The notes below the pieces were generated by a model. The model did not search any database. It was not told the DNA's origin and saw only the letters and a list, made by a program, of their open reading frames with translations. This document shows positions 1 through 64,000 of a DNA stretch of 64,000 bases, in pieces. Source of the DNA: Alteromonas sp. RKMC-009 (GTDB lineage: Bacteria; Pseudomonadota; Gammaproteobacteria; Enterobacterales; Alteromonadaceae); the NCBI RefSeq assembly GCF_003584565.2, contig NZ_CP031010.1, positions 248,001-312,000 on the forward strand, in the 5' to 3' direction. The first letter of the stretch is position 1; the number at the start of each line of letters is the position of its first letter. A program made the position numbers and the translations under genes.

Positions 1-1
1 A

Positions 2-253
2 CTGTTCGGCTCAGATCGGCCAAACCCCGGCGGCTCAGCCATTCACGAAATGGGCGGCGCGCGCATGGGGCGTGATGCCAGAACATCGGTTTTGAACGGG
101 TATAATCAATCTCACGATGTCCCCAATCTGTTTGTGACAGACGGTGCTGCCATGGCATCGTCAGCCTGCCAGAATCCCTCTCTTACCTACATGGCACTGA
201 CTGCCAGAGCAGCAACATACGCTGCAGAGCAGTTACGGGCGGGAAGGGTGTAG
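2..253 (+). CDS. GMC family FAD-dependent oxidoreductase, C-terminal fragment
   Basis: Only the last 83 codons are inside the window; the gene enters from the left in frame 2. The visible part has the C-terminal GMC signature: a GGSAIHEMGGARMG stretch that carries the active-site His, then LFVTDGAAMASSACQNPS and a TYMALTARAA helix. In this family that block closes the FAD site and supplies the catalytic His pair. GMC enzymes oxidise alcohols or sugar hydroxyls, including C3 of glycosides, but the substrate cannot be read from the tail. A strong intrinsic terminator follows at once, so this is the end of an operon. It may be linked to the glycosidase, ThuA and TIM-barrel genes downstream (inference). 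The family call is firm and the substrate is unknown. Confidence 0.88.
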   Translation: MFGSDRPNPGGSAIHEMGGARMGRDARTSVLNGYNQSHDVPNLFVTDGAAMASSACQNPSLTYMALTARAATYAAEQLRAGRV

Positions 254-260
254 TCACACC

Positions 261-298
261 GGGCCGGTATATTTGCGTGTTATACCGGCCCGTTTTTA
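261..298 (+). terminator. Intrinsic terminator after the GMC gene
   Basis: Perfect 11-bp stem GGGCCGGTATA (261-271) with TATACCGGCCC (281-291), a 9-nt loop, then GTTTTTAT. It lies 8 nt after the GMC stop and before the convergent TetR gene. Confidence 0.9.
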
Positions 299-321
299 TG
301 TGTTTTGGTGAGATTACCATG

Positions 322-969
322 TCAGGCGTTGTGATCGGGGGAACACAGGTAGTAGGTTTGCACTTCGGTCACTTCTTCCAGCAATTCTTCCCAGCTCAAC
401 CCTTCTGTAATGGGCTCCAGGCTGCCGAATCCCAGGTATCTTGCCAGCGACGTGTTGAGAATTTTAAAACAGGTATGGGCTACCCGTTCCGGGTTCTCCC
501 GTTTTATCTCGTCTTTGAATTGCAGCAGCAGTGATTCATACAGCGCCTGACTGTTTTTATAAATTTTCGTACCGGCTTCAGAAACGATTTTGTCACTAAG
601 GGCGAGTTTCATGAAGGCGCGGATAAGCGGCGCAAAAATTTGTAAATGTTCGGCGTATTCACGGCCAGCTTGCTTAATGGCTTCCTTTAACGACGTTGTG
701 GTTTCAGACAGCTTAAGAAACCGGGCTTCAATATCTTTCGATGCTTGCAGGTACTCTTTTTTCTGTAATTCAATCAACAGGGTTTCTTTGCTTTCAAAGC
801 GGTAATAAATAGACCCCACTGACACACCAGTCAGTTTACTGAGTTCTTTAAGCGTAAATTCATCAGGGCCTTTTTCTTTCAGTAAATTTGCAGACACCTC
901 AAATATTTTTTCCTGAGCGTTACGGCTCCGGCGCTGCTGTGCCTGACGAAATCGGGCAGGTTCGTTCAT
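322..969 (-). CDS. TetR/AcrR family transcriptional regulator
   Basis: A 215-aa TetR-type repressor. An N-terminal basic arm (about residues 7-20) precedes a helix-turn-helix at roughly 35-58 (TLKELSKLTGVSVGSIYYRF), the canonical TetR recognition helix ending in YYRF followed by K/E-rich helix 4. The C-terminal part (70-215) is an all-helical ligand and dimerisation domain with no recognisable subfamily signature. The gene converges on the GMC tail and diverges from the GH43 gene. The intervening 260 bp carries a perfect 12-bp inverted repeat that is an operator candidate for this protein (inference). The ligand is unknown; a glycoside or aglycone is plausible from context. Confidence 0.9.
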   Translation of the reverse strand: MNEPARFRQAQQRRSRNAQEKIFEVSANLLKEKGPDEFTLKELSKLTGVSVGSIYYRFESKETLLIELQKKEYLQASKDIEARFLKLSETTTSLKEAIKQAGREYAEHLQIFAPLIRAFMKLALSDKIVSEAGTKIYKNSQALYESLLLQFKDEIKRENPERVAHTCFKILNTSLARYLGFGSLEPITEGLSWEELLEEVTEVQTYYLCSPDHNA

Positions 970-1115
970 CTTTTTCTTCTTTCTGTTATGGAATTTAACT
1001 ATCTGATTTTCAGGTAGTTCTTATCAATGTTATTGATTTTTCAAATCGTTAAAAAAATGTTGTGATCTGGCATGCTGTGAAGTGCTTCTTTTCCAGTTGA
1101 GTCACTCCGGCATCA

Positions 1116-1167
1116 TGTGCATTAGCACGCAAAATGCTTCCCTTATGTGTTTTGATGCTAATGCACA
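1116..1167. promoter_or_regulatory. Perfect 12-bp inverted repeat between tetR-like and GH43 genes
   Basis: TGTGCATTAGCA (1116-1127) is the exact reverse complement of TGCTAATGCACA (1156-1167), with a 28-nt spacer. It is followed at about 1172-1180 by a run of T. It could be a pair of operator half-sites for the divergent regulator, or a long-loop hairpin with a T-run acting as an attenuator before GH43. The sequence does not decide which. Confidence 0.55.
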
Positions 1168-1232
1168 CATTCTTTTTTTTACAGAAAAAATTGTCAGGTT
1201 CGACAAAATCGGGCCTCAGACGGAGTAATGCC

Positions 1233-2843
1233 ATGCCAGTGTCACGCAGAGATTTTCTTTCCTTATCCACCGGAGCGGCCACCGGCCTGAGTTTATTACC
1301 GGGACTGTCTGTGGCATCAGCAAGCCAGCCTGCTTGGCGACGTTCAGCAGAAGGGCATCGTCAGGCTGACCTGGGTGACGGTACTTACCTGAATCCGGTA
1401 CTGGCCGGAGATTATCCTGACCCCACAATCCTGCGGGATGGTGACGATTACTACATGACCCATTCGTCGTTTGATGCTGCGCCGGGCATTTTAATCTGGC
1501 ACTCCAAAGATCTGGTGAACTGGCAACCCGTGGGCCCTGCGCTGGAAGAGCCGTTGGGGATTGTGTTTGCCATGGATTTAGTCAAACACAACGGCCGGTA
1601 CTACATCTATATTCCGTTTATGAAAGCGCCCTGGTCGCCGCCACTGGCAAGTTTTGCCAATATTATGGTGATTCACGCTGACAACATTGAGGGCCCATGG
1701 AGCGAACCTGTTGATCTGCACCTCGGCGGTGTGATTGACCCTGGCCACATCGTGGACGAGAAGGGGCAGCGCTGGCTGTTTACATCAGGCATTAAGCGAA
1801 TTCGACTGGCAGATGATGGTCTGTCGACCATCGGTGAGCTGGAGCAGGTGTATGATGGCTGGCAGTATCCTGATGACTGGATCACCGAAGCCTACGCACT
1901 GGAAGGACCTAAGTTATTCCGTCGCGGGGATTACTTCTATCTTGTGTCTGCAGTGGGTGGTACCGCTGGTCCTGCAACCGGCCATATGGTGATTGTGGCG
2001 CGCTCCAAAACCATCGACGGTCCCTGGGAAAATTGCCCGCATAACCCCATTGTCAGAACCGAAAGTGAGGACGAAAAGTGGTGGTCCCGTGGCCATGCCA
2101 CCATGCTGGAAGGGCCGCAGGGCAAGTGGTACATGGTGTATCACGGTTATGAAAATGGTTTTCGTACGTTGGGACGACAAACCCTGGTTGAGCCTATGGG
2201 CTGGGATGATGATAACTGGCCTGTCGCATTGGGTGGTGATTTATCTCTGCCGCTACCAAAACCAGAAGGCGAGGCGCTACCTCATGGGTTTACTCATTCA
2301 GACAACTTCACATCGTCTTCCCTTGGCACCCGCTGGACCTTCTTTGGCGCCGCTGCCAGTGAGAAGTCGCGGGTAACTTATACGCCTGATGGTTTGAAAC
2401 TGAAAGCCGCCGGTTCGTCCCCAACCGACAGTGCGCCGTTGGTGCAGACCATTGGCGATCAGGCCTATGAAATCAGTGTTATCGTCAATCTGGAAGCGGG
2501 TACCGAAGCGGGCTTATTGCTGTTTTATAACAACCGTTTGTATCTGGGGATGGGACAAAGTGAATCAGGCATGGTGACCTACCGTGGCGGTAAATCCAGC
2601 TACTGGCGGGAGCCGGCACCGCAAACCAGACGGCTTCACATGAAAATACGTAACGACCGTCACATCGTTACCTTCTACTACAGTGAAGACGGAAAAAACT
2701 GGACCCGCCATACCGTGCGCAGTGAGACCTCAGGGTATAACGTGAATACCATTGATGACCTGCAGGGGCTGAAACCGGCATTATTTGCCTGCGGGAAAGG
2801 CAGTGCTACGTTTAGTCAGTTTACTTATCGCGGGCTGAAATAA
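1233..2843 (+). CDS. Glycoside hydrolase family 43 protein, Tat-exported
   Basis: A 536-aa GH43 enzyme (beta-xylosidase / alpha-L-arabinofuranosidase type). I start it at the ATG at 1233, which has GGAG 7 nt upstream and gives a clean twin-arginine signal (SRRDFLSLS) with a hydrophobic segment; an upstream in-frame ATG would bury this signal. The five-bladed propeller begins near residue 55 with DYPDPTIL, whose Asp is the expected general base. An IDPGHI segment supplies the pKa-modulating Asp and an ALEGPKLF segment the general-acid Glu. Residues about 350-536 form a beta-sandwich (ConA-like) domain as in GH43 xylosidases. It is transcribed with GH106 and GH3 downstream. The product is probably folded and exported to the periplasm. 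Exact specificity is not readable. Confidence 0.88.
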   Translation: MPVSRRDFLSLSTGAATGLSLLPGLSVASASQPAWRRSAEGHRQADLGDGTYLNPVLAGDYPDPTILRDGDDYYMTHSSFDAAPGILIWHSKDLVNWQPVGPALEEPLGIVFAMDLVKHNGRYYIYIPFMKAPWSPPLASFANIMVIHADNIEGPWSEPVDLHLGGVIDPGHIVDEKGQRWLFTSGIKRIRLADDGLSTIGELEQVYDGWQYPDDWITEAYALEGPKLFRRGDYFYLVSAVGGTAGPATGHMVIVARSKTIDGPWENCPHNPIVRTESEDEKWWSRGHATMLEGPQGKWYMVYHGYENGFRTLGRQTLVEPMGWDDDNWPVALGGDLSLPLPKPEGEALPHGFTHSDNFTSSSLGTRWTFFGAAASEKSRVTYTPDGLKLKAAGSSPTDSAPLVQTIGDQAYEISVIVNLEAGTEAGLLLFYNNRLYLGMGQSESGMVTYRGGKSSYWREPAPQTRRLHMKIRNDRHIVTFYYSEDGKNWTRHTVRSETSGYNVNTIDDLQGLKPALFACGKGSATFSQFTYRGLK

Positions 2844-2950
2844 GTCCGCGATACTCACTCTCTATACCTGGCCCTGCAACCTATTGAAAATACACAGTCC
2901 AGCTATTGAAGAAATCCATTGTATGAAATGTTAAAAATTTGCTGAAATGC

Positions 2951-2974
2951 AAACTTGAGTAAAGGTTCAAGTTT
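2951..2974. promoter_or_regulatory. Dyad symmetry upstream of the GH106 gene
   Basis: AAACTTGA (2951-2958) and TCAAGTTT (2967-2974) form an 8-bp dyad with an 8-nt spacer in the 184-bp gap between the GH43 stop and the GH106 start. It is a candidate operator. No T-run follows, so a terminator is unlikely. Confidence 0.35.
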
Positions 2975-3027
2975 ATGTGGGTTGATATCCTCTCTTCTTG
3001 ACGTTATGACATTCAATGGAGAGATAA

Positions 3028-6000
3028 ATGATATTCAACCCGCGCCGCGTTTTCCTGCTGGTTCTCGCTTTCATTTTTAGTACTCCGGTTCTTGCTGAGT
3101 CTTCAGAGTCATTAAGTGACAACTTCCACACGCCTTCATCAACCTACGCCCCCCATGCGTGGTGGCACTGGATGAACGGCGATGTAAATCCCGATGAAGC
3201 CGCTGCCGATTTAGAGTGGCTGCATGCTGCCGGTGTGGGTGGCGTGCAATTGTTCGATGCAGGCATGGGACCGCCACCGGAAACACCGCTTACTTTTGGT
3301 AGTGCAGCCTGGAAAAGTGCCGTTCAGCAAAGTGCTGCCAAAGCGAAATCGCTTGGGTTAGATTTTGTGATCACCACATCCCCGGGCTGGAGCGCCACTG
3401 GCGGCCCGTGGGTAATGCCTCAGGATGCCATGAAAAAATGGGTGTGGTCAGAAACTGAAATAAAAGGCGGTGAGCAAATCACCACGTCATTACCTTTACC
3501 CCCCGCCGTTGCAGGGCCGTTTCAGGATATTCCCGTTGAGGCCATCGGTCACGCATCCCATCATATCGACGATTATTACCGCGATGTCAAAGTACTGGCC
3601 TACCCGGTTAAGGCACATGAGTCTGTTGCTCTTCAGGTTTCAGGAAAGGCATCACTGACAGAGCAGCTGGGTGACGGACGCTTCTGGCCAGCTACGGCTA
3701 TTGATGCTGATGAAAACGGTATCGTGCGCTTGCAATTCGATGCCGGTAAAAATGTGAGCGTGCAGGGCGTGACACTCGGCTTACCCGGCAGCCGCGGTTT
3801 TGGTACGCCTAATCCGCCGGTAGCCACCTGGTTTGCTTGTGAAAGTGAGTCTCAGACAAGCTGTACGCCGCTGGCAGTGCTAGATGCAACACGCTCACTT
3901 ACCCGAACCGCCTCGTTTGAAACTGTTACCGCCCGCTACTTTGCCCTTACACTCACCCGCAGCACTGAACCGGGTTTTATCGATACGCTAAGTTATGCTC
4001 AGGGGGCAAACAAATTGCCTTTCCCTGCCCACGCCAGTGCTTATGCGGTGTCGGAAGTGCAGCTTCATGTTCGCCCGGTGGTAAATGCGTTTGAAGAAAA
4101 AGCCGGATTTGCCGCTGCGTCCCGCTACTACCCGTTAAATGTGCAAAATGCTTCTGAGGCTGCTGTTTCAGCAAATGATGTGCGCGACATTACAAGCTTT
4201 ATGGATGAGAACGGTACCTTAAACTGGCAGGCGCCGGCAGGGCAGTGGCGTATTGTCAGGTTGGGGTACAGCTTAACCGGACACGAAAATGGTCCGGCAC
4301 AGCACAATGCCACCGGCCTTGAAACCGATAAATTTAACGCTGAAGCACTGAGCCGATACCTCGATACGTACCTGCAGTTTTACCGCGATGAAAACGGTGA
4401 ACTGTTCGACGGCATCACCGGCCTGCTCAGTGACAGCATCGAATCGGGTCCGCAGAATGCTGGTACCGAATTGCTTGACGCCTTTGCAGCAGCCACGCCC
4501 TATGATGTAACGCCCTGGTTGCCAGCACTCACCGGTGAAGTGATTAGCAGCGCTGCCGAAACCGACCGATTCTTATGGGATTACCGGCACTTTCTGTCAC
4601 AAACGTTGAATACCGCGCACTACAAAACCATTGCTGCAAGAGCTGAAAAACTCGGGCTCGACTATTACACCGAAGCATTGGAAGACCACCGCCCGCAACT
4701 TGGGAACGACATCGATATGCGTCTGGCGGGCGGGATTCCCATGGCAGCGTTCTGGTACTTTGACCCTGAAAAAAATCCTAAGCCCACCTACATTGCCGAT
4801 GTGAAAGGGGCGGCTTCTGTCGCCACGCTGAAAGGCGAACAGATTGTGGCAGTTGAAGCCATGACTGCCTTCGGTCAGCCCTGGGACATTGGTCCTGCGG
4901 AACTGAAGCGGGCAGCCGACAGAGCACTGGTGTACGGCGGCAACCGGTTTATGTTGCACAGCTCTGTGCATCAGGCGCAAGGTATTGACGGTACACCCGG
5001 CAAGCCGATGATGCCGCTGCTCGGGCATTACTTTAACCGCAACAGTACCTGGGCTGGTATGGCAAAGCCATGGATCACCTATCTCACCCGCGCTCAGTAT
5101 TTGATGCAGCAAGGCGCGCCGGTAAGTACCTTTGCCTATTTTATTGGCGAGGAAGCACCGGTGACGTCTCTATTTGGTGATGAGCAGCCCGGTGATGCGC
5201 CACAACATAGTATTCCTCCGGGCGCCGCCTTCGATTATGTCTCGGCGCAGGCACTGGACTGGCTAACAGTAACGAAAAATAAAACCCTTCAAACCCGGGG
5301 CGGCACGGAATATCAGTTTATCTACCTTGGTGGCGATGCCTCGCTGATGACACTGTCAACCCTGCATAAGCTGCAAGAACTGGCAGAGCAGGGGGTGACG
5401 ATTGTTGGGGAAATGCCCGCTGGCAGTCCGTCCCTTGCCGATGATCAGGCTGTGTTTAAGAAGCAGGCAAACGCCCTTTGGCAAAGGACTAATGTAATCG
5501 CCACAAGCAACATTCAATCTGCCATGGATGCGCTGAGCGTGCCGCCACAATGGCAGTTCGACAATTCGCAAAATGATTTGCTGGTGAGGCAACGCCGCAC
5601 AGATGACGGCGACATTTACTTCATTGTGAATACCGCTGATATGCCAGTGGAGAACCTTTTTACTCCGTCCCGTAACGGCAACTTCGCATACCGGTTTGAT
5701 GCAGTAAACGGAAAGGTTACTGAGCTTGAACAGTCGGGTAGAAGCGTGTCGCTGTCACTACCTGCATTTGGCTCTGTGTTTATTTTTATTACCAATAAAC
5801 CGCTGAAAAAAGCAGCACCGGCGCAGCAACCGAGCCTGCAGAAACACGAAGTTCAAACTGCCTGGTCGTTAACCTTCGATAGCGCTGACGGGCCGCTTGA
5901 GGAAGTGAATCTGAATGCGCTCACCCCGCTCAATGAACTGGGAAATACAACTCTGCAAGGGTTCAGTGGTATCAGTCACTACGAGACCGGATTTACTGTG

Positions 6001-6306
6001 CCTAAAAGTTGTACCACTCCGATTGGCATAGCGGTGGGGGACGCAGGGAATATTGCCAGATTCACACTTAACGGCCACGACATCGGCACACTGTTTACAC
6101 CGCCCTGGCAGGTGATTGCACCCGAAGCATTTAAACGGGGGATGAACACCCTTCGCATTGATGTGGCTAACTACTGGGCCAACCAGCTTATCTGGCAGGC
6201 AAAAAACAACCCGGTGAAAAGCGGATTCCCGTCGGGCGTGTACTCACCGGATGCCAGTTACCGGATGGCCGGACTCCGCGGGCCTTTTTCAGTTTTATGC
6301 CAATAA
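3028..6306 (+). CDS. Glycoside hydrolase family 106, probable alpha-L-rhamnosidase
   Basis: A 1092-aa secreted protein with a Sec signal peptide (hydrophobic core FLLVLAFIFSTPVLA). The N-terminal catalytic region has GH106 hallmarks: WWHWMNGDV, a GGVQLFDAGMG strand and a TSPGWSATGGPWV loop. Length and the C-terminal beta-sandwich region (residues about 930-1090, ending in a galactose-binding-like FxVPK...GxxxxxxLNG pattern) match the family. GH106 enzymes remove terminal alpha-L-rhamnose from plant or algal glycans and from flavonoid rhamnosides. The gene starts at an ATG with GGAGAG upstream and is 15 nt from the GH3 gene, so the two are probably co-transcribed. A rhamnosidase plus beta-glucosidase is the pair needed to strip rutinose or neohesperidose from a polyphenol (inference). 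Confidence 0.87.
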   Translation: MIFNPRRVFLLVLAFIFSTPVLAESSESLSDNFHTPSSTYAPHAWWHWMNGDVNPDEAAADLEWLHAAGVGGVQLFDAGMGPPPETPLTFGSAAWKSAVQQSAAKAKSLGLDFVITTSPGWSATGGPWVMPQDAMKKWVWSETEIKGGEQITTSLPLPPAVAGPFQDIPVEAIGHASHHIDDYYRDVKVLAYPVKAHESVALQVSGKASLTEQLGDGRFWPATAIDADENGIVRLQFDAGKNVSVQGVTLGLPGSRGFGTPNPPVATWFACESESQTSCTPLAVLDATRSLTRTASFETVTARYFALTLTRSTEPGFIDTLSYAQGANKLPFPAHASAYAVSEVQLHVRPVVNAFEEKAGFAAASRYYPLNVQNASEAAVSANDVRDITSFMDENGTLNWQAPAGQWRIVRLGYSLTGHENGPAQHNATGLETDKFNAEALSRYLDTYLQFYRDENGELFDGITGLLSDSIESGPQNAGTELLDAFAAATPYDVTPWLPALTGEVISSAAETDRFLWDYRHFLSQTLNTAHYKTIAARAEKLGLDYYTEALEDHRPQLGNDIDMRLAGGIPMAAFWYFDPEKNPKPTYIADVKGAASVATLKGEQIVAVEAMTAFGQPWDIGPAELKRAADRALVYGGNRFMLHSSVHQAQGIDGTPGKPMMPLLGHYFNRNSTWAGMAKPWITYLTRAQYLMQQGAPVSTFAYFIGEEAPVTSLFGDEQPGDAPQHSIPPGAAFDYVSAQALDWLTVTKNKTLQTRGGTEYQFIYLGGDASLMTLSTLHKLQELAEQGVTIVGEMPAGSPSLADDQAVFKKQANALWQRTNVIATSNIQSAMDALSVPPQWQFDNSQNDLLVRQRRTDDGDIYFIVNTADMPVENLFTPSRNGNFAYRFDAVNGKVTELEQSGRSVSLSLPAFGSVFIFITNKPLKKAAPAQQPSLQKHEVQTAWSLTFDSADGPLEEVNLNALTPLNELGNTTLQGFSGISHYETGFTVPKSCTTPIGIAVGDAGNIARFTLNGHDIGTLFTPPWQVIAPEAFKRGMNTLRIDVANYWANQLIWQAKNNPVKSGFPSGVYSPDASYRMAGLRGPFSVLCQ

Positions 6307-6321
6307 CCTCACAGGATGAAC

Positions 6322-8616
6322 ATGAATAAAAACGTTACCAGACGTACCTTTCTGAAAGGTTCTATCGCCACTGCCGTAATCGCCGCCGTCTCCGGCTGTG
6401 CCAGCCAGGTAAAAGGCAAACAGGACACACACCTGACCGGCCTCATTGCCCGTATGACACTGGAAGAAAAAGCCGGACAACTGCATATGGACGGTGTGTT
6501 GTCTCCCCGTATGGTGCAGCCGAATTTCCAGAAGATTAATCCGTTCACGCCTAACTTCTCACCGGAGCAGGCGGCAGACTTACTGAAGAATCAGCAGGCG
6601 CAAATCAAAAGCGGCATGATGGGCATGATGACGTCGCCGGAAGACATCGATTCGGTTATTTACGCACAAACCGCAGCGGTAAAAGACACCCGCCTTAAAA
6701 TTCCGTTAATTTTCGGTGCCGATATTATTCATGGCCACCATACTATTTTCCCGGTACCGCTGGCGGAAGCGGCCAGTTTTGAACCGGAACTGGCAGAACG
6801 CACAGCACGGGCCTGCGCCGTTGAAGCAACGACCAATCTGGGTATTGATGTGACCTACGCGCCCATGGTGGACATTGCCCGTGATCAGCGCTGGGGCCGT
6901 GTGGTGGAAGGTGCCGGTGAAGATGTGCTGTTAGGCAGTTTATTCGCAGCGGCGAGAGTCAAAGGATTCCAGGGGAGCGGCCCTGCCGACTCACGGGGAT
7001 TACTGGCGTGTCCTAAACACTTCCTTGCATACGGAGCGGCGGAATCCGGGTTGGATTATCAGGGCACGTCAGTGTCTGACCGGGTGCTGCACGAAGTGTA
7101 TTTGCCGCCTTTCAAAGCTGCCTTTGAGGCGGGTGCCATTTTTACCATGGCGTCTTTCAATACTATTGACGGCGTGCCAGCTACCGGTAATAAGGCCATT
7201 CTAACCGACTTACTGCGTGATGAGATGCACTTCAGCGGCGTGGTCATTTCCGACTTCCAGAGTGAACTGGAACTGATTAAGCATGGCTATGCCAAAGACG
7301 AAAAAGCAGCGGCAAAACTGGCGCTGTCAGCAGGTTGTGACATTGGTATGGTCAGCGGCATCTTCCCTAAATATGTGCCTGAACTGGTGCGCAGCGGCGA
7401 GCTCGACGAGGCCATTGTGGATAAAGCCGTGTACCGCATTCTGCATGTGAAACAGCAGGCCGGATTGTTTGACGACCCGTTCCACCGCATCGACGAAATA
7501 GCGGCACCGCAGCAGGCCCCGGAAGAACATATTGCACTGGCGCGGGAAGCTGCAACCAAGTCGGTTGTGTTACTGAAAAACACCGGCAGTGTGCTGCCGC
7601 TGAGTAAAGAACAAAAAGTTGCGTTGATTGGCCCCTTCGCGAAGGATCTTAAAAACATCGACGGTTCCTGGTCGCCTTTTGCACCGCAAAAAGCGTCTGT
7701 ATCCCTTGAAGCCGGATTTGCAGAGAAAATACCTGCTGCGCAACTCCTTACTGAAGACGGGTGCGGTATCGACACCGCCATTGAAGGTGGCATAAAGCGA
7801 GCTGTAGAGGCTGCTAAACAGTGTGACGTGGTGGTGCTGGCAATTGGTGAGGCCACTAACATGTCTGGTGAGGCGTCATCGCGGGCAGAAATCACTCTGC
7901 CGGCAGCACAACAGGCGTTAGCTGAAGCACTGGCCGCTACCGGCAAACCGCTGGTGGTATTACTGCGAAATGGTCGTGCCATGGCGCTGGAAGGGGCAGT
8001 GCGAGAGGCATCAGCCATTCTGGTCACCTGGTTCCTGGGCACAGAAAGCGGCCATGCTATAGCTGATGTGGTGTTTGGCGATCAGTCGCCTTCAGGTCGT
8101 CTGCCGGTAACTTTCCCCATCGCCAGCGGGCAACAGCCGTATTATTATGCAAGGGAAAGCTCCGGTCGTCCGCCGGCACCGGGTACAACCCATATGTTCC
8201 AGTCTCATTTCATTGGTATTCCCGATGATGCGCTGTACCCCTTCGGACATGGTCTGACGTATTCGGAAATCACCTACAGCGGTGTGACACTGGATAAAAG
8301 TGAAGTGAAAAAGGGTGAGGCGGTCACGGCATCGGTTACGGTGACGAATACCGGTAAGCGGGCAGCCACAGAAGTTGTGCAGTGCTATATTCAGGACCGG
8401 TTTGCCTCAGTTGTGCAACCGGTACAGAAGCTCATCGACTTCGACAAAATTACCCTGGCTGCCGGGGAAAGCCGGTCAATTTCTTTTACCATCAAGCCGC
8501 AACAGATGACTTTTATTGCCCGCGATTTATCGCAACAACTGGAGAGTGGTGAATTCAGAGTGTGGATTGCGCCATCGGCAAGAGCCGGTGAAGCGGAGAG
8601 TTTTACACTAAGCTGA
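6322..8616 (+). CDS. Glycoside hydrolase family 3 beta-glucosidase (BglX-like), Tat lipoprotein
   Basis: A 764-aa GH3 enzyme. Of two ATGs 6 nt apart, the second (6322) is preferred because AGG at 6313-6315 is then properly spaced. The N-terminus is a twin-arginine signal (TRRTFLKGS) ending in a lipobox-like AVSGC, which suggests a Tat-exported lipoprotein. The GH3 N domain ends with GVVISDFQSE, whose Asp (codon 7252-7254, residue 311) is the expected nucleophile. A GH3 C domain follows (residues about 400-620, NGRAMALEG), then a fibronectin-III-like domain (about 650-745, EVVQCYIQD). It probably cleaves beta-glucosides or short oligosaccharides released by the GH43/GH106 partners. Exact specificity is unknown. 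Confidence 0.92.
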   Translation: MNKNVTRRTFLKGSIATAVIAAVSGCASQVKGKQDTHLTGLIARMTLEEKAGQLHMDGVLSPRMVQPNFQKINPFTPNFSPEQAADLLKNQQAQIKSGMMGMMTSPEDIDSVIYAQTAAVKDTRLKIPLIFGADIIHGHHTIFPVPLAEAASFEPELAERTARACAVEATTNLGIDVTYAPMVDIARDQRWGRVVEGAGEDVLLGSLFAAARVKGFQGSGPADSRGLLACPKHFLAYGAAESGLDYQGTSVSDRVLHEVYLPPFKAAFEAGAIFTMASFNTIDGVPATGNKAILTDLLRDEMHFSGVVISDFQSELELIKHGYAKDEKAAAKLALSAGCDIGMVSGIFPKYVPELVRSGELDEAIVDKAVYRILHVKQQAGLFDDPFHRIDEIAAPQQAPEEHIALAREAATKSVVLLKNTGSVLPLSKEQKVALIGPFAKDLKNIDGSWSPFAPQKASVSLEAGFAEKIPAAQLLTEDGCGIDTAIEGGIKRAVEAAKQCDVVVLAIGEATNMSGEASSRAEITLPAAQQALAEALAATGKPLVVLLRNGRAMALEGAVREASAILVTWFLGTESGHAIADVVFGDQSPSGRLPVTFPIASGQQPYYYARESSGRPPAPGTTHMFQSHFIGIPDDALYPFGHGLTYSEITYSGVTLDKSEVKKGEAVTASVTVTNTGKRAATEVVQCYIQDRFASVVQPVQKLIDFDKITLAAGESRSISFTIKPQQMTFIARDLSQQLESGEFRVWIAPSARAGEAESFTLS

Positions 8617-8623
8617 TTGCAAT

Positions 8624-8648
8624 GGGTGCTGTGACCACAGCGCCCTTT
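8624..8648 (+). terminator. Probable terminator of the GH43-GH106-GH3 operon
   Basis: Stem GGGTGCTG (8624-8631) with CAGCGCCC (8638-8645), one G-T pair and a 6-nt loop, then TTTC. It begins 7 nt after the GH3 stop codon. The T-run is weak. Confidence 0.6.
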
Positions 8649-8688
8649 CAAAAAAAGTGCAGTTGCTGGTAGCTAGCCGCCAGACGTT

Positions 8689-8714
8689 GAAGCCCGGCAA
8701 TTATACCGGGCTTC
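8689..8714. terminator. Hairpin between convergent GH3 and ThuA genes
   Basis: Perfect 9-bp stem GAAGCCCGG (8689-8697) with CCGGGCTTC (8706-8714) and an 8-nt loop, lying 23 bp before the ThuA-gene stop. No T-run on either side. It is probably a transcription end or 3' RNA stabiliser for the minus-strand gene. Confidence 0.5.
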
Positions 8715-8737
8715 AGTAAAAGTGAGTTACGCAGACA

Positions 8738-9709
8738 TTACTCTTTAAACGCAGCCGCTTTCTCAAGTACATCAATGGTAACGTCACCCGTAGCAGCCCA
8801 CTCTGTACCACGCAGGATGAGTGACTTCACACCGTCGTAGGCAATGGTGTCAGGGCCATGGCCCAGAGCAATACAGAATACCCGGCCTTTTTCGTAATCA
8901 ACTGTCCACACTTGTGGATTTTCCGCATCCATGCCCTGCATATTGTTCAGCTTTTCATCCGTGTACAAATGCGGTGGATATTTCGGGCCCGCATACTTTT
9001 GCTGATAGTTGGCAGCATCATCGTAAGCGGTGGCCAGAACATGCACTTTGGCATCAGGATGCCAGTACATGTTGGTGTACATATCATCCATGAAGGTCCA
9101 GAAATACTCGCGCATGCCTTTGGTGACAGGGTGATCACGGTCGGTCACATGTACGCGGAAGGCATCTGGCGGAGAGCGCCGGCTGCCGTGAAACGGGCGC
9201 ATGGTGCCGCCGGCAAGCTTTTCGTACTCAGGCCAGGAGGGCGAGCCGATATTAAATGAACTGTGGTAGATCACCAGGCCGCCCCCCTGCGCTACATAGT
9301 CGAACAGCGCTTTTTGAGCCGTTTCGCTCCAGCGATTTTCATTTTCATCGGTGTAATTCCATTTGCCCAGGTAGTTCAGAAATACCACGTCATACTTTTT
9401 CAGCATGGGCAGTGTGGCAACGGAGAAGTCTTCAATAACCCGCACATCCAGTTTGCCCGAGTCCAGCATCATGGTGCGGAGCCTGGCGTTAACACCGGTC
9501 CAGTCGTGCTCATAAGAGTTTTCACCGGCAACGATCAATACCTTGCTGCGTTCAGCGTCGGGGACTATTGGCACCGAAATTTTCTGAACGGTTTCAGGCG
9601 GACGGTAATCCGGTACCGGTATAACAGTGCTTTCGGCTTCTGCTGCCAATGCAGACTGCATCAGCGGCAGCAATAAACTTGCTGCGCATAGTAGATTTCT
9701 AATTTTCAT
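8738..9709 (-). CDS. ThuA-domain protein (trehalose-utilisation ThuA-like), exported
   Basis: A 323-aa protein with a Sec signal peptide (LLCAASLLLPLMQSALA). The rest is a ThuA-like glutamine-amidotransferase-fold domain: KVLIVAGENSYEHDW at the first strand, YDVVFLNYLG, a GGGLVIYHSSFN nucleophile-elbow-like segment, GTMRPFHGS and a C-terminal VFCIALGHG segment. In characterised relatives ThuA proteins sit in pathways through 3-keto sugars, but the biochemistry of most members is unsettled. The gene is co-directional with the TonB receptor upstream (16-nt gap), so uptake and processing are probably coupled. With the GMC oxidoreductase at the left edge it hints at oxidised-sugar chemistry (inference). 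Confidence 0.85.
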   Translation of the reverse strand: MKIRNLLCAASLLLPLMQSALAAEAESTVIPVPDYRPPETVQKISVPIVPDAERSKVLIVAGENSYEHDWTGVNARLRTMMLDSGKLDVRVIEDFSVATLPMLKKYDVVFLNYLGKWNYTDENENRWSETAQKALFDYVAQGGGLVIYHSSFNIGSPSWPEYEKLAGGTMRPFHGSRRSPPDAFRVHVTDRDHPVTKGMREYFWTFMDDMYTNMYWHPDAKVHVLATAYDDAANYQQKYAGPKYPPHLYTDEKLNNMQGMDAENPQVWTVDYEKGRVFCIALGHGPDTIAYDGVKSLILRGTEWAATGDVTIDVLEKAAAFKE

Positions 9710-9725
9710 GGTTTCTGTCCTTGTT

Positions 9726-12020
9726 TTAGTAGAATTTATAAGTGACTTTCACACCGGCAGTGCGGGGCAGTTGCCAGCTCCACTGCTGCACGTCGTCAGG
9801 ACCAGCAACATTGAATACATAGCTGCTGAGTACGTAGTTGTCCTCGAGGTTTCTTACATAGCCCTGAACTTCCCACTGCTCAGAAGGGGAGACGTATTTA
9901 AGGCTGATATCGGTCTGGAAATAGCTTTCCTGGCGGGCGTCTTCGTGGTTTGAAGGCAGCAGGTAGTAGTCGTCTTTCCAGCGGGTGAATATGTTGCCCA
10001 CCAGTGAGCCGTTACTTAATTCCCAGAAGTGGGTGTAAGACCCGGTGAAAATCCAGTCCGGCGAATTTGACGGCTCGTTCCCGGCAAGGTTGACTGTTTC
10101 TCCGTCAATCACTGTTACTGTGGTGGTTGAGCAGCCGCCAAGACATTGCACACTGATAGCAGAAGCGAAATCATCGAACTCTGCATTCAGGTAATTCGCC
10201 GTCAGGGCCAGCACTCCTGCATCCATGATTTCTGTCGTCAGTGATGCTTCTGCACCCCAGATTGTGGCTTTACCTGCGTTAAAGGTTTGCGCACCTTTTT
10301 CTGTATCCAGTAACAAGGAAACCTGAAGATCTTTATAGTCGTAGTAGAAAGCGGAAGCATCGAAAGACACTGTGGAAATACGGGACTTGGTGCCTATTTC
10401 CCAGGCGTAAAGGATTTCAGGCGCATACTCTAAACCTGTACTGTCGAAGCCACCTGCTTTATAGCCTTTGCTCACTTTTCCGTAGAGCATGGTGTTGTCT
10501 GAAATATCCGTGTTCAGACCCAGGTTCCAGGTGAATTCATTGTTCTTTGCTGACAATAATTCAGTGGTGGCGCCTTCGGTTTCTTTGGGACGGAGTGTGG
10601 GGTTCTCGTCAAAGGTGAGGGCGCCGGGCAGAATGGTATTGGTGCCAGTCTTCTCGTCTTTGGTATAGCGGAATCCGGCAATCACGGTGTAATTATCTGC
10701 CAGTGGATATTCCACTTGTCCGAATGCGGCTACCGATTCAGAGGTGTAGTCAGGACGATAGAATGTATTTGCCCAGTAGCCCTGAGGGCCAAAGGGATAG
10801 GCGCCGATATAGGAAAGCAAACCTGAGTAGATATTCATTTCTTCTCTGAACTGGAAAATGCCGCCCTGCCAGAAGAAATCGCCTTCGCCGCCACTCAGTC
10901 TGAGTTCGTTACTCATGGTGTCTATGTCGTGGTTACGATAGAACAGATAGCTGGGGAAAAGCGTCTCAGCAGCACGGAGTTCGCTCTGGCGGAAAGCCCC
11001 GCGATATGAAACGGTGAATGCGTCAGCGGCATAGTCCAGTTGCCCGCGAACAGCGTCACCTTCAAGCTGATAAGATCCCATTTCTGCGGTTGTTGCAGCC
11101 GGGTAGTTTCGTGGATCGATACTGTCTTTATTATTGGTAAATTGCGGAGAACACAGCACGTTACCTTCAATTTGTGTAACTTCAAACCAGCCGGCGGCTT
11201 CATTACATTGCCCGTTAAGATCGGACTGGCCTTCGGTCGCATCATTGAATGATGCTGCTGATACCGGATTATTTTCCTGTTGCGAGGTTTCCAGCGCCAG
11301 GTACAACGACAACCGCTCCGTGGGTTCTGCCGCAAAAGATAGTCGCGCAGCCTTTACATCTTTATCGCCGGATTTAAACGACACATCCGGGTGAGAAATA
11401 TAACCGTCTCTGTCTGAACTGAAGCCGGCAAACCTGACGGCGGCGTTGTCGCCTAACGGCGCATTTAACACTGCATTCAGCTCTCTGGCGTTAAACGAGC
11501 CGAAATCAGCAGAGGCTGAGCCTGACCATTCACCGAATACAGGCTTGTTCGATATAATACTAAGTGCGCCGCCGGTGGCGTTTCTGCCAAATAGTGTGCC
11601 CTGCGGACCACGCAAAACTTCAATGCGGGAGATGTCGAACAGGGCTGCATTAAGCACCCTTGGACGGTTCAAATATTCGCCGTCGATGCTCACCGCCAGT
11701 GACTGATCTTGAGTTTCATCGGCACTTTCTGTGGTGATACCGCGTAGTGATACCTTGGTGGAGATGGTGTCCTGAGTAATGGAAAAATCAGGAGACAGCT
11801 TTGAAATGCCGTGCAGATCGCTGGTAGCGTTATCTTTTAACCACTCACCGCTGAGTACATTCATAGAGATAGGTACATCTGCAATCGACTGTACCCGGTT
11901 CTGTGCGGTAACTTCGATGATCTCTACATCTTCTTCAACTGTCGCGGGCTCCTGACTCCATGCTGTCTGGTGGCATGCAGCTGAAACCGCTGTTGCTAGT
12001 AATATCCGTTTGCCCTTCAT
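9726..12020 (-). CDS. TonB-dependent receptor (outer-membrane substrate importer)
   Basis: A 764-aa receptor with a signal peptide, a TonB-box-like EIIEVTAQ near residue 33, and the plug domain (about 45-160) with the RIEVLRGPQGTLFGRN motif. A 22-strand barrel of typical length follows and ends in an aromatic residue (YKFY). The sequence is of the sphingomonad/alteromonad nutrient class (VQSIADVPISM), not a siderophore class with ETPQSV. It is the first gene of a unit with the ThuA gene. A LysR gene lies 188 bp upstream on the same strand and may regulate it. The ligand is not readable; plant or algal glycosides or polyphenols are suggested by neighbours. Confidence 0.93.
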   Translation of the reverse strand: MKGKRILLATAVSAACHQTAWSQEPATVEEDVEIIEVTAQNRVQSIADVPISMNVLSGEWLKDNATSDLHGISKLSPDFSITQDTISTKVSLRGITTESADETQDQSLAVSIDGEYLNRPRVLNAALFDISRIEVLRGPQGTLFGRNATGGALSIISNKPVFGEWSGSASADFGSFNARELNAVLNAPLGDNAAVRFAGFSSDRDGYISHPDVSFKSGDKDVKAARLSFAAEPTERLSLYLALETSQQENNPVSAASFNDATEGQSDLNGQCNEAAGWFEVTQIEGNVLCSPQFTNNKDSIDPRNYPAATTAEMGSYQLEGDAVRGQLDYAADAFTVSYRGAFRQSELRAAETLFPSYLFYRNHDIDTMSNELRLSGGEGDFFWQGGIFQFREEMNIYSGLLSYIGAYPFGPQGYWANTFYRPDYTSESVAAFGQVEYPLADNYTVIAGFRYTKDEKTGTNTILPGALTFDENPTLRPKETEGATTELLSAKNNEFTWNLGLNTDISDNTMLYGKVSKGYKAGGFDSTGLEYAPEILYAWEIGTKSRISTVSFDASAFYYDYKDLQVSLLLDTEKGAQTFNAGKATIWGAEASLTTEIMDAGVLALTANYLNAEFDDFASAISVQCLGGCSTTTVTVIDGETVNLAGNEPSNSPDWIFTGSYTHFWELSNGSLVGNIFTRWKDDYYLLPSNHEDARQESYFQTDISLKYVSPSEQWEVQGYVRNLEDNYVLSSYVFNVAGPDDVQQWSWQLPRTAGVKVTYKFY

Positions 12021-12208
12021 TGAATCCTCATTCTATTTCTAAATCAGTCAGTGAAAGCATTTTTGTCTGCCTGATTGTTAAATGGAATTTGAATTCTATT
12101 TAAAGGGTTGAAATTATCTGTTTATAAATTTGTTAATCGGGTTATGATTTTGTAAATCAATGTTGGTGATTTATTCTGCAACTTCTGTTTTTAGCTCCTG
12201 CTGGCAAA

Positions 12209-13096
12209 TTAAAACTCCTCTGCCAGCGTCTTCTTCAACTCATTGCTAAACCATTGCACCACAGGGCCGTGCAGGCGGCCCCGTGGCGTGATGATGTCTA
12301 CCGGTACGCTCCAGGTTTTATGATCAAAAACCATGTCCATTGGTTTGAGTTTGCCGGTTATCAGCGCATCCTTAGCCATAAATGCTGGCAGGTATGCCCA
12401 GCCAATTCCTTGCAGAAGTAATGACAGTGCGTGCTGGTAGCCTGAACACCACCACACGTTAGATGCCATGCTGATTAAGAATTGAGATTCGCGTTTTGCG
12501 CTGCCGCGAACGGCTATCTGTTTGTGCTGTAGCAGCGCCGTTGAAGATATCTTGCTGGCCTCTGCGAGGGGGTGTGACGGATGGCACACCGCGACAAAAG
12601 GAACATTGGCAACGAAGAAGAAGTCTGTGGTTTTCATGGATTCAATTTCCGAAAACATGAGACCCAGGTCAATTTTACCGCTTTCAACCGCGAGAGCGAT
12701 ATCGTGAGAAGGAAGGGTAGCGAAGTCTAATTCCAGTGTGGAAAAGCGGCTTTCGAGTCTGGCAATGAGCGCATAAATGGCAGGTGTCAGCATACCGTCG
12801 TCGATGGCGATACTCAGCCGCGTTTCCTGAGACTGGCTAATTGCCGCAGCTGTTTTCGACAGCTCATCGGCTTGCACTAACAGACCCTGGGCCATTTTCA
12901 ACAGGCGTGTTCCTGCTTCTGTGAGGACAGGTTGTCTGGATGTGCGGTCGAACAATGTCACGCCTAAGTCAATTTCAAGATTATTGATTGCCTGACTTAC
13001 CGCCGACTGCACTTTCCCTGTCTTGCGGGCACAGGCAGAAAACGAGCCTTGTTCTGCGGCGATAACGAACATGCGGATATACTCAAGATTTAACAT
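12209..13096 (-). CDS. LysR family transcriptional regulator
   Basis: A 295-aa LTTR with an N-terminal winged HTH (residues about 2-60, SFSACARKTGKVQSAVSQAI, then LGVTLFDRTSRQPVLTEAG) and a periplasmic-binding-like effector domain (about 90-290). The HTH begins close to the N-terminus, which supports this start. It lies upstream of, and co-directional with, the TonB receptor/ThuA pair, and diverges from the SMR exporter gene. Target and inducer are unknown; the neighbouring receptor and exporter promoters are the obvious candidates. Confidence 0.92.
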   Translation of the reverse strand: MLNLEYIRMFVIAAEQGSFSACARKTGKVQSAVSQAINNLEIDLGVTLFDRTSRQPVLTEAGTRLLKMAQGLLVQADELSKTAAAISQSQETRLSIAIDDGMLTPAIYALIARLESRFSTLELDFATLPSHDIALAVESGKIDLGLMFSEIESMKTTDFFFVANVPFVAVCHPSHPLAEASKISSTALLQHKQIAVRGSAKRESQFLISMASNVWWCSGYQHALSLLLQGIGWAYLPAFMAKDALITGKLKPMDMVFDHKTWSVPVDIITPRGRLHGPVVQWFSNELKKTLAEEF

Positions 13097-13184
13097 ATCA
13101 GTAAAAGTGATGGTTGCTAACTGGTATTCATTATAAATAAAGATAGTATGCCGCCCAATAGTTCATCATTTAATGAGGAAAACG

Positions 13185-13499
13185 ATGAGTTGGGTTTATC
13201 TGGTGCTGGCAGGGTTAACCGAAATTGGCTGGCCTCTGGGCCTGAAGTTATCTCAAAGCGGTCAGTACAAATGGGGTGGCATCGCCATGGCGATTGCATT
13301 TATGGGTGTCAGCGGCTTTTTACTCTATCTGGCACAAAGGGATATTCCTCTTGGCACCGCGTATGCCGTATGGACCGGCATAGGCGCTGCCGGTACATTT
13401 CTGGTTGGCGTTTTTGCTTTTGGCGACCCTACATCACTGCTGCGCTACATCGGCGTATTTTTGATCATATCTGGTGTGGTGCTGCTGAAAGTAGGATAA
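13185..13499 (+). CDS. SMR family small exporter (SugE/Gdx-like)
   Basis: A 104-aa four-helix small multidrug resistance protein. I place the start at ATG 13185, which has GAGGA about 6 nt upstream and matches the usual MSWxxLxxAGLxE beginning of the family; an ATG 12 nt earlier gives no such spacing. The essential membrane Glu is in helix 1 (LAGLTEIGW), and helices 3-4 carry LGTAYAVWTGIGAAG, the SugE/Gdx-type signature that distinguishes guanidinium exporters from EmrE. No guanidine riboswitch structure is evident in the 88-bp gap upstream. It stands alone between two LysR genes, so export of an aromatic or cationic intermediate is also possible. Confidence 0.88.
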   Translation: MSWVYLVLAGLTEIGWPLGLKLSQSGQYKWGGIAMAIAFMGVSGFLLYLAQRDIPLGTAYAVWTGIGAAGTFLVGVFAFGDPTSLLRYIGVFLIISGVVLLKVG

Positions 13500-13504
13500 G
13501 AAAT

Positions 13505-13525
13505 GTGAGGTGAATATCACCTCAC
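13505..13525. terminator. Hairpin between convergent SMR and LysR genes
   Basis: Perfect 9-bp stem GTGAGGTGA (13505-13513) with TCACCTCAC (13517-13525) and a 3-nt loop. It starts 6 nt after one stop and ends 5 nt before the other, so it is well placed as a shared transcription end. It lacks a T-run. Confidence 0.55.
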
Positions 13526-13529
13526 GACA

Positions 13530-14441
13530 TCAACTACTCACCAAGGCCGCTTCTTCTAAAATCAGGGTGCGCAGCCAGCGGTGAATAGGATCGCTGTCTA
13601 CGGTAGGGTGCCACATCATGGCTTCCCGCAGGTCGGGAAAATCGAAGGGCATGGATAAAATGTCGATGGGCATGAAGGTGGCCATGAGTTCAGCGAAACG
13701 ACGGGGGATAATGGCCAGTCTGCCGGTGCTGACCACCGTGGTGCACAGTGAGGTAAAGTCGTTGGTGATCACTTCGACTTTACGTTCGATGTTGCGCTCG
13801 TTTATCAGCCATTGTTCAATGCTCAGTAAACTCACGCGGCCAAAACCCACTGAGGCGTGCCCCAGCGATGAGAAGATTTCCGGCGTCAGGCCACCCTGCG
13901 TATCCGGGTTGTCTTTACAGGCAATGCAGGCCAGTTCGTCGGTGGAGAAAAAGGCGTGGGGATAACCGTCTACGGTTTCACTTTCCGGCGCAATCACAAT
14001 ATCAATGCCGCTTTTCACCATGGTTTCCACTTCAACAGTGAAAGGTGAAAGAAATTCGAAGGTCATGCCTGGCGCCAGTTTCTGCACTTTCGCCAGTACA
14101 CCGGCAAGGAACACCTGAATAATATAATCTGACGCAACAATGCGGAAATGTCGCTGGCTGGTGGCGGGCTCCAGTTTACGTTTGTTGGTAATCGAGCCGC
14201 GCACAATATTCAGCATTTCTCTTACCGGTTCCTGCAGTTCAAGGGCGTAAGGTGTGGGCTGCATTTTACGACCTATCTGCACCAGCAAATCATCATCAAA
14301 ATAATGCCGCAACCGCGATAAAATACTGCTGGTGGCCGACTGTGACAGGTGCAGCTTGTCGGCTGTTCTGGTGATATTTTGTTCTTCCAGCAGTATGTCT
14401 AATGCTACCAATAAATTCAGATCCAGCTGTTCAAACCGCAT
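13530..14441 (-). CDS. LysR family regulator (NodD/NahR-like branch), likely activator of the aromatic operon
   Basis: A 303-aa LTTR. It opens with the LDLNLLVALDILLEE signature of the NodD/NahR/LinR branch, then the HTH (NITRTADKLHLSQSATSSIL) and FDDDLLVQIGRKMQPTPYA. The effector domain spans about 90-300. NodD-branch proteins classically respond to aromatic ligands (flavonoids for NodD, salicylate for NahR). It is divergent from the FAH-led catabolic operon, with 159 bp between starts holding a dyad (14473-14504). It is therefore the most likely pathway activator. The inducer is unknown. Confidence 0.92.
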   Translation of the reverse strand: MRFEQLDLNLLVALDILLEEQNITRTADKLHLSQSATSSILSRLRHYFDDDLLVQIGRKMQPTPYALELQEPVREMLNIVRGSITNKRKLEPATSQRHFRIVASDYIIQVFLAGVLAKVQKLAPGMTFEFLSPFTVEVETMVKSGIDIVIAPESETVDGYPHAFFSTDELACIACKDNPDTQGGLTPEIFSSLGHASVGFGRVSLLSIEQWLINERNIERKVEVITNDFTSLCTTVVSTGRLAIIPRRFAELMATFMPIDILSMPFDFPDLREAMMWHPTVDSDPIHRWLRTLILEEAALVSS

Positions 14442-14472
14442 AACGCCCTCGTTGCCTGTTTAGGTATCTATG

Positions 14473-14504
14473 AAATTGATGTAAACCATCTATACATTCA
14501 ATTT
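14473..14504. promoter_or_regulatory. Candidate LysR-type operator in the divergent promoter
   Basis: AAATTGA (14473-14479) and TCAATTT (14498-14504) form a dyad in the AT-rich 159-bp region between the LysR gene and the catabolic operon. LTTR sites are usually interrupted dyads in such positions. Assignment by position only. Confidence 0.4.
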
Positions 14505-14600
14505 TTTGTTTGGTCAGCGCCCATTTAACATTGTTTCTCCATTAATTTAAATATTTTTAACAATAAAAAATCGAATTTTTGTTCGGTTTGTGGAGCGGCG

Positions 14601-15578
14601 ATGAAACTAGCCTCAATCGATAACGGTAGTCCGGATGGCCAACTGGTTGTTATCTCAAAAGATACTTCGCAAATGTGTCGTGTACACGGTTCTGCCGGCA
14701 CCATGGCCGCGTGTCTGGCTGACTGGCAGAGTGTGCTTCCGGTACTTCAGGACATCAGCAACACATTGAATAACGGCACCTGTGAACAGGCCGAGCCGGT
14801 TGCAGGTGCCTGTTTCTTAGCGCCTTTACCCCGCACGTATCAGTGGCTGGATGGTTCATTGTTTATGAACCACGGCCATTTGATGCAAAAAGCATTTAAT
14901 CTCGACCCCACTGAAGACGCCGACAAATATCCGCTGATCTATCAGGGTGCCGGCGATGCTTTCACCGGATGTAACGACACCATTGCGCTGTATAACCCGG
15001 CCCACGGCGTAGATTTCGAAGGCGAGTTCGGTGTTCTGACCACGGATGTGCCTGTGGGGGCTACGCCCGACGAGGCTATGCAGGCCATCAAACTGGTGGT
15101 GCAACTGAATGACATCAGTTATCGCGGTCTCGCGCCCCGTGAAATGAAAACTGGATTCGGTTTTGTGCAGGCCAAAGGTGAAACCGCTTTTGCGCCGTTC
15201 GCGGTAACGCCGGATGAGCTTGGGGACAGCTGGGCAGACGGCAGAATTCATTTAACCCTCAATATCACCCGCAACGGCGAATGGTTTGGCAGTCCGTCGG
15301 GCAGTGAAATGCATTTTGGCTTTCACGAGCTCATTGCCCACGCCGCCACAACCCGTCCTATCAAAGCCGGTACGGTATTTGGCTCCGGCACGGTTTCCAA
15401 TGCAAACCCGGAAGCCGGTCAGGCTTGTATTGCCGAGCTGCGCGCTAAAGAACTGATAAGGCACGGCAAGCCGCAAACCCCGTTCTTAAGCGAGGGTGAA
15501 ACGGTACACATGGTGTGCCGCGACAAGCAGGGCCAGCCGCTGTTCGGCGAAATCAATCAAACAGTAAAAGGAGGCTAA
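14601..15578 (+). CDS. Fumarylacetoacetate hydrolase (FAH) family protein
   Basis: A 325-aa FAH-superfamily enzyme. An N-terminal segment (1-85) with the LPRTYQWLDGS loop leads into the mixed beta-roll catalytic domain. DFEGEFGVLT supplies the metal-binding acidic residues, and LVVQLNDISYR is followed by the lid and core residues KTGFGFVQAKGETAFAPFAV. GTVFGSGTVSN closes the active site. Members hydrolyse or decarboxylate beta-diketo acids late in aromatic ring-fission pathways. It is the first gene of a six-gene operon with gaps of 1-11 nt or overlaps. Its likely job is C-C cleavage or hydration of a meta-cleavage-derived diketo acid (inference). Confidence 0.9.
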   Translation: MKLASIDNGSPDGQLVVISKDTSQMCRVHGSAGTMAACLADWQSVLPVLQDISNTLNNGTCEQAEPVAGACFLAPLPRTYQWLDGSLFMNHGHLMQKAFNLDPTEDADKYPLIYQGAGDAFTGCNDTIALYNPAHGVDFEGEFGVLTTDVPVGATPDEAMQAIKLVVQLNDISYRGLAPREMKTGFGFVQAKGETAFAPFAVTPDELGDSWADGRIHLTLNITRNGEWFGSPSGSEMHFGFHELIAHAATTRPIKAGTVFGSGTVSNANPEAGQACIAELRAKELIRHGKPQTPFLSEGETVHMVCRDKQGQPLFGEINQTVKGG

Positions 15579-15579
15579 T

Positions 15580-16380
15580 ATGTTCAGCCCCAATGATTTT
15601 GACATCGTAGATTTGTCCGTCACGCTGGACAACAACCCTCACACCGATCCGCCGCCGCTGTTGCCGAAGATTGACTATATGGATCATCAGGAAGGCTGGC
15701 CCGAAATGGAGGCTATGTTCCCCGGCCTTACTCTCGACCAGTTACCCGGCAATGAGTCCTGGGCAGCCGAACGCCTGCAAATCACCACCCACAGTGGAAC
15801 GCACATGGACGCGCCATGGCATTACGCATCGACCACCGACGGCGGCAAGCCAGCTTTTGGTATTGATGAATTGCCTCTCGACTGGTGTATGCGTCCGGGT
15901 GTGAAGCTGGATTTCCGCAATATGGAAGACGGCTATGTGGTGACTGCAGAAGATATCGAAGCTGAGCTGAAGCGCATTAACTATGAACTGCAACCGCTGG
16001 ATATCGTGGTGGTGAATACCCGCGCCGGTGCCATTTTTGGCGAGCCGGGCTACCTGGAAGCCGGAGTGGGGCTGGGCCGCGAGGCCACTATGTACCTCCT
16101 TGAAAAAGGCGTGCGGGTAGTGGGCACCGATGCCTGGAGCTGGGATGCGCCCTTCAAATATACCCGCGAACGCTTCGCTGAATCCGGCGATGCGTCAATT
16201 ATCTGGGAAGGCCATAAAGCCGGCCGTGATATCGGCTACGGGCAAATGGAAAAGCTCTCAAACCTTGAGTCACTTCCCGCGTCCGGATTCTGGATTTCCT
16301 GTTTCCCTTACAAAATTAAAAAGGCATCGGCGGGCTTTGTTCGTGCCGTCGCGTTCGTGCCTAAAAAGACGAATTCTTAA
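15580..16380 (+). CDS. Cyclase family (kynurenine-formamidase-like) metal hydrolase
   Basis: A 266-aa protein of the PF04199 cyclase family. The diagnostic metal-binding motif HSGTHMDAPWH is at residues 71-81. A TDAWSWDAP segment and a C-terminal SGFWISCFPYKI segment match hydrolases such as isatin hydrolase and KynB. The start has an exceptionally strong AAGGAGG (15568-15574). Members hydrolyse amides, lactones or cyclic diketones using Mn or Zn. In this operon a role in opening a lactone or ring-cleavage product is likely (inference). Confidence 0.9.
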   Translation: MFSPNDFDIVDLSVTLDNNPHTDPPPLLPKIDYMDHQEGWPEMEAMFPGLTLDQLPGNESWAAERLQITTHSGTHMDAPWHYASTTDGGKPAFGIDELPLDWCMRPGVKLDFRNMEDGYVVTAEDIEAELKRINYELQPLDIVVVNTRAGAIFGEPGYLEAGVGLGREATMYLLEKGVRVVGTDAWSWDAPFKYTRERFAESGDASIIWEGHKAGRDIGYGQMEKLSNLESLPASGFWISCFPYKIKKASAGFVRAVAFVPKKTNS

Positions 16381-16391
16381 GAGGAGTTATC

Positions 16392-17558
16392 ATGTTTAAG
16401 TATTTCCCCACCAACTATGTGTGGAACCTGTCAGTCGACCTCGCCATTGAAATGGGCGCCCGTATCGGTGAAATCGAAGAGATGTGCGCACCGCTGCAGG
16501 AAGCCGCAAAGAAAAAAGACAAAGAGGGTACCGAAGCGTTCCGCAATACCTGGGCAAACATGGCAGACAAGCTGTGTGTGCTGGCTGAAGAAGACGAGCA
16601 GGCTGGCCGTATGATTTCTGCCGGTGAAAAGTACATGCGCGCTTCCTCGTACCTCATCACCTGTGAGCGTTTGCAGGCTCACAATGCCCCTGGTCGTCTT
16701 GAGCTGTACAAGCGCGAACTGGAGTTGTTCGAACGTGGCATGGCGCTGAAAGGTGCGAACTGTAAGCGCGTTGAAATTCCTTATGAAGGCAAACATCTGT
16801 CCGGTCTTTACGTAAAAGCGAAAAACGTAGATGGCCCGGCACCGCTGCTAATTCAGGTAAACGGCCTGGATTCCACCAAAGAAATGAAGTACCTCGTTGG
16901 CTTACCAAAATGGCTGGCTGACCGCGGCGTGTCGTCTCTGGTACTGGATCAGCCGGGTACCGGCGAAGCCTTACGCCTGCAGGATATTAACGCCCGTTTC
17001 GACAGCGAACACTGGGCATCACCGGTGGTTGACTGGCTGGAGCAGCACCCTGAAGTAGACAACAGCCGGATTGGTATGGAAGGGGTGTCGTTAGGGGGTT
17101 ACTACTGCCCGCGTGCGGTGGCCAACGAGCCGCGCCTGGCATTAGGTGTGTGCTGGGGGGCAAACCACGACTGGCGTGATGTTCAGAAACGCCGCCTGGA
17201 AAAAGAAGGCGACTTCCCGGTACCGCATTACTGGAATCACGTGTGCTGGGTATGGGGCGCAAAAGACATCGACGAGTTCATGACCATTGCTGAAAACGTG
17301 TGCCTGGACGGTGAAGTGGAAAAAATCAAAGTGCCTTTCCTGGTCACCCACGGTTCGAAAGACTCACAAATCCCGCTTAAGTGGGCAGAGCGCACCTACG
17401 AGCAACTGGTAAACAGTCCTAAGCGTGAACTGAAAGTGTTCACCGAACGTGAAGGCGGTGTACAGCACTCCAGCTTCGACAACAGTATTAACGCCGGTCA
17501 TTACATTGCTGACTGGGTAGCGGAAACGTTCAACGCCCGCACATCGATTGAAGGATAA
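16392..17558 (+). CDS. Alpha/beta hydrolase with N-terminal helical domain (DHPON-hydrolase / FrsA-like)
   Basis: A 388-aa hydrolase. Residues 1-125 are a helical lid-like domain. Residues 125-388 are the alpha/beta-hydrolase core with the nucleophile elbow GVSLGG (Ser233), Asp324 in THGSKDSQIP and His359 in GGVQHSS, a full triad. The architecture matches 2,6-dihydroxypseudooxynicotine hydrolase and related C-C bond hydrolases acting on phenyl ketones and polyketides. It sits between the cyclase and the extradiol dioxygenase, with GAGGAG just before the start. The likely reaction is hydrolytic cleavage of a carbon-carbon bond next to a carbonyl in the ring-opened product. Ester hydrolysis is the alternative. 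Confidence 0.85.
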   Translation: MFKYFPTNYVWNLSVDLAIEMGARIGEIEEMCAPLQEAAKKKDKEGTEAFRNTWANMADKLCVLAEEDEQAGRMISAGEKYMRASSYLITCERLQAHNAPGRLELYKRELELFERGMALKGANCKRVEIPYEGKHLSGLYVKAKNVDGPAPLLIQVNGLDSTKEMKYLVGLPKWLADRGVSSLVLDQPGTGEALRLQDINARFDSEHWASPVVDWLEQHPEVDNSRIGMEGVSLGGYYCPRAVANEPRLALGVCWGANHDWRDVQKRRLEKEGDFPVPHYWNHVCWVWGAKDIDEFMTIAENVCLDGEVEKIKVPFLVTHGSKDSQIPLKWAERTYEQLVNSPKRELKVFTEREGGVQHSSFDNSINAGHYIADWVAETFNARTSIEG

Positions 17559-17562
17559 AATC

Positions 17563-18492
17563 ATGAATATTATCGGACCGGATTTATTGATTTTTGGTGT
17601 TGATGATGTGGAAGCCTGTAAACAGTTTGCGCTGGATTACGGTTTAACGCAGGCATCTGAACACCGCTTCGTTGCCCTTGATGGCACGGGTATTGAGATT
17701 TACAGCAAAGACGACAGCAGTTTGCCTGCGCCGCTGGAAACGGGTTCAAGTATCCGCAAAACAATTTACGGTGTCGCAGACACCGCAACCGTGGATGCCA
17801 TTTACGACGAACTGTCGAAAGACCGTGAAGTAAAACGTCTGGATGACGGCAGTATTGAAGCTGTGGATGACATGGGTTTTGTACTGGGCTTTCAGGTCAC
17901 TATGCGCAAACCGCTGGATATGCCGGCAGAGAAGATTAATGCACCGGGTGCACCTGCGCAGCGTCCGGCCAATGAAATTGGCGTATCGAAAGACTTTACG
18001 CCGGAGCCGCGCACTCTGTCTCACGTGGTGTACTTCGTGCCGGATTACAAAAAAGCGGAAGCGTTTTACGCCGAACGTCTGGGCTTTATTACCACCGACC
18101 GCTTTAGTCATGTGGGTCCTTTCATGCGTCCTGCAGGGACTACCGATCACCATACGCTGTTCTTCCTGAACACGCCGCCGCACATGAAAGGTATTGAGCA
18201 CTTTACCTTCCACATGTCTGGCCCGACTGCGGTGGTGCAGGCCGGTAACCGCATGGTGGAAAAAGGTTACCAGAGCTTCTGGGGACCGGGTCGTCACATC
18301 TTCGGTTCCAACTGGTTCTGGTACTTCAAGAGCCCGTTTGGCTGCAACATGGAATTCGATGCAGACATGGATCTTCATGATGACAACTGGGACGCACGCG
18401 AAGCCTTGCCGGGTGCGGATAACTCACAGGTGTTCCTGCTGCAGTACCGCGAAAAGTGGGCACCAATGGGCCCGCCGCCACCGAAAGGCTGA
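17563..18492 (+). CDS. Two-domain VOC protein, type I extradiol ring-cleavage dioxygenase
   Basis: A 309-aa vicinal-oxygen-chelate protein with an N-terminal domain (1-115) and a catalytic C-terminal domain (about 150-290). The metal triad is visible as His154 (LSHVVYF), His213 (GIEHFTFH) and Glu264 (CNMEFDAD), with the spacing usual for BphC/XylE-type Fe(II) enzymes. I start at ATG 17563, 4 nt after the previous stop and preceded by AAGGA. It should cleave a catecholic or trihydroxyaromatic ring. With the flavin monooxygenase two genes on, hydroxylation followed by meta-cleavage is the simplest reading. Confidence 0.9.
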   Translation: MNIIGPDLLIFGVDDVEACKQFALDYGLTQASEHRFVALDGTGIEIYSKDDSSLPAPLETGSSIRKTIYGVADTATVDAIYDELSKDREVKRLDDGSIEAVDDMGFVLGFQVTMRKPLDMPAEKINAPGAPAQRPANEIGVSKDFTPEPRTLSHVVYFVPDYKKAEAFYAERLGFITTDRFSHVGPFMRPAGTTDHHTLFFLNTPPHMKGIEHFTFHMSGPTAVVQAGNRMVEKGYQSFWGPGRHIFGSNWFWYFKSPFGCNMEFDADMDLHDDNWDAREALPGADNSQVFLLQYREKWAPMGPPPPKG

Positions 18493-18497
18493 TTGTC

Positions 18498-18860
18498 ATG
18501 AACCAAGGTGTTCTGCTCTGTAAGTTGGATGATTTACCCGACAATAGTTCCCGGGGTTTTTTGCCTGATGCCCAGGGTCAGGACACCGTTTTTATTGTGC
18601 GCCGTGGCAGCAAGCTGTATGGCTACAGCGATATTTGTCCGCACTATGGCGATACCGCCTTACCCTGGAAAAAAGATGTTTATCTGGATGCCGGTGGTGA
18701 CTATATCGTTTGTGCGGCGCATGGCGCGTTATTTACACCCGACACCGGAGAGTGTGTGAAAGGTCCGTGCAGGGGCGACTTCTTAACGCCCCTGAACATC
18801 ACGGTAACCGCTGAACAGGATGTCGTTTTACTCTGTGAATCACGAGGAAAAGAACAATGA
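18498..18860 (+). CDS. Rieske [2Fe-2S] ferredoxin
   Basis: A 120-aa single-domain Rieske protein. Cluster ligands are in Cys47-Pro-His49 (ICPHYGD) and Cys72-x2-His75 (CAAHGALF), the standard CxH...CxxH pattern, here with a longer insertion between the two motifs. I begin at ATG 18498, 5 nt after the dioxygenase stop; a longer in-frame start would overlap that gene. It overlaps the monooxygenase gene by 4 nt (ATGA). It probably donates electrons to the operon's oxygenase or keeps the Fe(II) of the extradiol enzyme reduced. It is not a large Rieske oxygenase subunit. Confidence 0.92.
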   Translation: MNQGVLLCKLDDLPDNSSRGFLPDAQGQDTVFIVRRGSKLYGYSDICPHYGDTALPWKKDVYLDAGGDYIVCAAHGALFTPDTGECVKGPCRGDFLTPLNITVTAEQDVVLLCESRGKEQ

Positions 18861-19987
18861 GCGCATGCGTAAATAAAGTATTGATTATTGGTGGTGGCTT
18901 CTCAGGTATGTCTGCCGCTATCGAAATGAGTAAGCGCGGTATACAGGTTGATCTCGTTGAGATTGATAAGAACTGGCGTACCGACGGTGCCGGGATCAGC
19001 ATTGGCGGCGCCACCATAAGAGCACTGCGTCAAATCGGTGTGCTGGATGAATTTAAAGCGCAGGGTGCAACCCACGCCGGTTTAGATGTGCACGCGCCTG
19101 ACGGAACCCATCTGGCGCATATTCCAGCGCCGCCGGTGGTAGGAAATGAAGCACCCTGTGAAGGTGCCATCATGCGCCCGGTACTGGCAAAAATTCTGGC
19201 CGCCAAAACCCGCGAATACGACGTGAATGTACGCTTAGGCATTACCTTTGAGAACATTAACGACAAAGGCGATAGCGTAGAAGTGACCTTTACCGACGGT
19301 ACCAGTGGCGAATACGAGCTGGTGGTCGGTTCAGACGGCCTGATGTCATCGGTCAGAACTACATTGTTCCCTGATGCACCCAAGCCATCTTACATCGGCC
19401 AGGGCGTATGGCGTGCAATTTTGCCCCGCATTCCTGAAATTGAAAACATTCACATGTGGATGGGTAAGAACGTGAAAGTGGGTGTGAACCCCATGTCGAA
19501 AGACGAAATGTACATGTTCATAACCGAAAACCGGGCTGACAACGAGTTTATTGAACCGGCTACTTTCAAAGAGCGCTTTATTGCGTTGCTGGAGTCTTTC
19601 CCCGCCCCGGTTGTGCAGCAAATGAAAGGCATGTTGCACGAGAAGTCGATGATTCACTATCGTCCGCTGGAAAGCATGTTGATGCGTGCGCCCTGGTATT
19701 CAAACCGCGTAGTATTAATTGGTGATACCGTGCATGCGACTACGCCACATTTGGCATCCGGTGCTTGTATCGGACTTGAAGATGCCATTGTTTTGGCAGA
19801 AGAACTGGATGACAAAGCGACATTGTCTCAGGCATTAAGCGCATTCCAGACCCGCCGGTGGGAGCGTTGTCGCCTTGTGGTCGAAAACTCAGGTCGCCTT
19901 GCTGAAATCGAAATTGAGGGCGGTGACAAAATGGAACACGCCGGCATCATGCGTGATTCTGCTATTGCGATGGCGCAGCCGCTTTAA
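18857..19987 (+). CDS. FAD-dependent monooxygenase (PHBH fold)
   Basis: A 376-aa flavoprotein hydroxylase. The N-terminal Rossmann motif is VLIIGGGFSGMSAA and a later dinucleotide-binding segment is LVVGSDGLMSSVR (the DG motif of PHBH-fold enzymes). The GD motif VLIGDTVHATTPHLASGA binds the FAD ribityl chain. Such enzymes insert one O atom into an electron-rich aromatic ring using NAD(P)H. It is the last gene of the catabolic operon. In the naringenin (fde) operon of Herbaspirillum an enzyme of this class hydroxylates the flavanone A-ring before extradiol cleavage, so the set here is comparable (established analogy, not proof). Confidence 0.92.
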   Translation: MSACVNKVLIIGGGFSGMSAAIEMSKRGIQVDLVEIDKNWRTDGAGISIGGATIRALRQIGVLDEFKAQGATHAGLDVHAPDGTHLAHIPAPPVVGNEAPCEGAIMRPVLAKILAAKTREYDVNVRLGITFENINDKGDSVEVTFTDGTSGEYELVVGSDGLMSSVRTTLFPDAPKPSYIGQGVWRAILPRIPEIENIHMWMGKNVKVGVNPMSKDEMYMFITENRADNEFIEPATFKERFIALLESFPAPVVQQMKGMLHEKSMIHYRPLESMLMRAPWYSNRVVLIGDTVHATTPHLASGACIGLEDAIVLAEELDDKATLSQALSAFQTRRWERCRLVVENSGRLAEIEIEGGDKMEHAGIMRDSAIAMAQPL

Positions 19988-20001
19988 TCACTATTCAGCG
20001 A

Positions 20002-20034
20002 TAAAAAAAGGTGCGCTTTGTATCAGCGCACCTT
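20002..20034. terminator. Intrinsic terminator for the minus-strand TonB receptor
   Basis: Stem AAGGTGCGCT (20008-20017) with AGCGCACCTT (20025-20034). On the minus strand it is followed by a T-run (the A7 at 20003-20009), so it is a classic terminator for the gene ending at 20061. It may also stop the plus-strand operon. Confidence 0.85.
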
Positions 20035-20060
20035 AGTCATTATGGGTAAAAATTCGCTTT

Positions 20061-22541
20061 TCAGAACTCGTAACTTACATTCGCGAATACCATTCTTGGT
20101 CTGGCGTAGGCAGCTTCAGCGTAGCCACTGCCTGAACCTAAAGATGAGTTACCAGACACGCGGTAAATCTCATCGGTAGCATTGTTAACACCCAGTGCCA
20201 CCTTCCAGTCCATATCCGGCGACTCGATAACGACCGAAATATCAACCAGCGTATAGGCATCGTTTTGCGCAATGGCTTCAGTGTTTGCCGCATCAAAATA
20301 TACCGGGTCGCTGTAGGAAATATCAATGCGGGGCTGAATACCGTAGCCGTCAATTTCGCCGTAGTAACCAATACCGATATTCCCTTGTAATTCAGGCGCA
20401 AAAGGTAACTGATTGCCTTCTGCGGGCCCTGCGCTTACCGGGCGGCCGGGCACTTCAATTTGAACTGCTTCATCAATAGACGTATCGAGGTAACCCAAAC
20501 CGCCTTCGATAATCCAGTTATCGTGAGGGATCCAGGTGAACTCCAGTTCGGCACCATCAATGGAAGCCTTACCTGCATTGAACAGCCATGGCGCAATGAA
20601 TACCCGGTAACTGAATTGCAGGTTGGAATAGTCAGAGCTGAAAACCGCACCGTTTAAGCGGAATTCGCTGGTAATGTCAGACTTAAAGCCCAATTCATAG
20701 GTTTTCACTTCTTCCTGGTCGAACAGGTGGCCGGCGTCCAGGTCAGACTGCTCAAGGGCGAAGTTAAAGGTTGAATTCCAGCCGCCGCCTTTAAAGCCTT
20801 CGGAATAGCTGGTGTACACCATGGTGTCTTTGGTTACCGTATAGCTTAGGTTCGCCGCAACCGTGGTGGCCGAGAAGTCATGTTCATACAGCTTCTTTTC
20901 CAGGTATTTGGTGTCCGGGTCGGCGTAATCGAACTGATCAGGAATCGAGCCTTTGGTTTCTGAGGTATAACGAATACCGAACGTACCGGCCAGCTTGTCG
21001 GTGAAGTCGTAAGTGGCCTGAGCGAAATAAGCCATGGCTTCGTTATCGGTGATATTGTTGTCGCTGTCGAGGTGGCAACGGTTTGTGCCCTCTCCGCAGG
21101 TAAAGCCGTCACCCCGGTCGCCTACCTGCACTGTCAAAATGTCCGTCACTTTTTCAGTGTAGTAAAACGCCCCGACAATGGCCGACAGGTCGTCACCGGT
21201 GTAAGTCAGTTGCAGTTCCTGACTGAACTGGTCGCCTGAGGAATCAAAATCGGTATGCAGAATAGTAAATGGCGTGTTGTCAGCATCCCGTTTACCGGTC
21301 CAGGCAAGGTCGCGGTATGCCGTCACAGACTTAAGCTGCAAGTCACTGTTGATGGCATATTCAAGGTGCAGAGATGTGCCCCAGTTTTTCAGCTCACTGC
21401 CAACTTCTGCAGTGCCATTGCTGGTAAACGGGCCGCTGTTCCACTGATTGTTCGCACAGGCCGAATCGGTATTCTCACCCACATAACCACGGGGGCCGCC
21501 GCCAACTGTCACCAGACCTGAAACGTCTAGCGCCGAACCTTCCGCTGTCGTGACCGGACGTCCGGGAGGACCGGGCAGTGCAACCCAGGCGTCACTGCAA
21601 CCTGCCGCTACACTCTGGTTTGCTGCAAACCAGCCTGCATTGGCCGCCGTGCCGGTTTCATTCACGTCGTTGTTGTTGTTATAACCGGCAAATACCAGCG
21701 GAGAACCGTTTTCATCCGCTTCGGTGTAGTCAAAATTTAGCTTGGCGGTAAAGTTACCGGCGGGTTCGTATAAGAATTTAGCCGTTGCAGTGGTGTTATT
21801 AGTGTCACCTAAATCCAGACCATCGTAGGCGCGGGTAACATAACCATCCTGCTTTTTCGTACCAAGGGTGAAGCGGCTGAACAAGTCATCTGTTAAAGGA
21901 ATATCCACTGCACCGGAGAGTTCCATTAAGCTGTCACTGCCAATGCCGGCTTTGACTTTGCCCCCAAATTCATCGCCGGGTTGCTGCGTATTGATGATAA
22001 CCGCGCCACCAATGGTGTTGCGACCAAACAGCGTGCCTTGCGGGCCGCGCAGTACCTGTACACTTTCGATATCCCGCATTTCCATGGTGCCGCCGACTGA
22101 TTGCCCCATGTACACATCGTCAATATATAACCCGACGCCCGGGTCAGTATTGGCCCTTGAGCTGATTTGTCCGACGCCACGAATAAACACAACCGAAGAA
22201 TTATTGTTACCTGCTAAAGGCGCATTATTAGTAAATTGCAGGTTAGGGGTAATTTTGCCGATGTCGTCAGTACCGGAAATCTGGCGGCGTTCCAGAGCAT
22301 CGCCGTTGAATGATGTCACTGAAATAGGCACTTCCTGCAAGTTCTCAGTCACTTTACGGGCGGTTACCTCTATGGTTTCCAGTTTATATTTGCCCTGACT
22401 TTGTGTGTCGTCAGTTTGTGCCGACGCACCGGGGCTTGTCAGTCCGCCATGCAAAGCAATCGTCACGGCCACAGCCAGACCTTTGCGGGAAAATAATGCC
22501 GCCCCCGGAGAGCGCGCTTTCTTCGTTTGGGTAGGATTCAT
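20061..22541 (-). CDS. TonB-dependent receptor
   Basis: An 826-aa receptor. A long N-terminal region precedes a TonB-box-like LETIEVTAR, then the plug with ENLQEVPISVT and SVQVLRGPQGTLFGRN, and a barrel ending VSYEF. The class is the sphingomonad/alteromonad nutrient-uptake type often found beside aromatic-compound operons. It is convergent with the catabolic operon and ends beside a shared terminator. It diverges from a second TonB receptor across 257 bp. The most likely cargo is the aromatic substrate of the operon or its glycoside (inference). Confidence 0.93.
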   Translation of the reverse strand: MNPTQTKKARSPGAALFSRKGLAVAVTIALHGGLTSPGASAQTDDTQSQGKYKLETIEVTARKVTENLQEVPISVTSFNGDALERRQISGTDDIGKITPNLQFTNNAPLAGNNNSSVVFIRGVGQISSRANTDPGVGLYIDDVYMGQSVGGTMEMRDIESVQVLRGPQGTLFGRNTIGGAVIINTQQPGDEFGGKVKAGIGSDSLMELSGAVDIPLTDDLFSRFTLGTKKQDGYVTRAYDGLDLGDTNNTTATAKFLYEPAGNFTAKLNFDYTEADENGSPLVFAGYNNNNDVNETGTAANAGWFAANQSVAAGCSDAWVALPGPPGRPVTTAEGSALDVSGLVTVGGGPRGYVGENTDSACANNQWNSGPFTSNGTAEVGSELKNWGTSLHLEYAINSDLQLKSVTAYRDLAWTGKRDADNTPFTILHTDFDSSGDQFSQELQLTYTGDDLSAIVGAFYYTEKVTDILTVQVGDRGDGFTCGEGTNRCHLDSDNNITDNEAMAYFAQATYDFTDKLAGTFGIRYTSETKGSIPDQFDYADPDTKYLEKKLYEHDFSATTVAANLSYTVTKDTMVYTSYSEGFKGGGWNSTFNFALEQSDLDAGHLFDQEEVKTYELGFKSDITSEFRLNGAVFSSDYSNLQFSYRVFIAPWLFNAGKASIDGAELEFTWIPHDNWIIEGGLGYLDTSIDEAVQIEVPGRPVSAGPAEGNQLPFAPELQGNIGIGYYGEIDGYGIQPRIDISYSDPVYFDAANTEAIAQNDAYTLVDISVVIESPDMDWKVALGVNNATDEIYRVSGNSSLGSGSGYAEAAYARPRMVFANVSYEF

Positions 22542-22798
22542 GGTTACACCTGCTCATGGTTTTATGTATTGTTGTTTTTATCTGGTTAAGCAGCAGAAAC
22601 TGCGATCTCCAGACTTGTATAAAATGTTAAAACCGTTAACTGGGTGTAACAATTAGCCGGGATGAAACAGTTTGTTCGCCAATCAGAAACAATTGAGGAT
22701 GTATAGGATAAATCTATACTGCTCACTAAATAATCTATTTTTAGTAATGTGAATTTGCTGTTAATTTTTCGTTTAAATTAAAAGACGAAGAGAAACAC

Positions 22799-25096
22799 AT
22801 GGAAAACAGCACATTCACTCTCACCAAACTTGCCTGTATGACCGCGATGGCACTGTCATCTGCTACGCCTTATGCTTTTGCACAGGAGGAACAGTCCGAA
22901 GAGAAACAACACGCTATCGAAAAAATCATGGTGACAGCGCAGAAGCGCTCTGAGTCACTGCAGGACGTTCCGGTCGCGATGACCGTTACCACGGCTGAAC
23001 AACTGGAACGGGATCAGATTTACAGCATCACCGATTTGCAGCGTACTACACCTGCTCTGGAAGTAAGTCAGTCTTTCGGCGGCGAGTCTAACGGCGGTGG
23101 CCGTATGCGGGGTATTGGTACAAACGTATTTAACGAAACGGCAGCAGCTTCGGTAGCTATCGTGGTTGACCAGGTACCACAGGGTAACGTGGTTTCACCA
23201 CAACTGTTCGACCTGGCGCAAGTCGAAGTATTAAGAGGGCCGCAGGGTACTCTGTTCGGTCAGACCGCTTCTGCCGGTGTGATTCAGGTCACGACAAAAG
23301 CACCGGATTACACGGAAGTGTCCGGTGAAATTGGTGCTGACTACGCCTGGGATGATGTGGACCGTACGATTATCCGCGGTGCGCTGAATGTGCCGGTAAC
23401 AGACTATTCTGCACTACGCTTTTCCGGCCGGGTAACCAAAGAAAAAGGGCTGCAGCGTAATATCGTGCTTGACCAGGACAACGTGACAGAAGAACAGAGC
23501 TACCGTATCCGTTACCGCAATGAAGCGCGGGAAGATTTGATGGTGGATCTTATCGGCGAATACAATCTGCAGGATTTTGATGGTGTGAATTTCTTTGCAC
23601 CGGCCATTGCCCCCACCTTTGCTCCGTCCATTGGGAACTACACCGCGTGTGGTTTAACTGACATTCAACCTGACGCGCGGGAGTACTGTGCAGAGAAAAT
23701 GTCACAGGAAAAACGGGAAACCATGAGTCTGTCAGCTATCGTAAACTGGCATATTCCCGATCATACGCTGACCTCTGTAACGGCTTACAAAGAAAAGAAT
23801 ATCGAAACAGTACATCGCAATTATACCAGCCGCGTGGGCGCGCCCACTGCTGTGCGTGAAAACCTGGAATCTACCGGCGAGCAGATTTCTCAGGAGCTGC
23901 GGTTAAGTTCTGATACCGACAGTGATTTTCAATATATCGCCGGTGTGTTCTTCTCCCGTTATGCTTACGATACCGGCGCACTGAATGATCCTGAATACGG
24001 TAACCCGCTGAATCTGACCGGCTTCAGCGTGTGCGCAACCTCTATCGATGCTGTACCTCCGGTACCGTTTTTACAAGCCGCGTTTGCTGCTAACGGTTAC
24101 TGGTGCCCGGTCGGTGCTGCAGCCGTTATGGAAGATATCGATGTGTCCTCACAGGCCATTTTTGCTGACGTGACATACGATGTGAATACCGATGTGACGT
24201 TATTCGGTGGTCTGCGTTTTACCCGTCAGAAGAGTGAGTTCCGTAGCGGGCTGGACGGAGAATTTAATAATAGCGGTGATACTACGGATAACGAAGTATC
24301 CGGCCGCGCTGGTGTGCGCTGGCGGATCAGCGACGACAACATGATTTATTCTTCCATTTCACGAGGCTTTAAAGGTTCACTGGTGGAAATCAGTGCTAAC
24401 CCCGGTGTCGCGCCAAATATTTTGAAACCGGAAATTGCCACCTCTTTTGAGATTGGTAACAAAATGACCCTGCTTGATGGCGACATTGCCATTGATACCA
24501 ACCTGTTCTTTACCAAAATCGATAACTTCCAGTCTCAGCGCACCATTTATGTTGATGCTGAGCTGACTGCGGTATCCACCAATGTTGAAGAAGTGGAATC
24601 TAAAGGATTTGAGATTGATGTGTTCGGTCAGCTTACCGACAGCATCTCACTGAACGCCGGCTACATTTATGCCGAAGCGGAGTACCCGGACGGTTACCTT
24701 GGCGATGACGGTACAGACCTTACCGGTGAGCAGCTAATCTTTGCGCCTAAGCACAAGTTCACCCTGTCCGGTGAGTATTTCAAAGCGCTGGGTGAAAACA
24801 TGGAAGCCTTCGTGAATGCCAATGCGACCTACAAAAGCAAAGTCATACTCCGTGCTTCTTCCGATCCGCTATTCGCTTATGACGGCTATTGGAATATCGG
24901 CGCAAGTTTAGGTGTGCGCGACATCGACGGACAGTGGCGCGCTTCATTGTTCGCCCGCAATCTGACAGATGAAGCTGCACCAGCCGCCTACCTTGCCGGC
25001 GACTACGCGGGTACTGCAGATGGTGGCGTAAGAGCGTTGCCGGTTGCAGGTATTACCACGCGATTGATTGGTGTGTCTTTTGACTATAAGTTCTGA
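22799..25096 (+). CDS. TonB-dependent receptor
   Basis: A 765-aa receptor with a signal peptide (MALSSATPYAFAQ), the TonB-box-like KIMVTAQK, the plug motif QVEVLRGPQGTLFGQT and a barrel ending DYKF. It belongs to the same nutrient class as its divergent neighbour but is clearly a different sequence. The start is preceded by GAAGAG. A strong terminator follows. It may serve either the ring-cleavage operon to the left or the tannin/gallate cassette to the right. Confidence 0.93.
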   Translation: MENSTFTLTKLACMTAMALSSATPYAFAQEEQSEEKQHAIEKIMVTAQKRSESLQDVPVAMTVTTAEQLERDQIYSITDLQRTTPALEVSQSFGGESNGGGRMRGIGTNVFNETAAASVAIVVDQVPQGNVVSPQLFDLAQVEVLRGPQGTLFGQTASAGVIQVTTKAPDYTEVSGEIGADYAWDDVDRTIIRGALNVPVTDYSALRFSGRVTKEKGLQRNIVLDQDNVTEEQSYRIRYRNEAREDLMVDLIGEYNLQDFDGVNFFAPAIAPTFAPSIGNYTACGLTDIQPDAREYCAEKMSQEKRETMSLSAIVNWHIPDHTLTSVTAYKEKNIETVHRNYTSRVGAPTAVRENLESTGEQISQELRLSSDTDSDFQYIAGVFFSRYAYDTGALNDPEYGNPLNLTGFSVCATSIDAVPPVPFLQAAFAANGYWCPVGAAAVMEDIDVSSQAIFADVTYDVNTDVTLFGGLRFTRQKSEFRSGLDGEFNNSGDTTDNEVSGRAGVRWRISDDNMIYSSISRGFKGSLVEISANPGVAPNILKPEIATSFEIGNKMTLLDGDIAIDTNLFFTKIDNFQSQRTIYVDAELTAVSTNVEEVESKGFEIDVFGQLTDSISLNAGYIYAEAEYPDGYLGDDGTDLTGEQLIFAPKHKFTLSGEYFKALGENMEAFVNANATYKSKVILRASSDPLFAYDGYWNIGASLGVRDIDGQWRASLFARNLTDEAAPAAYLAGDYAGTADGGVRALPVAGITTRLIGVSFDYKF

Positions 25097-25119
25097 CCAT
25101 TAACGCATTTACAGGCCGG

Positions 25120-25147
25120 GCCCCTGCAATAAGCAGGGGCTTTTTAA
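25120..25147 (+). terminator. Intrinsic terminator after TonB receptor
   Basis: Perfect 8-bp stem GCCCCTGC (25120-25127) with GCAGGGGC (25133-25140), a 5-nt loop, then TTTTT. Confidence 0.92.
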
Positions 25148-25153
25148 GTTCTG

Positions 25154-27004
25154 TTAGTTTGCTTTTTCACAATGCAGCGCGCCGTCTGTAGCGGTGCAAT
25201 CAAGCTGACTACCAGCGTTAAAGAACGCCTCACCAGCCCAGGGGTAAGCGGGTATTGCCGGACCTTCTGTCTGCGTGAAGTTCTCTGCGATGTGCCAGTC
25301 GCCCTGACCGCTATAACGGGCAACGGACGGGTATGGGAAGACCGGAAGCGTCCGTTTCACATAAGCGACGTCAACAACTTCTGCTTTACGACCGTCCGGT
25401 GAGCCCATCGTGCCCGGCTGGTCAGCCGGTTTACCTTTACGGTGGTTACCATCATCAGGACGGCGACGTTGCTTACCTGCCGTGCCGTCATGACTGGCAA
25501 TAATCACTTCAGGCTTTATGCCCTGTTCTACCCACGCCATCATCGGGGTGAGTAAATCAAAATCGTGCGGGCCGGTACCGCCATCGCAGTGATACATGCC
25601 CGGGAACAAGTAGAGCTGCATGAAATCGCTGACGTCCTTGCCCCCGGATGATACCTTTTTGGCTGCTTTGTAATAAGTAACCGTATTTACCGGTGAGATG
25701 TGCGGATCCTGTAGTCCATGCCAGATGATCAGCTTGCCGCCGCTCTCACGGAAGGCATTGATGTCCGGGTTTGTGCCGCTGTATAAACCGTTCAGTGGCC
25801 TTATGTTATTGAAGTTGTCTTCGGTGAACTGAAAGTCGTCAAGGGTGTAATCAGCGGGAGGATTCTGCTGATAAATCAGGTTTTTAATCGCACCGTCAGC
25901 AATCATGGTACTGAAGATTTGCTCACTGCCTGCCCGTGGCACATACACACCGACCCAGGAGAGTTCAGAGCCGGGTTGCGGGCCACCCAACGTCAGAGCT
26001 TTACCGGTGGAAGGGTCTTTAGGGCCTTCATACAGCTTTTTCGCGGCATCTATTTTTTCCTGTGTCAGGCAGTTTTCGCTGTCACCTTCTTTGCACAGAG
26101 TAACCTGCGGATCAAAGTCACACTGGAAAGGCTGTGCAATAATGCCGTCTTTGAGGCCGTCCAGTTCGTCACAAGCCGCTACTGCTGCGTTATAAAGTAC
26201 CGGCATGTCTGCCGCGTGTAAGATGGCGTTTCCGTCGGCACCGGTGTTCGAGCGTGCCTGCCAGCCGTGGAAGAAGCTGTTCTGCACAGAAAAGTTCATT
26301 GCCGGCGCACCGGCGATGATGCCGTCAAAGTCATCGGGATAACGCTGTGCTTCAACCAGCGCTTCGCGACCACCGTCTGAGCAGCCGTTGAAGTAGGCGT
26401 ACTTTGCGGGCTGGCCGTAGTATCTCTCTATCAGCGCTTTCGACGCCAATGCAGTAATATGCACACCGCGATAGGCAAAATCGATGCGTTTCTGCAGGTC
26501 CTGGCCGAAATCGCCGCCCATGCCCGAGTGCCCCATGTCGGTGCTGGCAAGTACAAATTCATCAGATTCTACCGCCGTACAGCCATCGGCAGCACTAATA
26601 TTCATGTTTATCATTCCGCACAAACCACCGCAGCCCAGTTGCATGAAGCGCTGTGTCCAGGACGCTTTTGGCAGCTTCACTTTGAAACCCACTGCAGGCG
26701 CCATGGTGCCTTCAACCACGCAGCTTGTTTTGCCGTTGGTGGTTTGCTCTGCTGCTGATGTGATCTTGCTACCTTCACCTCCGATTTTGGTTAAATCGAA
26801 TGTCAGCAAACTGTCGCAGCTTGCTAACGGTGTAACAATGTTCAGTGAAGGTGGAGAGTTCAGTGATGTTGTGGAACCCGCCGCAGGCAACTTGCTTTTG
26901 GCTTCTGGTTTACTGTTTGCCGCCTGCTGACCACAGGCACTGAGAAAGACACTGAAAACAGTAATACAAGCGACGATCAGTGAGGTTTTGTATTGATGAA
27001 ACAT
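25154..27004 (-). CDS. Tannase / feruloyl esterase family lipoprotein
   Basis: A 616-aa PF07519 esterase. I choose ATG 27004: it has AAGGAAC upstream and yields a lipoprotein signal (SVFLSACGQQ, lipobox Cys). The nucleophile motif is FNGCSDGGREAL, whose Cys flanking the Ser is the disulfide-linked residue typical of tannases. A CDFDP calcium-loop region, a LIIWHGLQDPHIS segment (Asp) and a MYHCDGGTG segment (His) complete the triad. The family hydrolyses gallate esters of tannins or feruloyl/other phenolic esters. It is downstream of gallate dioxygenase and an aromatic-acid importer, so gallotannin hydrolysis at the cell surface is the best fit. Confidence 0.9.
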   Translation of the reverse strand: MFHQYKTSLIVACITVFSVFLSACGQQAANSKPEAKSKLPAAGSTTSLNSPPSLNIVTPLASCDSLLTFDLTKIGGEGSKITSAAEQTTNGKTSCVVEGTMAPAVGFKVKLPKASWTQRFMQLGCGGLCGMINMNISAADGCTAVESDEFVLASTDMGHSGMGGDFGQDLQKRIDFAYRGVHITALASKALIERYYGQPAKYAYFNGCSDGGREALVEAQRYPDDFDGIIAGAPAMNFSVQNSFFHGWQARSNTGADGNAILHAADMPVLYNAAVAACDELDGLKDGIIAQPFQCDFDPQVTLCKEGDSENCLTQEKIDAAKKLYEGPKDPSTGKALTLGGPQPGSELSWVGVYVPRAGSEQIFSTMIADGAIKNLIYQQNPPADYTLDDFQFTEDNFNNIRPLNGLYSGTNPDINAFRESGGKLIIWHGLQDPHISPVNTVTYYKAAKKVSSGGKDVSDFMQLYLFPGMYHCDGGTGPHDFDLLTPMMAWVEQGIKPEVIIASHDGTAGKQRRRPDDGNHRKGKPADQPGTMGSPDGRKAEVVDVAYVKRTLPVFPYPSVARYSGQGDWHIAENFTQTEGPAIPAYPWAGEAFFNAGSQLDCTATDGALHCEKAN

Positions 27005-27074
27005 GAGTGTTCCTTTTGAACGAAAACATTGAAAAATAAAAACCAAATCGGGAGAACTAAAAAAGCCGTACGTA

Positions 27075-28331
27075 CTACTTGTTTTCGCCCGATACTGAAT
27101 AGGTCATTGCCACTTTACGGGTCTCCAAAAACGCTTCCAGTGTTTTACCACTCATCTGCGCGTACACATCCAGATTGGTCATACCCAGTACTGCCGCCAT
27201 TTTTTCCAAGCTGAAGAAAATCACGCCATAGTGAATAAGGCCAATCCAGTCACGCTTTGTCAGCAGTTCACGTTCCTGCTCTGACAAACCGTATTCTTCA
27301 AATAATGCCTGTGGTTCATCAACAAAACGCTGGCGGTGTGCGGGTTCAATAAGACGATGGAGGAAGTCATTAATCCGGTAAGCCCGGTGAGAGACTTCCA
27401 GCGTGAACGGGTGCGTACCGGCAATCTGGTCAACACCTTTCAACTGATGGCCCACGTGAGCACGGTGCGCTTCAATGGCTGCCTCACCGGTCTGGCTGTG
27501 GTTTTCGAAAATGATGGTGGCCATATTGGTCATCGACGGGCAGTGAGTGGTTTTATGAACGCATGTGACATTGGAAGATAACGCACCGCGCATGATTAAC
27601 CACATGATCACTTCCGCACCTTCCATGCCGCCAAGCTCAGCGTACTGCGCATGGGTAATGTGGGTCAGCGCTTCAGGATCGTGTTCCAGCAAGGTCAGAA
27701 ACTTCTCGTCCCAGGCTTCATTATTAAAACCGCAACGCTCACCGTGTACCTGATGAGACAGGCCGCCGGTTGCCACAATGGCAACATCAAGATCTTCCGG
27801 GAAGCTTTCAATGGCACGACGTAATGCTTTACCGAAGTTGTAACAGCGTCGGGCAGTGGGTACCGGAAATTGCAGTACGCCTACCTGTAATGGCACTACG
27901 GAGCCGGACCAGGCGTTACCCCGGTCCGTCATCATCGATAGCGGTGAGAACATGCCATGATCCACCGGTTTATTCTGATAGAACGACAAATCAAATTCGT
28001 CAGCAAACATGGAATGCCCGATATGACGGGCCAGTTCAGCGTGACCGGCTACTGGCGGATACTCGCGGGGACCGCCTCCCTCATCAGCCGTTTCGTATTT
28101 TGAGTCGACACCCAGTACAAAAGGAGAATAGTGGTCGAAAAAGAAAGAGGTGATGTGGTCGTTATAAATGACAAACAGCACATCCGGCTTCTTTTCTTCC
28201 AGCCAGGCAGTGACGGGCTCAAAAATATCAAATGTGCCGGTCCATTGCGCGTCTGCTTTAGTGTGCCGGTCTTTCGCGAAGCCAATGGTTGGTGTATGTG
28301 AGGCACCGATGCCGCCGATAATTCTGGCCAT
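27075..28331 (-). CDS. galA: Gallate dioxygenase (LigB-LigA fusion type)
   Basis: A 418-aa class III extradiol dioxygenase. The N-terminal LigB-like domain (1-275) has GASHTPTIGF, VIYNDHITSFF and ATGGLSHQVHG, carrying the Fe(II)-binding His residues. A C-terminal LigA-like domain (about 300-400) holds FLETRK. Length and fusion match GalA/DesB gallate dioxygenases, not two-subunit protocatechuate 4,5-dioxygenase. The reaction is gallate plus O2 to 4-oxalomesaconate. It follows an MFS gene by 3 nt and precedes the tannase. The downstream enzymes (galB, galC, galD type) are not in the window. The symbol is assigned by fusion architecture and context. Confidence 0.87.
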   Translation of the reverse strand: MARIIGGIGASHTPTIGFAKDRHTKADAQWTGTFDIFEPVTAWLEEKKPDVLFVIYNDHITSFFFDHYSPFVLGVDSKYETADEGGGPREYPPVAGHAELARHIGHSMFADEFDLSFYQNKPVDHGMFSPLSMMTDRGNAWSGSVVPLQVGVLQFPVPTARRCYNFGKALRRAIESFPEDLDVAIVATGGLSHQVHGERCGFNNEAWDEKFLTLLEHDPEALTHITHAQYAELGGMEGAEVIMWLIMRGALSSNVTCVHKTTHCPSMTNMATIIFENHSQTGEAAIEAHRAHVGHQLKGVDQIAGTHPFTLEVSHRAYRINDFLHRLIEPAHRQRFVDEPQALFEEYGLSEQERELLTKRDWIGLIHYGVIFFSLEKMAAVLGMTNLDVYAQMSGKTLEAFLETRKVAMTYSVSGENK

Positions 28332-28334
28332 GAT

Positions 28335-29639
28335 TCAGTCCTTTTTAACAGGTTGATGATTGATTTTCAGAATGGTTGCTGTGGCGACCAGCAAGGGGAT
28401 ACTGAAGATTATGAACATCCATCCCACGGGAATGCCCGCACCAATCAGCACACCGGCCAGTGCAGGGCCACTGACGGCACCAACCCGTCCGGCCCCGATT
28501 GCCCAACCAACACCGGTGGTTCTGATCGACGTGGGATAGAGGCGGGCCGCCACAGCATATAAACCGGTGAAACCGCCTTGCACAAAAAACATCAGAATGA
28601 AGATGGCGACAATAGCGCCGGCCACATTCATGTCGACAGTGCCATACACCACAGACGCGATGGCACCTAAAATAAAGAACACTGAAATAACCCGGATTAG
28701 CCCCATTTTCGAAGACAGCCATCCAAGCAGTACAGAGCCAAAGAATGCGCCAAGATTTAATGAGATGCCCGCCAGCATGGCATCTTCTACGGGGAGTCCG
28801 GCATCAACAGCAAGTTTTACAACCCAGCTCAACAGAAAGTAGAGGCTGGCGAATGCCATCATGAAGGCCAGCCAGAGCAGCAGCGTAGCACTGCGCAAAT
28901 TGCTTGTGAGCAGGGCGGGTAGTCCGGCAGATGTGGTTGTCGCCACTTCCACAGGGGGCAGGCTGGGCACGACAGTATGCTTTAAGCTGAGTAAAATACG
29001 GTTTACTTTTTCCAGTGCCTTGGCTGGTTGCCGTGAAACTAAGAAATCCAGCGATTCGGGTAATAAAAACAAGGCCAGAGGTAACGCACACAGCGATATC
29101 AGGGCGGTCACTTCAAACAGCGGCTGCCATCCCCATTGCGGCAGAATATGTGCGGCCATAAAGCCGGCGATAATAGCGCCTATGGGATAGCCGGCGTGAA
29201 GGATGAGAATCGCCTGATTCCGGTATTTATCCGGTGCATATTCCGACACCATCGAGGTGAGGCTGGCTAACATTGAGCCAATGCCGAGACCAGCCACAAA
29301 GCGGAAGAAGGCCAGTTCGGTTACCGAACCTGAAAGGGCAGTAAACCACATGCCTGCGGTGATGGTGCAAATGCTGCCGACGATAATTTTCTTGCGGCCC
29401 AGTTTGTCTGAGTAGGGGGAAACGAACACGGCACCCAGCGCCATGCCTACCAAAGCGGCACTGAACACAATACCCAGCGCACCCGGTGACACGTCCCAGG
29501 CATCAGAAATAAACGGCGCGGCGAATGAAATAACCAGCACATCCATGCCGTCTAACATATTGAGCAGGAAGCAAATTCCCAGCACCCGCAGATGGAGTGC
29601 TGTAAGCCGTGGTGTATTTATTATTTGATTCAGATTCAT
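28335..29639 (-). CDS. MFS transporter, aromatic acid:H+ symporter (AAHS) type, probable gallate importer
   Basis: A 434-aa 12-TM MFS protein. Landmarks are LLNMLDGMDVLVISFAAP in TM1 (the conserved DG(x)D of AAHS/PcaK transporters), the loop 2-3 motif SDKLGRKK, and a central cytoplasmic loop around 200. It is the first gene of a unit with gallate dioxygenase (3-nt gap) and tannase, and divergent from a LysR gene. GalT/PcaK-like uptake of gallate or a related hydroxybenzoate across the inner membrane is the likely function. Confidence 0.88.
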   Translation of the reverse strand: MNLNQIINTPRLTALHLRVLGICFLLNMLDGMDVLVISFAAPFISDAWDVSPGALGIVFSAALVGMALGAVFVSPYSDKLGRKKIIVGSICTITAGMWFTALSGSVTELAFFRFVAGLGIGSMLASLTSMVSEYAPDKYRNQAILILHAGYPIGAIIAGFMAAHILPQWGWQPLFEVTALISLCALPLALFLLPESLDFLVSRQPAKALEKVNRILLSLKHTVVPSLPPVEVATTTSAGLPALLTSNLRSATLLLWLAFMMAFASLYFLLSWVVKLAVDAGLPVEDAMLAGISLNLGAFFGSVLLGWLSSKMGLIRVISVFFILGAIASVVYGTVDMNVAGAIVAIFILMFFVQGGFTGLYAVAARLYPTSIRTTGVGWAIGAGRVGAVSGPALAGVLIGAGIPVGWMFIIFSIPLLVATATILKINHQPVKKD

Positions 29640-29763
29640 GGCTACAACTAATCACTTGCTTTCGAAGTAGGGGGGATGTTATTAGTGTTAAGATGTTGTA
29701 ACAATTGGTTCCCTGGAAACGCATTGTTCGTATTTGGGAAACGATGAAAGGCAGGTGCTGGCA

Positions 29764-30666
29764 GTGGAAAGAAAGTGGAATATTGAACATTTACCCGTGT
29801 TTGTTCAGGTGGCTGAAACACTGGGGATCTCTGCCGCTGCTAATCAGCTGGATTTACCTAAATCTTCAGTCAGCAAAATCATCAGTCAGCTGGAAAAAGC
29901 ACTCGGCGTTAGGCTACTGGAACGTAATTCGCGAAACGTTCGATTGACCACGGAAGGCGAGGTATTTTACCGCGAAAGCATCCGCATTCTGGAGCAGGTT
30001 GATGAAGCTGCTCACACCATGCAGGGGCTGGTGAGTCATCCCTCCGGCCGCCTGACGGTGGCTATGCCTATTGCCTTCTCCAGAGAAATCATGGCCCCGC
30101 GATTAAGTGAGTTTGCCGCGCTGTATCCTGATATCGCCCTTGAAATCGTGGTTACGAATCAGGCACTGGATATCATCAAAGAACAAATTGACCTGGCGGT
30201 GGTGGTCGGTGCGCTGAACGACTCGGATTTAATAGTGAAAACGCTTTATCACAGCCGGCTGTGCTGTGTTGCTTCTCCGGCATACATACAGGCAGAGGGG
30301 CTGCATGAAGAGATGGTTAACCTGCAGTCTCACGTTCGTATTGCAGAGTCCCGTTATGCCATGCGTCGTTTCCCGATAAGAATCGATCAAAACAAAAGTC
30401 AGATCGATTTATATTCAAAGGTGTTCCGGGTGAATGACCCGCTTTCAGTAAGGGATGCTGTAATTAGCGGCTTTGGCGCCGGACTGGTGCCTTATCAGTA
30501 CTGCAAAAAGCAACTGGCAGACGGCACGCTGAAAGAAGTGTTTCCTAAAGTGAGCTTTGATGTGACCGCAGCGACACTGTCGGTGATTTACCCGACACGC
30601 AGACTGTTGTCGAACAAATCCCGGGCCTTCATCGATTTCCTCACAGATACCTGTAACGCTATCTAA
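29764..30666 (+). CDS. LysR family regulator of the tannin/gallate cassette
   Basis: A 300-aa LTTR. The HTH is at about residues 14-34 (GISAAANQLDLPKSSVSKII), then LGVRLLERNSRNVRLTTEG, then an effector domain of the CrgA/DsdC-like group. Start choice is uncertain: GTG 29764 places the HTH at the usual distance, while TTG 29734 or GTG 29755 would extend the N-terminus. It is divergent from the MFS-dioxygenase-tannase unit, the standard arrangement for its activator. The inducer is possibly gallate or 4-oxalomesaconate (inference). Confidence 0.85.
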   Translation: MERKWNIEHLPVFVQVAETLGISAAANQLDLPKSSVSKIISQLEKALGVRLLERNSRNVRLTTEGEVFYRESIRILEQVDEAAHTMQGLVSHPSGRLTVAMPIAFSREIMAPRLSEFAALYPDIALEIVVTNQALDIIKEQIDLAVVVGALNDSDLIVKTLYHSRLCCVASPAYIQAEGLHEEMVNLQSHVRIAESRYAMRRFPIRIDQNKSQIDLYSKVFRVNDPLSVRDAVISGFGAGLVPYQYCKKQLADGTLKEVFPKVSFDVTAATLSVIYPTRRLLSNKSRAFIDFLTDTCNAI

Positions 30667-30810
30667 CGATTTTCTCCATACATTGTATTCAAAAGACTAA
30701 TTTTCGCATTGTGTTAATCAATTGTATATTGGGTGTAAGTTTCGGGTGAGCCGGAACGCCCTACACATTAACTAAACAAGAAGAATAACAACGTTACGCA
30801 GGAGATGGTT

Positions 30811-30942
30811 ATGAATCAGTCTTTTCGTCGTGCAAGAGAATACACATCGCAGGTCGTGCGCGATCCTATTCCTTATTGTTATATGGCCGGTATCGCCGCT
30901 TTACTCATGGTTGACCGTTTCGTGTCGATTGGTGGATACTGA
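30811..30942 (+). CDS. Small predicted membrane protein, 43 aa, unrecognised
   Basis: ATG 30811 has GGAG at 30801-30804, 6 nt upstream, and the frame runs 43 codons to TGA. The first half is basic and polar (MNQSFRRAREYTSQVV). The second half is a plausible single transmembrane helix (CYMAGIAALLMVDRFVSIGG). It lies alone in a 410-bp gap between a LysR gene and a transporter operon, with a hairpin 10 nt after the stop. I do not recognise the family. The good ribosome site and the TM segment support a real gene; short length keeps confidence moderate. Confidence 0.55.
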   Translation: MNQSFRRAREYTSQVVRDPIPYCYMAGIAALLMVDRFVSIGGY

Positions 30943-30951
30943 GGTTGAACG

Positions 30952-30970
30952 GGCTGTTTTTGAAACAGCC
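30952..30970 (+). terminator. Hairpin after the 43-aa ORF
   Basis: GGCTGTTT (30952-30959) pairs with AAACAGCC (30963-30970) around a 3-nt loop. It is 10 nt after the stop. There is no following T-run, so termination efficiency is doubtful. Confidence 0.45.
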
Positions 30971-31076
30971 TGAACACCCGGGCGAAGTCATTTTTCGTCA
31001 GTAACATCTTCTTCTTTTTATTGTTGTCTGCACAACGCGCCAGGACACTAAATAGCGCCTTTACGAGGCTATTGGT

Positions 31077-32426
31077 ATGTCCGGACAGACACTTTCTTCC
31101 GTTTCATCTGTCAATGATTCTCCTGAAACACCCCGTGGTATTTTAAAGCGCCGTGAGGTGCTGGCTTATGGTGCCGGTGACGTAGCTGCCAGCCTGGTAT
31201 GGAATGCCGTCAGTGCATTTGCGTTAATCTTTTATACCGATGTGGCGCTGTTACCTGCCGCTGCTTTAGGTACGTTGTTTTTCTTCACCCGTATTTTTGA
31301 TGCATTTTTCGATGTGGCCATTGGCCTGTCGGTAGACCGCACTACTTCCCGATGGGGAAAAGCCCGGCCTTATTTACTTTACGGGGCCGTGCCCTTTGCT
31401 GTGCTGGGTGTTGCCACGTTCTACGTGCCGGATGCGTCTGAAAACATGCGCTTCCTGTATGCCGCCATTACCTATTTCCTGCTCGGCCTGCTGTTGTCTG
31501 TGGTCACCATTCCCTACAGCGCCATGTTGCCGATGATGAGCAGTCATCACAAAGACACGGTGGATTTAAGTGCCGCACGTTCGGTGGCAACCTCGGTGGG
31601 CGTCATCGTCGTCACCGCGTTGTTCCTGCCGGGCGTTGAATACTTCGGTCAGGGCGATGCGCAGCGAGGTTATCTTATTATGGCGGCCATAGTGTCGGTG
31701 GCAGCACTCATTATGCTGCTGACCTGCTTCTCTTTATGTAAAGAGCGGGTACAGCCTGTTGCTGCTAACAAGCTGGAAATCAAAACTGATGTATCCCGGA
31801 TGTTCCGCAACCGGGCGTGGAACATCGCTTCCGGTTTTGCGCTGCTGAACTTCATCCGTTTCGGCGCGTTACTTTCTCTGACCCCGTTTTTTGCAATCAA
31901 CGTACTGCAACAGCCCTGGACGATTTCTGTGCTGTTACCTGCGCTCTCCGGCACTTTGCTGGTAGGGGCGTTTATTGCCAGACCTTTTCTCAGCCGTTTC
32001 GGCACCATCAAAACTGACTCTGTGGCACTGATCGCCGGCGCAATCCTGTTCGGATTACTCCCCTTATTTGAATCAGAGCCGGTGATATTCCTCACCCTGT
32101 ATGTGCTCTCGTCACTGGTGATCAGCATCACCATGACCTCTATCTACGCCATGGCGGCAGAAGCCGTGGATTATCACCAGGCATTATTCGGTACCCGTCA
32201 GGAAGGCTTGCTGGCCGCCGGCGTATCACTGGCAATAAAAATCGGTATGGCAGTGGGCACAGCCGGTGTGGCCTGGGCGCTGGCATTCAGCGGCTACTCC
32301 CCGCAGGCCGTGCCTGAGAACGCCATTTCCACCATGCGCTGGTTGTACTACGGCCTGCCGCTGGTTGTTTTCGCATTGCAGTTTATTTGCATTCGCTTCT
32401 ATCCGGCTGATCAAGCATCAGCCTGA
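31077..32426 (+). CDS. GPH-family sugar:cation symporter (MelB-like MFS)
   Basis: A 449-aa 12-TM transporter of the glycoside-pentoside-hexuronide family. It opens with EVLAYGAGDVAASLVWN, the TM1 pattern of MelB-type proteins (YGxGDxA), and has FDVAIGLSVDRTTSRWGKARP, the loop 2-3 GPH signature. It leads an operon with four TIM-barrel genes (38-nt gap, then gaps or overlaps of under 7 nt). It should import a glycoside, hexuronide or modified sugar with Na+ or H+ that the four barrel proteins then process. Confidence 0.9.
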   Translation: MSGQTLSSVSSVNDSPETPRGILKRREVLAYGAGDVAASLVWNAVSAFALIFYTDVALLPAAALGTLFFFTRIFDAFFDVAIGLSVDRTTSRWGKARPYLLYGAVPFAVLGVATFYVPDASENMRFLYAAITYFLLGLLLSVVTIPYSAMLPMMSSHHKDTVDLSAARSVATSVGVIVVTALFLPGVEYFGQGDAQRGYLIMAAIVSVAALIMLLTCFSLCKERVQPVAANKLEIKTDVSRMFRNRAWNIASGFALLNFIRFGALLSLTPFFAINVLQQPWTISVLLPALSGTLLVGAFIARPFLSRFGTIKTDSVALIAGAILFGLLPLFESEPVIFLTLYVLSSLVISITMTSIYAMAAEAVDYHQALFGTRQEGLLAAGVSLAIKIGMAVGTAGVAWALAFSGYSPQAVPENAISTMRWLYYGLPLVVFALQFICIRFYPADQASA

Positions 32427-32463
32427 ACCTCTTAGTCTTTTATTTATAATTACAGGAATCAAA

Positions 32464-33237
32464 ATGAAATTATCCGCTTGTATTGAATGGTTATTTGCCG
32501 ATGAAGCAGACAGCCTCGCCGACCGCGTTCATTGCGCAAAAAAGGCGGGTCTGGACGGGGTGGAGTTTCACCTGTGGCGCGATAAGCCCATTGAAGATAT
32601 CAAAGCCGCACTGGATGAAACCGGCCTGACGCTGACCAGTTTTTGCGTAGATCCCCGTCGCAGTATTGTTGACTTAACCCAGCAGGAAGAACTGCTTACC
32701 GCTATCGAAGGATCTGCAGGGGCCGCACAAACACTGGGCTGCTCAAAAATGATTATTGCATCTGGCTTTGTGTTGCCGGGTAAAACCCCTGAAGAACATT
32801 TCGAACTGGCTGTAGCAACGTTGAAAAAAGCGGCGGCACTGGCAGAAGAGAAGCAGGTAACACTGTTGCTTGAGCCACTCAATGACAAGGTTGATCACCC
32901 GGGCATGTACCTGGTGTCGGTGTCTGTTGCCCTGGATTTGGTCGAAGCAGTAAACAGCCCGAACCTGCGCTTGATTTACGATGCGTATCACTCGCTCGTA
33001 ATGGGTGATGACATAACTACCGTGCTGAAAGGTCGCATGCAATGGGTTGAGCATATTCAGGTAGCGGATATGCCGGGACGTGGCGCACCGGGTACCGGCG
33101 ACATCGACTGGCAGGCAGTCATGAGCATGCTGGAGTCTGAAGGCTACAAAGGCTGGATCGGCATGGAGTTCGTGCTTAACGATATGACAACGGCGCAGGC
33201 CGTGGCCTCCACGCGTAAAGCGCTGGGTATGGAGTAA
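32464..33237 (+). CDS. Hydroxypyruvate-isomerase-like TIM-barrel protein (first paralogue)
   Basis: A 257-aa xylose-isomerase-like TIM barrel (PF01261). The start is ATG 32464 with an upstream AGGA. Expected metal ligands are visible: Glu in LLLEPLN, Asp/His in YDAYHS, His-Gln in HIQVADMPGR and a C-terminal Glu in IGMEF. These match Hyi/OtnI hydroxypyruvate isomerases. It is strongly similar along its length to the next gene, so the pair arose by tandem duplication. In sugar clusters these proteins isomerise or epimerise keto sugars; true hydroxypyruvate activity is not assured. Confidence 0.85.
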   Translation: MKLSACIEWLFADEADSLADRVHCAKKAGLDGVEFHLWRDKPIEDIKAALDETGLTLTSFCVDPRRSIVDLTQQEELLTAIEGSAGAAQTLGCSKMIIASGFVLPGKTPEEHFELAVATLKKAAALAEEKQVTLLLEPLNDKVDHPGMYLVSVSVALDLVEAVNSPNLRLIYDAYHSLVMGDDITTVLKGRMQWVEHIQVADMPGRGAPGTGDIDWQAVMSMLESEGYKGWIGMEFVLNDMTTAQAVASTRKALGME

Positions 33238-33243
33238 ACTGTC

Positions 33244-34032
33244 ATGTTCAGTTTATCAGCCAATCTTGAATACATGTTCCATGAAGCCGGCGATGCGTTA
33301 AGTCAGCGTATCGAAATGGCTGCGGCATGTGGCATTAACAAAGTGGAAGTGTTTGCTGTTCCGCCGGCGCAAACCGCGCAGGTAGCCGGAGCACTGGAAA
33401 AACACAACGTGACCCTGCATACCATGCTGGTGGACCCGCGCATCATGCTGGTGCTGGAAGACACCCACGACAAGTTTATTGAAACCGTTGAACAAACAGC
33501 GCAGCAGGCTAAAGCGCTGGGCTGTCAGCATCTGGTGTGCGGTTCCGGTACCGGTGCGCCGTTTCTGAACCGGCAGGCATCACTCGCTGTGGTATGCAAA
33601 GCCATTGGCCGTGCAGCGGAAGTCGCAGAAAAGCATGGGCTAACCCTGTTGCTTGAAGCGGTAAATACCCGTGTTGATCATCCCGGCGTGTTCTTCAGTC
33701 ATACCAGCGACACATTGCATGTGGCAAAAACCTTAAACCGCGACAGTGTGAAGGTGCTTTACGATATCTATCATTCTCTGGCAGAAGGCGAAGATGTAGC
33801 TGCTACGCTGGAGCAGGCAAAAGACCATATTGGTCACATTCAGATTGCCGATTTCCCCGGCCGTCATGAGCCCGGCGCAGGTTCAGTAGACTGGCACAAT
33901 ATGCTTCAGCTTATTGCAAACAGCGGTTATCGCGGTGCCATTGGCGTTGAGTGCTATCCGTCTGTGGCGACCTCGCAGGCGCTGCAGTTTATTCGTGAGC
34001 AAATTACTGCATTTAACAAGGAGGCCGTATGA
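33244..34032 (+). CDS. Hydroxypyruvate-isomerase-like TIM-barrel protein (second paralogue)
   Basis: A 262-aa PF01261 barrel, 6 nt after its paralogue. The same landmarks recur: LLLEAVNTRVDHPG (Glu), YDIYHSLAEG (Asp, His), HIQIADFPGRHEPG and IGVEC (Glu). Divergence from the first copy is large in the N-terminal half, which sets the substrate pocket, so the two probably differ in substrate or act as a heteromer (inference). Its last codons overlap the next start by 4 nt (ATGA), indicating translational coupling. Confidence 0.85.
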   Translation: MFSLSANLEYMFHEAGDALSQRIEMAAACGINKVEVFAVPPAQTAQVAGALEKHNVTLHTMLVDPRIMLVLEDTHDKFIETVEQTAQQAKALGCQHLVCGSGTGAPFLNRQASLAVVCKAIGRAAEVAEKHGLTLLLEAVNTRVDHPGVFFSHTSDTLHVAKTLNRDSVKVLYDIYHSLAEGEDVAATLEQAKDHIGHIQIADFPGRHEPGAGSVDWHNMLQLIANSGYRGAIGVECYPSVATSQALQFIREQITAFNKEAV

Positions 34033-35009
34033 GCAGCCATTTCGCCATGAGCCTGGACATGATAAACCGGCACTACCAGGAACCTAACCGTAACCGTTAT
34101 GAAACCCGTCAGTTCTGGGAAGAACTGTATCCGTTGATTGCTGCGGCCGGGTTTGACCATATTGAAGTGCCTTTCGAGCCTGTGTGGCAGTTTGGTGGCC
34201 GCAGCGGCGTGCCAATGACGCCTTACAGCATTGAAACCAAATACGGCAACAGCGAAAACTACCTGGAATTACTGGCTTCAGCAGGTATACGCGGCGTGAG
34301 TGCGGTCACTTTTACACCCAACCTGTTTGTACGTAATCCGCATATGGATTTTTATTTTGGTGCGTTCGGGCATTTCGCCAGTCAGGCCATTGGCTTTACC
34401 CGTGATCTGGGCGCAGATATTTTGGTGTTATCGCCTTCTGCCTATGCCGGGCGACTGCTTCATTATCATCCGGGATTAAAAGACGATGCCGGAGATTTTA
34501 TTGTACGCACTCTGACTCTGTTCACAGAACTCGCTGAAAAAGCGAAAGATGAAGGTGTGAAGCTGGGCCTCAGGCCGGAGTACTGGAGCATTTTGCCGGT
34601 AAATACCGTGGTCGATTTTTGTCGTCAGCAAGACAACGTGGAGCTGGTGGTAAACACTGCGCATATTGCGCTGAGCGGTTCAGATCCTTCAGCCTTTCTG
34701 AATGCGAATCTTGATATCACTGCCTACGTACAGCTTTCTGATACCAAACTTGAAGACAGCCGTGCTTTTGCCCATGCGCCGAACCCGGAGTTTCCGCCGC
34801 AGCAAGCTACTCAGGTTTTCTGTGATGCCGGTCAGGGCAGGGTGCCGGTGAATAACATTCTGGAAATGGTAAGCGGGTCGCTGCCACCGGAAAAAGTGTG
34901 CTTTTCTAACCATCATACCCGCGACCCCATGCGCGCCATGTTACGGAACCGCGCGCTGATCAATCAGCATTGTTCACAGACCCCGTTGTCTGACGTTGTG
35001 GAGGCCTGA
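34029..35009 (+). CDS. Sugar phosphate isomerase/epimerase-like TIM-barrel protein
   Basis: A 326-aa protein with a xylose-isomerase-like TIM-barrel pattern, distinct from the two before it. Candidate metal residues are Glu in LGLRPEYWS, the His of NTAHIALSG, the Asp of LSDTKLEDS and a His pair in FSNHHTRDP. The canonical Asp at the third position is replaced by Asn (VVNTAHI), which is unusual. Its length and its place in the operon resemble TIM-barrel subunits of glycoside-cleaving systems, but I cannot assign a reaction. It overlaps the previous gene by 4 nt. Confidence 0.72.
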   Translation: MSSHFAMSLDMINRHYQEPNRNRYETRQFWEELYPLIAAAGFDHIEVPFEPVWQFGGRSGVPMTPYSIETKYGNSENYLELLASAGIRGVSAVTFTPNLFVRNPHMDFYFGAFGHFASQAIGFTRDLGADILVLSPSAYAGRLLHYHPGLKDDAGDFIVRTLTLFTELAEKAKDEGVKLGLRPEYWSILPVNTVVDFCRQQDNVELVVNTAHIALSGSDPSAFLNANLDITAYVQLSDTKLEDSRAFAHAPNPEFPPQQATQVFCDAGQGRVPVNNILEMVSGSLPPEKVCFSNHHTRDPMRAMLRNRALINQHCSQTPLSDVVEA

Positions 35010-35012
35010 GTT

Positions 35013-35936
35013 ATGTCGAACATCCGTTATGCCAATATGTGTCACTGGAAAGTTGTGCCCTACGCGCAGGTACCTAACTTTCGTGATTTTTACTACGAAG
35101 ACAACACTAACAGCGTGTATTACGCCGACTGGGACAAGCTGTTGAAATACCAGAAAGCCCTCGGCTTCGACGGTATTGAAATTGCGCCCTGGGATCTGGC
35201 TGACTTAACTCCGCTGTTCGGCTCGCCGGAAGCATTCCGCGATTTTGCCGCTGCCCGCGGTGTGGAGGTGACCGGTATGTTTCACGGGGCACATGCCTGC
35301 CACGTGAAAGAGAAATTCGACGAAGTGGTGCAGGCCGGGAAAGACGCGGTAGACACCATTGTTAAGTTTGGCGGTACACAAATGAATACCTGTCCTACCG
35401 ACAACTACCACGGCATCGGCCCGCTCAACGAAGAGCAACTGGCAAACTGTGCCCGCGCCATTAACGCCATTGGTGACTATGCTATTTCAAAAGGGGTCAA
35501 AGTAGGGCTGCACAATGAGTTCTTCTGTGGCATTAATCTGAACGAGCATCGCCGCTTTATTGAAATGACCAACCCGGAATCGGTTTTCTACTGCATTGAT
35601 ACCGCGCAGATTTCATTGATGGGCGAAGACTTACTGGATTTCTATGATACTTACGCCGATCGCATCAGCGGTTTTCACTTAAAAGACACTGCAGACCCGG
35701 GCCTGCCGGATGAAGTCCGCTTCTCTAAAGATCCTGAAATTCAGGACGACGGCAAGCGCTGGTTCTGGGAGCCGGGTGAGGGTGTACTGGATTTTAAAGG
35801 GCTGTATGCGCTGTTGAAGAAGCATCAGTACAAAGGCTGGATGACACTGGAAACCGACGGTTCGCCGGATTATCTGGCGTCCATGGCGTTGTCCCGCTAC
35901 TACATCGATACGGTGTTAAAGCCTATTTACGATTAA
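35013..35936 (+). CDS. Sugar phosphate isomerase/epimerase (IolE-like TIM barrel)
   Basis: A 307-aa PF01261 protein, 3 nt after the previous gene. Metal-ligand landmarks are GLHNEFFCG (Glu), YCIDTAQISLMG (Asp), GFHLKDT (His) and MTLETDGS (Glu). A MFHGAHACHVK segment resembles the substrate loop of inosose dehydratase/epimerase-type barrels. It is the last of four consecutive barrel genes and is followed by a strong terminator. Likely reactions are epimerisation, dehydration or deglycosylation of an oxidised sugar; the sequence alone does not decide. Confidence 0.83.
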   Translation: MSNIRYANMCHWKVVPYAQVPNFRDFYYEDNTNSVYYADWDKLLKYQKALGFDGIEIAPWDLADLTPLFGSPEAFRDFAAARGVEVTGMFHGAHACHVKEKFDEVVQAGKDAVDTIVKFGGTQMNTCPTDNYHGIGPLNEEQLANCARAINAIGDYAISKGVKVGLHNEFFCGINLNEHRRFIEMTNPESVFYCIDTAQISLMGEDLLDFYDTYADRISGFHLKDTADPGLPDEVRFSKDPEIQDDGKRWFWEPGEGVLDFKGLYALLKKHQYKGWMTLETDGSPDYLASMALSRYYIDTVLKPIYD

Positions 35937-35962
35937 AACGGGGACATTCTGTCTTGTCATGC

Positions 35963-36002
35963 TGCCTGACCAACTAAACAGGATGTTTGGTCAGGCACTT
36001 TT
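35963..36002 (+). terminator. Intrinsic terminator of the symporter/TIM-barrel operon
   Basis: Perfect 11-bp stem TGCCTGACCAA (35963-35973) with TTGGTCAGGCA (35987-35997) and a 13-nt loop, then CTTTT. Confidence 0.88.
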
Positions 36003-36112
36003 CAGGCGGGAATCTATTTTTTCAATAGCTCATATTGATAAACAAGGCTTCTGAAAATAAAGAGTAAATATTATATTAACGGCAACTTATGATCTTCCCG
36101 TAAGAATTTGCT

Positions 36113-37775
36113 ATGAACAGAGTTTTACTTCTACACTGGTTGCTTTTAACCCTACTCATTTTTCAACCCGCAACCGCTGCTACAGAACACCCTAATATTG
36201 TTGTCATCATGGCTGATGATGTAAGTAGCAAGATCGGCGCTTTTGGTGACAGTATCGCGCAGACTCCCAACTTAGATAAATTAGCTGCCGGGGGGATCCG
36301 CTATACGAATTTCTTCACCGTTGCCGGTGTTTGTGCCCCCAGCCGGGCTGCTCATATTACAGGTATGTAGCCAATATCTTTCGGTGCGCAACATATGCGC
36401 ACGGAGGATAAACACTACCGGGCTGTACCCCCACCGCATGTTAAAGCATATCCTGAGTTGCTCAGACGTGCCGGATATGCGACAGCGAATGTGGCAAAGC
36501 GTGACTATCAGTTTGGCGAACCTTTTAGTATCTGGGATGTGGATGTAAATGGCTTCATGGATGAGCCGGATTTAGCGGTCTGGAGAAAGCTGCCTTCCGG
36601 GAAGCCGTTTTTCGCAATGATTAATCTGCTCTCAACCCACGAAAGCAGGCTGGCTCCACGGAAGACACAGGAAACTATTGAAGGCCCTCACGCAGGATTC
36701 TTAAAAGCAATGGGGGGGGGTTAGCCAGAATGTACAGGAGGTGACGCAATCAAAAGATGTCACTGTGCCTCCTTATTTACCTGATACGCCGAAAGTACGT
36801 GACTCTGTAACGCAAATGTATGACTTGATCCATTACATGGATGCTCAGGTGGGCAGTATCATAAGTAATCTTGAAGAAGACAATCTGCTGGAAAATACGA
36901 TTATACTCTGGACCACTGACAACGGTGATGGTTTCCCGCGTGCCAAAAGAGCCGTACTGGACTCAGGTATTAAGTTACCTATGATATTAAGGTTTCCTGA
37001 CGGCATTAGCCCGAATACTGTCGACAGCCGGTTGGTATCAATGGTCGATATTGCACCTGCCGTATTGACCATGGCCGAAGTAGAGGTACCCGATTACATG
37101 CAGGGGAGAAACTTTCTGAGTAATCAGAGGGACTATATCTTTGCAGCAAGAGACCGGATGGACCAGGTTGAAGACAAAGTCCGGGCTGTCAGGAATAAAC
37201 GGTATAAGTTAATCCGTAACTACTTAGCTGATAAACCTTATTTCCGCCCGCTTCCTTTCCGTGACTGGTTTCCGGCTATGCAGGAATTAAATGAACGCCA
37301 TCAGGCCGGGTTGCTGACACCTCTTCAGGAGTCCTATTTCTCGGCTCCGAGGGCTGAAATTGAACTGTACGACACATTGAACGACCCGCATGAAATCAAT
37401 AACATCGCTGGTCAGCCAGATGTCCGGGAGATCCAAAGTGAGCTGGAGTCTGCACTGGATAATTGGATGGATGTTGTTGATGACGGCAAGTACGAATCGG
37501 AAGACATGTTAATTAATGCAATGTGGCCCGGCGGCAATCAACCACAAACTTCAGCTCCGGTTATTAAACTTGAAGAAGTTAGCGGAAATAAGAAAAAAGT
37601 GATTCTGAGCAGTCAGACCGAAGGTGCGTCGATCACTTATTCTACCGACCCTGAACAAAAACACTGGCACCTGTATACTGGTCACCTTGTTATTGATGAT
37701 GAGAGTCACTTGTCAGCAAAAGCAATAAGATACGGTTTTGCAGAAAGTACAATCAGTACACAGGTAAAAAATTAA
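36113..37775 (+). pseudogene. Formylglycine sulfatase, disrupted by an in-frame TAG and a G9-tract frameshift
   Basis: The N-terminal part has a Sec signal peptide, the NIVVIMADD metal-binding strand and the sulfatase signature CAPSRAAHITGM (Cys74, the formylglycine precursor). Codon 86 (36368-36370) is TAG where relatives usually have a Tyr before Pro. The same frame then continues with sulfatase-like sequence (FGAQHMRT, YATANVAKRDY) to a run of nine G at 36712-36720. Reading resumes in the next frame as if one G were extra: with eight G the frame is open to 37775. The distal part has ENTIILWTTDNGDG and a C-terminal chitobiase/Ig-like tail. Two independent lesions suggest decay. A sequencing error or phase-variable G tract could explain one of them. 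Confidence 0.85.
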
Positions 37776-38476
37776 CTACGCCCGTCAAGCTGCAAAACAT
37801 CCATATCCTGTTCGATGGCGTTTGATATATGGGCGTGCATGGCATTGCGGGCCCTGGACGGATCGCGGAGTTTCAGTGCATTGAGGATTTTACGGTGTTC
37901 ATCTACATACGGGTGAACGCCTAAATCCCGTACCCGCTGGTGAAATGTGGAACTGAGCACTGACTGGTTGCGCAATCCCCACAGCCATTTCACGTAAGAT
38001 TCCAGTGCGCTGTTGTCGGTCGCTGTTGCGATGGTGCAGTGGAAGAGTTCATCAGCCTGCTCTTTGGCTTTCTCACTGGATTTGGTGTCTTCCATGATGC
38101 GAAGGGCGTTTTCCAGTACCGCCAGCTGTTCTTTGTTTATTCTGGCGGCGGCAAGACTAACCGCTTCAGGCTCAACCAGAAGGCGTGCCTCCAGTACTTC
38201 GAAGGGACCGGGTACATCATCAAGTTGTCCGGCATCCAGTTCATTCAGCGGCAAAGCATAAATGCCTGACCCGGTGCGAATTTCCACCAGACCGGCAATT
38301 TCAAGGGCAATCATCGCTTCACGAATAGTGGGGCGGCTCACTTCAAACCGTACTGCCAGGTCACGCTCTGAGGGTAAACGCTCGCCCGGTTTGATATTTC
38401 CGCTGCGGATCTGACTTTCTATTTGTGTGGCGACTTCAATATAAAGTCTGCGTACTTTTACCGCTTCTACTTTCAT
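37772..38476 (-). CDS. GntR family regulator, FadR/UxuR-type (FCD domain)
   Basis: A 234-aa regulator from ATG 38476 (ATG 38518 would add 14 polar residues; neither has a strong ribosome site). The winged HTH lies at about 15-75 (PGERLPSERDLAVRFEVSRPTIREAMIALE), read here in two parts, followed by GLVEIRTGSGIYA. The FCD effector domain (about 95-225) has metal-binding His residues in FHCTIATAT. The RRLYIEVATQIE opening is like UxuR/ExuR hexuronate regulators. It converges with the sulfatase pseudogene, overlapping its stop by 4 bp. It is a candidate regulator of the symporter/TIM-barrel operon. Confidence 0.88.
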   Translation of the reverse strand: MKVEAVKVRRLYIEVATQIESQIRSGNIKPGERLPSERDLAVRFEVSRPTIREAMIALEIAGLVEIRTGSGIYALPLNELDAGQLDDVPGPFEVLEARLLVEPEAVSLAAARINKEQLAVLENALRIMEDTKSSEKAKEQADELFHCTIATATDNSALESYVKWLWGLRNQSVLSSTFHQRVRDLGVHPYVDEHRKILNALKLRDPSRARNAMHAHISNAIEQDMDVLQLDGRS

Positions 38477-38555
38477 GGCCTGATTCTGATTTTTCTGTCT
38501 GCTTAACCGTAAAAGCATAGGGAGACAGGTAAATTAGTCAAGCCAATTTTATCCA

Positions 38556-40541
38556 TCAGTTAACGCGGAACTTGTGCATTTTCGATTGCAGTACCTCGTT
38601 GTTTTGTTTGAGCTTCTCTGCCAGCTTATTCAGTTCCTGCGCCAATGTATGTTCATGAGCAGCGGCATCCTGTACGCCAAGGATATTTTCAGCTATCTGA
38701 CGGGCAGTAACCGACTGCTCTTCGGTGGCTGCCGACATAGTGTTAGCAAGCTGTTCCACGTTACCGGCCCCCTGTTTCACTTCTTCTGCCGCCTGTTCGC
38801 CCTGAGCTGTGACATTCAGGGATTCCATGGCCCGCTCATTATTACTGCTGATCCCACTGATAACCGTATTACTCACATTCGTGAGGTTTTCCAGTAAGTC
38901 TGAAATTTTATCCGTCGAAGCCCGGCTGGCAGTGGCGAGTTGTCTTACTTCATCGGCGACCACGGCAAAACCGCGCCCGTGTTCGCCTGCCCGTGCGGCT
39001 TCGATGGCTGCGTTTAAAGCCAGTAAGTTGGTTTGCTCAGACAAGGTGTTAATTGTATTCAGAATCGTACTGATTTCAGACACCTGCTGACCCATGGTTT
39101 GTGCCTCGGCGGCCACGCTGTCCATGTCTATGGTTAATGCCTGCATGGCGGCTTTAATTTCCCGGTTTGCGGCCAGAGAGCGTTCAGAAATGCCTTTTAA
39201 CGACTGACTGGCTTCCAGTGTTTTCATTGTTGACCGCGCTATCTCTTCGCTGGTGGTTGCCATTTCTTCAATTGCAGAAGAAATCGTCATGGCCTTACCG
39301 GATGTCTCGTCGGCATCTTTTAATACCACTGAAGTCGACTTATATAAATCGTCACTGATGCGGTTTGAAATACTCACAGATTCTTTCACGCTTTGCAGTA
39401 AATCCCGCAATGTGTGAATGGTCTTATCGATGTAGCCGGAAATCTGCCCCAGTTCGTTATTGTCCGGCAATCGTATATTGACTGTCAGATCGCCATTGCC
39501 CGATACTTTATCCAGATTGGTTGAAAGGCTGCGTAACTGCTGGCGTAACAGAGAAATCATAAAGAAGTAGAGCAGGCCAATGACCAGCACGACAATCAGT
39601 GAAAATCCGATTATCAACATGAGCTGGCTGTTAGCCATGTCACTGTTGCTGATGGCCATACTATTGATGCGCTCCCATTGCTTGTCCAGCTGTTGCTTGA
39701 CCTTACCGATTTGCCGTGTGGAGGCCTGAAACCAGTCAGCCGGAGCCGGCAGAACAGAAAAGTTAACGGGGTCAGATTGCAAAGCATCCACCACGCTTTT
39801 CATTAACCCGGCGTCTGCAGAGTCTGCTACCTGCTTAAATGCTGAAAGGTCATTCCCGCTGAGCAAATTATTTAATTGCTTTGTGATGTAACCAATATCC
39901 TGCTCGTAGGCAGAAATTTCGTTAAGGGCGGCAGGATTTACGGCGCGTTTAGCAAGCACGCCATTTACTTTGCCCCGTACCTGTCCAAGCCGCTCCTTGA
40001 GCCACGCATATTGAATCGCATAGGTAAGCTCTGTGGCCGCTTCGCTGCTATGAATATTCAGGGTGAGGTTTGAGGCTGCATCCAGAGCAGATTTATTCAG
40101 CTTGCTGTAAAAGCCAAAGGCATTTTTGCCATTGCCGGCATCCACTTCTTTTCTGATCGCCGGCTTAGCTTTCAAGGTTTCCTGCAACAAAGCGACTTTT
40201 CGCGGCACATTGAAGCTTTCCGGCCACTGGCCGGATAACAGCGCCATAAGTTGTTGTTCTGCAGCGTCAGCTTTAATGCGCTGAGCATCTACTTTCGCTT
40301 TTGCCTCATCACTGCCTGAACCCAGGAAGCCTGCTGTTAGTCCCCGTTCAACGGCATGATGATGGGCCACTTTTTCCAGCCGGTCGAGCAACCGGATGAG
40401 GTCCGTGTCGTTACCTGCACCTGAGCGCTGTGCGAGGGTATGACTCACATCTTTACCAACCAGGAAAAAAGCAAAGACAAACAATAGTGCGGCACTGATC
40501 AGCGTGAGCTGAACCAGAGAAAATCGATGTAACCAATTCAA
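38556..40541 (-). CDS. Methyl-accepting chemotaxis protein with nitrate/nitrite-sensing (NIT) domain
   Basis: A 661-aa chemoreceptor. I choose the TTG at 40541, with GAGGAA 6 nt upstream; a GTG 51 nt earlier has no ribosome site and would place 17 polar residues before TM1. TM1 ([18 protein letters not shown]) is followed by a periplasmic NIT-type helical domain (about 45-290, [17 protein letters not shown]). TM2 ([21 protein letters not shown]) leads to HAMP and the signalling domain with the invariant hairpin region [24 protein letters not shown] domains are thought to sense nitrate or nitrite. No other chemotaxis gene is nearby. Confidence 0.92.
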
Positions 40542-40867
40542 GTTGCGTTCCTCGCATTTCAGTTGAGAAAGTAAAGCGGAGCAATACAACACGATTTGCC
40601 TGATGGATTTTTAAGCAAAGTATAGTAAGACTGCGAAAAACAGCGAGTTCCGGTGACGGATTAACAACATTTTTGACAGACAAAGAAAGGAATCGTCAGA
40701 AACACGCCTGATGCCCGCCATTGGGCAAAGCCGCAGTGCTCCTTGTAAAAAAGTAAAACGTCTTTGTCAGGGCATGCTACTGAGAACAAATTGTCGACTT
40801 TAGTATTAGAGACTTCGTGACAAATATCAATGTGATAAAGCAATTAAAATGATTTTAATTTCTAATT

Positions 40868-40886
40868 GGTAATAATTATCATTTGC
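40868..40886. promoter_or_regulatory. Fur box upstream of small membrane protein / Cys-rich gene
   Basis: GGTAATAATTATCATTTGC matches the 19-bp Fur consensus (GATAATGATAATCATTATC) at 14 of 19 positions by eye. It shares an extended match with the box before the Ni-SOD operon at 61158. Confidence 0.65.
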
Positions 40887-40922
40887 GTTATTGGTTTTTG
40901 CGGTGTATCTTAAAACCGTCCC

Positions 40923-40941
40923 TATCATAATAATAATGATC
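40923..40941. promoter_or_regulatory. Second Fur-like box
   Basis: TATCATAATAATAATGATC is nearly palindromic and matches the Fur consensus at 13 of 19 positions on the minus strand. It is 36 bp after the first box. Confidence 0.5.
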
Positions 40942-40947
40942 ACACTT

Positions 40948-40981
40948 CAGGCATCTGCCCCGGTACTGGGGCCTGTTTTTT
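40948..40981 (+). terminator. Terminator-like hairpin downstream of Fur boxes
   Basis: GCCCC (40957-40961) pairs with GGGGC (40968-40972) around a 6-nt loop, with an outer CAG/CTG pairing across a bulge, then TTTTTT (40976-40981). It precedes the 30-aa ORF, so it would end a short transcript or attenuate the leader. Confidence 0.55.
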
Positions 40982-41016
40982 GCCGGATAAACTTTACATT
41001 CAGTGGGAGTCGAACG

Positions 41017-41109
41017 ATGGAAGCAATTATCTTTTTGCTGTTGTCTGCGGGCACAGCTGCATCATGTGGTTTACTGGTTCGCTTTTTAGGTCGCTCTGAA
41101 ACAGAGTAA
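41017..41109 (+). CDS. Small membrane protein, 30 aa, unrecognised
   Basis: ATG 41017 has GGGAG about 7 nt upstream. The 30-residue product is a single hydrophobic helix (IIFLLLSAGTAASCGLLV) with a short charged tail (RFLGRSETE). It is 55 nt before the Cys-rich unknown gene and downstream of two Fur-like boxes, so the two are probably one iron-responsive unit. The frame is open further upstream, but the longer version would run through the terminator hairpin and lacks a good start. Family unknown. Confidence 0.5.
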   Translation: MEAIIFLLLSAGTAASCGLLVRFLGRSETE

Positions 41110-41164
41110 GCCACCGCAAACCAGTCAAACATCCAGGCGCTTTACATGGTAAACGGAGAAAGTC

Positions 41165-41752
41165 ATGGCGCTCGTTTTATTATACGACGATGCAAGATCT
41201 CAACGGATCTGCAGTGCATCGGCCGTTGAAATTTCCACCTTCAGGCAATTTCTCAAAACAGAAAAAGTGTTCTACAACAAATCACGGGTTGGTGCGCTTT
41301 TGCTTCATCACTATCAGTTTTTGATGGATCGCGCAGCTACACCTGTACCCAAAGAGCTGTCAGCATGGCTGGAGTCAGATCGTAAGTTACCTGTTATGCA
41401 CTGCTTGCGGGCAGATATTCAGGATTTATGCGCCTGTTGCCCCTGGGTATCGGAATGTAAACAACAAGACTGTTCTGCCGCCGACTGTATAGGCAGGTTA
41501 ATGGCAAGCCAGCTTATTACTGATGTGTACGAGTGTGAGCAGCGGCGTATGGATAAGTTTATCGGCGCCGTAATCAGTAAAAGCCGGCGCTTCTTCTATC
41601 TGTTACAGAAAAACAGCAGGCAGCAACAAAATTCGCTGTTTGACCTTGTCGATTTGTTGAAACTGAAGGGCAAAGAGGAAGGGGCAGTAGCACACGCCTG
41701 CCGGACGACATTAATCAACTACCGTTCTGCATTAAAAACCGCTATCAGCTAG
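41165..41752 (+). CDS. Cys-rich protein of unknown function, Fur-linked
   Basis: A 195-aa cytoplasmic protein that I do not recognise. The N-terminal half is mixed (MALVLLYDDARSQ; VFYNKSRVGALLLHHYQFL). A central cluster of six Cys at about residues 94-114 (LCACCPWVSECKQQDC, then AADCIGRL) could bind an Fe-S cluster or zinc. A basic helical C-terminus (KSRRFFYLLQKNSRQQQN, then a helix to the end) follows. There is no signal peptide or TM segment. Its start has GGAGAAAGTC upstream. Position between Fur-like boxes and a FepA-type receptor suggests a role in iron sensing, storage or siderophore handling (inference). No homologue is claimed. Confidence 0.75.
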   Translation: MALVLLYDDARSQRICSASAVEISTFRQFLKTEKVFYNKSRVGALLLHHYQFLMDRAATPVPKELSAWLESDRKLPVMHCLRADIQDLCACCPWVSECKQQDCSAADCIGRLMASQLITDVYECEQRRMDKFIGAVISKSRRFFYLLQKNSRQQQNSLFDLVDLLKLKGKEEGAVAHACRTTLINYRSALKTAIS

Positions 41753-41896
41753 CTTTCCTTAAACGCTGACTGTTTCGTGCAGAGTGCGTTTCACCTGCTC
41801 TTCGTAAAATTTCACTCAACTTTGACCCGAATTTCCCCGAAATATATTTTGCGGGGTAGTAACACAGCTCCACTTAAGTATAATGCGTTAAATAAA

Positions 41897-41915
41897 AATA
41901 ATAATAATCATTATC
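41897..41915. promoter_or_regulatory. Fur box upstream of the FepA-like receptor
   Basis: AATAATAATAATCATTATC matches the Fur consensus at 17 of 19 positions, the best box in the window. It ends 36 bp before the receptor start. Confidence 0.88.
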
Positions 41916-41951
41916 ATTTATAAAAAGACCATACTTAAATAGGAATCTCGC

Positions 41952-44249
41952 ATGTTTAATACAAACCGGAAGTTTGTGTGCACAGCTGTGTCCGCTGCTA
42001 TCTCTTCTCTTTTCTCACTCTCAGCTATTGCACAGGAAGAGCCGGAAACGCTGGATGTCACCGTTGTAAAAGCCGCTTCAGAGGAACTGAAGCAGGCGCA
42101 GGGTGTATCGGTTATCACAGAAGAAGACTTCAAGCGCCGTCCGGTCACCAATGACATTTCAGAAATCGTTCGTACCATGCCGGGTATTAACCTGACCGGT
42201 AACTCGTCTTCAGGTCAGTACGGCAACAAGCGTCAGATTGATATTCGCGGGATGGGGCCTGAGAATACATTGATCCTGATTGACGGTAAGCCGGTGTTGT
42301 CACGTAACTCAGTGAAAATGGGACGCTCGGGGGAGCGGAACACCCGTGGTGACAGTAACTGGGTGCCGCCGGAAGCTATTGAAAGTATAGAAGTTATTCG
42401 TGGTCCGGCTGCTGCCCGATATGGCTCAGGTGCATCGGGTGGTGTGATTAATATCATCACAAAATCCCCTGAAGTGGCGTCAACCACCGTGTCTTTGCAA
42501 ACGGAAATTCCGCAAAATGAATATGAAGGCGGTAATCACCGTATCAACGTAGTGAGCAGCGCGCCTTTGTCAGACCGCTTCTCTCACCGCACCATTGTTA
42601 ACTACAACAAACAGGAAGCCGATGATCCGCAACTGAACCTTGAAGTTACTGATACATCGACAGGTCGTGGCGGCTCGGCTAAAGCGGTTGGTGCCGGTCG
42701 TGAAGGTGTGGAGAACATGGATTTCCGTACACTGGTTCGTTTCCAGCAAAGTAAAGAACACCGCTGGGATTTCGAAGGTGCTTTCAGCCGCCAGGGCAAT
42801 GAATATGCCGGCGATAACGCCTTCCAGGGGATCCGTTACGGCGTAGACGAAAACGACAACCCGATTATCCCTACGGAAGATGAACTTGGCGAAACCGATG
42901 CGCTGGCACTGATTGGGGAAGAAACCCTGGTGATGTACCGCCGCACGTTGGGTGTTACCCACACGGGTCAGTACGATTTCGGTGACTCGTTCAGCTATAT
43001 TCAGTACGAAGGTACAACCAACAGCCGCTTGGGCGAAGGTTCTGCCGGTGGTGGTGAAGGTGCTATCAACAGCCTTGAAAAAACCACGATCAAGTTGTCT
43101 AACATTACCGCCAAAACAGAATGGAACGTGCCATTAGAACTGGGAGGCTTTGCGCAAACGGCAACATTCGGTGCAGAATTCCGCGGCGAGACGCTGGATG
43201 ATGCAGTGAGTAATCAGCTTACTCTAAACGTGGCTGATGAAAGCGAAATTCCGGGGGCTACTGCCGATCCTGATAGCCGTCCGTCTGAAACTGATGCCAC
43301 ACTGATTGGTGTGTATGTGGAAGATAACATTTTGCTTTCTGATTCAGTGACAGTTACACCGGGTATCCGTTTTGACAATCACAGCGAAGCCGGCACGAAT
43401 TTATCGCCCAGTCTGAATGCATCCTGGCAGGCAACAAAGAATATTGTTGTACAGGGTGGTATCAGCCGTGCGTTTAAAGCCCCTAACCTGTATCAGTTGA
43501 ACCCCAACTATGTGTATTATACCCGTGGTGGTGGCTGTCCTTTAGACTTTCCCAGCATTGGCGGTGGTTGTCACATTATCGGTAACCCTGACCTTGAACA
43601 CGAAACCTCCGTTAACAAAGAAATTGGTATTAATTACACTAACGAAGACGGTGTAAATGCCGGTATTACTTACTTCCACAACGATTATAAGAACCGCATT
43701 GGTACCGGTAACGTGGCGCCGGAATACGTGCTGCCCGGTGAGGAAGGCGGTGAAGCCAATGTTCAGGTTTTCCAGTGGTACAACATTCCTGAAGCCGTAA
43801 TACGTGGTCTGGAAGGTAACCTGCAGTTTAACCTGACTGACAGTATTCAGTGGTCGACAAACCTGACGGTTATGCTGGAAACGAAAGACAAAGAAACGGG
43901 TGTACCACTGTCAATCGTGCCGGACTACACGGTTAATGCCATGCTGACCTGGCAGGCAACAGAGCAAATCCAGCTTGTACTGAGTGGTCAGCACTATGGT
44001 AAAACTGAAAGTCCGGAGCTGAGCCAAAATTCAGGTCAGGCAATTACCGGTGAAGATCGCGATGCCTATACCATTGCTAACTTGAATGCGGTCTATCAGT
44101 TTAATGATAATCTGAGCTTCAACCTGTCAGTGAAGAACTTCATTAATACAGATGTTCGCCGTGAAGGTACACAGGCTTCCAGTGCCGGTGCAAATACCTT
44201 TAACGAGCCCGGTCGCAGCTACCTGGTGTCGGCGAACTACACGTTCTGA
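41952..44249 (+). CDS. TonB-dependent catecholate siderophore receptor (FepA/PfeA-like)
   Basis: A 765-aa receptor close to the FepA family. Its signal peptide ends at SAIAQ, TonB box ETLDVTVVKA follows, and the plug contains RTMPGINLTGNSSSGQYGN, DIRGMGPENTLILIDGKPV and RGPAAARYGSGASGGV, all hallmark FepA segments. A Cys pair in an extracellular loop (GGGCPLDF ... GGGCHI) matches the FepA/PfeA disulfide loop. The barrel ends SANYTF. Substrate is probably ferric enterobactin or a related catecholate, produced by self or others; no siderophore synthesis gene is in the window. It is controlled by the strong Fur box. Confidence 0.92.
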   Translation: MFNTNRKFVCTAVSAAISSLFSLSAIAQEEPETLDVTVVKAASEELKQAQGVSVITEEDFKRRPVTNDISEIVRTMPGINLTGNSSSGQYGNKRQIDIRGMGPENTLILIDGKPVLSRNSVKMGRSGERNTRGDSNWVPPEAIESIEVIRGPAAARYGSGASGGVINIITKSPEVASTTVSLQTEIPQNEYEGGNHRINVVSSAPLSDRFSHRTIVNYNKQEADDPQLNLEVTDTSTGRGGSAKAVGAGREGVENMDFRTLVRFQQSKEHRWDFEGAFSRQGNEYAGDNAFQGIRYGVDENDNPIIPTEDELGETDALALIGEETLVMYRRTLGVTHTGQYDFGDSFSYIQYEGTTNSRLGEGSAGGGEGAINSLEKTTIKLSNITAKTEWNVPLELGGFAQTATFGAEFRGETLDDAVSNQLTLNVADESEIPGATADPDSRPSETDATLIGVYVEDNILLSDSVTVTPGIRFDNHSEAGTNLSPSLNASWQATKNIVVQGGISRAFKAPNLYQLNPNYVYYTRGGGCPLDFPSIGGGCHIIGNPDLEHETSVNKEIGINYTNEDGVNAGITYFHNDYKNRIGTGNVAPEYVLPGEEGGEANVQVFQWYNIPEAVIRGLEGNLQFNLTDSIQWSTNLTVMLETKDKETGVPLSIVPDYTVNAMLTWQATEQIQLVLSGQHYGKTESPELSQNSGQAITGEDRDAYTIANLNAVYQFNDNLSFNLSVKNFINTDVRREGTQASSAGANTFNEPGRSYLVSANYTF

Positions 44250-44263
44250 TAATCAGCTGTAAA

Positions 44264-44304
44264 AAAGCCGGCTGTTCATCAAAACAGCCGGCTTTGTTTT
44301 TTAA
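44264..44304 (+). terminator. Strong intrinsic terminator after the FepA-like gene
   Basis: Perfect 13-bp stem AAAGCCGGCTGTT (44264-44276) with AACAGCCGGCTTT (44283-44295), a 6-nt loop, then G and TTTTTT. Confidence 0.95.
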
Positions 44305-44335
44305 TTGCCTCTTATCCGGCAGGCGTATTTTTTCT

Positions 44336-45220
44336 TCAGGCGTGAAGGCCTTTGTCCAGGATCTTCAGCATTCTGTTCCAGGCAGCATCGGCCTGTTCCT
44401 CGTTGTACACCTTTGAATCCGGTGGCGTCCAGCCGTGCAGCGTGCCGGGATATACAGCAATGTCTGCCTGCAAATCCGCTTCTTTATAGGCTTCAACGAG
44501 TAAGGGTTCCATCTCCGGACTGCGTTGGGCGTCATTTTCTGCGATGGCGTGTAATGCCAGTGCTTTTGAGTCAGCAACGGTGAAATGGGGACTGTCGTCT
44601 TCTTTCGTGGCCAGACCGCCGCCGTGGAAGGTAGCAATCGCGCCCACTTCTTCAGGGAAAGCGGCGGCAGCGTACATAGTAAAGGTGCCGCTCATGCAAT
44701 AACCCAGCACGCCTTTTGGTGCGCTTGCATCCACCACAGACTGTTCGTTTAAAAAGTCGAAAAAGGCGCGATTGTCAGAGTTGGTATTATCCGGCGTGAG
44801 TTTAGCGCGCATGGGTCCCAAAATTTCGCGGGCTTCCGGTGCCGGAAAACTGATGCCATCGGGCAGGGCAGCACCTTTTACATCCCGGTAGAAGGGGTTT
44901 ACCACCAGCACAGCATATCCGGCGGCAGCCAGGCGCTGACCCATTAAATCGTATGACGCGCGGCGACCCATAATGTCCGGCCACATTGCCACCGCAGGAT
45001 GTTTGCCGCTTTTCGGGCTCGCCAACAAACAGTCGGCCACGCCATCAGGTGTGTTCACCATTACCTGCTGCGTTTGTACCTCGCCGGAGGCCATGGCAAA
45101 TTGAGGAAAGGCGGAAGACAAAGCGCCTAATCCTACGAGTTTACTGAAGTCACGACGGTTTAACTGCCCGCCGTTTTTCTTAAAATCGTGAATGTCGGAT
45201 TCTGTATGGTTGTCGCACAT
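44336..45220 (-). CDS. Dienelactone hydrolase family protein, Tat-exported
   Basis: A 294-aa protein. The N-terminus has a twin-arginine motif (NRRDFSKLVGLGAL) after a polar leader of about 20 residues and a cleavage-like AMA. The core is a dienelactone hydrolase domain with the nucleophile elbow GYCMSG (Cys, as in true DLHs), an Asp in HAIAENDAQ and a His in GTLHGWTPP. A periplasmic DLH-like enzyme may hydrolyse lactones or siderophore esters, but no specific substrate is visible. It stands alone, convergent with the FepA-like gene. Confidence 0.88.
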   Translation of the reverse strand: MCDNHTESDIHDFKKNGGQLNRRDFSKLVGLGALSSAFPQFAMASGEVQTQQVMVNTPDGVADCLLASPKSGKHPAVAMWPDIMGRRASYDLMGQRLAAAGYAVLVVNPFYRDVKGAALPDGISFPAPEAREILGPMRAKLTPDNTNSDNRAFFDFLNEQSVVDASAPKGVLGYCMSGTFTMYAAAAFPEEVGAIATFHGGGLATKEDDSPHFTVADSKALALHAIAENDAQRSPEMEPLLVEAYKEADLQADIAVYPGTLHGWTPPDSKVYNEEQADAAWNRMLKILDKGLHA

Positions 45221-45355
45221 TGTTTTTATCCTTGTCTGATGGCCGGGTTAACAGAGCAAATTTGCCGGCAATTTTTCTATAATGCGCGCAAAATGCACAA
45301 TTTGACAGTGTAAAACGATAAACAGGGGGCCGGAGACTCCGATGTTGCCTGAAAT

Positions 45356-45405
45356 GAAAAAGCGGCTTACCGCCTGTTGAAATCCTTTCAACAGAAGTAA
45401 GCCGC
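45356..45405 (-). terminator. Intrinsic terminator of the PepSY/TonB-receptor operon
   Basis: GCGGCTTAC (45362-45370) pairs with GTAAGCCGC (45397-45405), with an inner CTGTTGAAA/TTTCAACAG pairing. On the minus strand it is followed by TTTTT. Confidence 0.88.
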
Positions 45406-45420
45406 CTCACTCAACACAGA

Positions 45421-47562
45421 TCAGAACGAGTAGTTGAATCTCACTTGTGTGAAACGCGGTTGACCATACTGGATTTGCGCGTTGCCTGAGATGTAGTTGT
45501 AGTACTCTTCGTCAAACAGATTGTTTACGTTAAGCTGAACGTCCACCCGGTCGCTGAAGCTGTATTTTGCCATCAGGTTTGTAATAGCAACAGCGTCCTG
45601 GGTAACACCGCTTTGCGATACTTCGTCCATCCAGTTCACACCACCACCAATGGTGAGGCCCGGCACACTGTCGATAAAGTTGTAGGTAGTGAACAGTTTG
45701 AACTGCTTACGGGGATAGCTTGGGTTAACGTCGTTACCTTCCGCATCTTCGGCTTCAAACTGTGACCAGCCCACATTGATGTTCCAGCCATCAACAGGTT
45801 GACCCACTACTTCCACTTCAAAACCGGTACTTTCAGTACCCTGTGCTTCCCGCTGGGCAATGGTGGCCGGCGAGTCAGGAACGTAATAAGGCGTACCGTC
45901 TTCAGCGATGTCGTCCTGAGCCAGGTTATCCTGATCAATTTTAAATACCGAGATAGCGGTGTTTAAACGCTCGTCAAGGAAACGGCTTTTCAGACCCATT
46001 TCATAGGTAACGCCCTGCAGGGAATCCAGGTATTCACCGTAACGGTTTACCGCATTCTGAGGCTGGAAAATATCGGTGTAGCTTGCGTAAACGCGGTGCT
46101 GCTCTGTTACGTCATACAACAGGCCGGCGTAAGGAATAAATACACCTGTTTCACCAAAATCTGTAGGTGTGCCGTAGCTGTTACCGGAACGTTCCCAACT
46201 TGCAATCCGTCCACCGGCAATCACTTTTAACTGCTCTGTCAGGTTAAGACGGGTGGCAGCGTAAAAGCCTTTCTGTTCGGTATCCATGTCCTGAGCAACG
46301 GTGTCTGGCGCGTCAGTCCATACCGGCTCGCTCCAATCATTACCCCAGGTGTAGAAATCAGAGATGGCAAGAGGGTCGCTGCTCACAACAGAGTAGGTTT
46401 CAGCGATGGCAGACTGGTCACTGTACAAACCGCCAATAACGAATTCATGCATGGTATCAAACAGCTTGTAGTCACCCTTTAACTGAATATCCAGGCTGTC
46501 CAGTGAGCTTTCGCCCTCTGCACGGTAAGGCCATGCAATAAGGCCGGCCCCGGTTTCTTTATCCAGAGAACCGTACACATACAGCAATCTGACATCCGGC
46601 TTTTTGTAATCCATGCGGTTATAGTTAACACGCAGTTCCCAGCCGTTGTTAAAGGTGTGCTCTACGTTGGCAAAGATGTTGGTGTTTTTCGTTTCCCAGC
46701 GGGTCCAGTCAGCAGACGTGGTGGTTGATACGTCCCAGTCTGTCGGCGTGCCGTCACTGTATAAACCTACCAGGCCACCCCAGAAGTTACCTTTTGGTAC
46801 GTTATTCTGGTAGCTCATGCCTACGCGCACCAGCGTTCTGTCGGTGATATCACTTTCAACAACACCGTACAGCACGGTAGATTCATTGGTGAAGATGTCC
46901 AGGTACGATTCACTGTCTTCATACTTGGCCACTACACGGCCACGAATAGTGCCTTCGTCATTCAGTCCGGTTGATACATCTGCCATGACTTCAAAATTGT
47001 TCCATGTGCCCAGTGCAAAGCTCACGTCACCCGCTAAATCTGTGCTGTCTGCATGCTTGCGCACCAGGTTGATAGAACCGGAAGGATCGCCCACACCGGT
47101 TAACAGGCCCGTAGAACCGCGTACAAATTCAACCCGCTCAAAAATCGCCACATCTGCGACAGTTTCACCGGAATCCGCCGCCAGACTCCAGGGTAACGGT
47201 ACACCGTCAATCTGGTAAGTGGTGATATCGAAACCACGGGACTGCAGGGTGTTCCGCACGTTATCCAGCATGCGGAAAGACACACCTGTCGTGTTTTGTA
47301 CTACGTCAATGACGGTATCCAGTGCCTGGTCACGGATACGCTCTTTAGTGATAACGCTCACTGATTGCGGCGTTTCCTGCAGCGTCAGGCCCAGACCTGT
47401 GGCCGTATCGATTCGTTCTGTTACGGTATATTTACCGGTCACTTCAACGTGTTCGAGGGTGTCACCGGCGGGAGCAGCTTCCTGCGCCATCGCCAGAGCG
47501 GGAGTGAGTGACAGCATTACAGCCGTTGCCAAGGGGGCTAAGCGGTTTTCAGGTGTTTTCAT
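45421..47562 (-). CDS. TonB-dependent siderophore receptor (FhuE/FpvA-like class)
   Basis: A 713-aa receptor. The signal peptide ends LAMAQ, TonB-box-like HVEVTGKY follows, and the plug has the siderophore-class motif LQETPQSVSVITKERI, then RVEFVRGSTGLLTGVGDPSGS. The barrel ends RFNYSF. There is no N-terminal signalling (STN) domain, so it is not an FpvA-type transducer. It is the last gene of a unit starting with the PepSY, DUF3649 and DUF3325 membrane proteins. Substrate is probably a hydroxamate or mixed-type siderophore (class inference). Confidence 0.92.
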   Translation of the reverse strand: MKTPENRLAPLATAVMLSLTPALAMAQEAAPAGDTLEHVEVTGKYTVTERIDTATGLGLTLQETPQSVSVITKERIRDQALDTVIDVVQNTTGVSFRMLDNVRNTLQSRGFDITTYQIDGVPLPWSLAADSGETVADVAIFERVEFVRGSTGLLTGVGDPSGSINLVRKHADSTDLAGDVSFALGTWNNFEVMADVSTGLNDEGTIRGRVVAKYEDSESYLDIFTNESTVLYGVVESDITDRTLVRVGMSYQNNVPKGNFWGGLVGLYSDGTPTDWDVSTTTSADWTRWETKNTNIFANVEHTFNNGWELRVNYNRMDYKKPDVRLLYVYGSLDKETGAGLIAWPYRAEGESSLDSLDIQLKGDYKLFDTMHEFVIGGLYSDQSAIAETYSVVSSDPLAISDFYTWGNDWSEPVWTDAPDTVAQDMDTEQKGFYAATRLNLTEQLKVIAGGRIASWERSGNSYGTPTDFGETGVFIPYAGLLYDVTEQHRVYASYTDIFQPQNAVNRYGEYLDSLQGVTYEMGLKSRFLDERLNTAISVFKIDQDNLAQDDIAEDGTPYYVPDSPATIAQREAQGTESTGFEVEVVGQPVDGWNINVGWSQFEAEDAEGNDVNPSYPRKQFKLFTTYNFIDSVPGLTIGGGVNWMDEVSQSGVTQDAVAITNLMAKYSFSDRVDVQLNVNNLFDEEYYNYISGNAQIQYGQPRFTQVRFNYSF

Positions 47563-47583
47563 AATGTCTCCAAAGTGTTGTAG

Positions 47584-47865
47584 TTATTTCCGGGCTTTGC
47601 GCCTCTGATTATTTGATATGTAAAGGGCTACCAGTAATGCGCCAACGGTCATTTCGTAGCACCAGTAAACGATGCCCTCAGCAATGCCTTCACTTTCACA
47701 GGAAAGGATTAGTGAGAGGGTTAAAAGCAGAAATCCGGCATATTTCAGGGTGTTGTCTGACAGGGGAACAGAAGCCGGCGAAATCAAAAATTTGCGGTTA
47801 CGGGGCATGGCGGCGGCCAGGCTCCAGAATGCCACAGTGCAAAGAAGCAAAGACAGCAGGGTCAC
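47584..47865 (-). CDS. DUF3325-like small membrane protein of iron-uptake operon
   Basis: A 93-aa protein from GTG 47865, which has GGAG 7 nt upstream and overlaps the previous gene by 4 nt (GTGA). It has three hydrophobic helices and a KYAGFLLLTLSLIL segment. DUF3325 proteins regularly occur with PepSY and TonB-receptor genes in iron operons; no biochemical role is established. It is 21 bp upstream of the receptor gene. Confidence 0.78.
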   Translation of the reverse strand: MTLLSLLLCTVAFWSLAAAMPRNRKFLISPASVPLSDNTLKYAGFLLLTLSLILSCESEGIAEGIVYWCYEMTVGALLVALYISNNQRRKARK

Positions 47866-48140
47866 AGGTTGCTCCCTATGCTGATAAACAGCCAGCAACT
47901 CAGGCTTGATAAGAGCACGACAGCACTGGTACGCAGCAGCTTCCGGGTGGCAATAATCCATATCACCAGCACGCTGTAGGCAATAAAGCCAAATAACATG
48001 CACCAGATAAACGTTACGGCTTTATCAATGTCAGCCAGTTGAAAAAGCAGACCTGTAAGCGCAACAGACAGCAACGAAACCAGTACAAAGCTCCCGAACA
48101 CGGCCAGCAACAGGCGCCAGACAAACAGGCTATTTTGCAT
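47862..48140 (-). CDS. DUF3649-like small membrane protein of iron-uptake operon
   Basis: A 92-aa protein from ATG 48140, which lies within the last codons of the PepSY gene (11-nt overlap); GAGGTGG upstream can serve as ribosome site. It has about three TM helices (LLLAVFGSFVLVSLLSVALTG; FIWCMLFGFIAYSVLVIWII), read in parts. It is the usual partner of PepSY and DUF3325 proteins in siderophore-receptor operons. Function is unknown; it may form an inner-membrane ferric-siderophore reductase complex (inference). Confidence 0.78.
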   Translation of the reverse strand: MQNSLFVWRLLLAVFGSFVLVSLLSVALTGLLFQLADIDKAVTFIWCMLFGFIAYSVLVIWIIATRKLLRTSAVVLLSSLSCWLFISIGSNL

Positions 48141-49656
48141 AGTGCCCCACCTCTGTTTCCATGGCTTCATGATGTTTTCTGTTCAGTATTTTCCACTGCA
48201 ACAGGAACAGACAGCCTGTCACCACCAGGCAGATATCCATCACCAGTAAAATACTGTCTTCCGGGAGCTGATATGTACCAATATGTTTTGTCACAGTTAT
48301 CATGCTGAGCAGTGGCAGCAACATGAAAGTCACAGCATTGAGCATGGCTGAGTAGCGCCAGCGCCTGTGTTCGCCGGTCAGTAAAGACATCACCAGCACA
48401 ATGAGCCAGCCGGCAAAAAATACGTCAATTTCTGATTGCGCGCGGTCAGTGAGTGTTTCCGGTAAAACGCGGTTAGCAAGAAAGAAACTGGCCACCGCAA
48501 AAGGCAGACCCATAATGGTTGCTGCATTTAAAACCCGTACCCATTGATGACCTTTGTGAGGCGCTTTCTTTTCCCGCTTTTTACTCCACAATACCAGGCC
48601 GGTAGCAATCATCACCGAACCTGTGATACCGGAGATAAAATACAGCCAGCGCAGTGGCCAGTCAGCGAAGCGGCCGGCATGCAGATTTATCATGGTTCTG
48701 CGGGTTTGCTCTGCCACGGAGGGGACTGCGCGGGTCGACAACAGTTCACCGGTGGCTGTTGAATACACAAGGCGGCGGTACGGAGAAATCAGCCCATTGG
48801 TCGGTACTTCCATAAATTCGATGGAACCGTTCTTATCTGTGGGGTTATCAACCCCGATAAACGTAATTTCAGCGCCGCCCAGGCGTTTCTGTGCGTCGTC
48901 GAACAGCGTCTGCAAATTCACCGGTTCCGCCCTGATGCCACTGGCAGCAGGTTGCGCCTGCCTGGCTTCAACAGCCTCAAAATAACTGCCCCTGTCACCG
49001 AACGTGGTGTTCATGGCCCAGCCGTAAATCATCAGCATGAGGGTAACCAGGCCGGTGTAGGTGATCATAAGATGGAAGGGCACGGCCAGCACGGAGGTCA
49101 GCGTATGGGCATCCAGCCAGCTTCGCATACCCATGCCTGACTTGAAGGTGAAAAAGTCCTTAAAGATTTTCTTGTGAATAATGATGCCGGAGATGAGAGC
49201 GATAAACATGCACATGGCAGCTATGCTGACCAGCCACCGTGCCCAGATCACCGGCATATAATGAAGATCAAAATGGAAGCGGTATAGAAAGTTGCCGCCA
49301 CGGGTCTCTCTGACTGACACTTCCTGTCCCGTGCCATCCAGTGTCGCTCTTTTAAAGCCACGGGGACCGGCGTCACTGGCCCGCCAGAAGAGTGTGGACA
49401 CCGTATCCCGTTCACCCGGCACGCCGATGGACCAGCGCGGTGAGTCGGGGGCTTCTTTCAGCAGAAAGGCCTGAGCATTGGAGACGGCATTGGCCGGAGT
49501 GGCCGGGTGAGTCAACTCCGGTTGCATCCAGCGGGTTATTTCAAACTGGAAGAAAGCCAGCGTACCGGTAACAAACACAGCGAACAGCAACCAGCCCAAT
49601 ATCAGGCCTGTCCAGGTGTGCAGCCAGGTCATACTGTCTCTGAAGCGTGAAAACAT
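48130..49656 (-). CDS. PepSY-associated TM protein, probable ferric-siderophore reductase component
   Basis: A 508-aa inner-membrane protein from ATG 49656; an upstream in-frame start would precede the conserved opening MTWLHTWTGLILGW. Helices include LLFAVFVTGTLAFF, a pair near 145-200, LDAHTLTSVLAVPFHLMITYTG with conserved His, and four C-terminal helices. His residues in HTWTG, HFDLHYMP, DAHTLT, PFHLMI and NLHAGRF match PepSY_TM proteins such as PiuB/FoxB, some of which are implicated in siderophore iron reduction. First gene of the four-gene iron unit with a Fur-like box about 90 bp upstream. Confidence 0.88.
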   Translation of the reverse strand: MFSRFRDSMTWLHTWTGLILGWLLFAVFVTGTLAFFQFEITRWMQPELTHPATPANAVSNAQAFLLKEAPDSPRWSIGVPGERDTVSTLFWRASDAGPRGFKRATLDGTGQEVSVRETRGGNFLYRFHFDLHYMPVIWARWLVSIAAMCMFIALISGIIIHKKIFKDFFTFKSGMGMRSWLDAHTLTSVLAVPFHLMITYTGLVTLMLMIYGWAMNTTFGDRGSYFEAVEARQAQPAASGIRAEPVNLQTLFDDAQKRLGGAEITFIGVDNPTDKNGSIEFMEVPTNGLISPYRRLVYSTATGELLSTRAVPSVAEQTRRTMINLHAGRFADWPLRWLYFISGITGSVMIATGLVLWSKKREKKAPHKGHQWVRVLNAATIMGLPFAVASFFLANRVLPETLTDRAQSEIDVFFAGWLIVLVMSLLTGEHRRWRYSAMLNAVTFMLLPLLSMITVTKHIGTYQLPEDSILLVMDICLVVTGCLFLLQWKILNRKHHEAMETEVGHYAK

Positions 49657-49745
49657 AATCTTATACTTGGTTTTAGAAGAGTGACTACCGTGGATCGTCA
49701 GGGGCAGCAAGTATGAAAGCGCTTAATTCTATCTTAAGTTAAAAC

Positions 49746-49764
49746 CAAATGATAATTGTTTTTA
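49746..49764. promoter_or_regulatory. Fur-like box upstream of the PepSY operon
   Basis: CAAATGATAATTGTTTTTA; the reverse complement contains AACAATTATCATTTG, the same core as the box at 61158. It lies 90 bp before the PepSY start and 21 bp from the end of the CDF gene. Confidence 0.6.
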
Positions 49765-49784
49765 TTTTCGTGATGTGTTCCTGA

Positions 49785-50738
49785 TCACTGTGAACCGGAC
49801 GCCGGATAATCTTCTACGTCCTCGATGACCCGGCGCTCAAGTCTGGCTTCGCCCTCGGGATCAGCATGAATAATTACATCGGCGTCGGTAAATGCATTTT
49901 CTATCTGCAATTCAACTTCATCGGTGATGTCGTGGGCTTCGCGGAAAGACAGTCCGGCATCAAGCTGAATGTCGAGCTGTATAAAGCTCTTATCACCGGC
50001 GCGGCGGGTACGTAAAGCGTGATAGCTCAGAACATTGGTATTGGCTTCGAGAATTTGTTTTATGGTTTCTTTATCTTCTTCCGGCAACTCTTCATCCATG
50101 AGTTGGGGAATGGCTATTTTTGTTACCTGCCAGGCGGAATGTGTGAGAACTAATCCCATTGTCAAACCGGCCACGGCATCCAGTCTTGGAATATCGTAGT
50201 AACTACCTGTAAATACTGCCAGCAGCGCACCGGTAATAGCAAAGATGTCGCCAATGTAATGAGCCCGGTCAGACTGAATGATTAATGAACGGGTGCGCTT
50301 TAATGCCAGCGTCTGGAATGATACCAGCAGAATGGTTGCAATCAGCGAAAACAGAAGTACGCCAACCGCAATGTCAGGTCGGGTAACCGGCTCCGGATCC
50401 ACAAGATGATGCACCGACTCCCACAATACCAGCGATGCCGAAGCGCTTATCAGAGCGACCTGGCCAAGAGCGAATAACGCTTCTGCTTTATGGTGTCCGA
50501 ATTTGTGATTGGTATCAGGTTGAAGGGCAGCATATGAGGCCACACCTGCGGCTGCAACACTGACCAGTAAATCGATACCACTGTCGGCAAGTGAGCCGAG
50601 AATGGCAGCAGAACCAGTGATAAACCAGCCGCCGATTTTTAGCAGGCAGAGCAGGGAAGCCACGCACACCGCAGCACCTGTTGCTACTTTCACCCATTTG
50701 CTGCGTTCATTGCGGCATTCATTTGTGTTTGCATTCAT
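49785..50738 (-). CDS. Cation diffusion facilitator (FieF/CDF-like) metal exporter
   Basis: A 317-aa CDF protein from ATG 50738 (GGAG upstream). Hallmarks are LGSLADSGIDLLVS in TM2 (metal-site Asp), HKFGHHKAEALFALGQ in the loop, HYIGDIFAITGAL in TM5 (His and Asp), and a C-terminal cytoplasmic metal-binding domain (about 210-300) with AHDITDEVE and VIIHADPEGE. The HxxxD/DxxxD type sites fit Fe/Zn exporters such as FieF. The promoter faces a Fur-like box shared with the ferric ABC operon, so iron-linked control is likely. Confidence 0.9.
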   Translation of the reverse strand: MNANTNECRNERSKWVKVATGAAVCVASLLCLLKIGGWFITGSAAILGSLADSGIDLLVSVAAAGVASYAALQPDTNHKFGHHKAEALFALGQVALISASASLVLWESVHHLVDPEPVTRPDIAVGVLLFSLIATILLVSFQTLALKRTRSLIIQSDRAHYIGDIFAITGALLAVFTGSYYDIPRLDAVAGLTMGLVLTHSAWQVTKIAIPQLMDEELPEEDKETIKQILEANTNVLSYHALRTRRAGDKSFIQLDIQLDAGLSFREAHDITDEVELQIENAFTDADVIIHADPEGEARLERRVIEDVEDYPASGSQ

Positions 50739-50809
50739 GGGATTTTCTCCTGCGACAGAGTATGTTTGACTGTTATAACACATAACGTCTATGGCTTTAC
50801 TTGACAATT

Positions 50810-50828
50810 GATAATAAGTATCATTTTC
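50810..50828. promoter_or_regulatory. Fur box in the CDF / ferric-ABC divergent promoter
   Basis: GATAATAAGTATCATTTTC matches the Fur consensus at 15 of 19 positions. It lies 27 bp before the plus-strand start and 72 bp from the CDF start, so it could control both. Confidence 0.8.
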
Positions 50829-50854
50829 AAAAAATAAACATTTAAGGATTAACC

Positions 50855-51667
50855 ATGACTTTCTCAGGATCAACCCGTTGTAAAATTGCCTTAGTGCTGG
50901 CACTTTCTATCGGCAGTTTTTCTTCTCAGGTATCAGCAAATGGTGCTATTGGTGATCACGTAAATAACCTTCACGCGCACCTGGGCGAATATTCAGAGGA
51001 AGTGCAGTGGCTGGAAGATAAATTTGGTGCCGTCGTTGATGCCTACGAAAAGCAGGGCAAAGGAAAAGTAGATACTGACGTTATGATTGAGTACTGGGAA
51101 GAAGTAGATTTCCATTCAGCCATTGAGACACAGTATGTGCCTGTTTATGCGACCATCTGGCAAGGCATTTACGGTGTAAAAACAGCCATCGATAGCGGGG
51201 CCGCTACGGCAGCTGTCCGTGCTGAAGAGGCAAAACTGGTACATGCACTCTGGCAGGGCCTGGGGGCGGTAAAACTGGCCTCTCAATATCAGAAAAAAGG
51301 CCTTATCGACCAGGTTCAGACCACCGAAGCTGAACCGACAACACCAACAGAAGTCATTGATGACATTAAAGTACGTCTTGACCGCGTAGTAGCAAAGTAT
51401 GCAGAACAGTTGTCTGAAGTGGCAACCACACTGGTGTTTGATACCTACCTGCAACGTTTTGAAGGTATTGAAGGTGCGCTAATTGAATTGGATGCGCCAC
51501 TGGTTGAAGATCTTGAGAAAGATTTTAACGTATCTTTACCGCAAGCTATCGAGCAAGACAAAGGCGTGGATGCAGTGCGTGAAGTTGTCAACGCCATGCA
51601 GGTTAAGTTAGATAAAGCCTATACGTTGCTGGCAGAAGCAGAGAAAAATCGTAAGAGCGTGTTTTAA
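50855..51667 (+). CDS. Exported helical protein of unknown function, first gene of ferric ABC operon
   Basis: A 270-aa protein with a Sec signal peptide (LVLALSIGSFSSQVSA). The mature part is almost wholly helical and rich in acidic residues, with HAHLGEYSEEVQWLEDKF, IEYWEEVDFHSAIE and VFDTYLQRFEGIEG. Repeated E/H/Y residues could ligate metal. I do not recognise the family; it is not imelysin or EfeO by any motif I can see. It is 9 nt from a Tat-exported iron-binding protein gene and behind a Fur box, so a periplasmic iron-handling role is the best guess. Confidence 0.78.
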   Translation: MTFSGSTRCKIALVLALSIGSFSSQVSANGAIGDHVNNLHAHLGEYSEEVQWLEDKFGAVVDAYEKQGKGKVDTDVMIEYWEEVDFHSAIETQYVPVYATIWQGIYGVKTAIDSGAATAAVRAEEAKLVHALWQGLGAVKLASQYQKKGLIDQVQTTEAEPTTPTEVIDDIKVRLDRVVAKYAEQLSEVATTLVFDTYLQRFEGIEGALIELDAPLVEDLEKDFNVSLPQAIEQDKGVDAVREVVNAMQVKLDKAYTLLAEAEKNRKSVF

Positions 51668-51676
51668 GGAATCACT

Positions 51677-52714
51677 ATGCAACGCAGAACATTCGTCCGG
51701 GGCCTGGGACTGGCTGGTTTAGCTGGCGGTCTCGGGCTGTTACCCGGCATGTCCTTCGCTAATCCGGCAACCGCGGTATCTGTTGATTCACTGCCAAAAT
51801 TGAAAGGCGACCTCACGCTTTATCTTGGCAGAGGAGAGGGCGGACTTTACGAAAATGTCCTTGAAGCGATCAAGAAAAAGAACCCGGAACTGAATTTACA
51901 AATTCGTCGCGGTGCAACGGCAGAGCTGGCCAATATGCTGGTCGCCGAAGCTAAAGCCGGCGTGAAACGGGCGGATTTGTTCTGGGCAGTAGATACCGGT
52001 TCTATAGGTATGATTACTGATCAGGGGCTGGCAAAGCCCCTGCCAGACGACGTGGTCAATCAGCTGAAACCGGGTTTTCAGTACCCTATGTGGTCGCCGG
52101 TAACCGGACGTATCCGCACTTTACCTTATAACACTGAGCGGGTGCGTGCAGACCAGATCCCTGACAGTGTGATGGCCCTCGCCGACACAGATTTGAAACT
52201 GGGATGGGCACCTGCATATGCCTCTTTTCAGTCTTTTGTTACAGCGATGCGCATTCTCGAAGGTGAGAAAGCAACAGCCAGCTGGCTGAAAGGTGTGAAT
52301 AGCAGGGCGAAGAAATATGCCGGTGAACTGGGTGTGGTGATGGGCGTTGAGCGTGGTGAGGTGGACCTGGGTTTTGCCAATCACTACTATACGTTAAGGC
52401 TTAAGTCCGGCAAGCCGGATGCCACCGTAGATATCGCCTACACAAAAAGTGATGCGGGGTGCCTGGTGAATGCCTCCGGCATTATTTCGCTCACTGAAGG
52501 TGATTTACCGGTAAACTTTATCCGTTACCTGCTGACCAGAGAAGTGCAATCTTATCTGGCGTCTGAAGCCTATGAAATTCCACTGGTCGGCGGCGTAGCT
52601 CCACCGGATGGTCTCACGCCTCTGAGCAGTATTTCTCCTCCTGATTTGGATCTTCGTAAGTTAGCTGATATAAGACCGACATTAGACTTGATGAGGAATG
52701 TTGGCGTTCTGTGA
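51677..52714 (+). CDS. Tat-exported Fe(III) ABC transporter substrate-binding protein (Fbp/Fut-like)
   Basis: A 345-aa binding protein. The twin-arginine signal is QRRTFVRGLGLAG. A class II binding fold follows (LTLYLGRGEGGLYENVLEAI, then RADLFWAVDTGSIGMI). A Tyr pair in GFANHYYTLRL lies where FbpA/FutA proteins have the tandem iron-binding tyrosines. Export by Tat means it folds in the cytoplasm, as for cyanobacterial FutA2. The permease start overlaps its stop. Substrate is inferred as ferric iron from fold, Tyr pair and Fur control. Confidence 0.88.
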   Translation: MQRRTFVRGLGLAGLAGGLGLLPGMSFANPATAVSVDSLPKLKGDLTLYLGRGEGGLYENVLEAIKKKNPELNLQIRRGATAELANMLVAEAKAGVKRADLFWAVDTGSIGMITDQGLAKPLPDDVVNQLKPGFQYPMWSPVTGRIRTLPYNTERVRADQIPDSVMALADTDLKLGWAPAYASFQSFVTAMRILEGEKATASWLKGVNSRAKKYAGELGVVMGVERGEVDLGFANHYYTLRLKSGKPDATVDIAYTKSDAGCLVNASGIISLTEGDLPVNFIRYLLTREVQSYLASEAYEIPLVGGVAPPDGLTPLSSISPPDLDLRKLADIRPTLDLMRNVGVL

Positions 52715-54231
52715 AAAACCTGCCTAAATCGTACCCCTTTGCAATCATCATTGCGGTGATTGCAATTTTACCCGTCGGGGTTTTATTTTCCCTTGCCTCT
52801 GATGATGCCGCGTTTTTTGATACCAGAAATATCACTGTATTAATGAATACGCTGGCATTGATGGGGCTCACGGTGGCAGGGGCTGTGATGGTCGGGGTGC
52901 CCCTGGCGTTACTTACAGCATATGTCAGTTTGCCTTTAAAGCGACTGTGGCTAATTTTATTTGCGGCGCCGCTGGCTATGCCAAGTTACCTCGGCGCATT
53001 TACCCTCTATTTTTCTTTCGGCCGGGGCGGCGAAATCGAGAGCTTTACCGGTTTGACCACGCCATCCCTGGAAGGACTGTGGGGAGCAGGGCTGGTCATG
53101 ACGTTGTACACCTATCCGTTTGTGATGATGACCACCCGTTCCGCGCTGCTCAGCCTTGATGCCAGTCAGATAAACGCCGCCCGTACATTAGGACTATCAT
53201 TAACTGCCAGTATCTGGCGCATCGTTTTGCCACGGGTCGTAAACAGTATTGCCGCCGGGGCATTGCTGGCGGCGCTGTATGCGTTATCTGATTTCGGGAC
53301 GCCGGCAATAATGGGGCTGGATACATTTACACGGGTAATATTCGTGGAATACAACGCCTTTGGTCTCAGTCAGGCAGCCATGTTATCGCTGCAGTTAATG
53401 CTGATAGTCGTGCTTATTCTCTTCATCGAATCTCAAATCCGTGGTGCTAAAGAACGACCCGGCAAACACATTCAAATACATGTTCATCCGGCGAAAAGTC
53501 TTGGTTTCGCAGGTCTGTTTTCGCCGGTTATTCTGTTATCTCTGGTTCTGCCTCTTGGCATTTTTGTGTTGTGGCTGGCCCGGGAGGGAGCAGAAGGCTT
53601 TGATATTACCTATGCATGGAATTCCGCCTACGCTTCCATGATGGCCGCGGTCGTCGCAGTCCTTCTGGCGATTCCCGTTGCCCATGCGGCTATTGCCGGC
53701 CGGGTAGGACGATTCTTTGAGCGTATAACGTATTTTGGATTCGGTGTCCCCGGTATTGTAATGGGCACAGCGCTGGTTTATCTCGGATTACAAATTCCGG
53801 TACTGTATCAGACGCTGGGCTTGCTGGTGATTGCCTATGTATTGCGCTTTTTGCCGCTGGCTGTGAGTACAGTTCGCAGTACTACTGAAAATCAGGATGG
53901 TGGCCTGGTAAACGCTGCGCGGGTACTGGGGGCTTCGCCCAGAGAAGCGTTTTTGCGTATTACCTTACCTCTGACAGCGCGGGGCATGATTGCCGGCGCC
54001 GCATTGGTTTTCCTTGAAGTTATGCGTGAATTACCGGCAACATTGATGCTCGGGCCTACAGGTTTTGAAACGTTAGCAACGTACCTGTGGCGTGTTTATG
54101 AAGCTGGCTATTTCGGACGTGCCGCCGTACCGGGTTTATGTCTGGTGTTTATTTCCGGGCTCGGGTTAATCCTGATGCTTACCGGCGAGCGAAAAGCAGA
54201 ATTTTCAGTTAATGAGAGTCAACATTCCTGA
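52711..54231 (+). CDS. Fe(III) ABC transporter permease (FbpB-like, fused)
   Basis: A 506-aa permease with about 12 TM helices, two fused BPD_transp_1 halves. Each half has an EAA-type loop: INAARTLGLSLTASIWRIVLP and VNAARVLGASPREAFLRITLP, read around the conserved Gly. It starts at GTG 52711, overlapping the binding-protein stop by 4 nt. FbpB/SfuB/FutB-type transporters of ferric iron have this fused arrangement. The ATPase start overlaps its stop by 1 nt. Confidence 0.9.
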   Translation: MKNLPKSYPFAIIIAVIAILPVGVLFSLASDDAAFFDTRNITVLMNTLALMGLTVAGAVMVGVPLALLTAYVSLPLKRLWLILFAAPLAMPSYLGAFTLYFSFGRGGEIESFTGLTTPSLEGLWGAGLVMTLYTYPFVMMTTRSALLSLDASQINAARTLGLSLTASIWRIVLPRVVNSIAAGALLAALYALSDFGTPAIMGLDTFTRVIFVEYNAFGLSQAAMLSLQLMLIVVLILFIESQIRGAKERPGKHIQIHVHPAKSLGFAGLFSPVILLSLVLPLGIFVLWLAREGAEGFDITYAWNSAYASMMAAVVAVLLAIPVAHAAIAGRVGRFFERITYFGFGVPGIVMGTALVYLGLQIPVLYQTLGLLVIAYVLRFLPLAVSTVRSTTENQDGGLVNAARVLGASPREAFLRITLPLTARGMIAGAALVFLEVMRELPATLMLGPTGFETLATYLWRVYEAGYFGRAAVPGLCLVFISGLGLILMLTGERKAEFSVNESQHS

Positions 54232-55241
54232 TGCTAGAAGTTAATGGTTTATCCGTCGATTATGGATCTAATCGGGTAGTGCGAAATTTAGATCTCAAGC
54301 TTAATGAAAGCGAGATCTTAATGTTAGTCGGACCCACCGGTTGTGGAAAAACAACAGTTTTACAAGCACTCGCGGGTTTGATCCCTGTAACTGAAGGAAA
54401 AATTGCTCAGGGTGGATGGGTTTCCACACCTGAGAAACAGGTGCCACCGGAAAAACGCAACGTCGGGATGGTGTTTCAGGACTTTGCACTCTTTCCCCAT
54501 CTCACCGTAGAGCAAAATGTTCAGTTCAGATTGAAAGACAATGCGTTGGCAGATCACTGGTTGGAATTACTGGGTCTGAGTGACTTCCGGCATGCTAAGC
54601 CTTCACGGTTATCCGGCGGACAAAAGCAGCGGGTGGCGCTGGCCAGAACGCTGGCACATGAGCCTGCTTATGTATTACTCGACGAACCGCTCTCCAATCT
54701 GGATGCCGCATTAAAAGATAGTTTACGCTGGGATATTCGCGACGCGCTTAAGAAGGCGGGTGTACCGGCAATTTGGGTAACCCACGATCAGGATGAAGCC
54801 CTGTCGGTCGGTGACAGAGTGGGGATCTTAAATAAAGGTGTGCTTGAACAACTGGATACACCAGAGCAGTGTTTTGAAAAGCCGGCCAGTAAATTTGTTG
54901 CACGCTTTCTTGGAGAAGCCAGTTTTCTCAAAGGGCGTATTTCCGGCAATGAAGTAGAAACCGCTATCGGCAGTGCACCGGTTTATTCTGCTGACAATCA
55001 GCAAGAATTAGTGGAATTGCTGGTAAGGCCCGACGATGTGATTATTACCGAAAAGCCGGAGCAGGCAAACGCGACGGTGTTGCGCAGCCGCTTTGAAGGT
55101 GGCAGCAGATTATTGTTTGCTGCGCTGGATTCGGGTGAAACTGTGAGTGCCAGAGTATCTCACGAATTGAAAGTAATGCCTGAGCAGCGGGTATTACTGA
55201 CGTTGCAATCTGCCCATCCGTTGTCTGCATTTAATTTATAA
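54231..55241 (+). CDS. Fe(III) ABC transporter ATPase (FbpC-like)
   Basis: A 336-aa ATPase. Walker A GPTGCGKTT, Q-loop in VFQDFALFPHL, signature LSGGQKQRVALARTLA, Walker B YVLLDEPLSNLD and H-loop WVTHDQDEAL are all intact. The C-terminal 110 residues form a TOBE-like regulatory domain (LVRPDDVIIT). ATG overlaps the permease TGA by one base. The ATPase class (FbpC/PotA) and operon context support ferric iron. Confidence 0.92.
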   Translation: MLEVNGLSVDYGSNRVVRNLDLKLNESEILMLVGPTGCGKTTVLQALAGLIPVTEGKIAQGGWVSTPEKQVPPEKRNVGMVFQDFALFPHLTVEQNVQFRLKDNALADHWLELLGLSDFRHAKPSRLSGGQKQRVALARTLAHEPAYVLLDEPLSNLDAALKDSLRWDIRDALKKAGVPAIWVTHDQDEALSVGDRVGILNKGVLEQLDTPEQCFEKPASKFVARFLGEASFLKGRISGNEVETAIGSAPVYSADNQQELVELLVRPDDVIITEKPEQANATVLRSRFEGGSRLLFAALDSGETVSARVSHELKVMPEQRVLLTLQSAHPLSAFNL

Positions 55242-55269
55242 GTCTCACCGGCCGGGCAAAAATATATCG

Positions 55270-55305
55270 GAAGCACATTACCGGTTAATACGGTCAATGT
55301 GCTTC
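55270..55305. terminator. Hairpin between convergent ABC operon and mesD
   Basis: GAAGCACATT (55270-55279) with AATGTGCTTC (55296-55305), a 10-bp perfect outer stem and an inner ACC/GGT pair. No T-run. It is likely a shared 3' end for both directions. Confidence 0.55.
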
Positions 55306-55325
55306 AATCCCCAAGAAAACGGATA

Positions 55326-56354
55326 TTAAGCAGATAGCTCTTTTCTGACAATATCGGCGCCCGCTGCCAGGGCCTCAAGCTTACCCCTCGCAATGTCCCG
55401 GGAAAGAGGAGCCATGCCGCAGTTGGTACAAGGATAGAGCTTGTCCGCATCAACGTATTTCAGTGCTTCACGGATAGTCGCTGCCACTTCTTCAGCCGTT
55501 TCAATTTCCGGGGTAGCCACATCAATGGCGCCAACCATGACTTTCTTACCCTTAAGTAACTCAAGGACTTCAAAGGGCACACGCCCGTTGTGGCACTCCA
55601 GAGAAATAATGTCGATGCTTGATTGCTGAATGGCAGGGAACGTTTTTTCATAATGACGCCACTCTGCACCGAGAGTTTTTTTCCAGTCTGTATTGGCTTT
55701 AATGCCGTAGCCATAACAAATGTGAACGGCAGTCTCGCATTTTAAGCCTTCACAGGCTTTTTCCAGCGCTTCGATTCCCCACTCATTAACTTCATCGAGG
55801 AACACGTTAAAGGCTGGCTCATCAAACTGAATAATATTCACGCCGGCGGCTTCAAGCTCTTTAGCTTCTTCATTCAACGCTTTTGCGAATTCGAAAGCTA
55901 ACGTTTTACGATCTTTATAATAATCATCATAGAGCGTATCAACCATGGTCATCGGACCGGGAAGTGCCCACTTGATAGGGCGGTCGGTTTGTGACCGCAG
56001 GAACTTAGCATCGTCAATAAACACGGGTTTCTGGCGGCTTACCGGGCCGACGATACCGGGCACGCTGGCATCGTAGCGGTTACGAATTCTGACTGTCTTT
56101 TTATTTTCAAAGTCCACGCCGCTCAAGTTTTCAATAAAGGTTGTGACAAAGTGCTGACGGGTCTGTTCACCGTCACTGACAATATCGATACCTGATTTTT
56201 CCTGTTCTTGCAGCGTCACCCTAAGAGCATCGTTTTTACCTGCAGCGAGGGCTTCTCCCTCAAGTTTCCATGGAGACCAAAGCTGTTCAGGTTGCGCCAG
56301 CCACGATGGTTTTGGCAGACTTCCGGCGGTGGAGGTCGGGAATAATTTTGTCAT
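55326..56354 (-). CDS. mesD: Core methionine synthase MesD (MetE C-domain type)
   Basis: A 342-aa protein with only the MetE catalytic barrel and no N-terminal folate domain. Landmarks are TSTAGSLPKPSW, SDGEQTRQHF, WALPGPMTMVDTLYDDYY, INIIQFDEPAF-like NIIQFDEPAFN, and the Zn ligands in VHICYG (His, Cys) and PCTNCGM (Cys). Folate-independent core-MetE families (MesA-MesD) are described; MesD proteins are encoded beside DUF1852 (MesX) and need it and oxygen. The partner gene is immediately upstream here (24-nt gap), which makes this assignment secure. Product is L-methionine from homocysteine; the methyl donor in MesD systems is not settled in my knowledge. Confidence 0.9.
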   Translation of the reverse strand: MTKLFPTSTAGSLPKPSWLAQPEQLWSPWKLEGEALAAGKNDALRVTLQEQEKSGIDIVSDGEQTRQHFVTTFIENLSGVDFENKKTVRIRNRYDASVPGIVGPVSRQKPVFIDDAKFLRSQTDRPIKWALPGPMTMVDTLYDDYYKDRKTLAFEFAKALNEEAKELEAAGVNIIQFDEPAFNVFLDEVNEWGIEALEKACEGLKCETAVHICYGYGIKANTDWKKTLGAEWRHYEKTFPAIQQSSIDIISLECHNGRVPFEVLELLKGKKVMVGAIDVATPEIETAEEVAATIREALKYVDADKLYPCTNCGMAPLSRDIARGKLEALAAGADIVRKELSA

Positions 56355-56378
56355 TGTAATACTACCTGTACCTTAAAA

Positions 56379-57365
56379 TCAGATTGCTGACGCAGCAACG
56401 CCAGAGGCCCATTTCTGAAGCGTATTTTGATGTTTCTGAATGAAGTTTTCTTCGCACCATTTACCCTGCTCGATGGCAAGGCGGGCGCGCTCTTCCTTGT
56501 CGTACACCACTTGAGTAACTGAATAATCGTGATTTCTTAGGCTTGGCTTGTACACTTCACCGGCGACAGAGTTCGTGTTGTAAATCTCCGGGCGATAAAT
56601 CTTCTGGAAGGTTTCCATGGTGCTCAGCGTGCTGATGAGTTCCAGTAAGCTGTAGTCGTTCAACAGATCGCCGAAGAAAAAGAACGCATAGGGCGCTGAG
56701 CTGTTAAAAGGCATAAAATAACGAACTTTCATGCCCATGGTTCTGAAATACTGCTCTGTCAAAGATGTTTCATCAGGTTTATATTCAGTGCCTAACACCG
56801 GGTGCTGATTACTGGTACGGTGATAGGTTTTGTTGTCTGAAACACTCAGGCAGATCACCGGCGGTTTACTGAAGTTCTCTTTATAAGCGCCGGAACTGAT
56901 GAAGTCCTGAAACATTTTTCCGTGTAATTCACCATAGTTATCCGGTACAGAGAAATGGTCTTTCCCCTCATTGTGTTTGCGTAACACCACACTGAAATCG
57001 TAGTCGCGCACATAAGAAGAAAAATTGTTACCCACAATGCCTTCGATACGTTTATTCGTATAATGATCGACAACACTGGTTTTCAATACTTCAATCGTAG
57101 GGAAGGTCTCACCATTGCCTTCAACATCAACGTCGACATGCACGATATCGAGTTCAACGGAATACCGGTCTTTTTTTGGGTTATCCCAGTGTGCCAGGCT
57201 ATTGAAGTTGTTATTGATCATGTTAAGTGCTTTGCGCAGATTTTCCCGGCGGGCTTCACCACGGGCCAGGTTTGCAAAGTTCGTGGTAAGACGTGTATCG
57301 TCCGCAGGAGAGTAGTGCTCATCAAAGCGAACGGTCTTAATGGAATAAGTGAAATCGCTACTCAT
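56379..57365 (-). CDS. mesX: MesX (DUF1852) partner of MesD
   Basis: A 328-aa protein starting at ATG 57365; ATG 57383 is possible but the family opens near SSDFTYSIKTVRFDE. It contains FANLARGEARRENLRKAL, AHWDNPKKDRYSVELDIV and PFNSSAPYAFFFFGDLLND, conserved features of DUF1852/MesX. The role is known only genetically: MesX is required for MesD-dependent methionine synthesis under oxic conditions. No MetJ-box was seen upstream. Confidence 0.87.
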   Translation of the reverse strand: MSSDFTYSIKTVRFDEHYSPADDTRLTTNFANLARGEARRENLRKALNMINNNFNSLAHWDNPKKDRYSVELDIVHVDVDVEGNGETFPTIEVLKTSVVDHYTNKRIEGIVGNNFSSYVRDYDFSVVLRKHNEGKDHFSVPDNYGELHGKMFQDFISSGAYKENFSKPPVICLSVSDNKTYHRTSNQHPVLGTEYKPDETSLTEQYFRTMGMKVRYFMPFNSSAPYAFFFFGDLLNDYSLLELISTLSTMETFQKIYRPEIYNTNSVAGEVYKPSLRNHDYSVTQVVYDKEERARLAIEQGKWCEENFIQKHQNTLQKWASGVAASAI

Positions 57366-57537
57366 AATAGTCTGGTGCCCCATGCTCAAAACAAAAACTA
57401 ACATTTAATGTGTTGAGCTGATTGTAGGGCGAGTTAACTATGATGAATATTGATATTAATTAATGGTTGTATGAGCCGTTTTCATGGTTTTGGGGGCGTG
57501 ACCCGAACTGCCCCCTGTTTTTCAATAGTCATGGCTA

Positions 57538-59151
57538 TCATTCCGGCACCACTTTGCCAGACGCGGAAGGTGAATCAACGGAAGTGTCTTTTATATACCA
57601 GATGCTATTTTTCTCTCCCCGTAAAGCCCGCGCACGGGTCTTCAAAGCACCTTTAAAAAATACATAAGCGAAGACACAGGCTGTCGTTTCAACCCACAGG
57701 TTACTGGCTGTGAGCCGCCACGATACTGCGGGTAAAACGAGACTGATAAGCGTAGTGACAGGAATACAAGCACAACATAAGCTCAACAAGAGTTGCAAAT
57801 GAATGGCGCTGCGTGCCGCACCTTTCAGGAAGCTGTAGGCCAGCGCCAGCAGAAACACAGTGAAATAAACCCAAAGGTATGACTGATTTACCGGCTGCCC
57901 GGATATGTACATCCATTTTGAAGAAAGTAATGTTGCTGCCACGCCCAGCATTGACCCCACGCACACACCAACAGTGAGGTTTGCCATGACCGTGTTAGAT
58001 GTGGATTGCACTGCCTGCTTCTTTCGTCTCTTTTCCAGCCACAGTAAATTTCCTGTGTAGAACAATGCTGCACCCATCAGGCCTAAAAAGAAGTATACCC
58101 AGCGGCCAAACGTACCTGCAAAGTTACCAAAATGCAGCGCAAATAAGCTTTTTACCAGCGGCCAGTATCCGCCATTTTCATCACTGCTGAGTGTGGAGTA
58201 GGTAACTTGTTGTGTGAAAGGGTGCATTAAGATCACATCAGAATCTGCAGTACGCTGGAGCACACCTTCTCCTGCAACATCAATGCGTACAGATGCTCTT
58301 TCTGTATCCAGATTTGAAAAGCTGAGTTGTTTGACCCGGTATCCTGATGTGGTTTCATTCACTTTCTGAATGAAACTGGAAATCGCCGGTAAGTCAGAAA
58401 GCGGGTAGACGTCAGAAGACTGGCCGCCGCGCTGAAACATGGGCTCATCGCCGTAAATATAGTCCAGCCCGTCATAGATGACGTCATGAAAAGCGAATAC
58501 AACCACCGTCCAGGCAATGATCAGGTGGAAGGGCAGGCTGGTGATGCCGAGCAGATTGTGGGTGTCCAGCCAGAAACGGCTGGCGCCTTTTTTCTGGCGA
58601 AGCGAGAAGAAGCTTTTCACCAGTGTCGGCAGCAGAAAGATAACCCCTGATACCAGCGCAACAAAGTAGAGTGCAGAGGCTATGCCCATTATCACCACGC
58701 CGAGATCTTCATGTCCGACTTTGCCGGGAATGCCTGCGGTTCTGTGCAGTTGATCGATGAGATCTCCCAGCACATTTTGTTCGCTGACGCTTGAGTACAC
58801 TTCACCATGTTCGTTTAACGAGGCACTGCGAATCACACTGTTCAGTGAGATACCCCTTCCACCACCCTGTTCATACCAGAAAAGCGGAGATTGGTTTTCT
58901 TCAAGGCTGACAGTAAAACCTCTGATAACATTTTCATGCGCCCGGGCGGCCTGTTGAATCAACGTATCATATTCGTTCAACTCTACCTGAGGTAAATGCG
59001 TATCAGCGGGTATAGCCCATTCTGTAATGGGGGCTTTGAACATGGTCAGTGCACCGGCGAAAAAGGCAATAAAGAGTACCAGGCCCGATGTTATGCCTGT
59101 CCAGGTGTGTACAGATTGATAGATACGGATAATGTCGCTGCGGATTTTCAT
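57538..59151 (-). CDS. PepSY-associated TM protein, second paralogue
   Basis: A 537-aa inner-membrane protein from ATG 59151 with GGAG upstream. The opening IYQSVHTWTGITSGLVLF matches the first PepSY protein. Conserved His recurs in HRTAGIPG, LDTHNLLGI, SLPFHLIIAWTV and LFALHFGNFAG. It has about eight TM helices. It is the last of a three-gene unit without its own TonB receptor. The two paralogues differ widely in sequence, so they may serve different ferric-siderophore substrates. Confidence 0.87.
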   Translation of the reverse strand: MKIRSDIIRIYQSVHTWTGITSGLVLFIAFFAGALTMFKAPITEWAIPADTHLPQVELNEYDTLIQQAARAHENVIRGFTVSLEENQSPLFWYEQGGGRGISLNSVIRSASLNEHGEVYSSVSEQNVLGDLIDQLHRTAGIPGKVGHEDLGVVIMGIASALYFVALVSGVIFLLPTLVKSFFSLRQKKGASRFWLDTHNLLGITSLPFHLIIAWTVVVFAFHDVIYDGLDYIYGDEPMFQRGGQSSDVYPLSDLPAISSFIQKVNETTSGYRVKQLSFSNLDTERASVRIDVAGEGVLQRTADSDVILMHPFTQQVTYSTLSSDENGGYWPLVKSLFALHFGNFAGTFGRWVYFFLGLMGAALFYTGNLLWLEKRRKKQAVQSTSNTVMANLTVGVCVGSMLGVAATLLSSKWMYISGQPVNQSYLWVYFTVFLLALAYSFLKGAARSAIHLQLLLSLCCACIPVTTLISLVLPAVSWRLTASNLWVETTACVFAYVFFKGALKTRARALRGEKNSIWYIKDTSVDSPSASGKVVPE

Positions 59152-59447
59152 ACTGCGCTCCTGAGCAAGGCAAAGAGACCCCAGCAAGCCAGGTTTGCTG
59201 CTCCGAGCCAAAGAAAGGCACTGCGGCCAGATTTAAACAGAAAACCAAATGCCACGATAATCAACCAGATGAAGGGGACCATCCACATCGTAAACTGGTC
59301 CTTATTAACGGCACCGATCCCGCCCGGACCATACCAGGCGAATAGTCCCATAATTGCGAAGGATAAAGTCAGGCCAAGTAAGCAGCAGGCAATACTCTTA
59401 CTCCACCAGTCGGTACGGATTTTTTGTTCTTGCTTAAGCCTGCTCAT
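59148..59447 (-). CDS. Small membrane protein, DUF3649-like, in second PepSY module
   Basis: A 99-aa protein with three hydrophobic helices (SIACCLLGLTLSFAIMGLFAW; MWMVPFIWLIIVAFGFLF; FLWLGAANLACWGLFALL). Size, topology and the position next to PepSY resemble the DUF3649-type gene of the first module, though similarity is weak by eye. It overlaps the PepSY start by 4 nt (ATGA). Function unknown. Confidence 0.68.
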   Translation of the reverse strand: MSRLKQEQKIRTDWWSKSIACCLLGLTLSFAIMGLFAWYGPGGIGAVNKDQFTMWMVPFIWLIIVAFGFLFKSGRSAFLWLGAANLACWGLFALLRSAV

Positions 59448-59448
59448 A

Positions 59449-59712
59449 TCAGGTTACCTTTCCCGCTTTAAATAACGTCATAACAGGCACAATGACGGAC
59501 AGCACCGCCAGCAGAAGAGCCCAGGTAAATATGGCTGCGGCGACAGTCATGATTTGTAACCAGATCACAAGGGAAGCGCCGAGGAAAATATAGCCGGCGT
59601 ACCTGAAAGCGGGACCTCCCTGCGAAGACGCAAACCGCTGGTTTTTATTGGAAAAGTACAGTAAGCCCATTCCCGCCAGCGCAGTGAGAAAGGCAACTAA
59701 GGAGAAAAGCAT
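59449..59712 (-). CDS. Small membrane protein, DUF3325-like, in second PepSY module
   Basis: An 87-aa protein from ATG 59712 (GGAG upstream). Helices are LVAFLTALAGMGLLYFS, FRYAGYIFLGASLVIWLQ and a third near the end. The FRYAGYIFL segment matches KYAGFLLLT of the DUF3325-like gene in the first module. It is 1 nt upstream of the next gene and first in the unit, with Fur-like boxes about 50-110 bp upstream. Confidence 0.7.
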   Translation of the reverse strand: MLFSLVAFLTALAGMGLLYFSNKNQRFASSQGGPAFRYAGYIFLGASLVIWLQIMTVAAAIFTWALLLAVLSVIVPVMTLFKAGKVT

Positions 59713-59759
59713 GACTGTCGGTCCCTGAAATCTTATGCAAATTAAACTAAAGTCTAACT

Positions 59760-59778
59760 TGTAATGATAATGATTTTC
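59760..59778. promoter_or_regulatory. Fur box (proximal to the PepSY module)
   Basis: TGTAATGATAATGATTTTC matches the Fur consensus at 15 of 19 positions. It lies 48 bp upstream of the minus-strand start. Confidence 0.78.
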
Positions 59779-59804
59779 ACTCATCTAGTACAGGTTGAAT
59801 TTAT

Positions 59805-59823
59805 GCTAATGATAATGATTTTT
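59805..59823. promoter_or_regulatory. Fur box (proximal to the exporter gene)
   Basis: GCTAATGATAATGATTTTT matches at 15 of 19. It lies 92 bp upstream of the plus-strand start. Two boxes in one divergent region suggest both sides are iron-regulated. Confidence 0.78.
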
Positions 59824-59914
59824 ATTTGAGTTTTATCTCAGCTGATCCTATGATTCTATTCAGGGGTAATCCATAACAATGGGTTAAATTGCGGGCAGGC
59901 TTTTGAGAAGCAAA

Positions 59915-61117
59915 ATGAATGAATCTGTTTCTACAATGCAAACGGTGCGTATTGCACTGAAATCACACGGTTGGCTTGTGAACAAGCGTCTGTTTCTGCC
60001 TGTTATTCTGCTTTCTTTTTTATGGTGGCCTTTCAGCCGTGAAACGACTCAGCAGGTTCTTGCTGACGCGTTCTTTCAGGTGGGGGCTTTTGTTTACGCA
60101 TCTCTGGCGTTGTATTACCTGTGTACATTACGGGTGCCCGCAGAGACCATCAGCCGGTTCATTGCCCGCCATCCGTTTTATGAAGTCTTCATTGCCGCTT
60201 TTCTGGGAGCTTTACCCGGCTGCGGTGGCGCAATCATTGTTGTTACTCAATACACAAGAGGGGTAGCGAGCTTCGGTTCCGTTGTGGCGGTGCTCACCAG
60301 TACAATGGGTGATGCGGCATTTTTACTGTTGGCCCGGCAGCCGGCAGACGGTCTCACAGTGATGGCTGTCGGCATGGTGGTGGGGTCACTTACCGGAATC
60401 ATTGTGAACCGTTTTCACAACTACCGGCCTGAACTTATTGAAGATGAGTTTAACAGTCCTCAGGACGACAGTCACACTTCTGCGTCCATGAGAGTAAGTA
60501 AAGCACTGACCGGCCTGGCAACACGTTTCTGGCTGGTGATCAGTATTCCTGTTCTGCTTATCGCCATGGCTTTGGCGCTGCAAATTAGTCCTGCTGACTA
60601 TTTACCTGTTTCTGAGCAACAACTTACCCTGACAGGCGCTGTCCTCGCAATTGTGAGTGTTACGCTCTGGGCTACGGGAAGTGTGGGCACGGGATATTCC
60701 TCATTAACCAGTGAAGATCCGGGGTCACAGCCACCTGACTGGAAACGAAAGGCTGCACTGGACACGCAGTTCGTGTTGGTATGGGTGATCATGGCGTTCA
60801 TGCTTTTTGAGATCAGTATGCTGGTTTTTGGCGTGGATTTGGTCGATGTATTTCAGTCTATGGGGGCAAGCGCTGTGGCGCTGGCAATCCTTATCGGCTT
60901 CTTACCCGGTTGTGGTCCGCAAATACTTGTTACCACGCTGTACCTCAATGGCGCACTGCCGTTTTCTGCGCAACTGGGTAACGCAATCAGTAACGACGGA
61001 GACGCGCTGTTTCCGGCTATTGCGCTTTCTCCCCGCGCAGCGCTGCTGGCAACGCTCTATTCTGGCATACCGGCCTTCCTGGTTGGTTTCGGATATTACT
61101 TCTTGTTTGAGCTCTGA
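59915..61117 (+). CDS. Putative 10-TM metal exporter (PF11449-type, 'putative manganese transporter')
   Basis: A 400-aa membrane protein from ATG 59915 (an upstream TTG is possible). It is an internally duplicated transporter: ALPGCGGAIIVVTQYTRG in the first half and FLPGCGPQILVTTLYLNG in the second, each followed by a Gly/Asp-rich helix (TSTMGDAAFLLL; SNDGDALFPAIA). The two PGCG elements and acidic GD residues probably line the metal path. A hydrophilic loop of about 35 residues (RFHNYRPELIEDEF onward) separates the halves. The PF11449 family is annotated as a heavy-metal or manganese transporter; direction and metal are unproven. Fur-like boxes upstream suggest an iron-linked role. Confidence 0.8.
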   Translation: MNESVSTMQTVRIALKSHGWLVNKRLFLPVILLSFLWWPFSRETTQQVLADAFFQVGAFVYASLALYYLCTLRVPAETISRFIARHPFYEVFIAAFLGALPGCGGAIIVVTQYTRGVASFGSVVAVLTSTMGDAAFLLLARQPADGLTVMAVGMVVGSLTGIIVNRFHNYRPELIEDEFNSPQDDSHTSASMRVSKALTGLATRFWLVISIPVLLIAMALALQISPADYLPVSEQQLTLTGAVLAIVSVTLWATGSVGTGYSSLTSEDPGSQPPDWKRKAALDTQFVLVWVIMAFMLFEISMLVFGVDLVDVFQSMGASAVALAILIGFLPGCGPQILVTTLYLNGALPFSAQLGNAISNDGDALFPAIALSPRAALLATLYSGIPAFLVGFGYYFLFEL

Positions 61118-61157
61118 TCCCAGGCGATCAGCAGGGGTGCAAAATTTACCATCAAAT

Positions 61158-61176
61158 AGTAACAATTATCATTTGC
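61158..61176. promoter_or_regulatory. Fur-like box upstream of the Ni-SOD operon
   Basis: AGTAACAATTATCATTTGC matches the consensus at 12 of 19 positions, but the extended segment TAAyAATTATCATTTGCrTTATT is nearly identical to that at the 40868 box. It lies 79 bp before the first gene of the unit. Confidence 0.6.
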
Positions 61177-61255
61177 ATTATTATCCATTCGCATCTAAGG
61201 TAGACTTAAGAAAACGGGAAATCACCTAATCTTGTTCACCGTAGAGGATGTCATT

Positions 61256-61609
61256 ATGGATATTACCTTCCTGTGTCCAAAACACACTGAGTGGGTGTAC
61301 AGCCACCCGGAACAGGCTGTGCACTTTCTGGCAAGAGATGAATATCAGGGCTCAATGTTATATGCCGACGGCCAGTACAGAGAGGCCATTGCCTATCTTG
61401 GGTGTGCGTTTGATATTGCAGCCATCTTGCTGGAAGTGGACGGGGGAGATAATGACGCCATGCGGCTGAAGCTGGAGTCGCTCGGTGATTTGCTTAGCGA
61501 TGCATATTTCAAGCTCGGATTAGTTCATTATAAGAGCGCCATTGAAATACGGGCTGCCGGATTGCTTTCAACTATGCCTTATTACAATGTGGCGGTGCTG
61601 CATGCCTGA
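61256..61609 (+). CDS. Helical (TPR-like) protein of unknown function, first gene of Ni-SOD operon
   Basis: A 117-aa protein from ATG 61256 with GAGG upstream; a TTG 24 nt earlier is possible. It is all-helical with TPR-like spacing (GSMLYADGQYREAIAYLGCAFDIA; LSDAYFKLGLVHYKSAIEIR, in parts). It has Cys residues in LCPKH and LGCAF. I do not recognise the family. The next gene begins before its stop, so the products are co-translated and may interact. Context suggests a link to metal starvation or Ni-SOD. Confidence 0.72.
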   Translation: MDITFLCPKHTEWVYSHPEQAVHFLARDEYQGSMLYADGQYREAIAYLGCAFDIAAILLEVDGGDNDAMRLKLESLGDLLSDAYFKLGLVHYKSAIEIRAAGLLSTMPYYNVAVLHA

Positions 61610-62066
61610 TGGCGAGGTTATGAATAAAGAATGTCATGCTCATTACGTTATCTGGGAGCGTGTCATTAAAGACGGAAACAGAGATTTTGACGCGGATGTT
61701 TTCGAAGGCGCGCGGCTTAAATATTTACGCGCAGTCGAATTAGCCGTTGCCATGGTCGAAAGCGAACCCTGCATCCGGCCAACCATCGGCGCCTTGCTGG
61801 TGAGCTATCACAATCTGGCCGATCTTTACGAGCGGCACGGCTTTCCGCTCTTTGCACTGAATGCGCTGACCAGCGTGTTTCAGCATGTTGAACATCTTCA
61901 AAGGACGAATCCTGCAGAAACAGCGCCTATCTGGGGCAAGCGCATTGCCTCAGAACAACTCTACCTGTTTAAAAAGCGACACGGCGAAGCGGAAGAATTC
62001 CAGAGACCTGCTTTCATCGCCATAAAACCTGACGACATCAGTACGCACCAAAGGTCTCTACATTAA
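61602..62066 (+). CDS. Helical (TPR-like) protein of unknown function, second of the pair
   Basis: A 154-aa protein if started at ATG 61602 (overlapping the previous stop by 8 nt); ATG 61620 with GGCGAGG close by is an alternative. The middle repeats a TPR-like pattern (FEGARLKYLRAVELAVAMV; LLVSYHNLADLYERHG; FALNALTSVFQHVEHL). His, Cys and Glu are frequent in the first 25 residues (MNKECHAHYV). It shares helix pattern with the previous gene, so the two may be distant paralogues. Family unknown. Confidence 0.72.
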   Translation: MPDGEVMNKECHAHYVIWERVIKDGNRDFDADVFEGARLKYLRAVELAVAMVESEPCIRPTIGALLVSYHNLADLYERHGFPLFALNALTSVFQHVEHLQRTNPAETAPIWGKRIASEQLYLFKKRHGEAEEFQRPAFIAIKPDDISTHQRSLH

Positions 62067-62084
62067 TTAACAAGGAGCATCCGC

Positions 62085-62297
62085 ATGTTAAGACACCTGT
62101 CTTTAAAGCTTCAACTGGCGTTAACGCTGGTTCTGTTCAGCCCGTTTTTATGGGCACACCCCGGCCATGATCACGCTCACTGGACGAGTACAGTTCTTCA
62201 TGTTCTGTTTTATGCTTCCATTGCCGCAGCAGCTGCAGCATGTGCCTTTGCGATTTACAAAGTCGTCAAGCGCCAGTCATTAACGCAGGGAGATTAA
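62085..62297 (+). CDS. His-rich small membrane protein of Ni-SOD operon
   Basis: A 70-aa protein with an AAGGAG ribosome site. A hydrophobic N-terminal segment (LALTLVLFSPFLWA) with a cleavage-like site precedes HPGHDHAHW, a dense metal-binding motif that would be exposed in the periplasm. A TM helix (LFYASIAAAAAACAFAIY) and a basic tail follow. It directly precedes sodN (2-nt gap). The natural reading is a nickel-binding or nickel-delivery accessory for Ni-SOD; iron or copper is possible. No described family is claimed. Confidence 0.75.
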   Translation: MLRHLSLKLQLALTLVLFSPFLWAHPGHDHAHWTSTVLHVLFYASIAAAAAACAFAIYKVVKRQSLTQGD

Positions 62298-62299
62298 TC

Positions 62300-62782
62300 A
62301 TGTTCCACAAGTTACTTGAAAAAGTGGATGCTCTGGTCAATTTTGAGCGTGCCAGTGCCCATTGTGATATTCCCTGCAAAATTTACGATCCCGTCAGTGC
62401 TCAACTGGCTGCGCTGAGTGTTATCCGCTTTGCTGATTTGATTGAAGAGTTAAACGGTGAAAATCCGGCTCAGCTTGTTCGACTTGTACGTGAAAAAGAA
62501 ATTCATGCGGAAAAGGTAAAGCAGGAAATCAGAGTGATTTGGGGCGACTATTTTAAAGCGCCACAAATTGAAAAATATCCTGATGTTCATGAACTGGCAC
62601 ACAAAATCATGATGGCCGGTTCTGCCTGTAAGCAACATACCAGTCGCGACAAAGGTGTGGAGCTGCTTAATCTGGTCAATCAGTTTGCGGAATACTTCTG
62701 GTCTTCCAAAGATGTTGCAACCTATACAGCAACGTGTCCATATCCGCCTGCAGAGCAAGTGGTCTATCCTAAACTTGCCTGA
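62300..62782 (+). CDS. sodN: Nickel superoxide dismutase (NiSOD)
   Basis: A 160-aa precursor from ATG 62300 with GGAG upstream. A 20-residue propeptide (ending ERASA) is followed by the Ni-hook HCDIPCKIYDP, with His21, Cys22 and Cys26 as the N-terminal ligands after cleavage. The four-helix-bundle body follows, with VKEKEIHAEKVKQEIRVIW-like VREKEIHAEK and YTATCPYPPAEQ. The Gly at hook position 7 of the Streptomyces enzyme is Lys here. The enzyme dismutes superoxide to O2 and H2O2. Its maturation protease gene follows with 1-nt overlap (TGATG). Confidence 0.96.
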   Translation: MFHKLLEKVDALVNFERASAHCDIPCKIYDPVSAQLAALSVIRFADLIEELNGENPAQLVRLVREKEIHAEKVKQEIRVIWGDYFKAPQIEKYPDVHELAHKIMMAGSACKQHTSRDKGVELLNLVNQFAEYFWSSKDVATYTATCPYPPAEQVVYPKLA

Positions 62783-63066
62783 TGCTGAAACTTCTCGTCG
62801 TTGATGGCCGCAGCATGGAGCCGGCACTGAGTGCCGGTACGTTTGTGCTGGTGCGCCATCTTTTCTGGCGACTCCCCCGCATTAACGACATTGTCGCTTT
62901 TCGTTGTCAGACCCGTGGCCTGCTTATCAAAAGGGTTATTTCTGTGGAACCTGAACTCGGGCTCTATCTCGGTGGCGACAATATTGCTGAATCAATCACT
63001 TCCGAACAAATAGGCTGGGTAAAACCAGCTGATATCATCGGCAAAGTTCTGTGGCGCAGCCGCTGA
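62782..63066 (+). CDS. sodX: NiSOD maturation protease (S26 signal-peptidase type)
   Basis: A 94-aa S26-family peptidase. The catalytic Ser is in GRSMEPAL and the Lys in LLIKRVISVEP, followed by LYLGGDNIAES. This short form is the standard SodX beside sodN; it removes the NiSOD propeptide so that His21 becomes the N-terminus. The start overlaps the sodN stop by 1 nt. There is no membrane anchor, as expected. Confidence 0.95.
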   Translation: MLKLLVVDGRSMEPALSAGTFVLVRHLFWRLPRINDIVAFRCQTRGLLIKRVISVEPELGLYLGGDNIAESITSEQIGWVKPADIIGKVLWRSR

Positions 63067-63170
63067 AAACCCGAAAGGAAAGTAATTGCTCATATTGGCG
63101 GTAAATTGATCGCATAGTTCAATTCTCTGGTCTAGGATACAGTATTGATGGTGACTATATTGAGTAGTTC

Positions 63171-64000
63171 TTGAACGTATCCATATTGGAAGAAAACAAT
63201 AGCAGCTTATTCGGGCAGCATGCACAACGCTTCGCCGATAACTTTCCTTCTGCCATCGTCCTGACTGATGTACACGGCAAAGTGGTTTATCTGAACCGGT
63301 TTGCGGAAAGGTATTTGCCACAGGATTTCACACGAGTTCTGCATCAATCTTTTTCTGTTGTGATCTCTCCCTCAAGTCTTGGTTTATTCAACGATGCATT
63401 CAGGAATGTCGTGGCTGAAGGCGGTTCTTTCAGTCTGGATGTCGATACAATTACCGATCTTGAGCGAAGTTCTCTGACAATATTCGCCCTTGATGAGGAA
63501 ACGCTTTGTATCACGCTGCAGGCTTGTCCGGCTGGCCCTCAAAGCACTGATGATCCTCATAGCCCGCCTTTGAGTGAGCAAAACGAGGCTCTCCACAAGC
63601 AGCGCCGGCTATACGAAGCTGCTTTATCAAATAGCCCTGATCCGGTTTATATCTTCGATCTCTCCGGTCGGTTTACTTACGTCAATGATGCATTGCTCGA
63701 TATCTGGGGAATAACGTGGGACGAAGCAGTGGGCAAAACGCTGTACGAGCTCAACTACGAGAAATGGCATGCTGACAGGCATATGCAGGAAATTGAGCAG
63801 GTCATCGCGACAAAGCAACCCATCAGGAGGGATGTGCCTTATCATGGCGCACATGGCCTTCGTATGTATGACTACATTTTCGTACCCGTACTTGATGCAT
63901 ATGGGAATGTAGAGGCCATTGCAGGTTCAACCCGCGACGTGACAGAGCGGTATGAAGCAGAAAAAATTGCAAGAGATGCAGACAAAAGAAAAGATGAGTT
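63171..64000 (+). CDS. PAS-domain sensor protein, probable histidine kinase, N-terminal part
   Basis: The gene runs off the right edge. An in-frame TAG at 63165 and no ATG for over 600 nt leave TTG 63171 (or TTG 63186) as the start. The first 100 residues contain a degenerate PAS-like pattern (FADNFPSAIVLTDVHGKVVYLNRFAERYL). A second, clear PAS domain spans about 150-265 (YEAALSNSPDPVYIFDLSGRF; VNDALLDIWGITWDEAVGKT), read in parts, ending in a PAC motif (AIAGSTRDVTERYEAE). The final visible residues (ADKRKDE) are the usual lead-in to a His-kinase dimerisation helix, so a hybrid or classic sensor kinase is likely. The cut prevents confirmation. Confidence 0.75.
   Translation, partial: MNVSILEENNSSLFGQHAQRFADNFPSAIVLTDVHGKVVYLNRFAERYLPQDFTRVLHQSFSVVISPSSLGLFNDAFRNVVAEGGSFSLDVDTITDLERSSLTIFALDEETLCITLQACPAGPQSTDDPHSPPLSEQNEALHKQRRLYEAALSNSPDPVYIFDLSGRFTYVNDALLDIWGITWDEAVGKTLYELNYEKWHADRHMQEIEQVIATKQPIRRDVPYHGAHGLRMYDYIFVPVLDAYGNVEAIAGSTRDVTERYEAEKIARDADKRKDE

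Follow-up and report, generated by a model that had tools for sequence, protein, structure and literature searches.

A 64,000-nucleotide stretch of the genome of the marine bacterium Alteromonas sp. RKMC-009 (GCF_003584565.2, NZ_CP031010.1, 248,001-312,000 of the forward strand; hereafter the window, from source genome G000) probably holds a composite island for the catabolism of polyphenol glycosides, built round a marine fde-type operon. Its substrates would be O- and C-glycosylated flavonoid-like compounds, with the B-ring and galloyl groups passing to 4,5-cleavage, and the island probably also removes sugars held by carbon-carbon bonds. Gene content, homology, conserved linkage and genome co-occurrence are observed directly; from them we infer every reaction, substrate, location and order in the pathway proposed below.

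Gene organisation

The features are listed in order, G009 being the nearest relative and FMO the FAD monooxygenase.

1-253, +: 3' end of a GMC oxidoreductase gene (G000:C1:246565-248253), 71-72% to the GMC proteins in both glycoside clusters of G048
322-969, -: TetR regulator (PF00440)
1134-2843, +: ORF for GH43 with a GH43_C2 domain (Pfam), 65% identical to its counterpart in the C-glycoside cluster of Sphingobium RAC03
3028-6306, +: GH106 alpha-L-rhamnosidase (PF17132, 728 bits, cut-off 29)
6316-8616, +: GH3, beta-glucosidase-like (Pfam)
8738-9709, -: ThuA-family protein, 66-69% to copies adjoining GMC and C-glycoside deglycosidase in G048
9726-12020, -: TonB receptor 1 (Pfam), with relatives at about 56% beside the module in G042, G048a and G048b
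12209-13096, -: LysR regulator (Pfam), retained in G009
13173-13499: SMR transporter
13530-14441, -: LysR regulator divergent from the fde-type operon (Pfam), 36% to the LysR of Herbaspirillum GW103
14442-14600: LysR-FAH spacer with an ATC-N9-GAT element (motif scan)
14601-15578, +: FAH hydrolase (FdeI position), 50% to GW103
15580-16380, +: cyclase (FdeG position), 62% to GW103
16392-17558, +: alpha/beta hydrolase (FdeB position), 80% to Herbaspirillum
17563-18492, +: VOC extradiol dioxygenase, FdeC type, 66% to Herbaspirillum (also tree)
18498-18860, +: Rieske protein, FdeD type, 53% to GW103, CxH...CxxH present
18857-19987, +: FMO, FdeE type, 58% to GW103
20061-22541, -: TonB receptor 2 (Pfam), 99% in G009
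22799-25096, +: TonB receptor 3 (Pfam), missing at the G009 locus
25154-27046, -: tannase/feruloyl esterase family (PF07519, 432 bits)
27075-28331, -: gallate dioxygenase, fused LigB-LigA type (NF009904, 712 bits, cut-off 412)
28335-29639, -: aromatic-acid-type MFS transporter (TIGR00895, 356 bits, below the cut-off of 419)
29734-30666, +: LysR regulator of the gallate cluster
31077-32426, +: glycoside (GPH) symporter (TIGR00792, 297 bits, cut-off 231)
32428-35936, +: four xylose-isomerase-like TIM-barrel genes; the same set adjoins GH43-GH106-GH3 in G048

An earlier note, made from the sequence, had named a rhamnosidase-glucosidase operon and a ring-cleavage operon less than 6 kb apart, flanked by three TonB receptors. 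Pfam agreed with every enzyme it named (GH106, GH3, FMO, VOC, Rieske, cyclase, FAH and hydrolase), the distance from the end of GH3 to the start of FAH is 5985 bases, and the three receptors lie where they were placed. The glycosidase operon in fact runs GH43-GH106-GH3, its first gene having been missing from that account; the start position given there, 1233, lies near the probable GH43 start codon. The ThuA gene runs with TonB receptor 1 on the - strand, and a LysR gene and the SMR transporter gene lie between the glycosidase and ring-cleavage blocks.

The ring-cleavage operon

Judged by its sequence relationships, the operon at 14601-19987 is an fde-type module, as had been proposed by analogy with the naringenin operon of Herbaspirillum. 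All six enzymes match an fde-ordered Herbaspirillum operon at 50-80%, the order hydrolase-VOC-Rieske-FMO is common to both, and both have a divergent LysR gene. The comparison is with strains GW103 and AP02 rather than H. seropedicae SmR1; when the SmR1 operon was sought, the best 80 of 286 relatives gave other Herbaspirillum only, and no Herbaspirillum was named among the 120 matches listed in a separate search for relatives. The FMO falls with Herbaspirillum in a 48-row clade (SH-aLRT 87), outside which lies an isoflavone-like copy. The alpha/beta hydrolase has as its closest solved relative 2,6-dihydroxypseudooxynicotine C-C hydrolase. The window operon differs from its Herbaspirillum counterpart in starting with FAH and cyclase, in having genes for TonB receptors and glycosidases as well as gallate genes next to it, and in lacking the Phenol_MetA_deg protein, MFS, cupin and epimerase; neither these last three nor an FdeA-type outer-membrane protein was found between 14601 and 19987, whereas all are present in locus L111.

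This gene set recurs across the family. Of 20 loci from Alteromonadaceae, every one has FMO, VOC, hydrolase and LysR genes, and ORF clustering placed Rieske, cyclase and FAH genes each in 19 (17 of 18 once two near-identical pairs are merged). The Rieske gene of G195 was missed by clustering and detected by tblastn, and G018 holds a divergent copy with neither cyclase nor FAH. The recurrence of the set is more than chance.

An isoflavone cluster, ifc, was described later from soil bacteria (Variovorax; PMC11069340), and it resembles the window operon in dioxygenase family and type of alpha/beta hydrolase. An isoflavone reading was nevertheless lowered, since the window FMO is only 30% identical to the ifc-like copy compared, which is from Bradyrhizobium. 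A broader alternative is plausible but less likely: the same chemistry may act on a diphenyl polyphenol that is no flavonoid, for example a xanthone, a chalcone, a stilbene or the aglycone of some other aryl C-glycoside. The FMO has diverged by 42% from that of Herbaspirillum, and the presence of several related modules per genome (four VOC copies in G048, two in G000) suggests diversification of substrates. Against this, the FMO clade includes the fde-ordered Herbaspirillum copies, and FdeE reportedly converted only flavonoids among the substrates tested (PMC11303751). DUF1302, DUF1329 and MMPL transport genes accompany about half of 80 named loci (37-40 of 80, flanks of at most 10 kb), and the substrates of the module at those loci may therefore be different.

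Genes for probable sugar removal

The nearest solved entry to the window GH106 is 6q2f (629 bits, residues 27-1089), which we take to be the flavonoid-active enzyme RHA-P of Novosphingobium; 5mqm scores 243 bits. Its closest plasmid relatives among the matches listed are 35-41% identical, and the closest of them has for neighbours a C-glycoside deglycosidase pair and a GH43 that is 65% identical to that of the window. In G048 the GH43, GH106 and GH3 genes again form a group, which adjoins a deglycosidase pair, ThuA, GMC and an fde-like module of type 2.

The GMC gene at the left edge of the window leads outward to a gluconate_2-dh3 subunit gene, MFS and TonB receptor genes, and a fused C-glycoside deglycosidase. 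In the last, a TIM-barrel alpha and a CGDB beta domain share one ORF (profile E-values 3e-39 and 4e-13, respectively), which matches its three best plasmid relatives at 44-47% over 93-94%; the PF19906 search covered the proteins of G048 and RAC03. The CarABC, PurABC and DgpABC systems likewise combine a TIM barrel with a PF19906-type beta domain and have an FAD oxidoreductase nearby (PMC12724307, PMC10628242), but here alpha and beta lie in one ORF and are linked to ring cleavage. With its gluconate_2-dh3 subunit, the GMC protein resembles glucose dehydrogenase (111 bits) and fructose dehydrogenase more than CarA, and it matches C-glycoside oxidases weakly (46 bits to 7qf8, 37 bits to 7dve).

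In G042 and G048a the fused deglycosidase gene lies directly behind the fde-type FMO gene; most other type-1 loci showed no deglycosidase gene within the flanks examined. The FMO copies of G042, G048a and G048b fall in one clade, and the linkage of deglycosidase to FMO may thus have arisen once.

Distribution across genomes

Across 395 genomes of the family, 14 fde-positive and 381 fde-negative, a homologue of LigB (protocatechuate 4,5-dioxygenase) is present in 19, namely all 14 of the fde-positive but 5 of the fde-negative (p 6e-22), and strong GH106 in 6 of 14 against 0 of 381 (p 6e-10), both statistics being uncorrected for phylogeny. Within the genus the LigB homologue was found in 13/13 fde-positive against 5/46 other genomes and strong GH106 in 6/13 against 1/46, whereas a GH10 control gave 6/13 against 18/46 (p 0.44).

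These counts bear on the possibility that two unrelated modules lie side by side, the operon serving an aromatic compound and the GH43-GH106-GH3 genes, with the symporter and TIM-barrel block, having arrived separately for a rhamnose-containing algal or plant polysaccharide. We checked GH106-fde as a conserved neighbourhood in G009 and did not find it: the fde locus there, otherwise collinear, has neither the GH block nor the TIM-barrel block. GH106 was found in none of the 80 named loci fetched (flanks of at most 10 kb), and GH43 resembles xylosidases and arabinofuranosidases. Yet strong GH106, unlike the GH10 control, follows the module from genome to genome, the nearest plasmid GH106 relative has a deglycosidase pair and a similar GH43 for neighbours, and the same glycoside genes lie beside fde-like modules in G048, so that separate modules appear rather improbable. 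The proposed joint role of rhamnosidase and ring cleavage gains from the confinement of strong GH106 to fde-positive genomes (6/6, n=395) and from its closeness to 6q2f, and loses from the G009 locus.

Least likely by far is the degradation of phlorotannins or phloroglucinol from brown algae, raised earlier as another substrate class: the host is marine, and phloroglucinol and the flavonoid A-ring have the same hydroxylation pattern, but phlorotannins are phloroglucinol units only, free of sugars, and would need no protocatechuate 4,5-dioxygenase, rhamnosidase, C-glycoside deglycosidase or tannase, while the module travels with the first of these and, at some loci, with the deglycosidase.

Proposed pathway and significance

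In the island that we favour, flavonoid-like glycosides and galloyl esters would reach the periplasm through TonB receptors, and GH106, GH43 and GH3 may then remove rhamnose, pentose and glucose. Sugars that resist hydrolysis would be oxidised by the GMC/gluconate_2-dh3 pair and then eliminated by the fused deglycosidase. In the cytoplasm, FMO and the Rieske protein would hydroxylate the A-ring, the VOC dioxygenase would open it, and the product would go to alpha/beta hydrolase, cyclase and FAH hydrolase for breakdown. The B-ring, released as a hydroxybenzoate, would enter protocatechuate 4,5-cleavage, for which the LigAB genes lie at another site in the genome (G000:C1:351.7-352.9 kb), and galloyl groups would pass from tannase to gallate dioxygenase. 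Taken as a whole, the earlier reading is supported in part: its fde analogy holds and strong GH106 co-occurs with fde, the GH block is missing from this locus in the nearest relative, and the joint action and substrate are what we infer.

FdeED provides a precedent for hydroxylation at C8 of the A-ring (PMC8552027, PMC11303751). A C8-glycosyl group would presumably have to go before such hydroxylation, and the order of the genes in G042 and G048a may have its chemical rationale here. We tentatively suggest, at somewhat less than even confidence, that in these marine Alteromonadaceae one operon both cleaves the bond to the sugar in C-glycosyl flavonoids and opens the freed A-ring, and that in G000 the same parts, spread over about 30 kb and joined by rhamnosidase and gallate genes, could allow complete use of C- and O-glycosides at sea. 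Marine Alteromonadaceae carry an fde-type module, related to a pathway that was described from bacteria of soil and plants and here tied to genes for C-glycoside deglycosidase, rhamnosidase, tannase and gallate breakdown, and protocatechuate 4,5-cleavage. What becomes in the sea of polyphenols from plants, seagrasses and mangroves can thereby be put to the test, with marker genes on offer; among open-licence papers on marine, Alteromonas or macroalgal polyphenol degradation, judged by listings and the openings of abstracts, no report of this module was found.

Right flank and regulator

The tannase-gallate dioxygenase-transporter-LysR cluster (25154-30666) is retained with the fde module in G009. 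Like known gallate dioxygenase-tannase systems it has a tannase-family gene upstream, but here it is joined to an fde-type module. The tannase was rejected as a family-wide partner, a close homologue being found only in G009 among the 395 genomes (5 genomes match). The four TIM-barrel proteins were considered as C-glycoside deglycosidases, and this was not supported. Two resemble hydroxypyruvate isomerase and another, weakly, IolE, with every score under the cut-off. The third matches no NCBIfam model and, in a comparison that covered the first three proteins, no solved structure; its named relatives are mostly sphingomonad.

The regulator divergent from the operon had been assigned to the NodD-type LysR branch. 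Its divergent position stands, and among curated models it scores highest with BsrA and LeuO, in each case far under the cut-off. Indirect support comes from ATC-N9-GAT, presumably a nod-box-type element, which was found in none of three Herbaspirillum upstream stretches but in 10 of 15 LysR-FAH spacers, where shuffled sequences gave a mean of 0.9.

Gene content and likeness to the fde operon

Every gene named in the earlier note was recovered by Pfam scans, which gave the glycosidase operon the composition GH43-GH106-GH3. The features concerned are as follows.

1134-8616, + strand, glycosidase operon
14601-19987, + strand, fde-type operon (FAH, cyclase, alpha/beta hydrolase, VOC extradiol dioxygenase, Rieske protein, FAD monooxygenase or FMO), with divergent LysR
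20061-22541, - strand, TonB receptor 2
22799-25096, + strand, TonB receptor 3

The proposed likeness of the ring-cleavage operon to that of Herbaspirillum was borne out by identities to strain GW103 (hydrolase 80%, VOC 66%, cyclase 62%, FMO 58%, Rieske 53%, FAH 50%, LysR 36%). The Rieske protein has its CxH...CxxH motif, the hydrolase has GxSxG, and the flavin motif GxGxxG is found too. GW103 and a second Herbaspirillum strain, AP02, share the order LysR / outer-membrane protein, hydrolase, VOC, Rieske, FMO, MFS, cyclase, cupin, FAH, epimerase, the first protein of the operon being Phenol_MetA_deg. The cyclase we take to be FdeG; the remaining letters were given by gene order. This arrangement agrees with the roles stated in excerpts of published work, where FdeA is a phenol-degradation-type protein, FdeC the dioxygenase, FdeD the Rieske protein and FdeE the monooxygenase (PMC8552027, PMC11069340, PMC11303751).

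The nearest named counterpart of the VOC dioxygenase is in Alteromonas sp. I4 (79%). Among the best 40 of 236 plasmid matches, 14 records (Paraburkholderia, Burkholderia, Diaphorobacter, Azospirillum, Pseudomonas, Bradyrhizobium and others) are 60-69% identical to it, and further matches lie at 48-60% and then down to about 33%, some of these last being named metapyrocatechase. In six plasmid regions the module genes (hydrolase, VOC, Rieske, FMO, cyclase, FAH) are present in overlapping sets; the Bradyrhizobium and Roseomonas regions are without several of them, the Pseudomonas region without Rieske and FMO. The Bradyrhizobium FMO/VOC pair (35% and 62% to GW103) is consistent with an isoflavone-cluster (ifc)-like copy, since these values resemble those in an excerpt of PMC11069340 for FdeE-IfcA (36%) and FdeC-IfcB (66%). 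Of the 80 named-genome loci, retained in the scan from 286 relatives by FMO alignment, 74 combine hydrolase, VOC, Rieske and FMO, and 52 have the complete set including cyclase and FAH, some loci being cut by contig ends.

Phylogeny and distribution of the module

An FMO tree of 56 rows was built by quick search from the window, Alteromonadaceae loci, 25 loci out of the 80 named ones and six plasmid loci, of which one lacks FMO; several rows of the tree have long branches. The window falls within a 19-row Alteromonadaceae clade (SH-aLRT 94), nested in a 48-row clade that includes Herbaspirillum (87). Four rows form a type-2 group (100), among them a second copy from the window's genome, G000, which is 45% (FMO) and 56% (VOC) identical to the window. 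Most marine window-like (type-1) rows of the VOC tree (57 rows) lie outside a 38-row clade (99), which takes in all other rows, including G048c, a marine copy from a genome, G048, with four VOC copies. Within the genus 13 of 59 genomes have VOC; within the family 14 of 395 do, spread over 5 of 52 genera. This patchy distribution suggests that the module is an accessory trait.

The type-2 module of G000 (G000:C1:200716-207357; L023 10716-17357) comprises FAH, LysR, FMO (44%), Rieske, VOC (55%) and hydrolase (47%), lies a few kb from a second C-glycoside deglycosidase pair and GMC gene, and has relatives in G048, G056 and G073. A third aromatic cluster (G000:C1:316623-322519; L026 4623-10519) encodes an amidohydrolase, FAD monooxygenase, VOC dioxygenase, FAH hydrolase and alpha/beta hydrolase; its gene set adjoins GH106 genes in G056 (L164) and G318 (L168).

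The LysR-FAH spacer was aligned for 15 loci, five further type-1 loci lying outside the alignment. ATC-N9-GAT, presumably a nod-box-type element, occurs in 10 of the 15, nine at the identical aligned position, and in the remaining five the C at that place is replaced by T; mononucleotide shuffles gave a mean of 0.9 and a maximum of 4 in 500, against the 10 observed. The motif is found in 20 of 52 other, mostly betaproteobacterial, LysR upstream stretches, and in none of the three from Herbaspirillum among them. As a putative regulatory element of the fde-type operon it is suggestive only.

A common core with glycoside genes at its flanks

The reading of the region as a polyphenol-glycoside catabolic island held in its direction; joint action and substrate stay presumptive. 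Three pieces extend the original finding: a gallate cluster, a C-glycoside deglycosidase and a coupling to protocatechuate 4,5-cleavage.

Right of the fde region lie a tannase, a gallate dioxygenase (NF009904, 712 bits against a cut-off of 412), an aromatic-acid-type MFS transporter (profile score below cut-off) and a divergent LysR. Window 12203-22698 is collinear with the nearest relative, G009, at 95%, and 25468-30675 at 89%; the G009 locus has no match to the window left of 12203, to the TonB receptor 3 stretch or to 30675-37793, which holds the symporter, the four TIM barrels and a sulfatase-like remnant; in place of this last stretch it has some 20 bases. Because collinearity is limited to these two stretches, the common core consists of the fde genes, TonB receptor 2, tannase and gallate genes, with the glycoside genes at its flanks. 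Elsewhere in its genome G009 has a distant GH106 (36%).

The G009 tannase match (G009:C29:285492-287339) has one in-frame stop and may be inactive. At window 36185-37775 sulfatase-like matches are divided among short ORFs, as if the gene were broken or truncated. The TIM-barrel protein at 34029-35009 matches PF01261 only weakly, and most of its named relatives are from sphingomonads.

Counterparts of the window's GH43 (73%), GH106 (54%), GH3 (75%), symporter (71%) and four TIM barrels (57-74%) are contiguous in G048. Within about 18 kb after them come a deglycosidase pair, ThuA (69%), a gluconate_2-dh3 subunit, a GMC gene (72%) and a fde-like module of type 2. G048 also has another glycoside set, partly degraded, at some 13 kb from a type-1 copy.

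A C-glycoside deglycosidase

The best-ranked plasmid relative of the window's GH106 (41%) is from Sphingobium RAC03, of an algal phycosphere, in a cluster ordered TonB receptor-TIM barrel-DUF6379-MFS-GMC-GH43-Gfo-isomerase-GH1-GH106, whose GH43 shares 65% identity with that of the window and whose DUF6379 protein matches PF19906, the C-glycoside deglycosidase beta subunit. Two further GH106 relatives tell less: one is in an unannotated record, and the other has GH3 and GH43, with no deglycosidase in the stretch inspected. G000 itself encodes a 457-residue ORF with fused beta and alpha deglycosidase domains (G000:C1:240675-242048), 44-47% identical over 93-94% to matches from Arthrobacter, Novosphingobium PP1Y and Croceicoccus, and in Croceicoccus the annotation gives two separate genes (TIM-barrel and DUF6379). 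It is followed by a TonB receptor, MFS, gluconate_2-dh3 subunit and GMC, and the window opens with the last 253 bases of this GMC gene. In G042 and G048a the fused deglycosidase follows the fde-type FMO immediately and in the same orientation (gap about 70 bases in G042); in G048c the distance to the module is about 6 kb, G048b has a matching fragment only, and no deglycosidase was found at other type-1 loci within the flanks, of differing length, searched. According to excerpts of published work, CarA/CarBC and PurA/PurBC act by oxidation and then C-C cleavage (PMC12724307), and 3-keto O- and C-glucosides undergo beta-elimination, and an oxidoreductase has a TAT-signal partner (PMC10628242).

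GH43, GH3 and the gluconate_2-dh3 subunit begin with twin-arginine-like sequences and GH106 with a Sec-like one, all read by eye, which would favour periplasmic removal of the sugars. The fused deglycosidase of G000 has no obvious signal, and on this ground its sugar elimination may be cytoplasmic.

Genome-wide partners

The p values that follow take no account of phylogeny, the genus and family samples overlap, and the same 395 family genomes appear to stand behind each family count. A LigB-type protocatechuate 4,5-dioxygenase is encoded by 14/14 fde-positive and 5/381 fde-negative family genomes (p 6e-22, kinship ignored), and by 13/13 and 5/46 in the genus (p 2e-9, likewise). Among its neighbours in G040 are LigA, a class III dioxygenase beta subunit, 4-oxalomesaconate tautomerase and LigK, all above their own cut-offs; G046, G411 and G412 have much of this set in common. 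In G000, LigAB is encoded at 351.7-352.9 kb and a 4-hydroxybenzoate hydroxylase at 1850 kb; genes like LigC and LigI occupy 339.5-341.4 kb, about 4 kb away from a second GH106.

A GH106 match scoring 640 bits or more occurs in 6/14 fde-positive and 0/381 fde-negative family genomes (p 6e-10, kinship ignored); with weaker matches in two fde-negative genomes counted, the figures are 6/14 and 2/381 (p 2e-8). In the genus they are 6/13 and 1/46, the one being G045 (p 2e-4, kinship ignored), against 6/13 and 18/46 for a GH10 control (p 0.44).

Farther right, the window encodes a protein with a cobalamin-independent methionine synthase domain adjoining MesX (55326-57404), and an ArsP_2-type exporter with a nickel superoxide dismutase (59903-62782).
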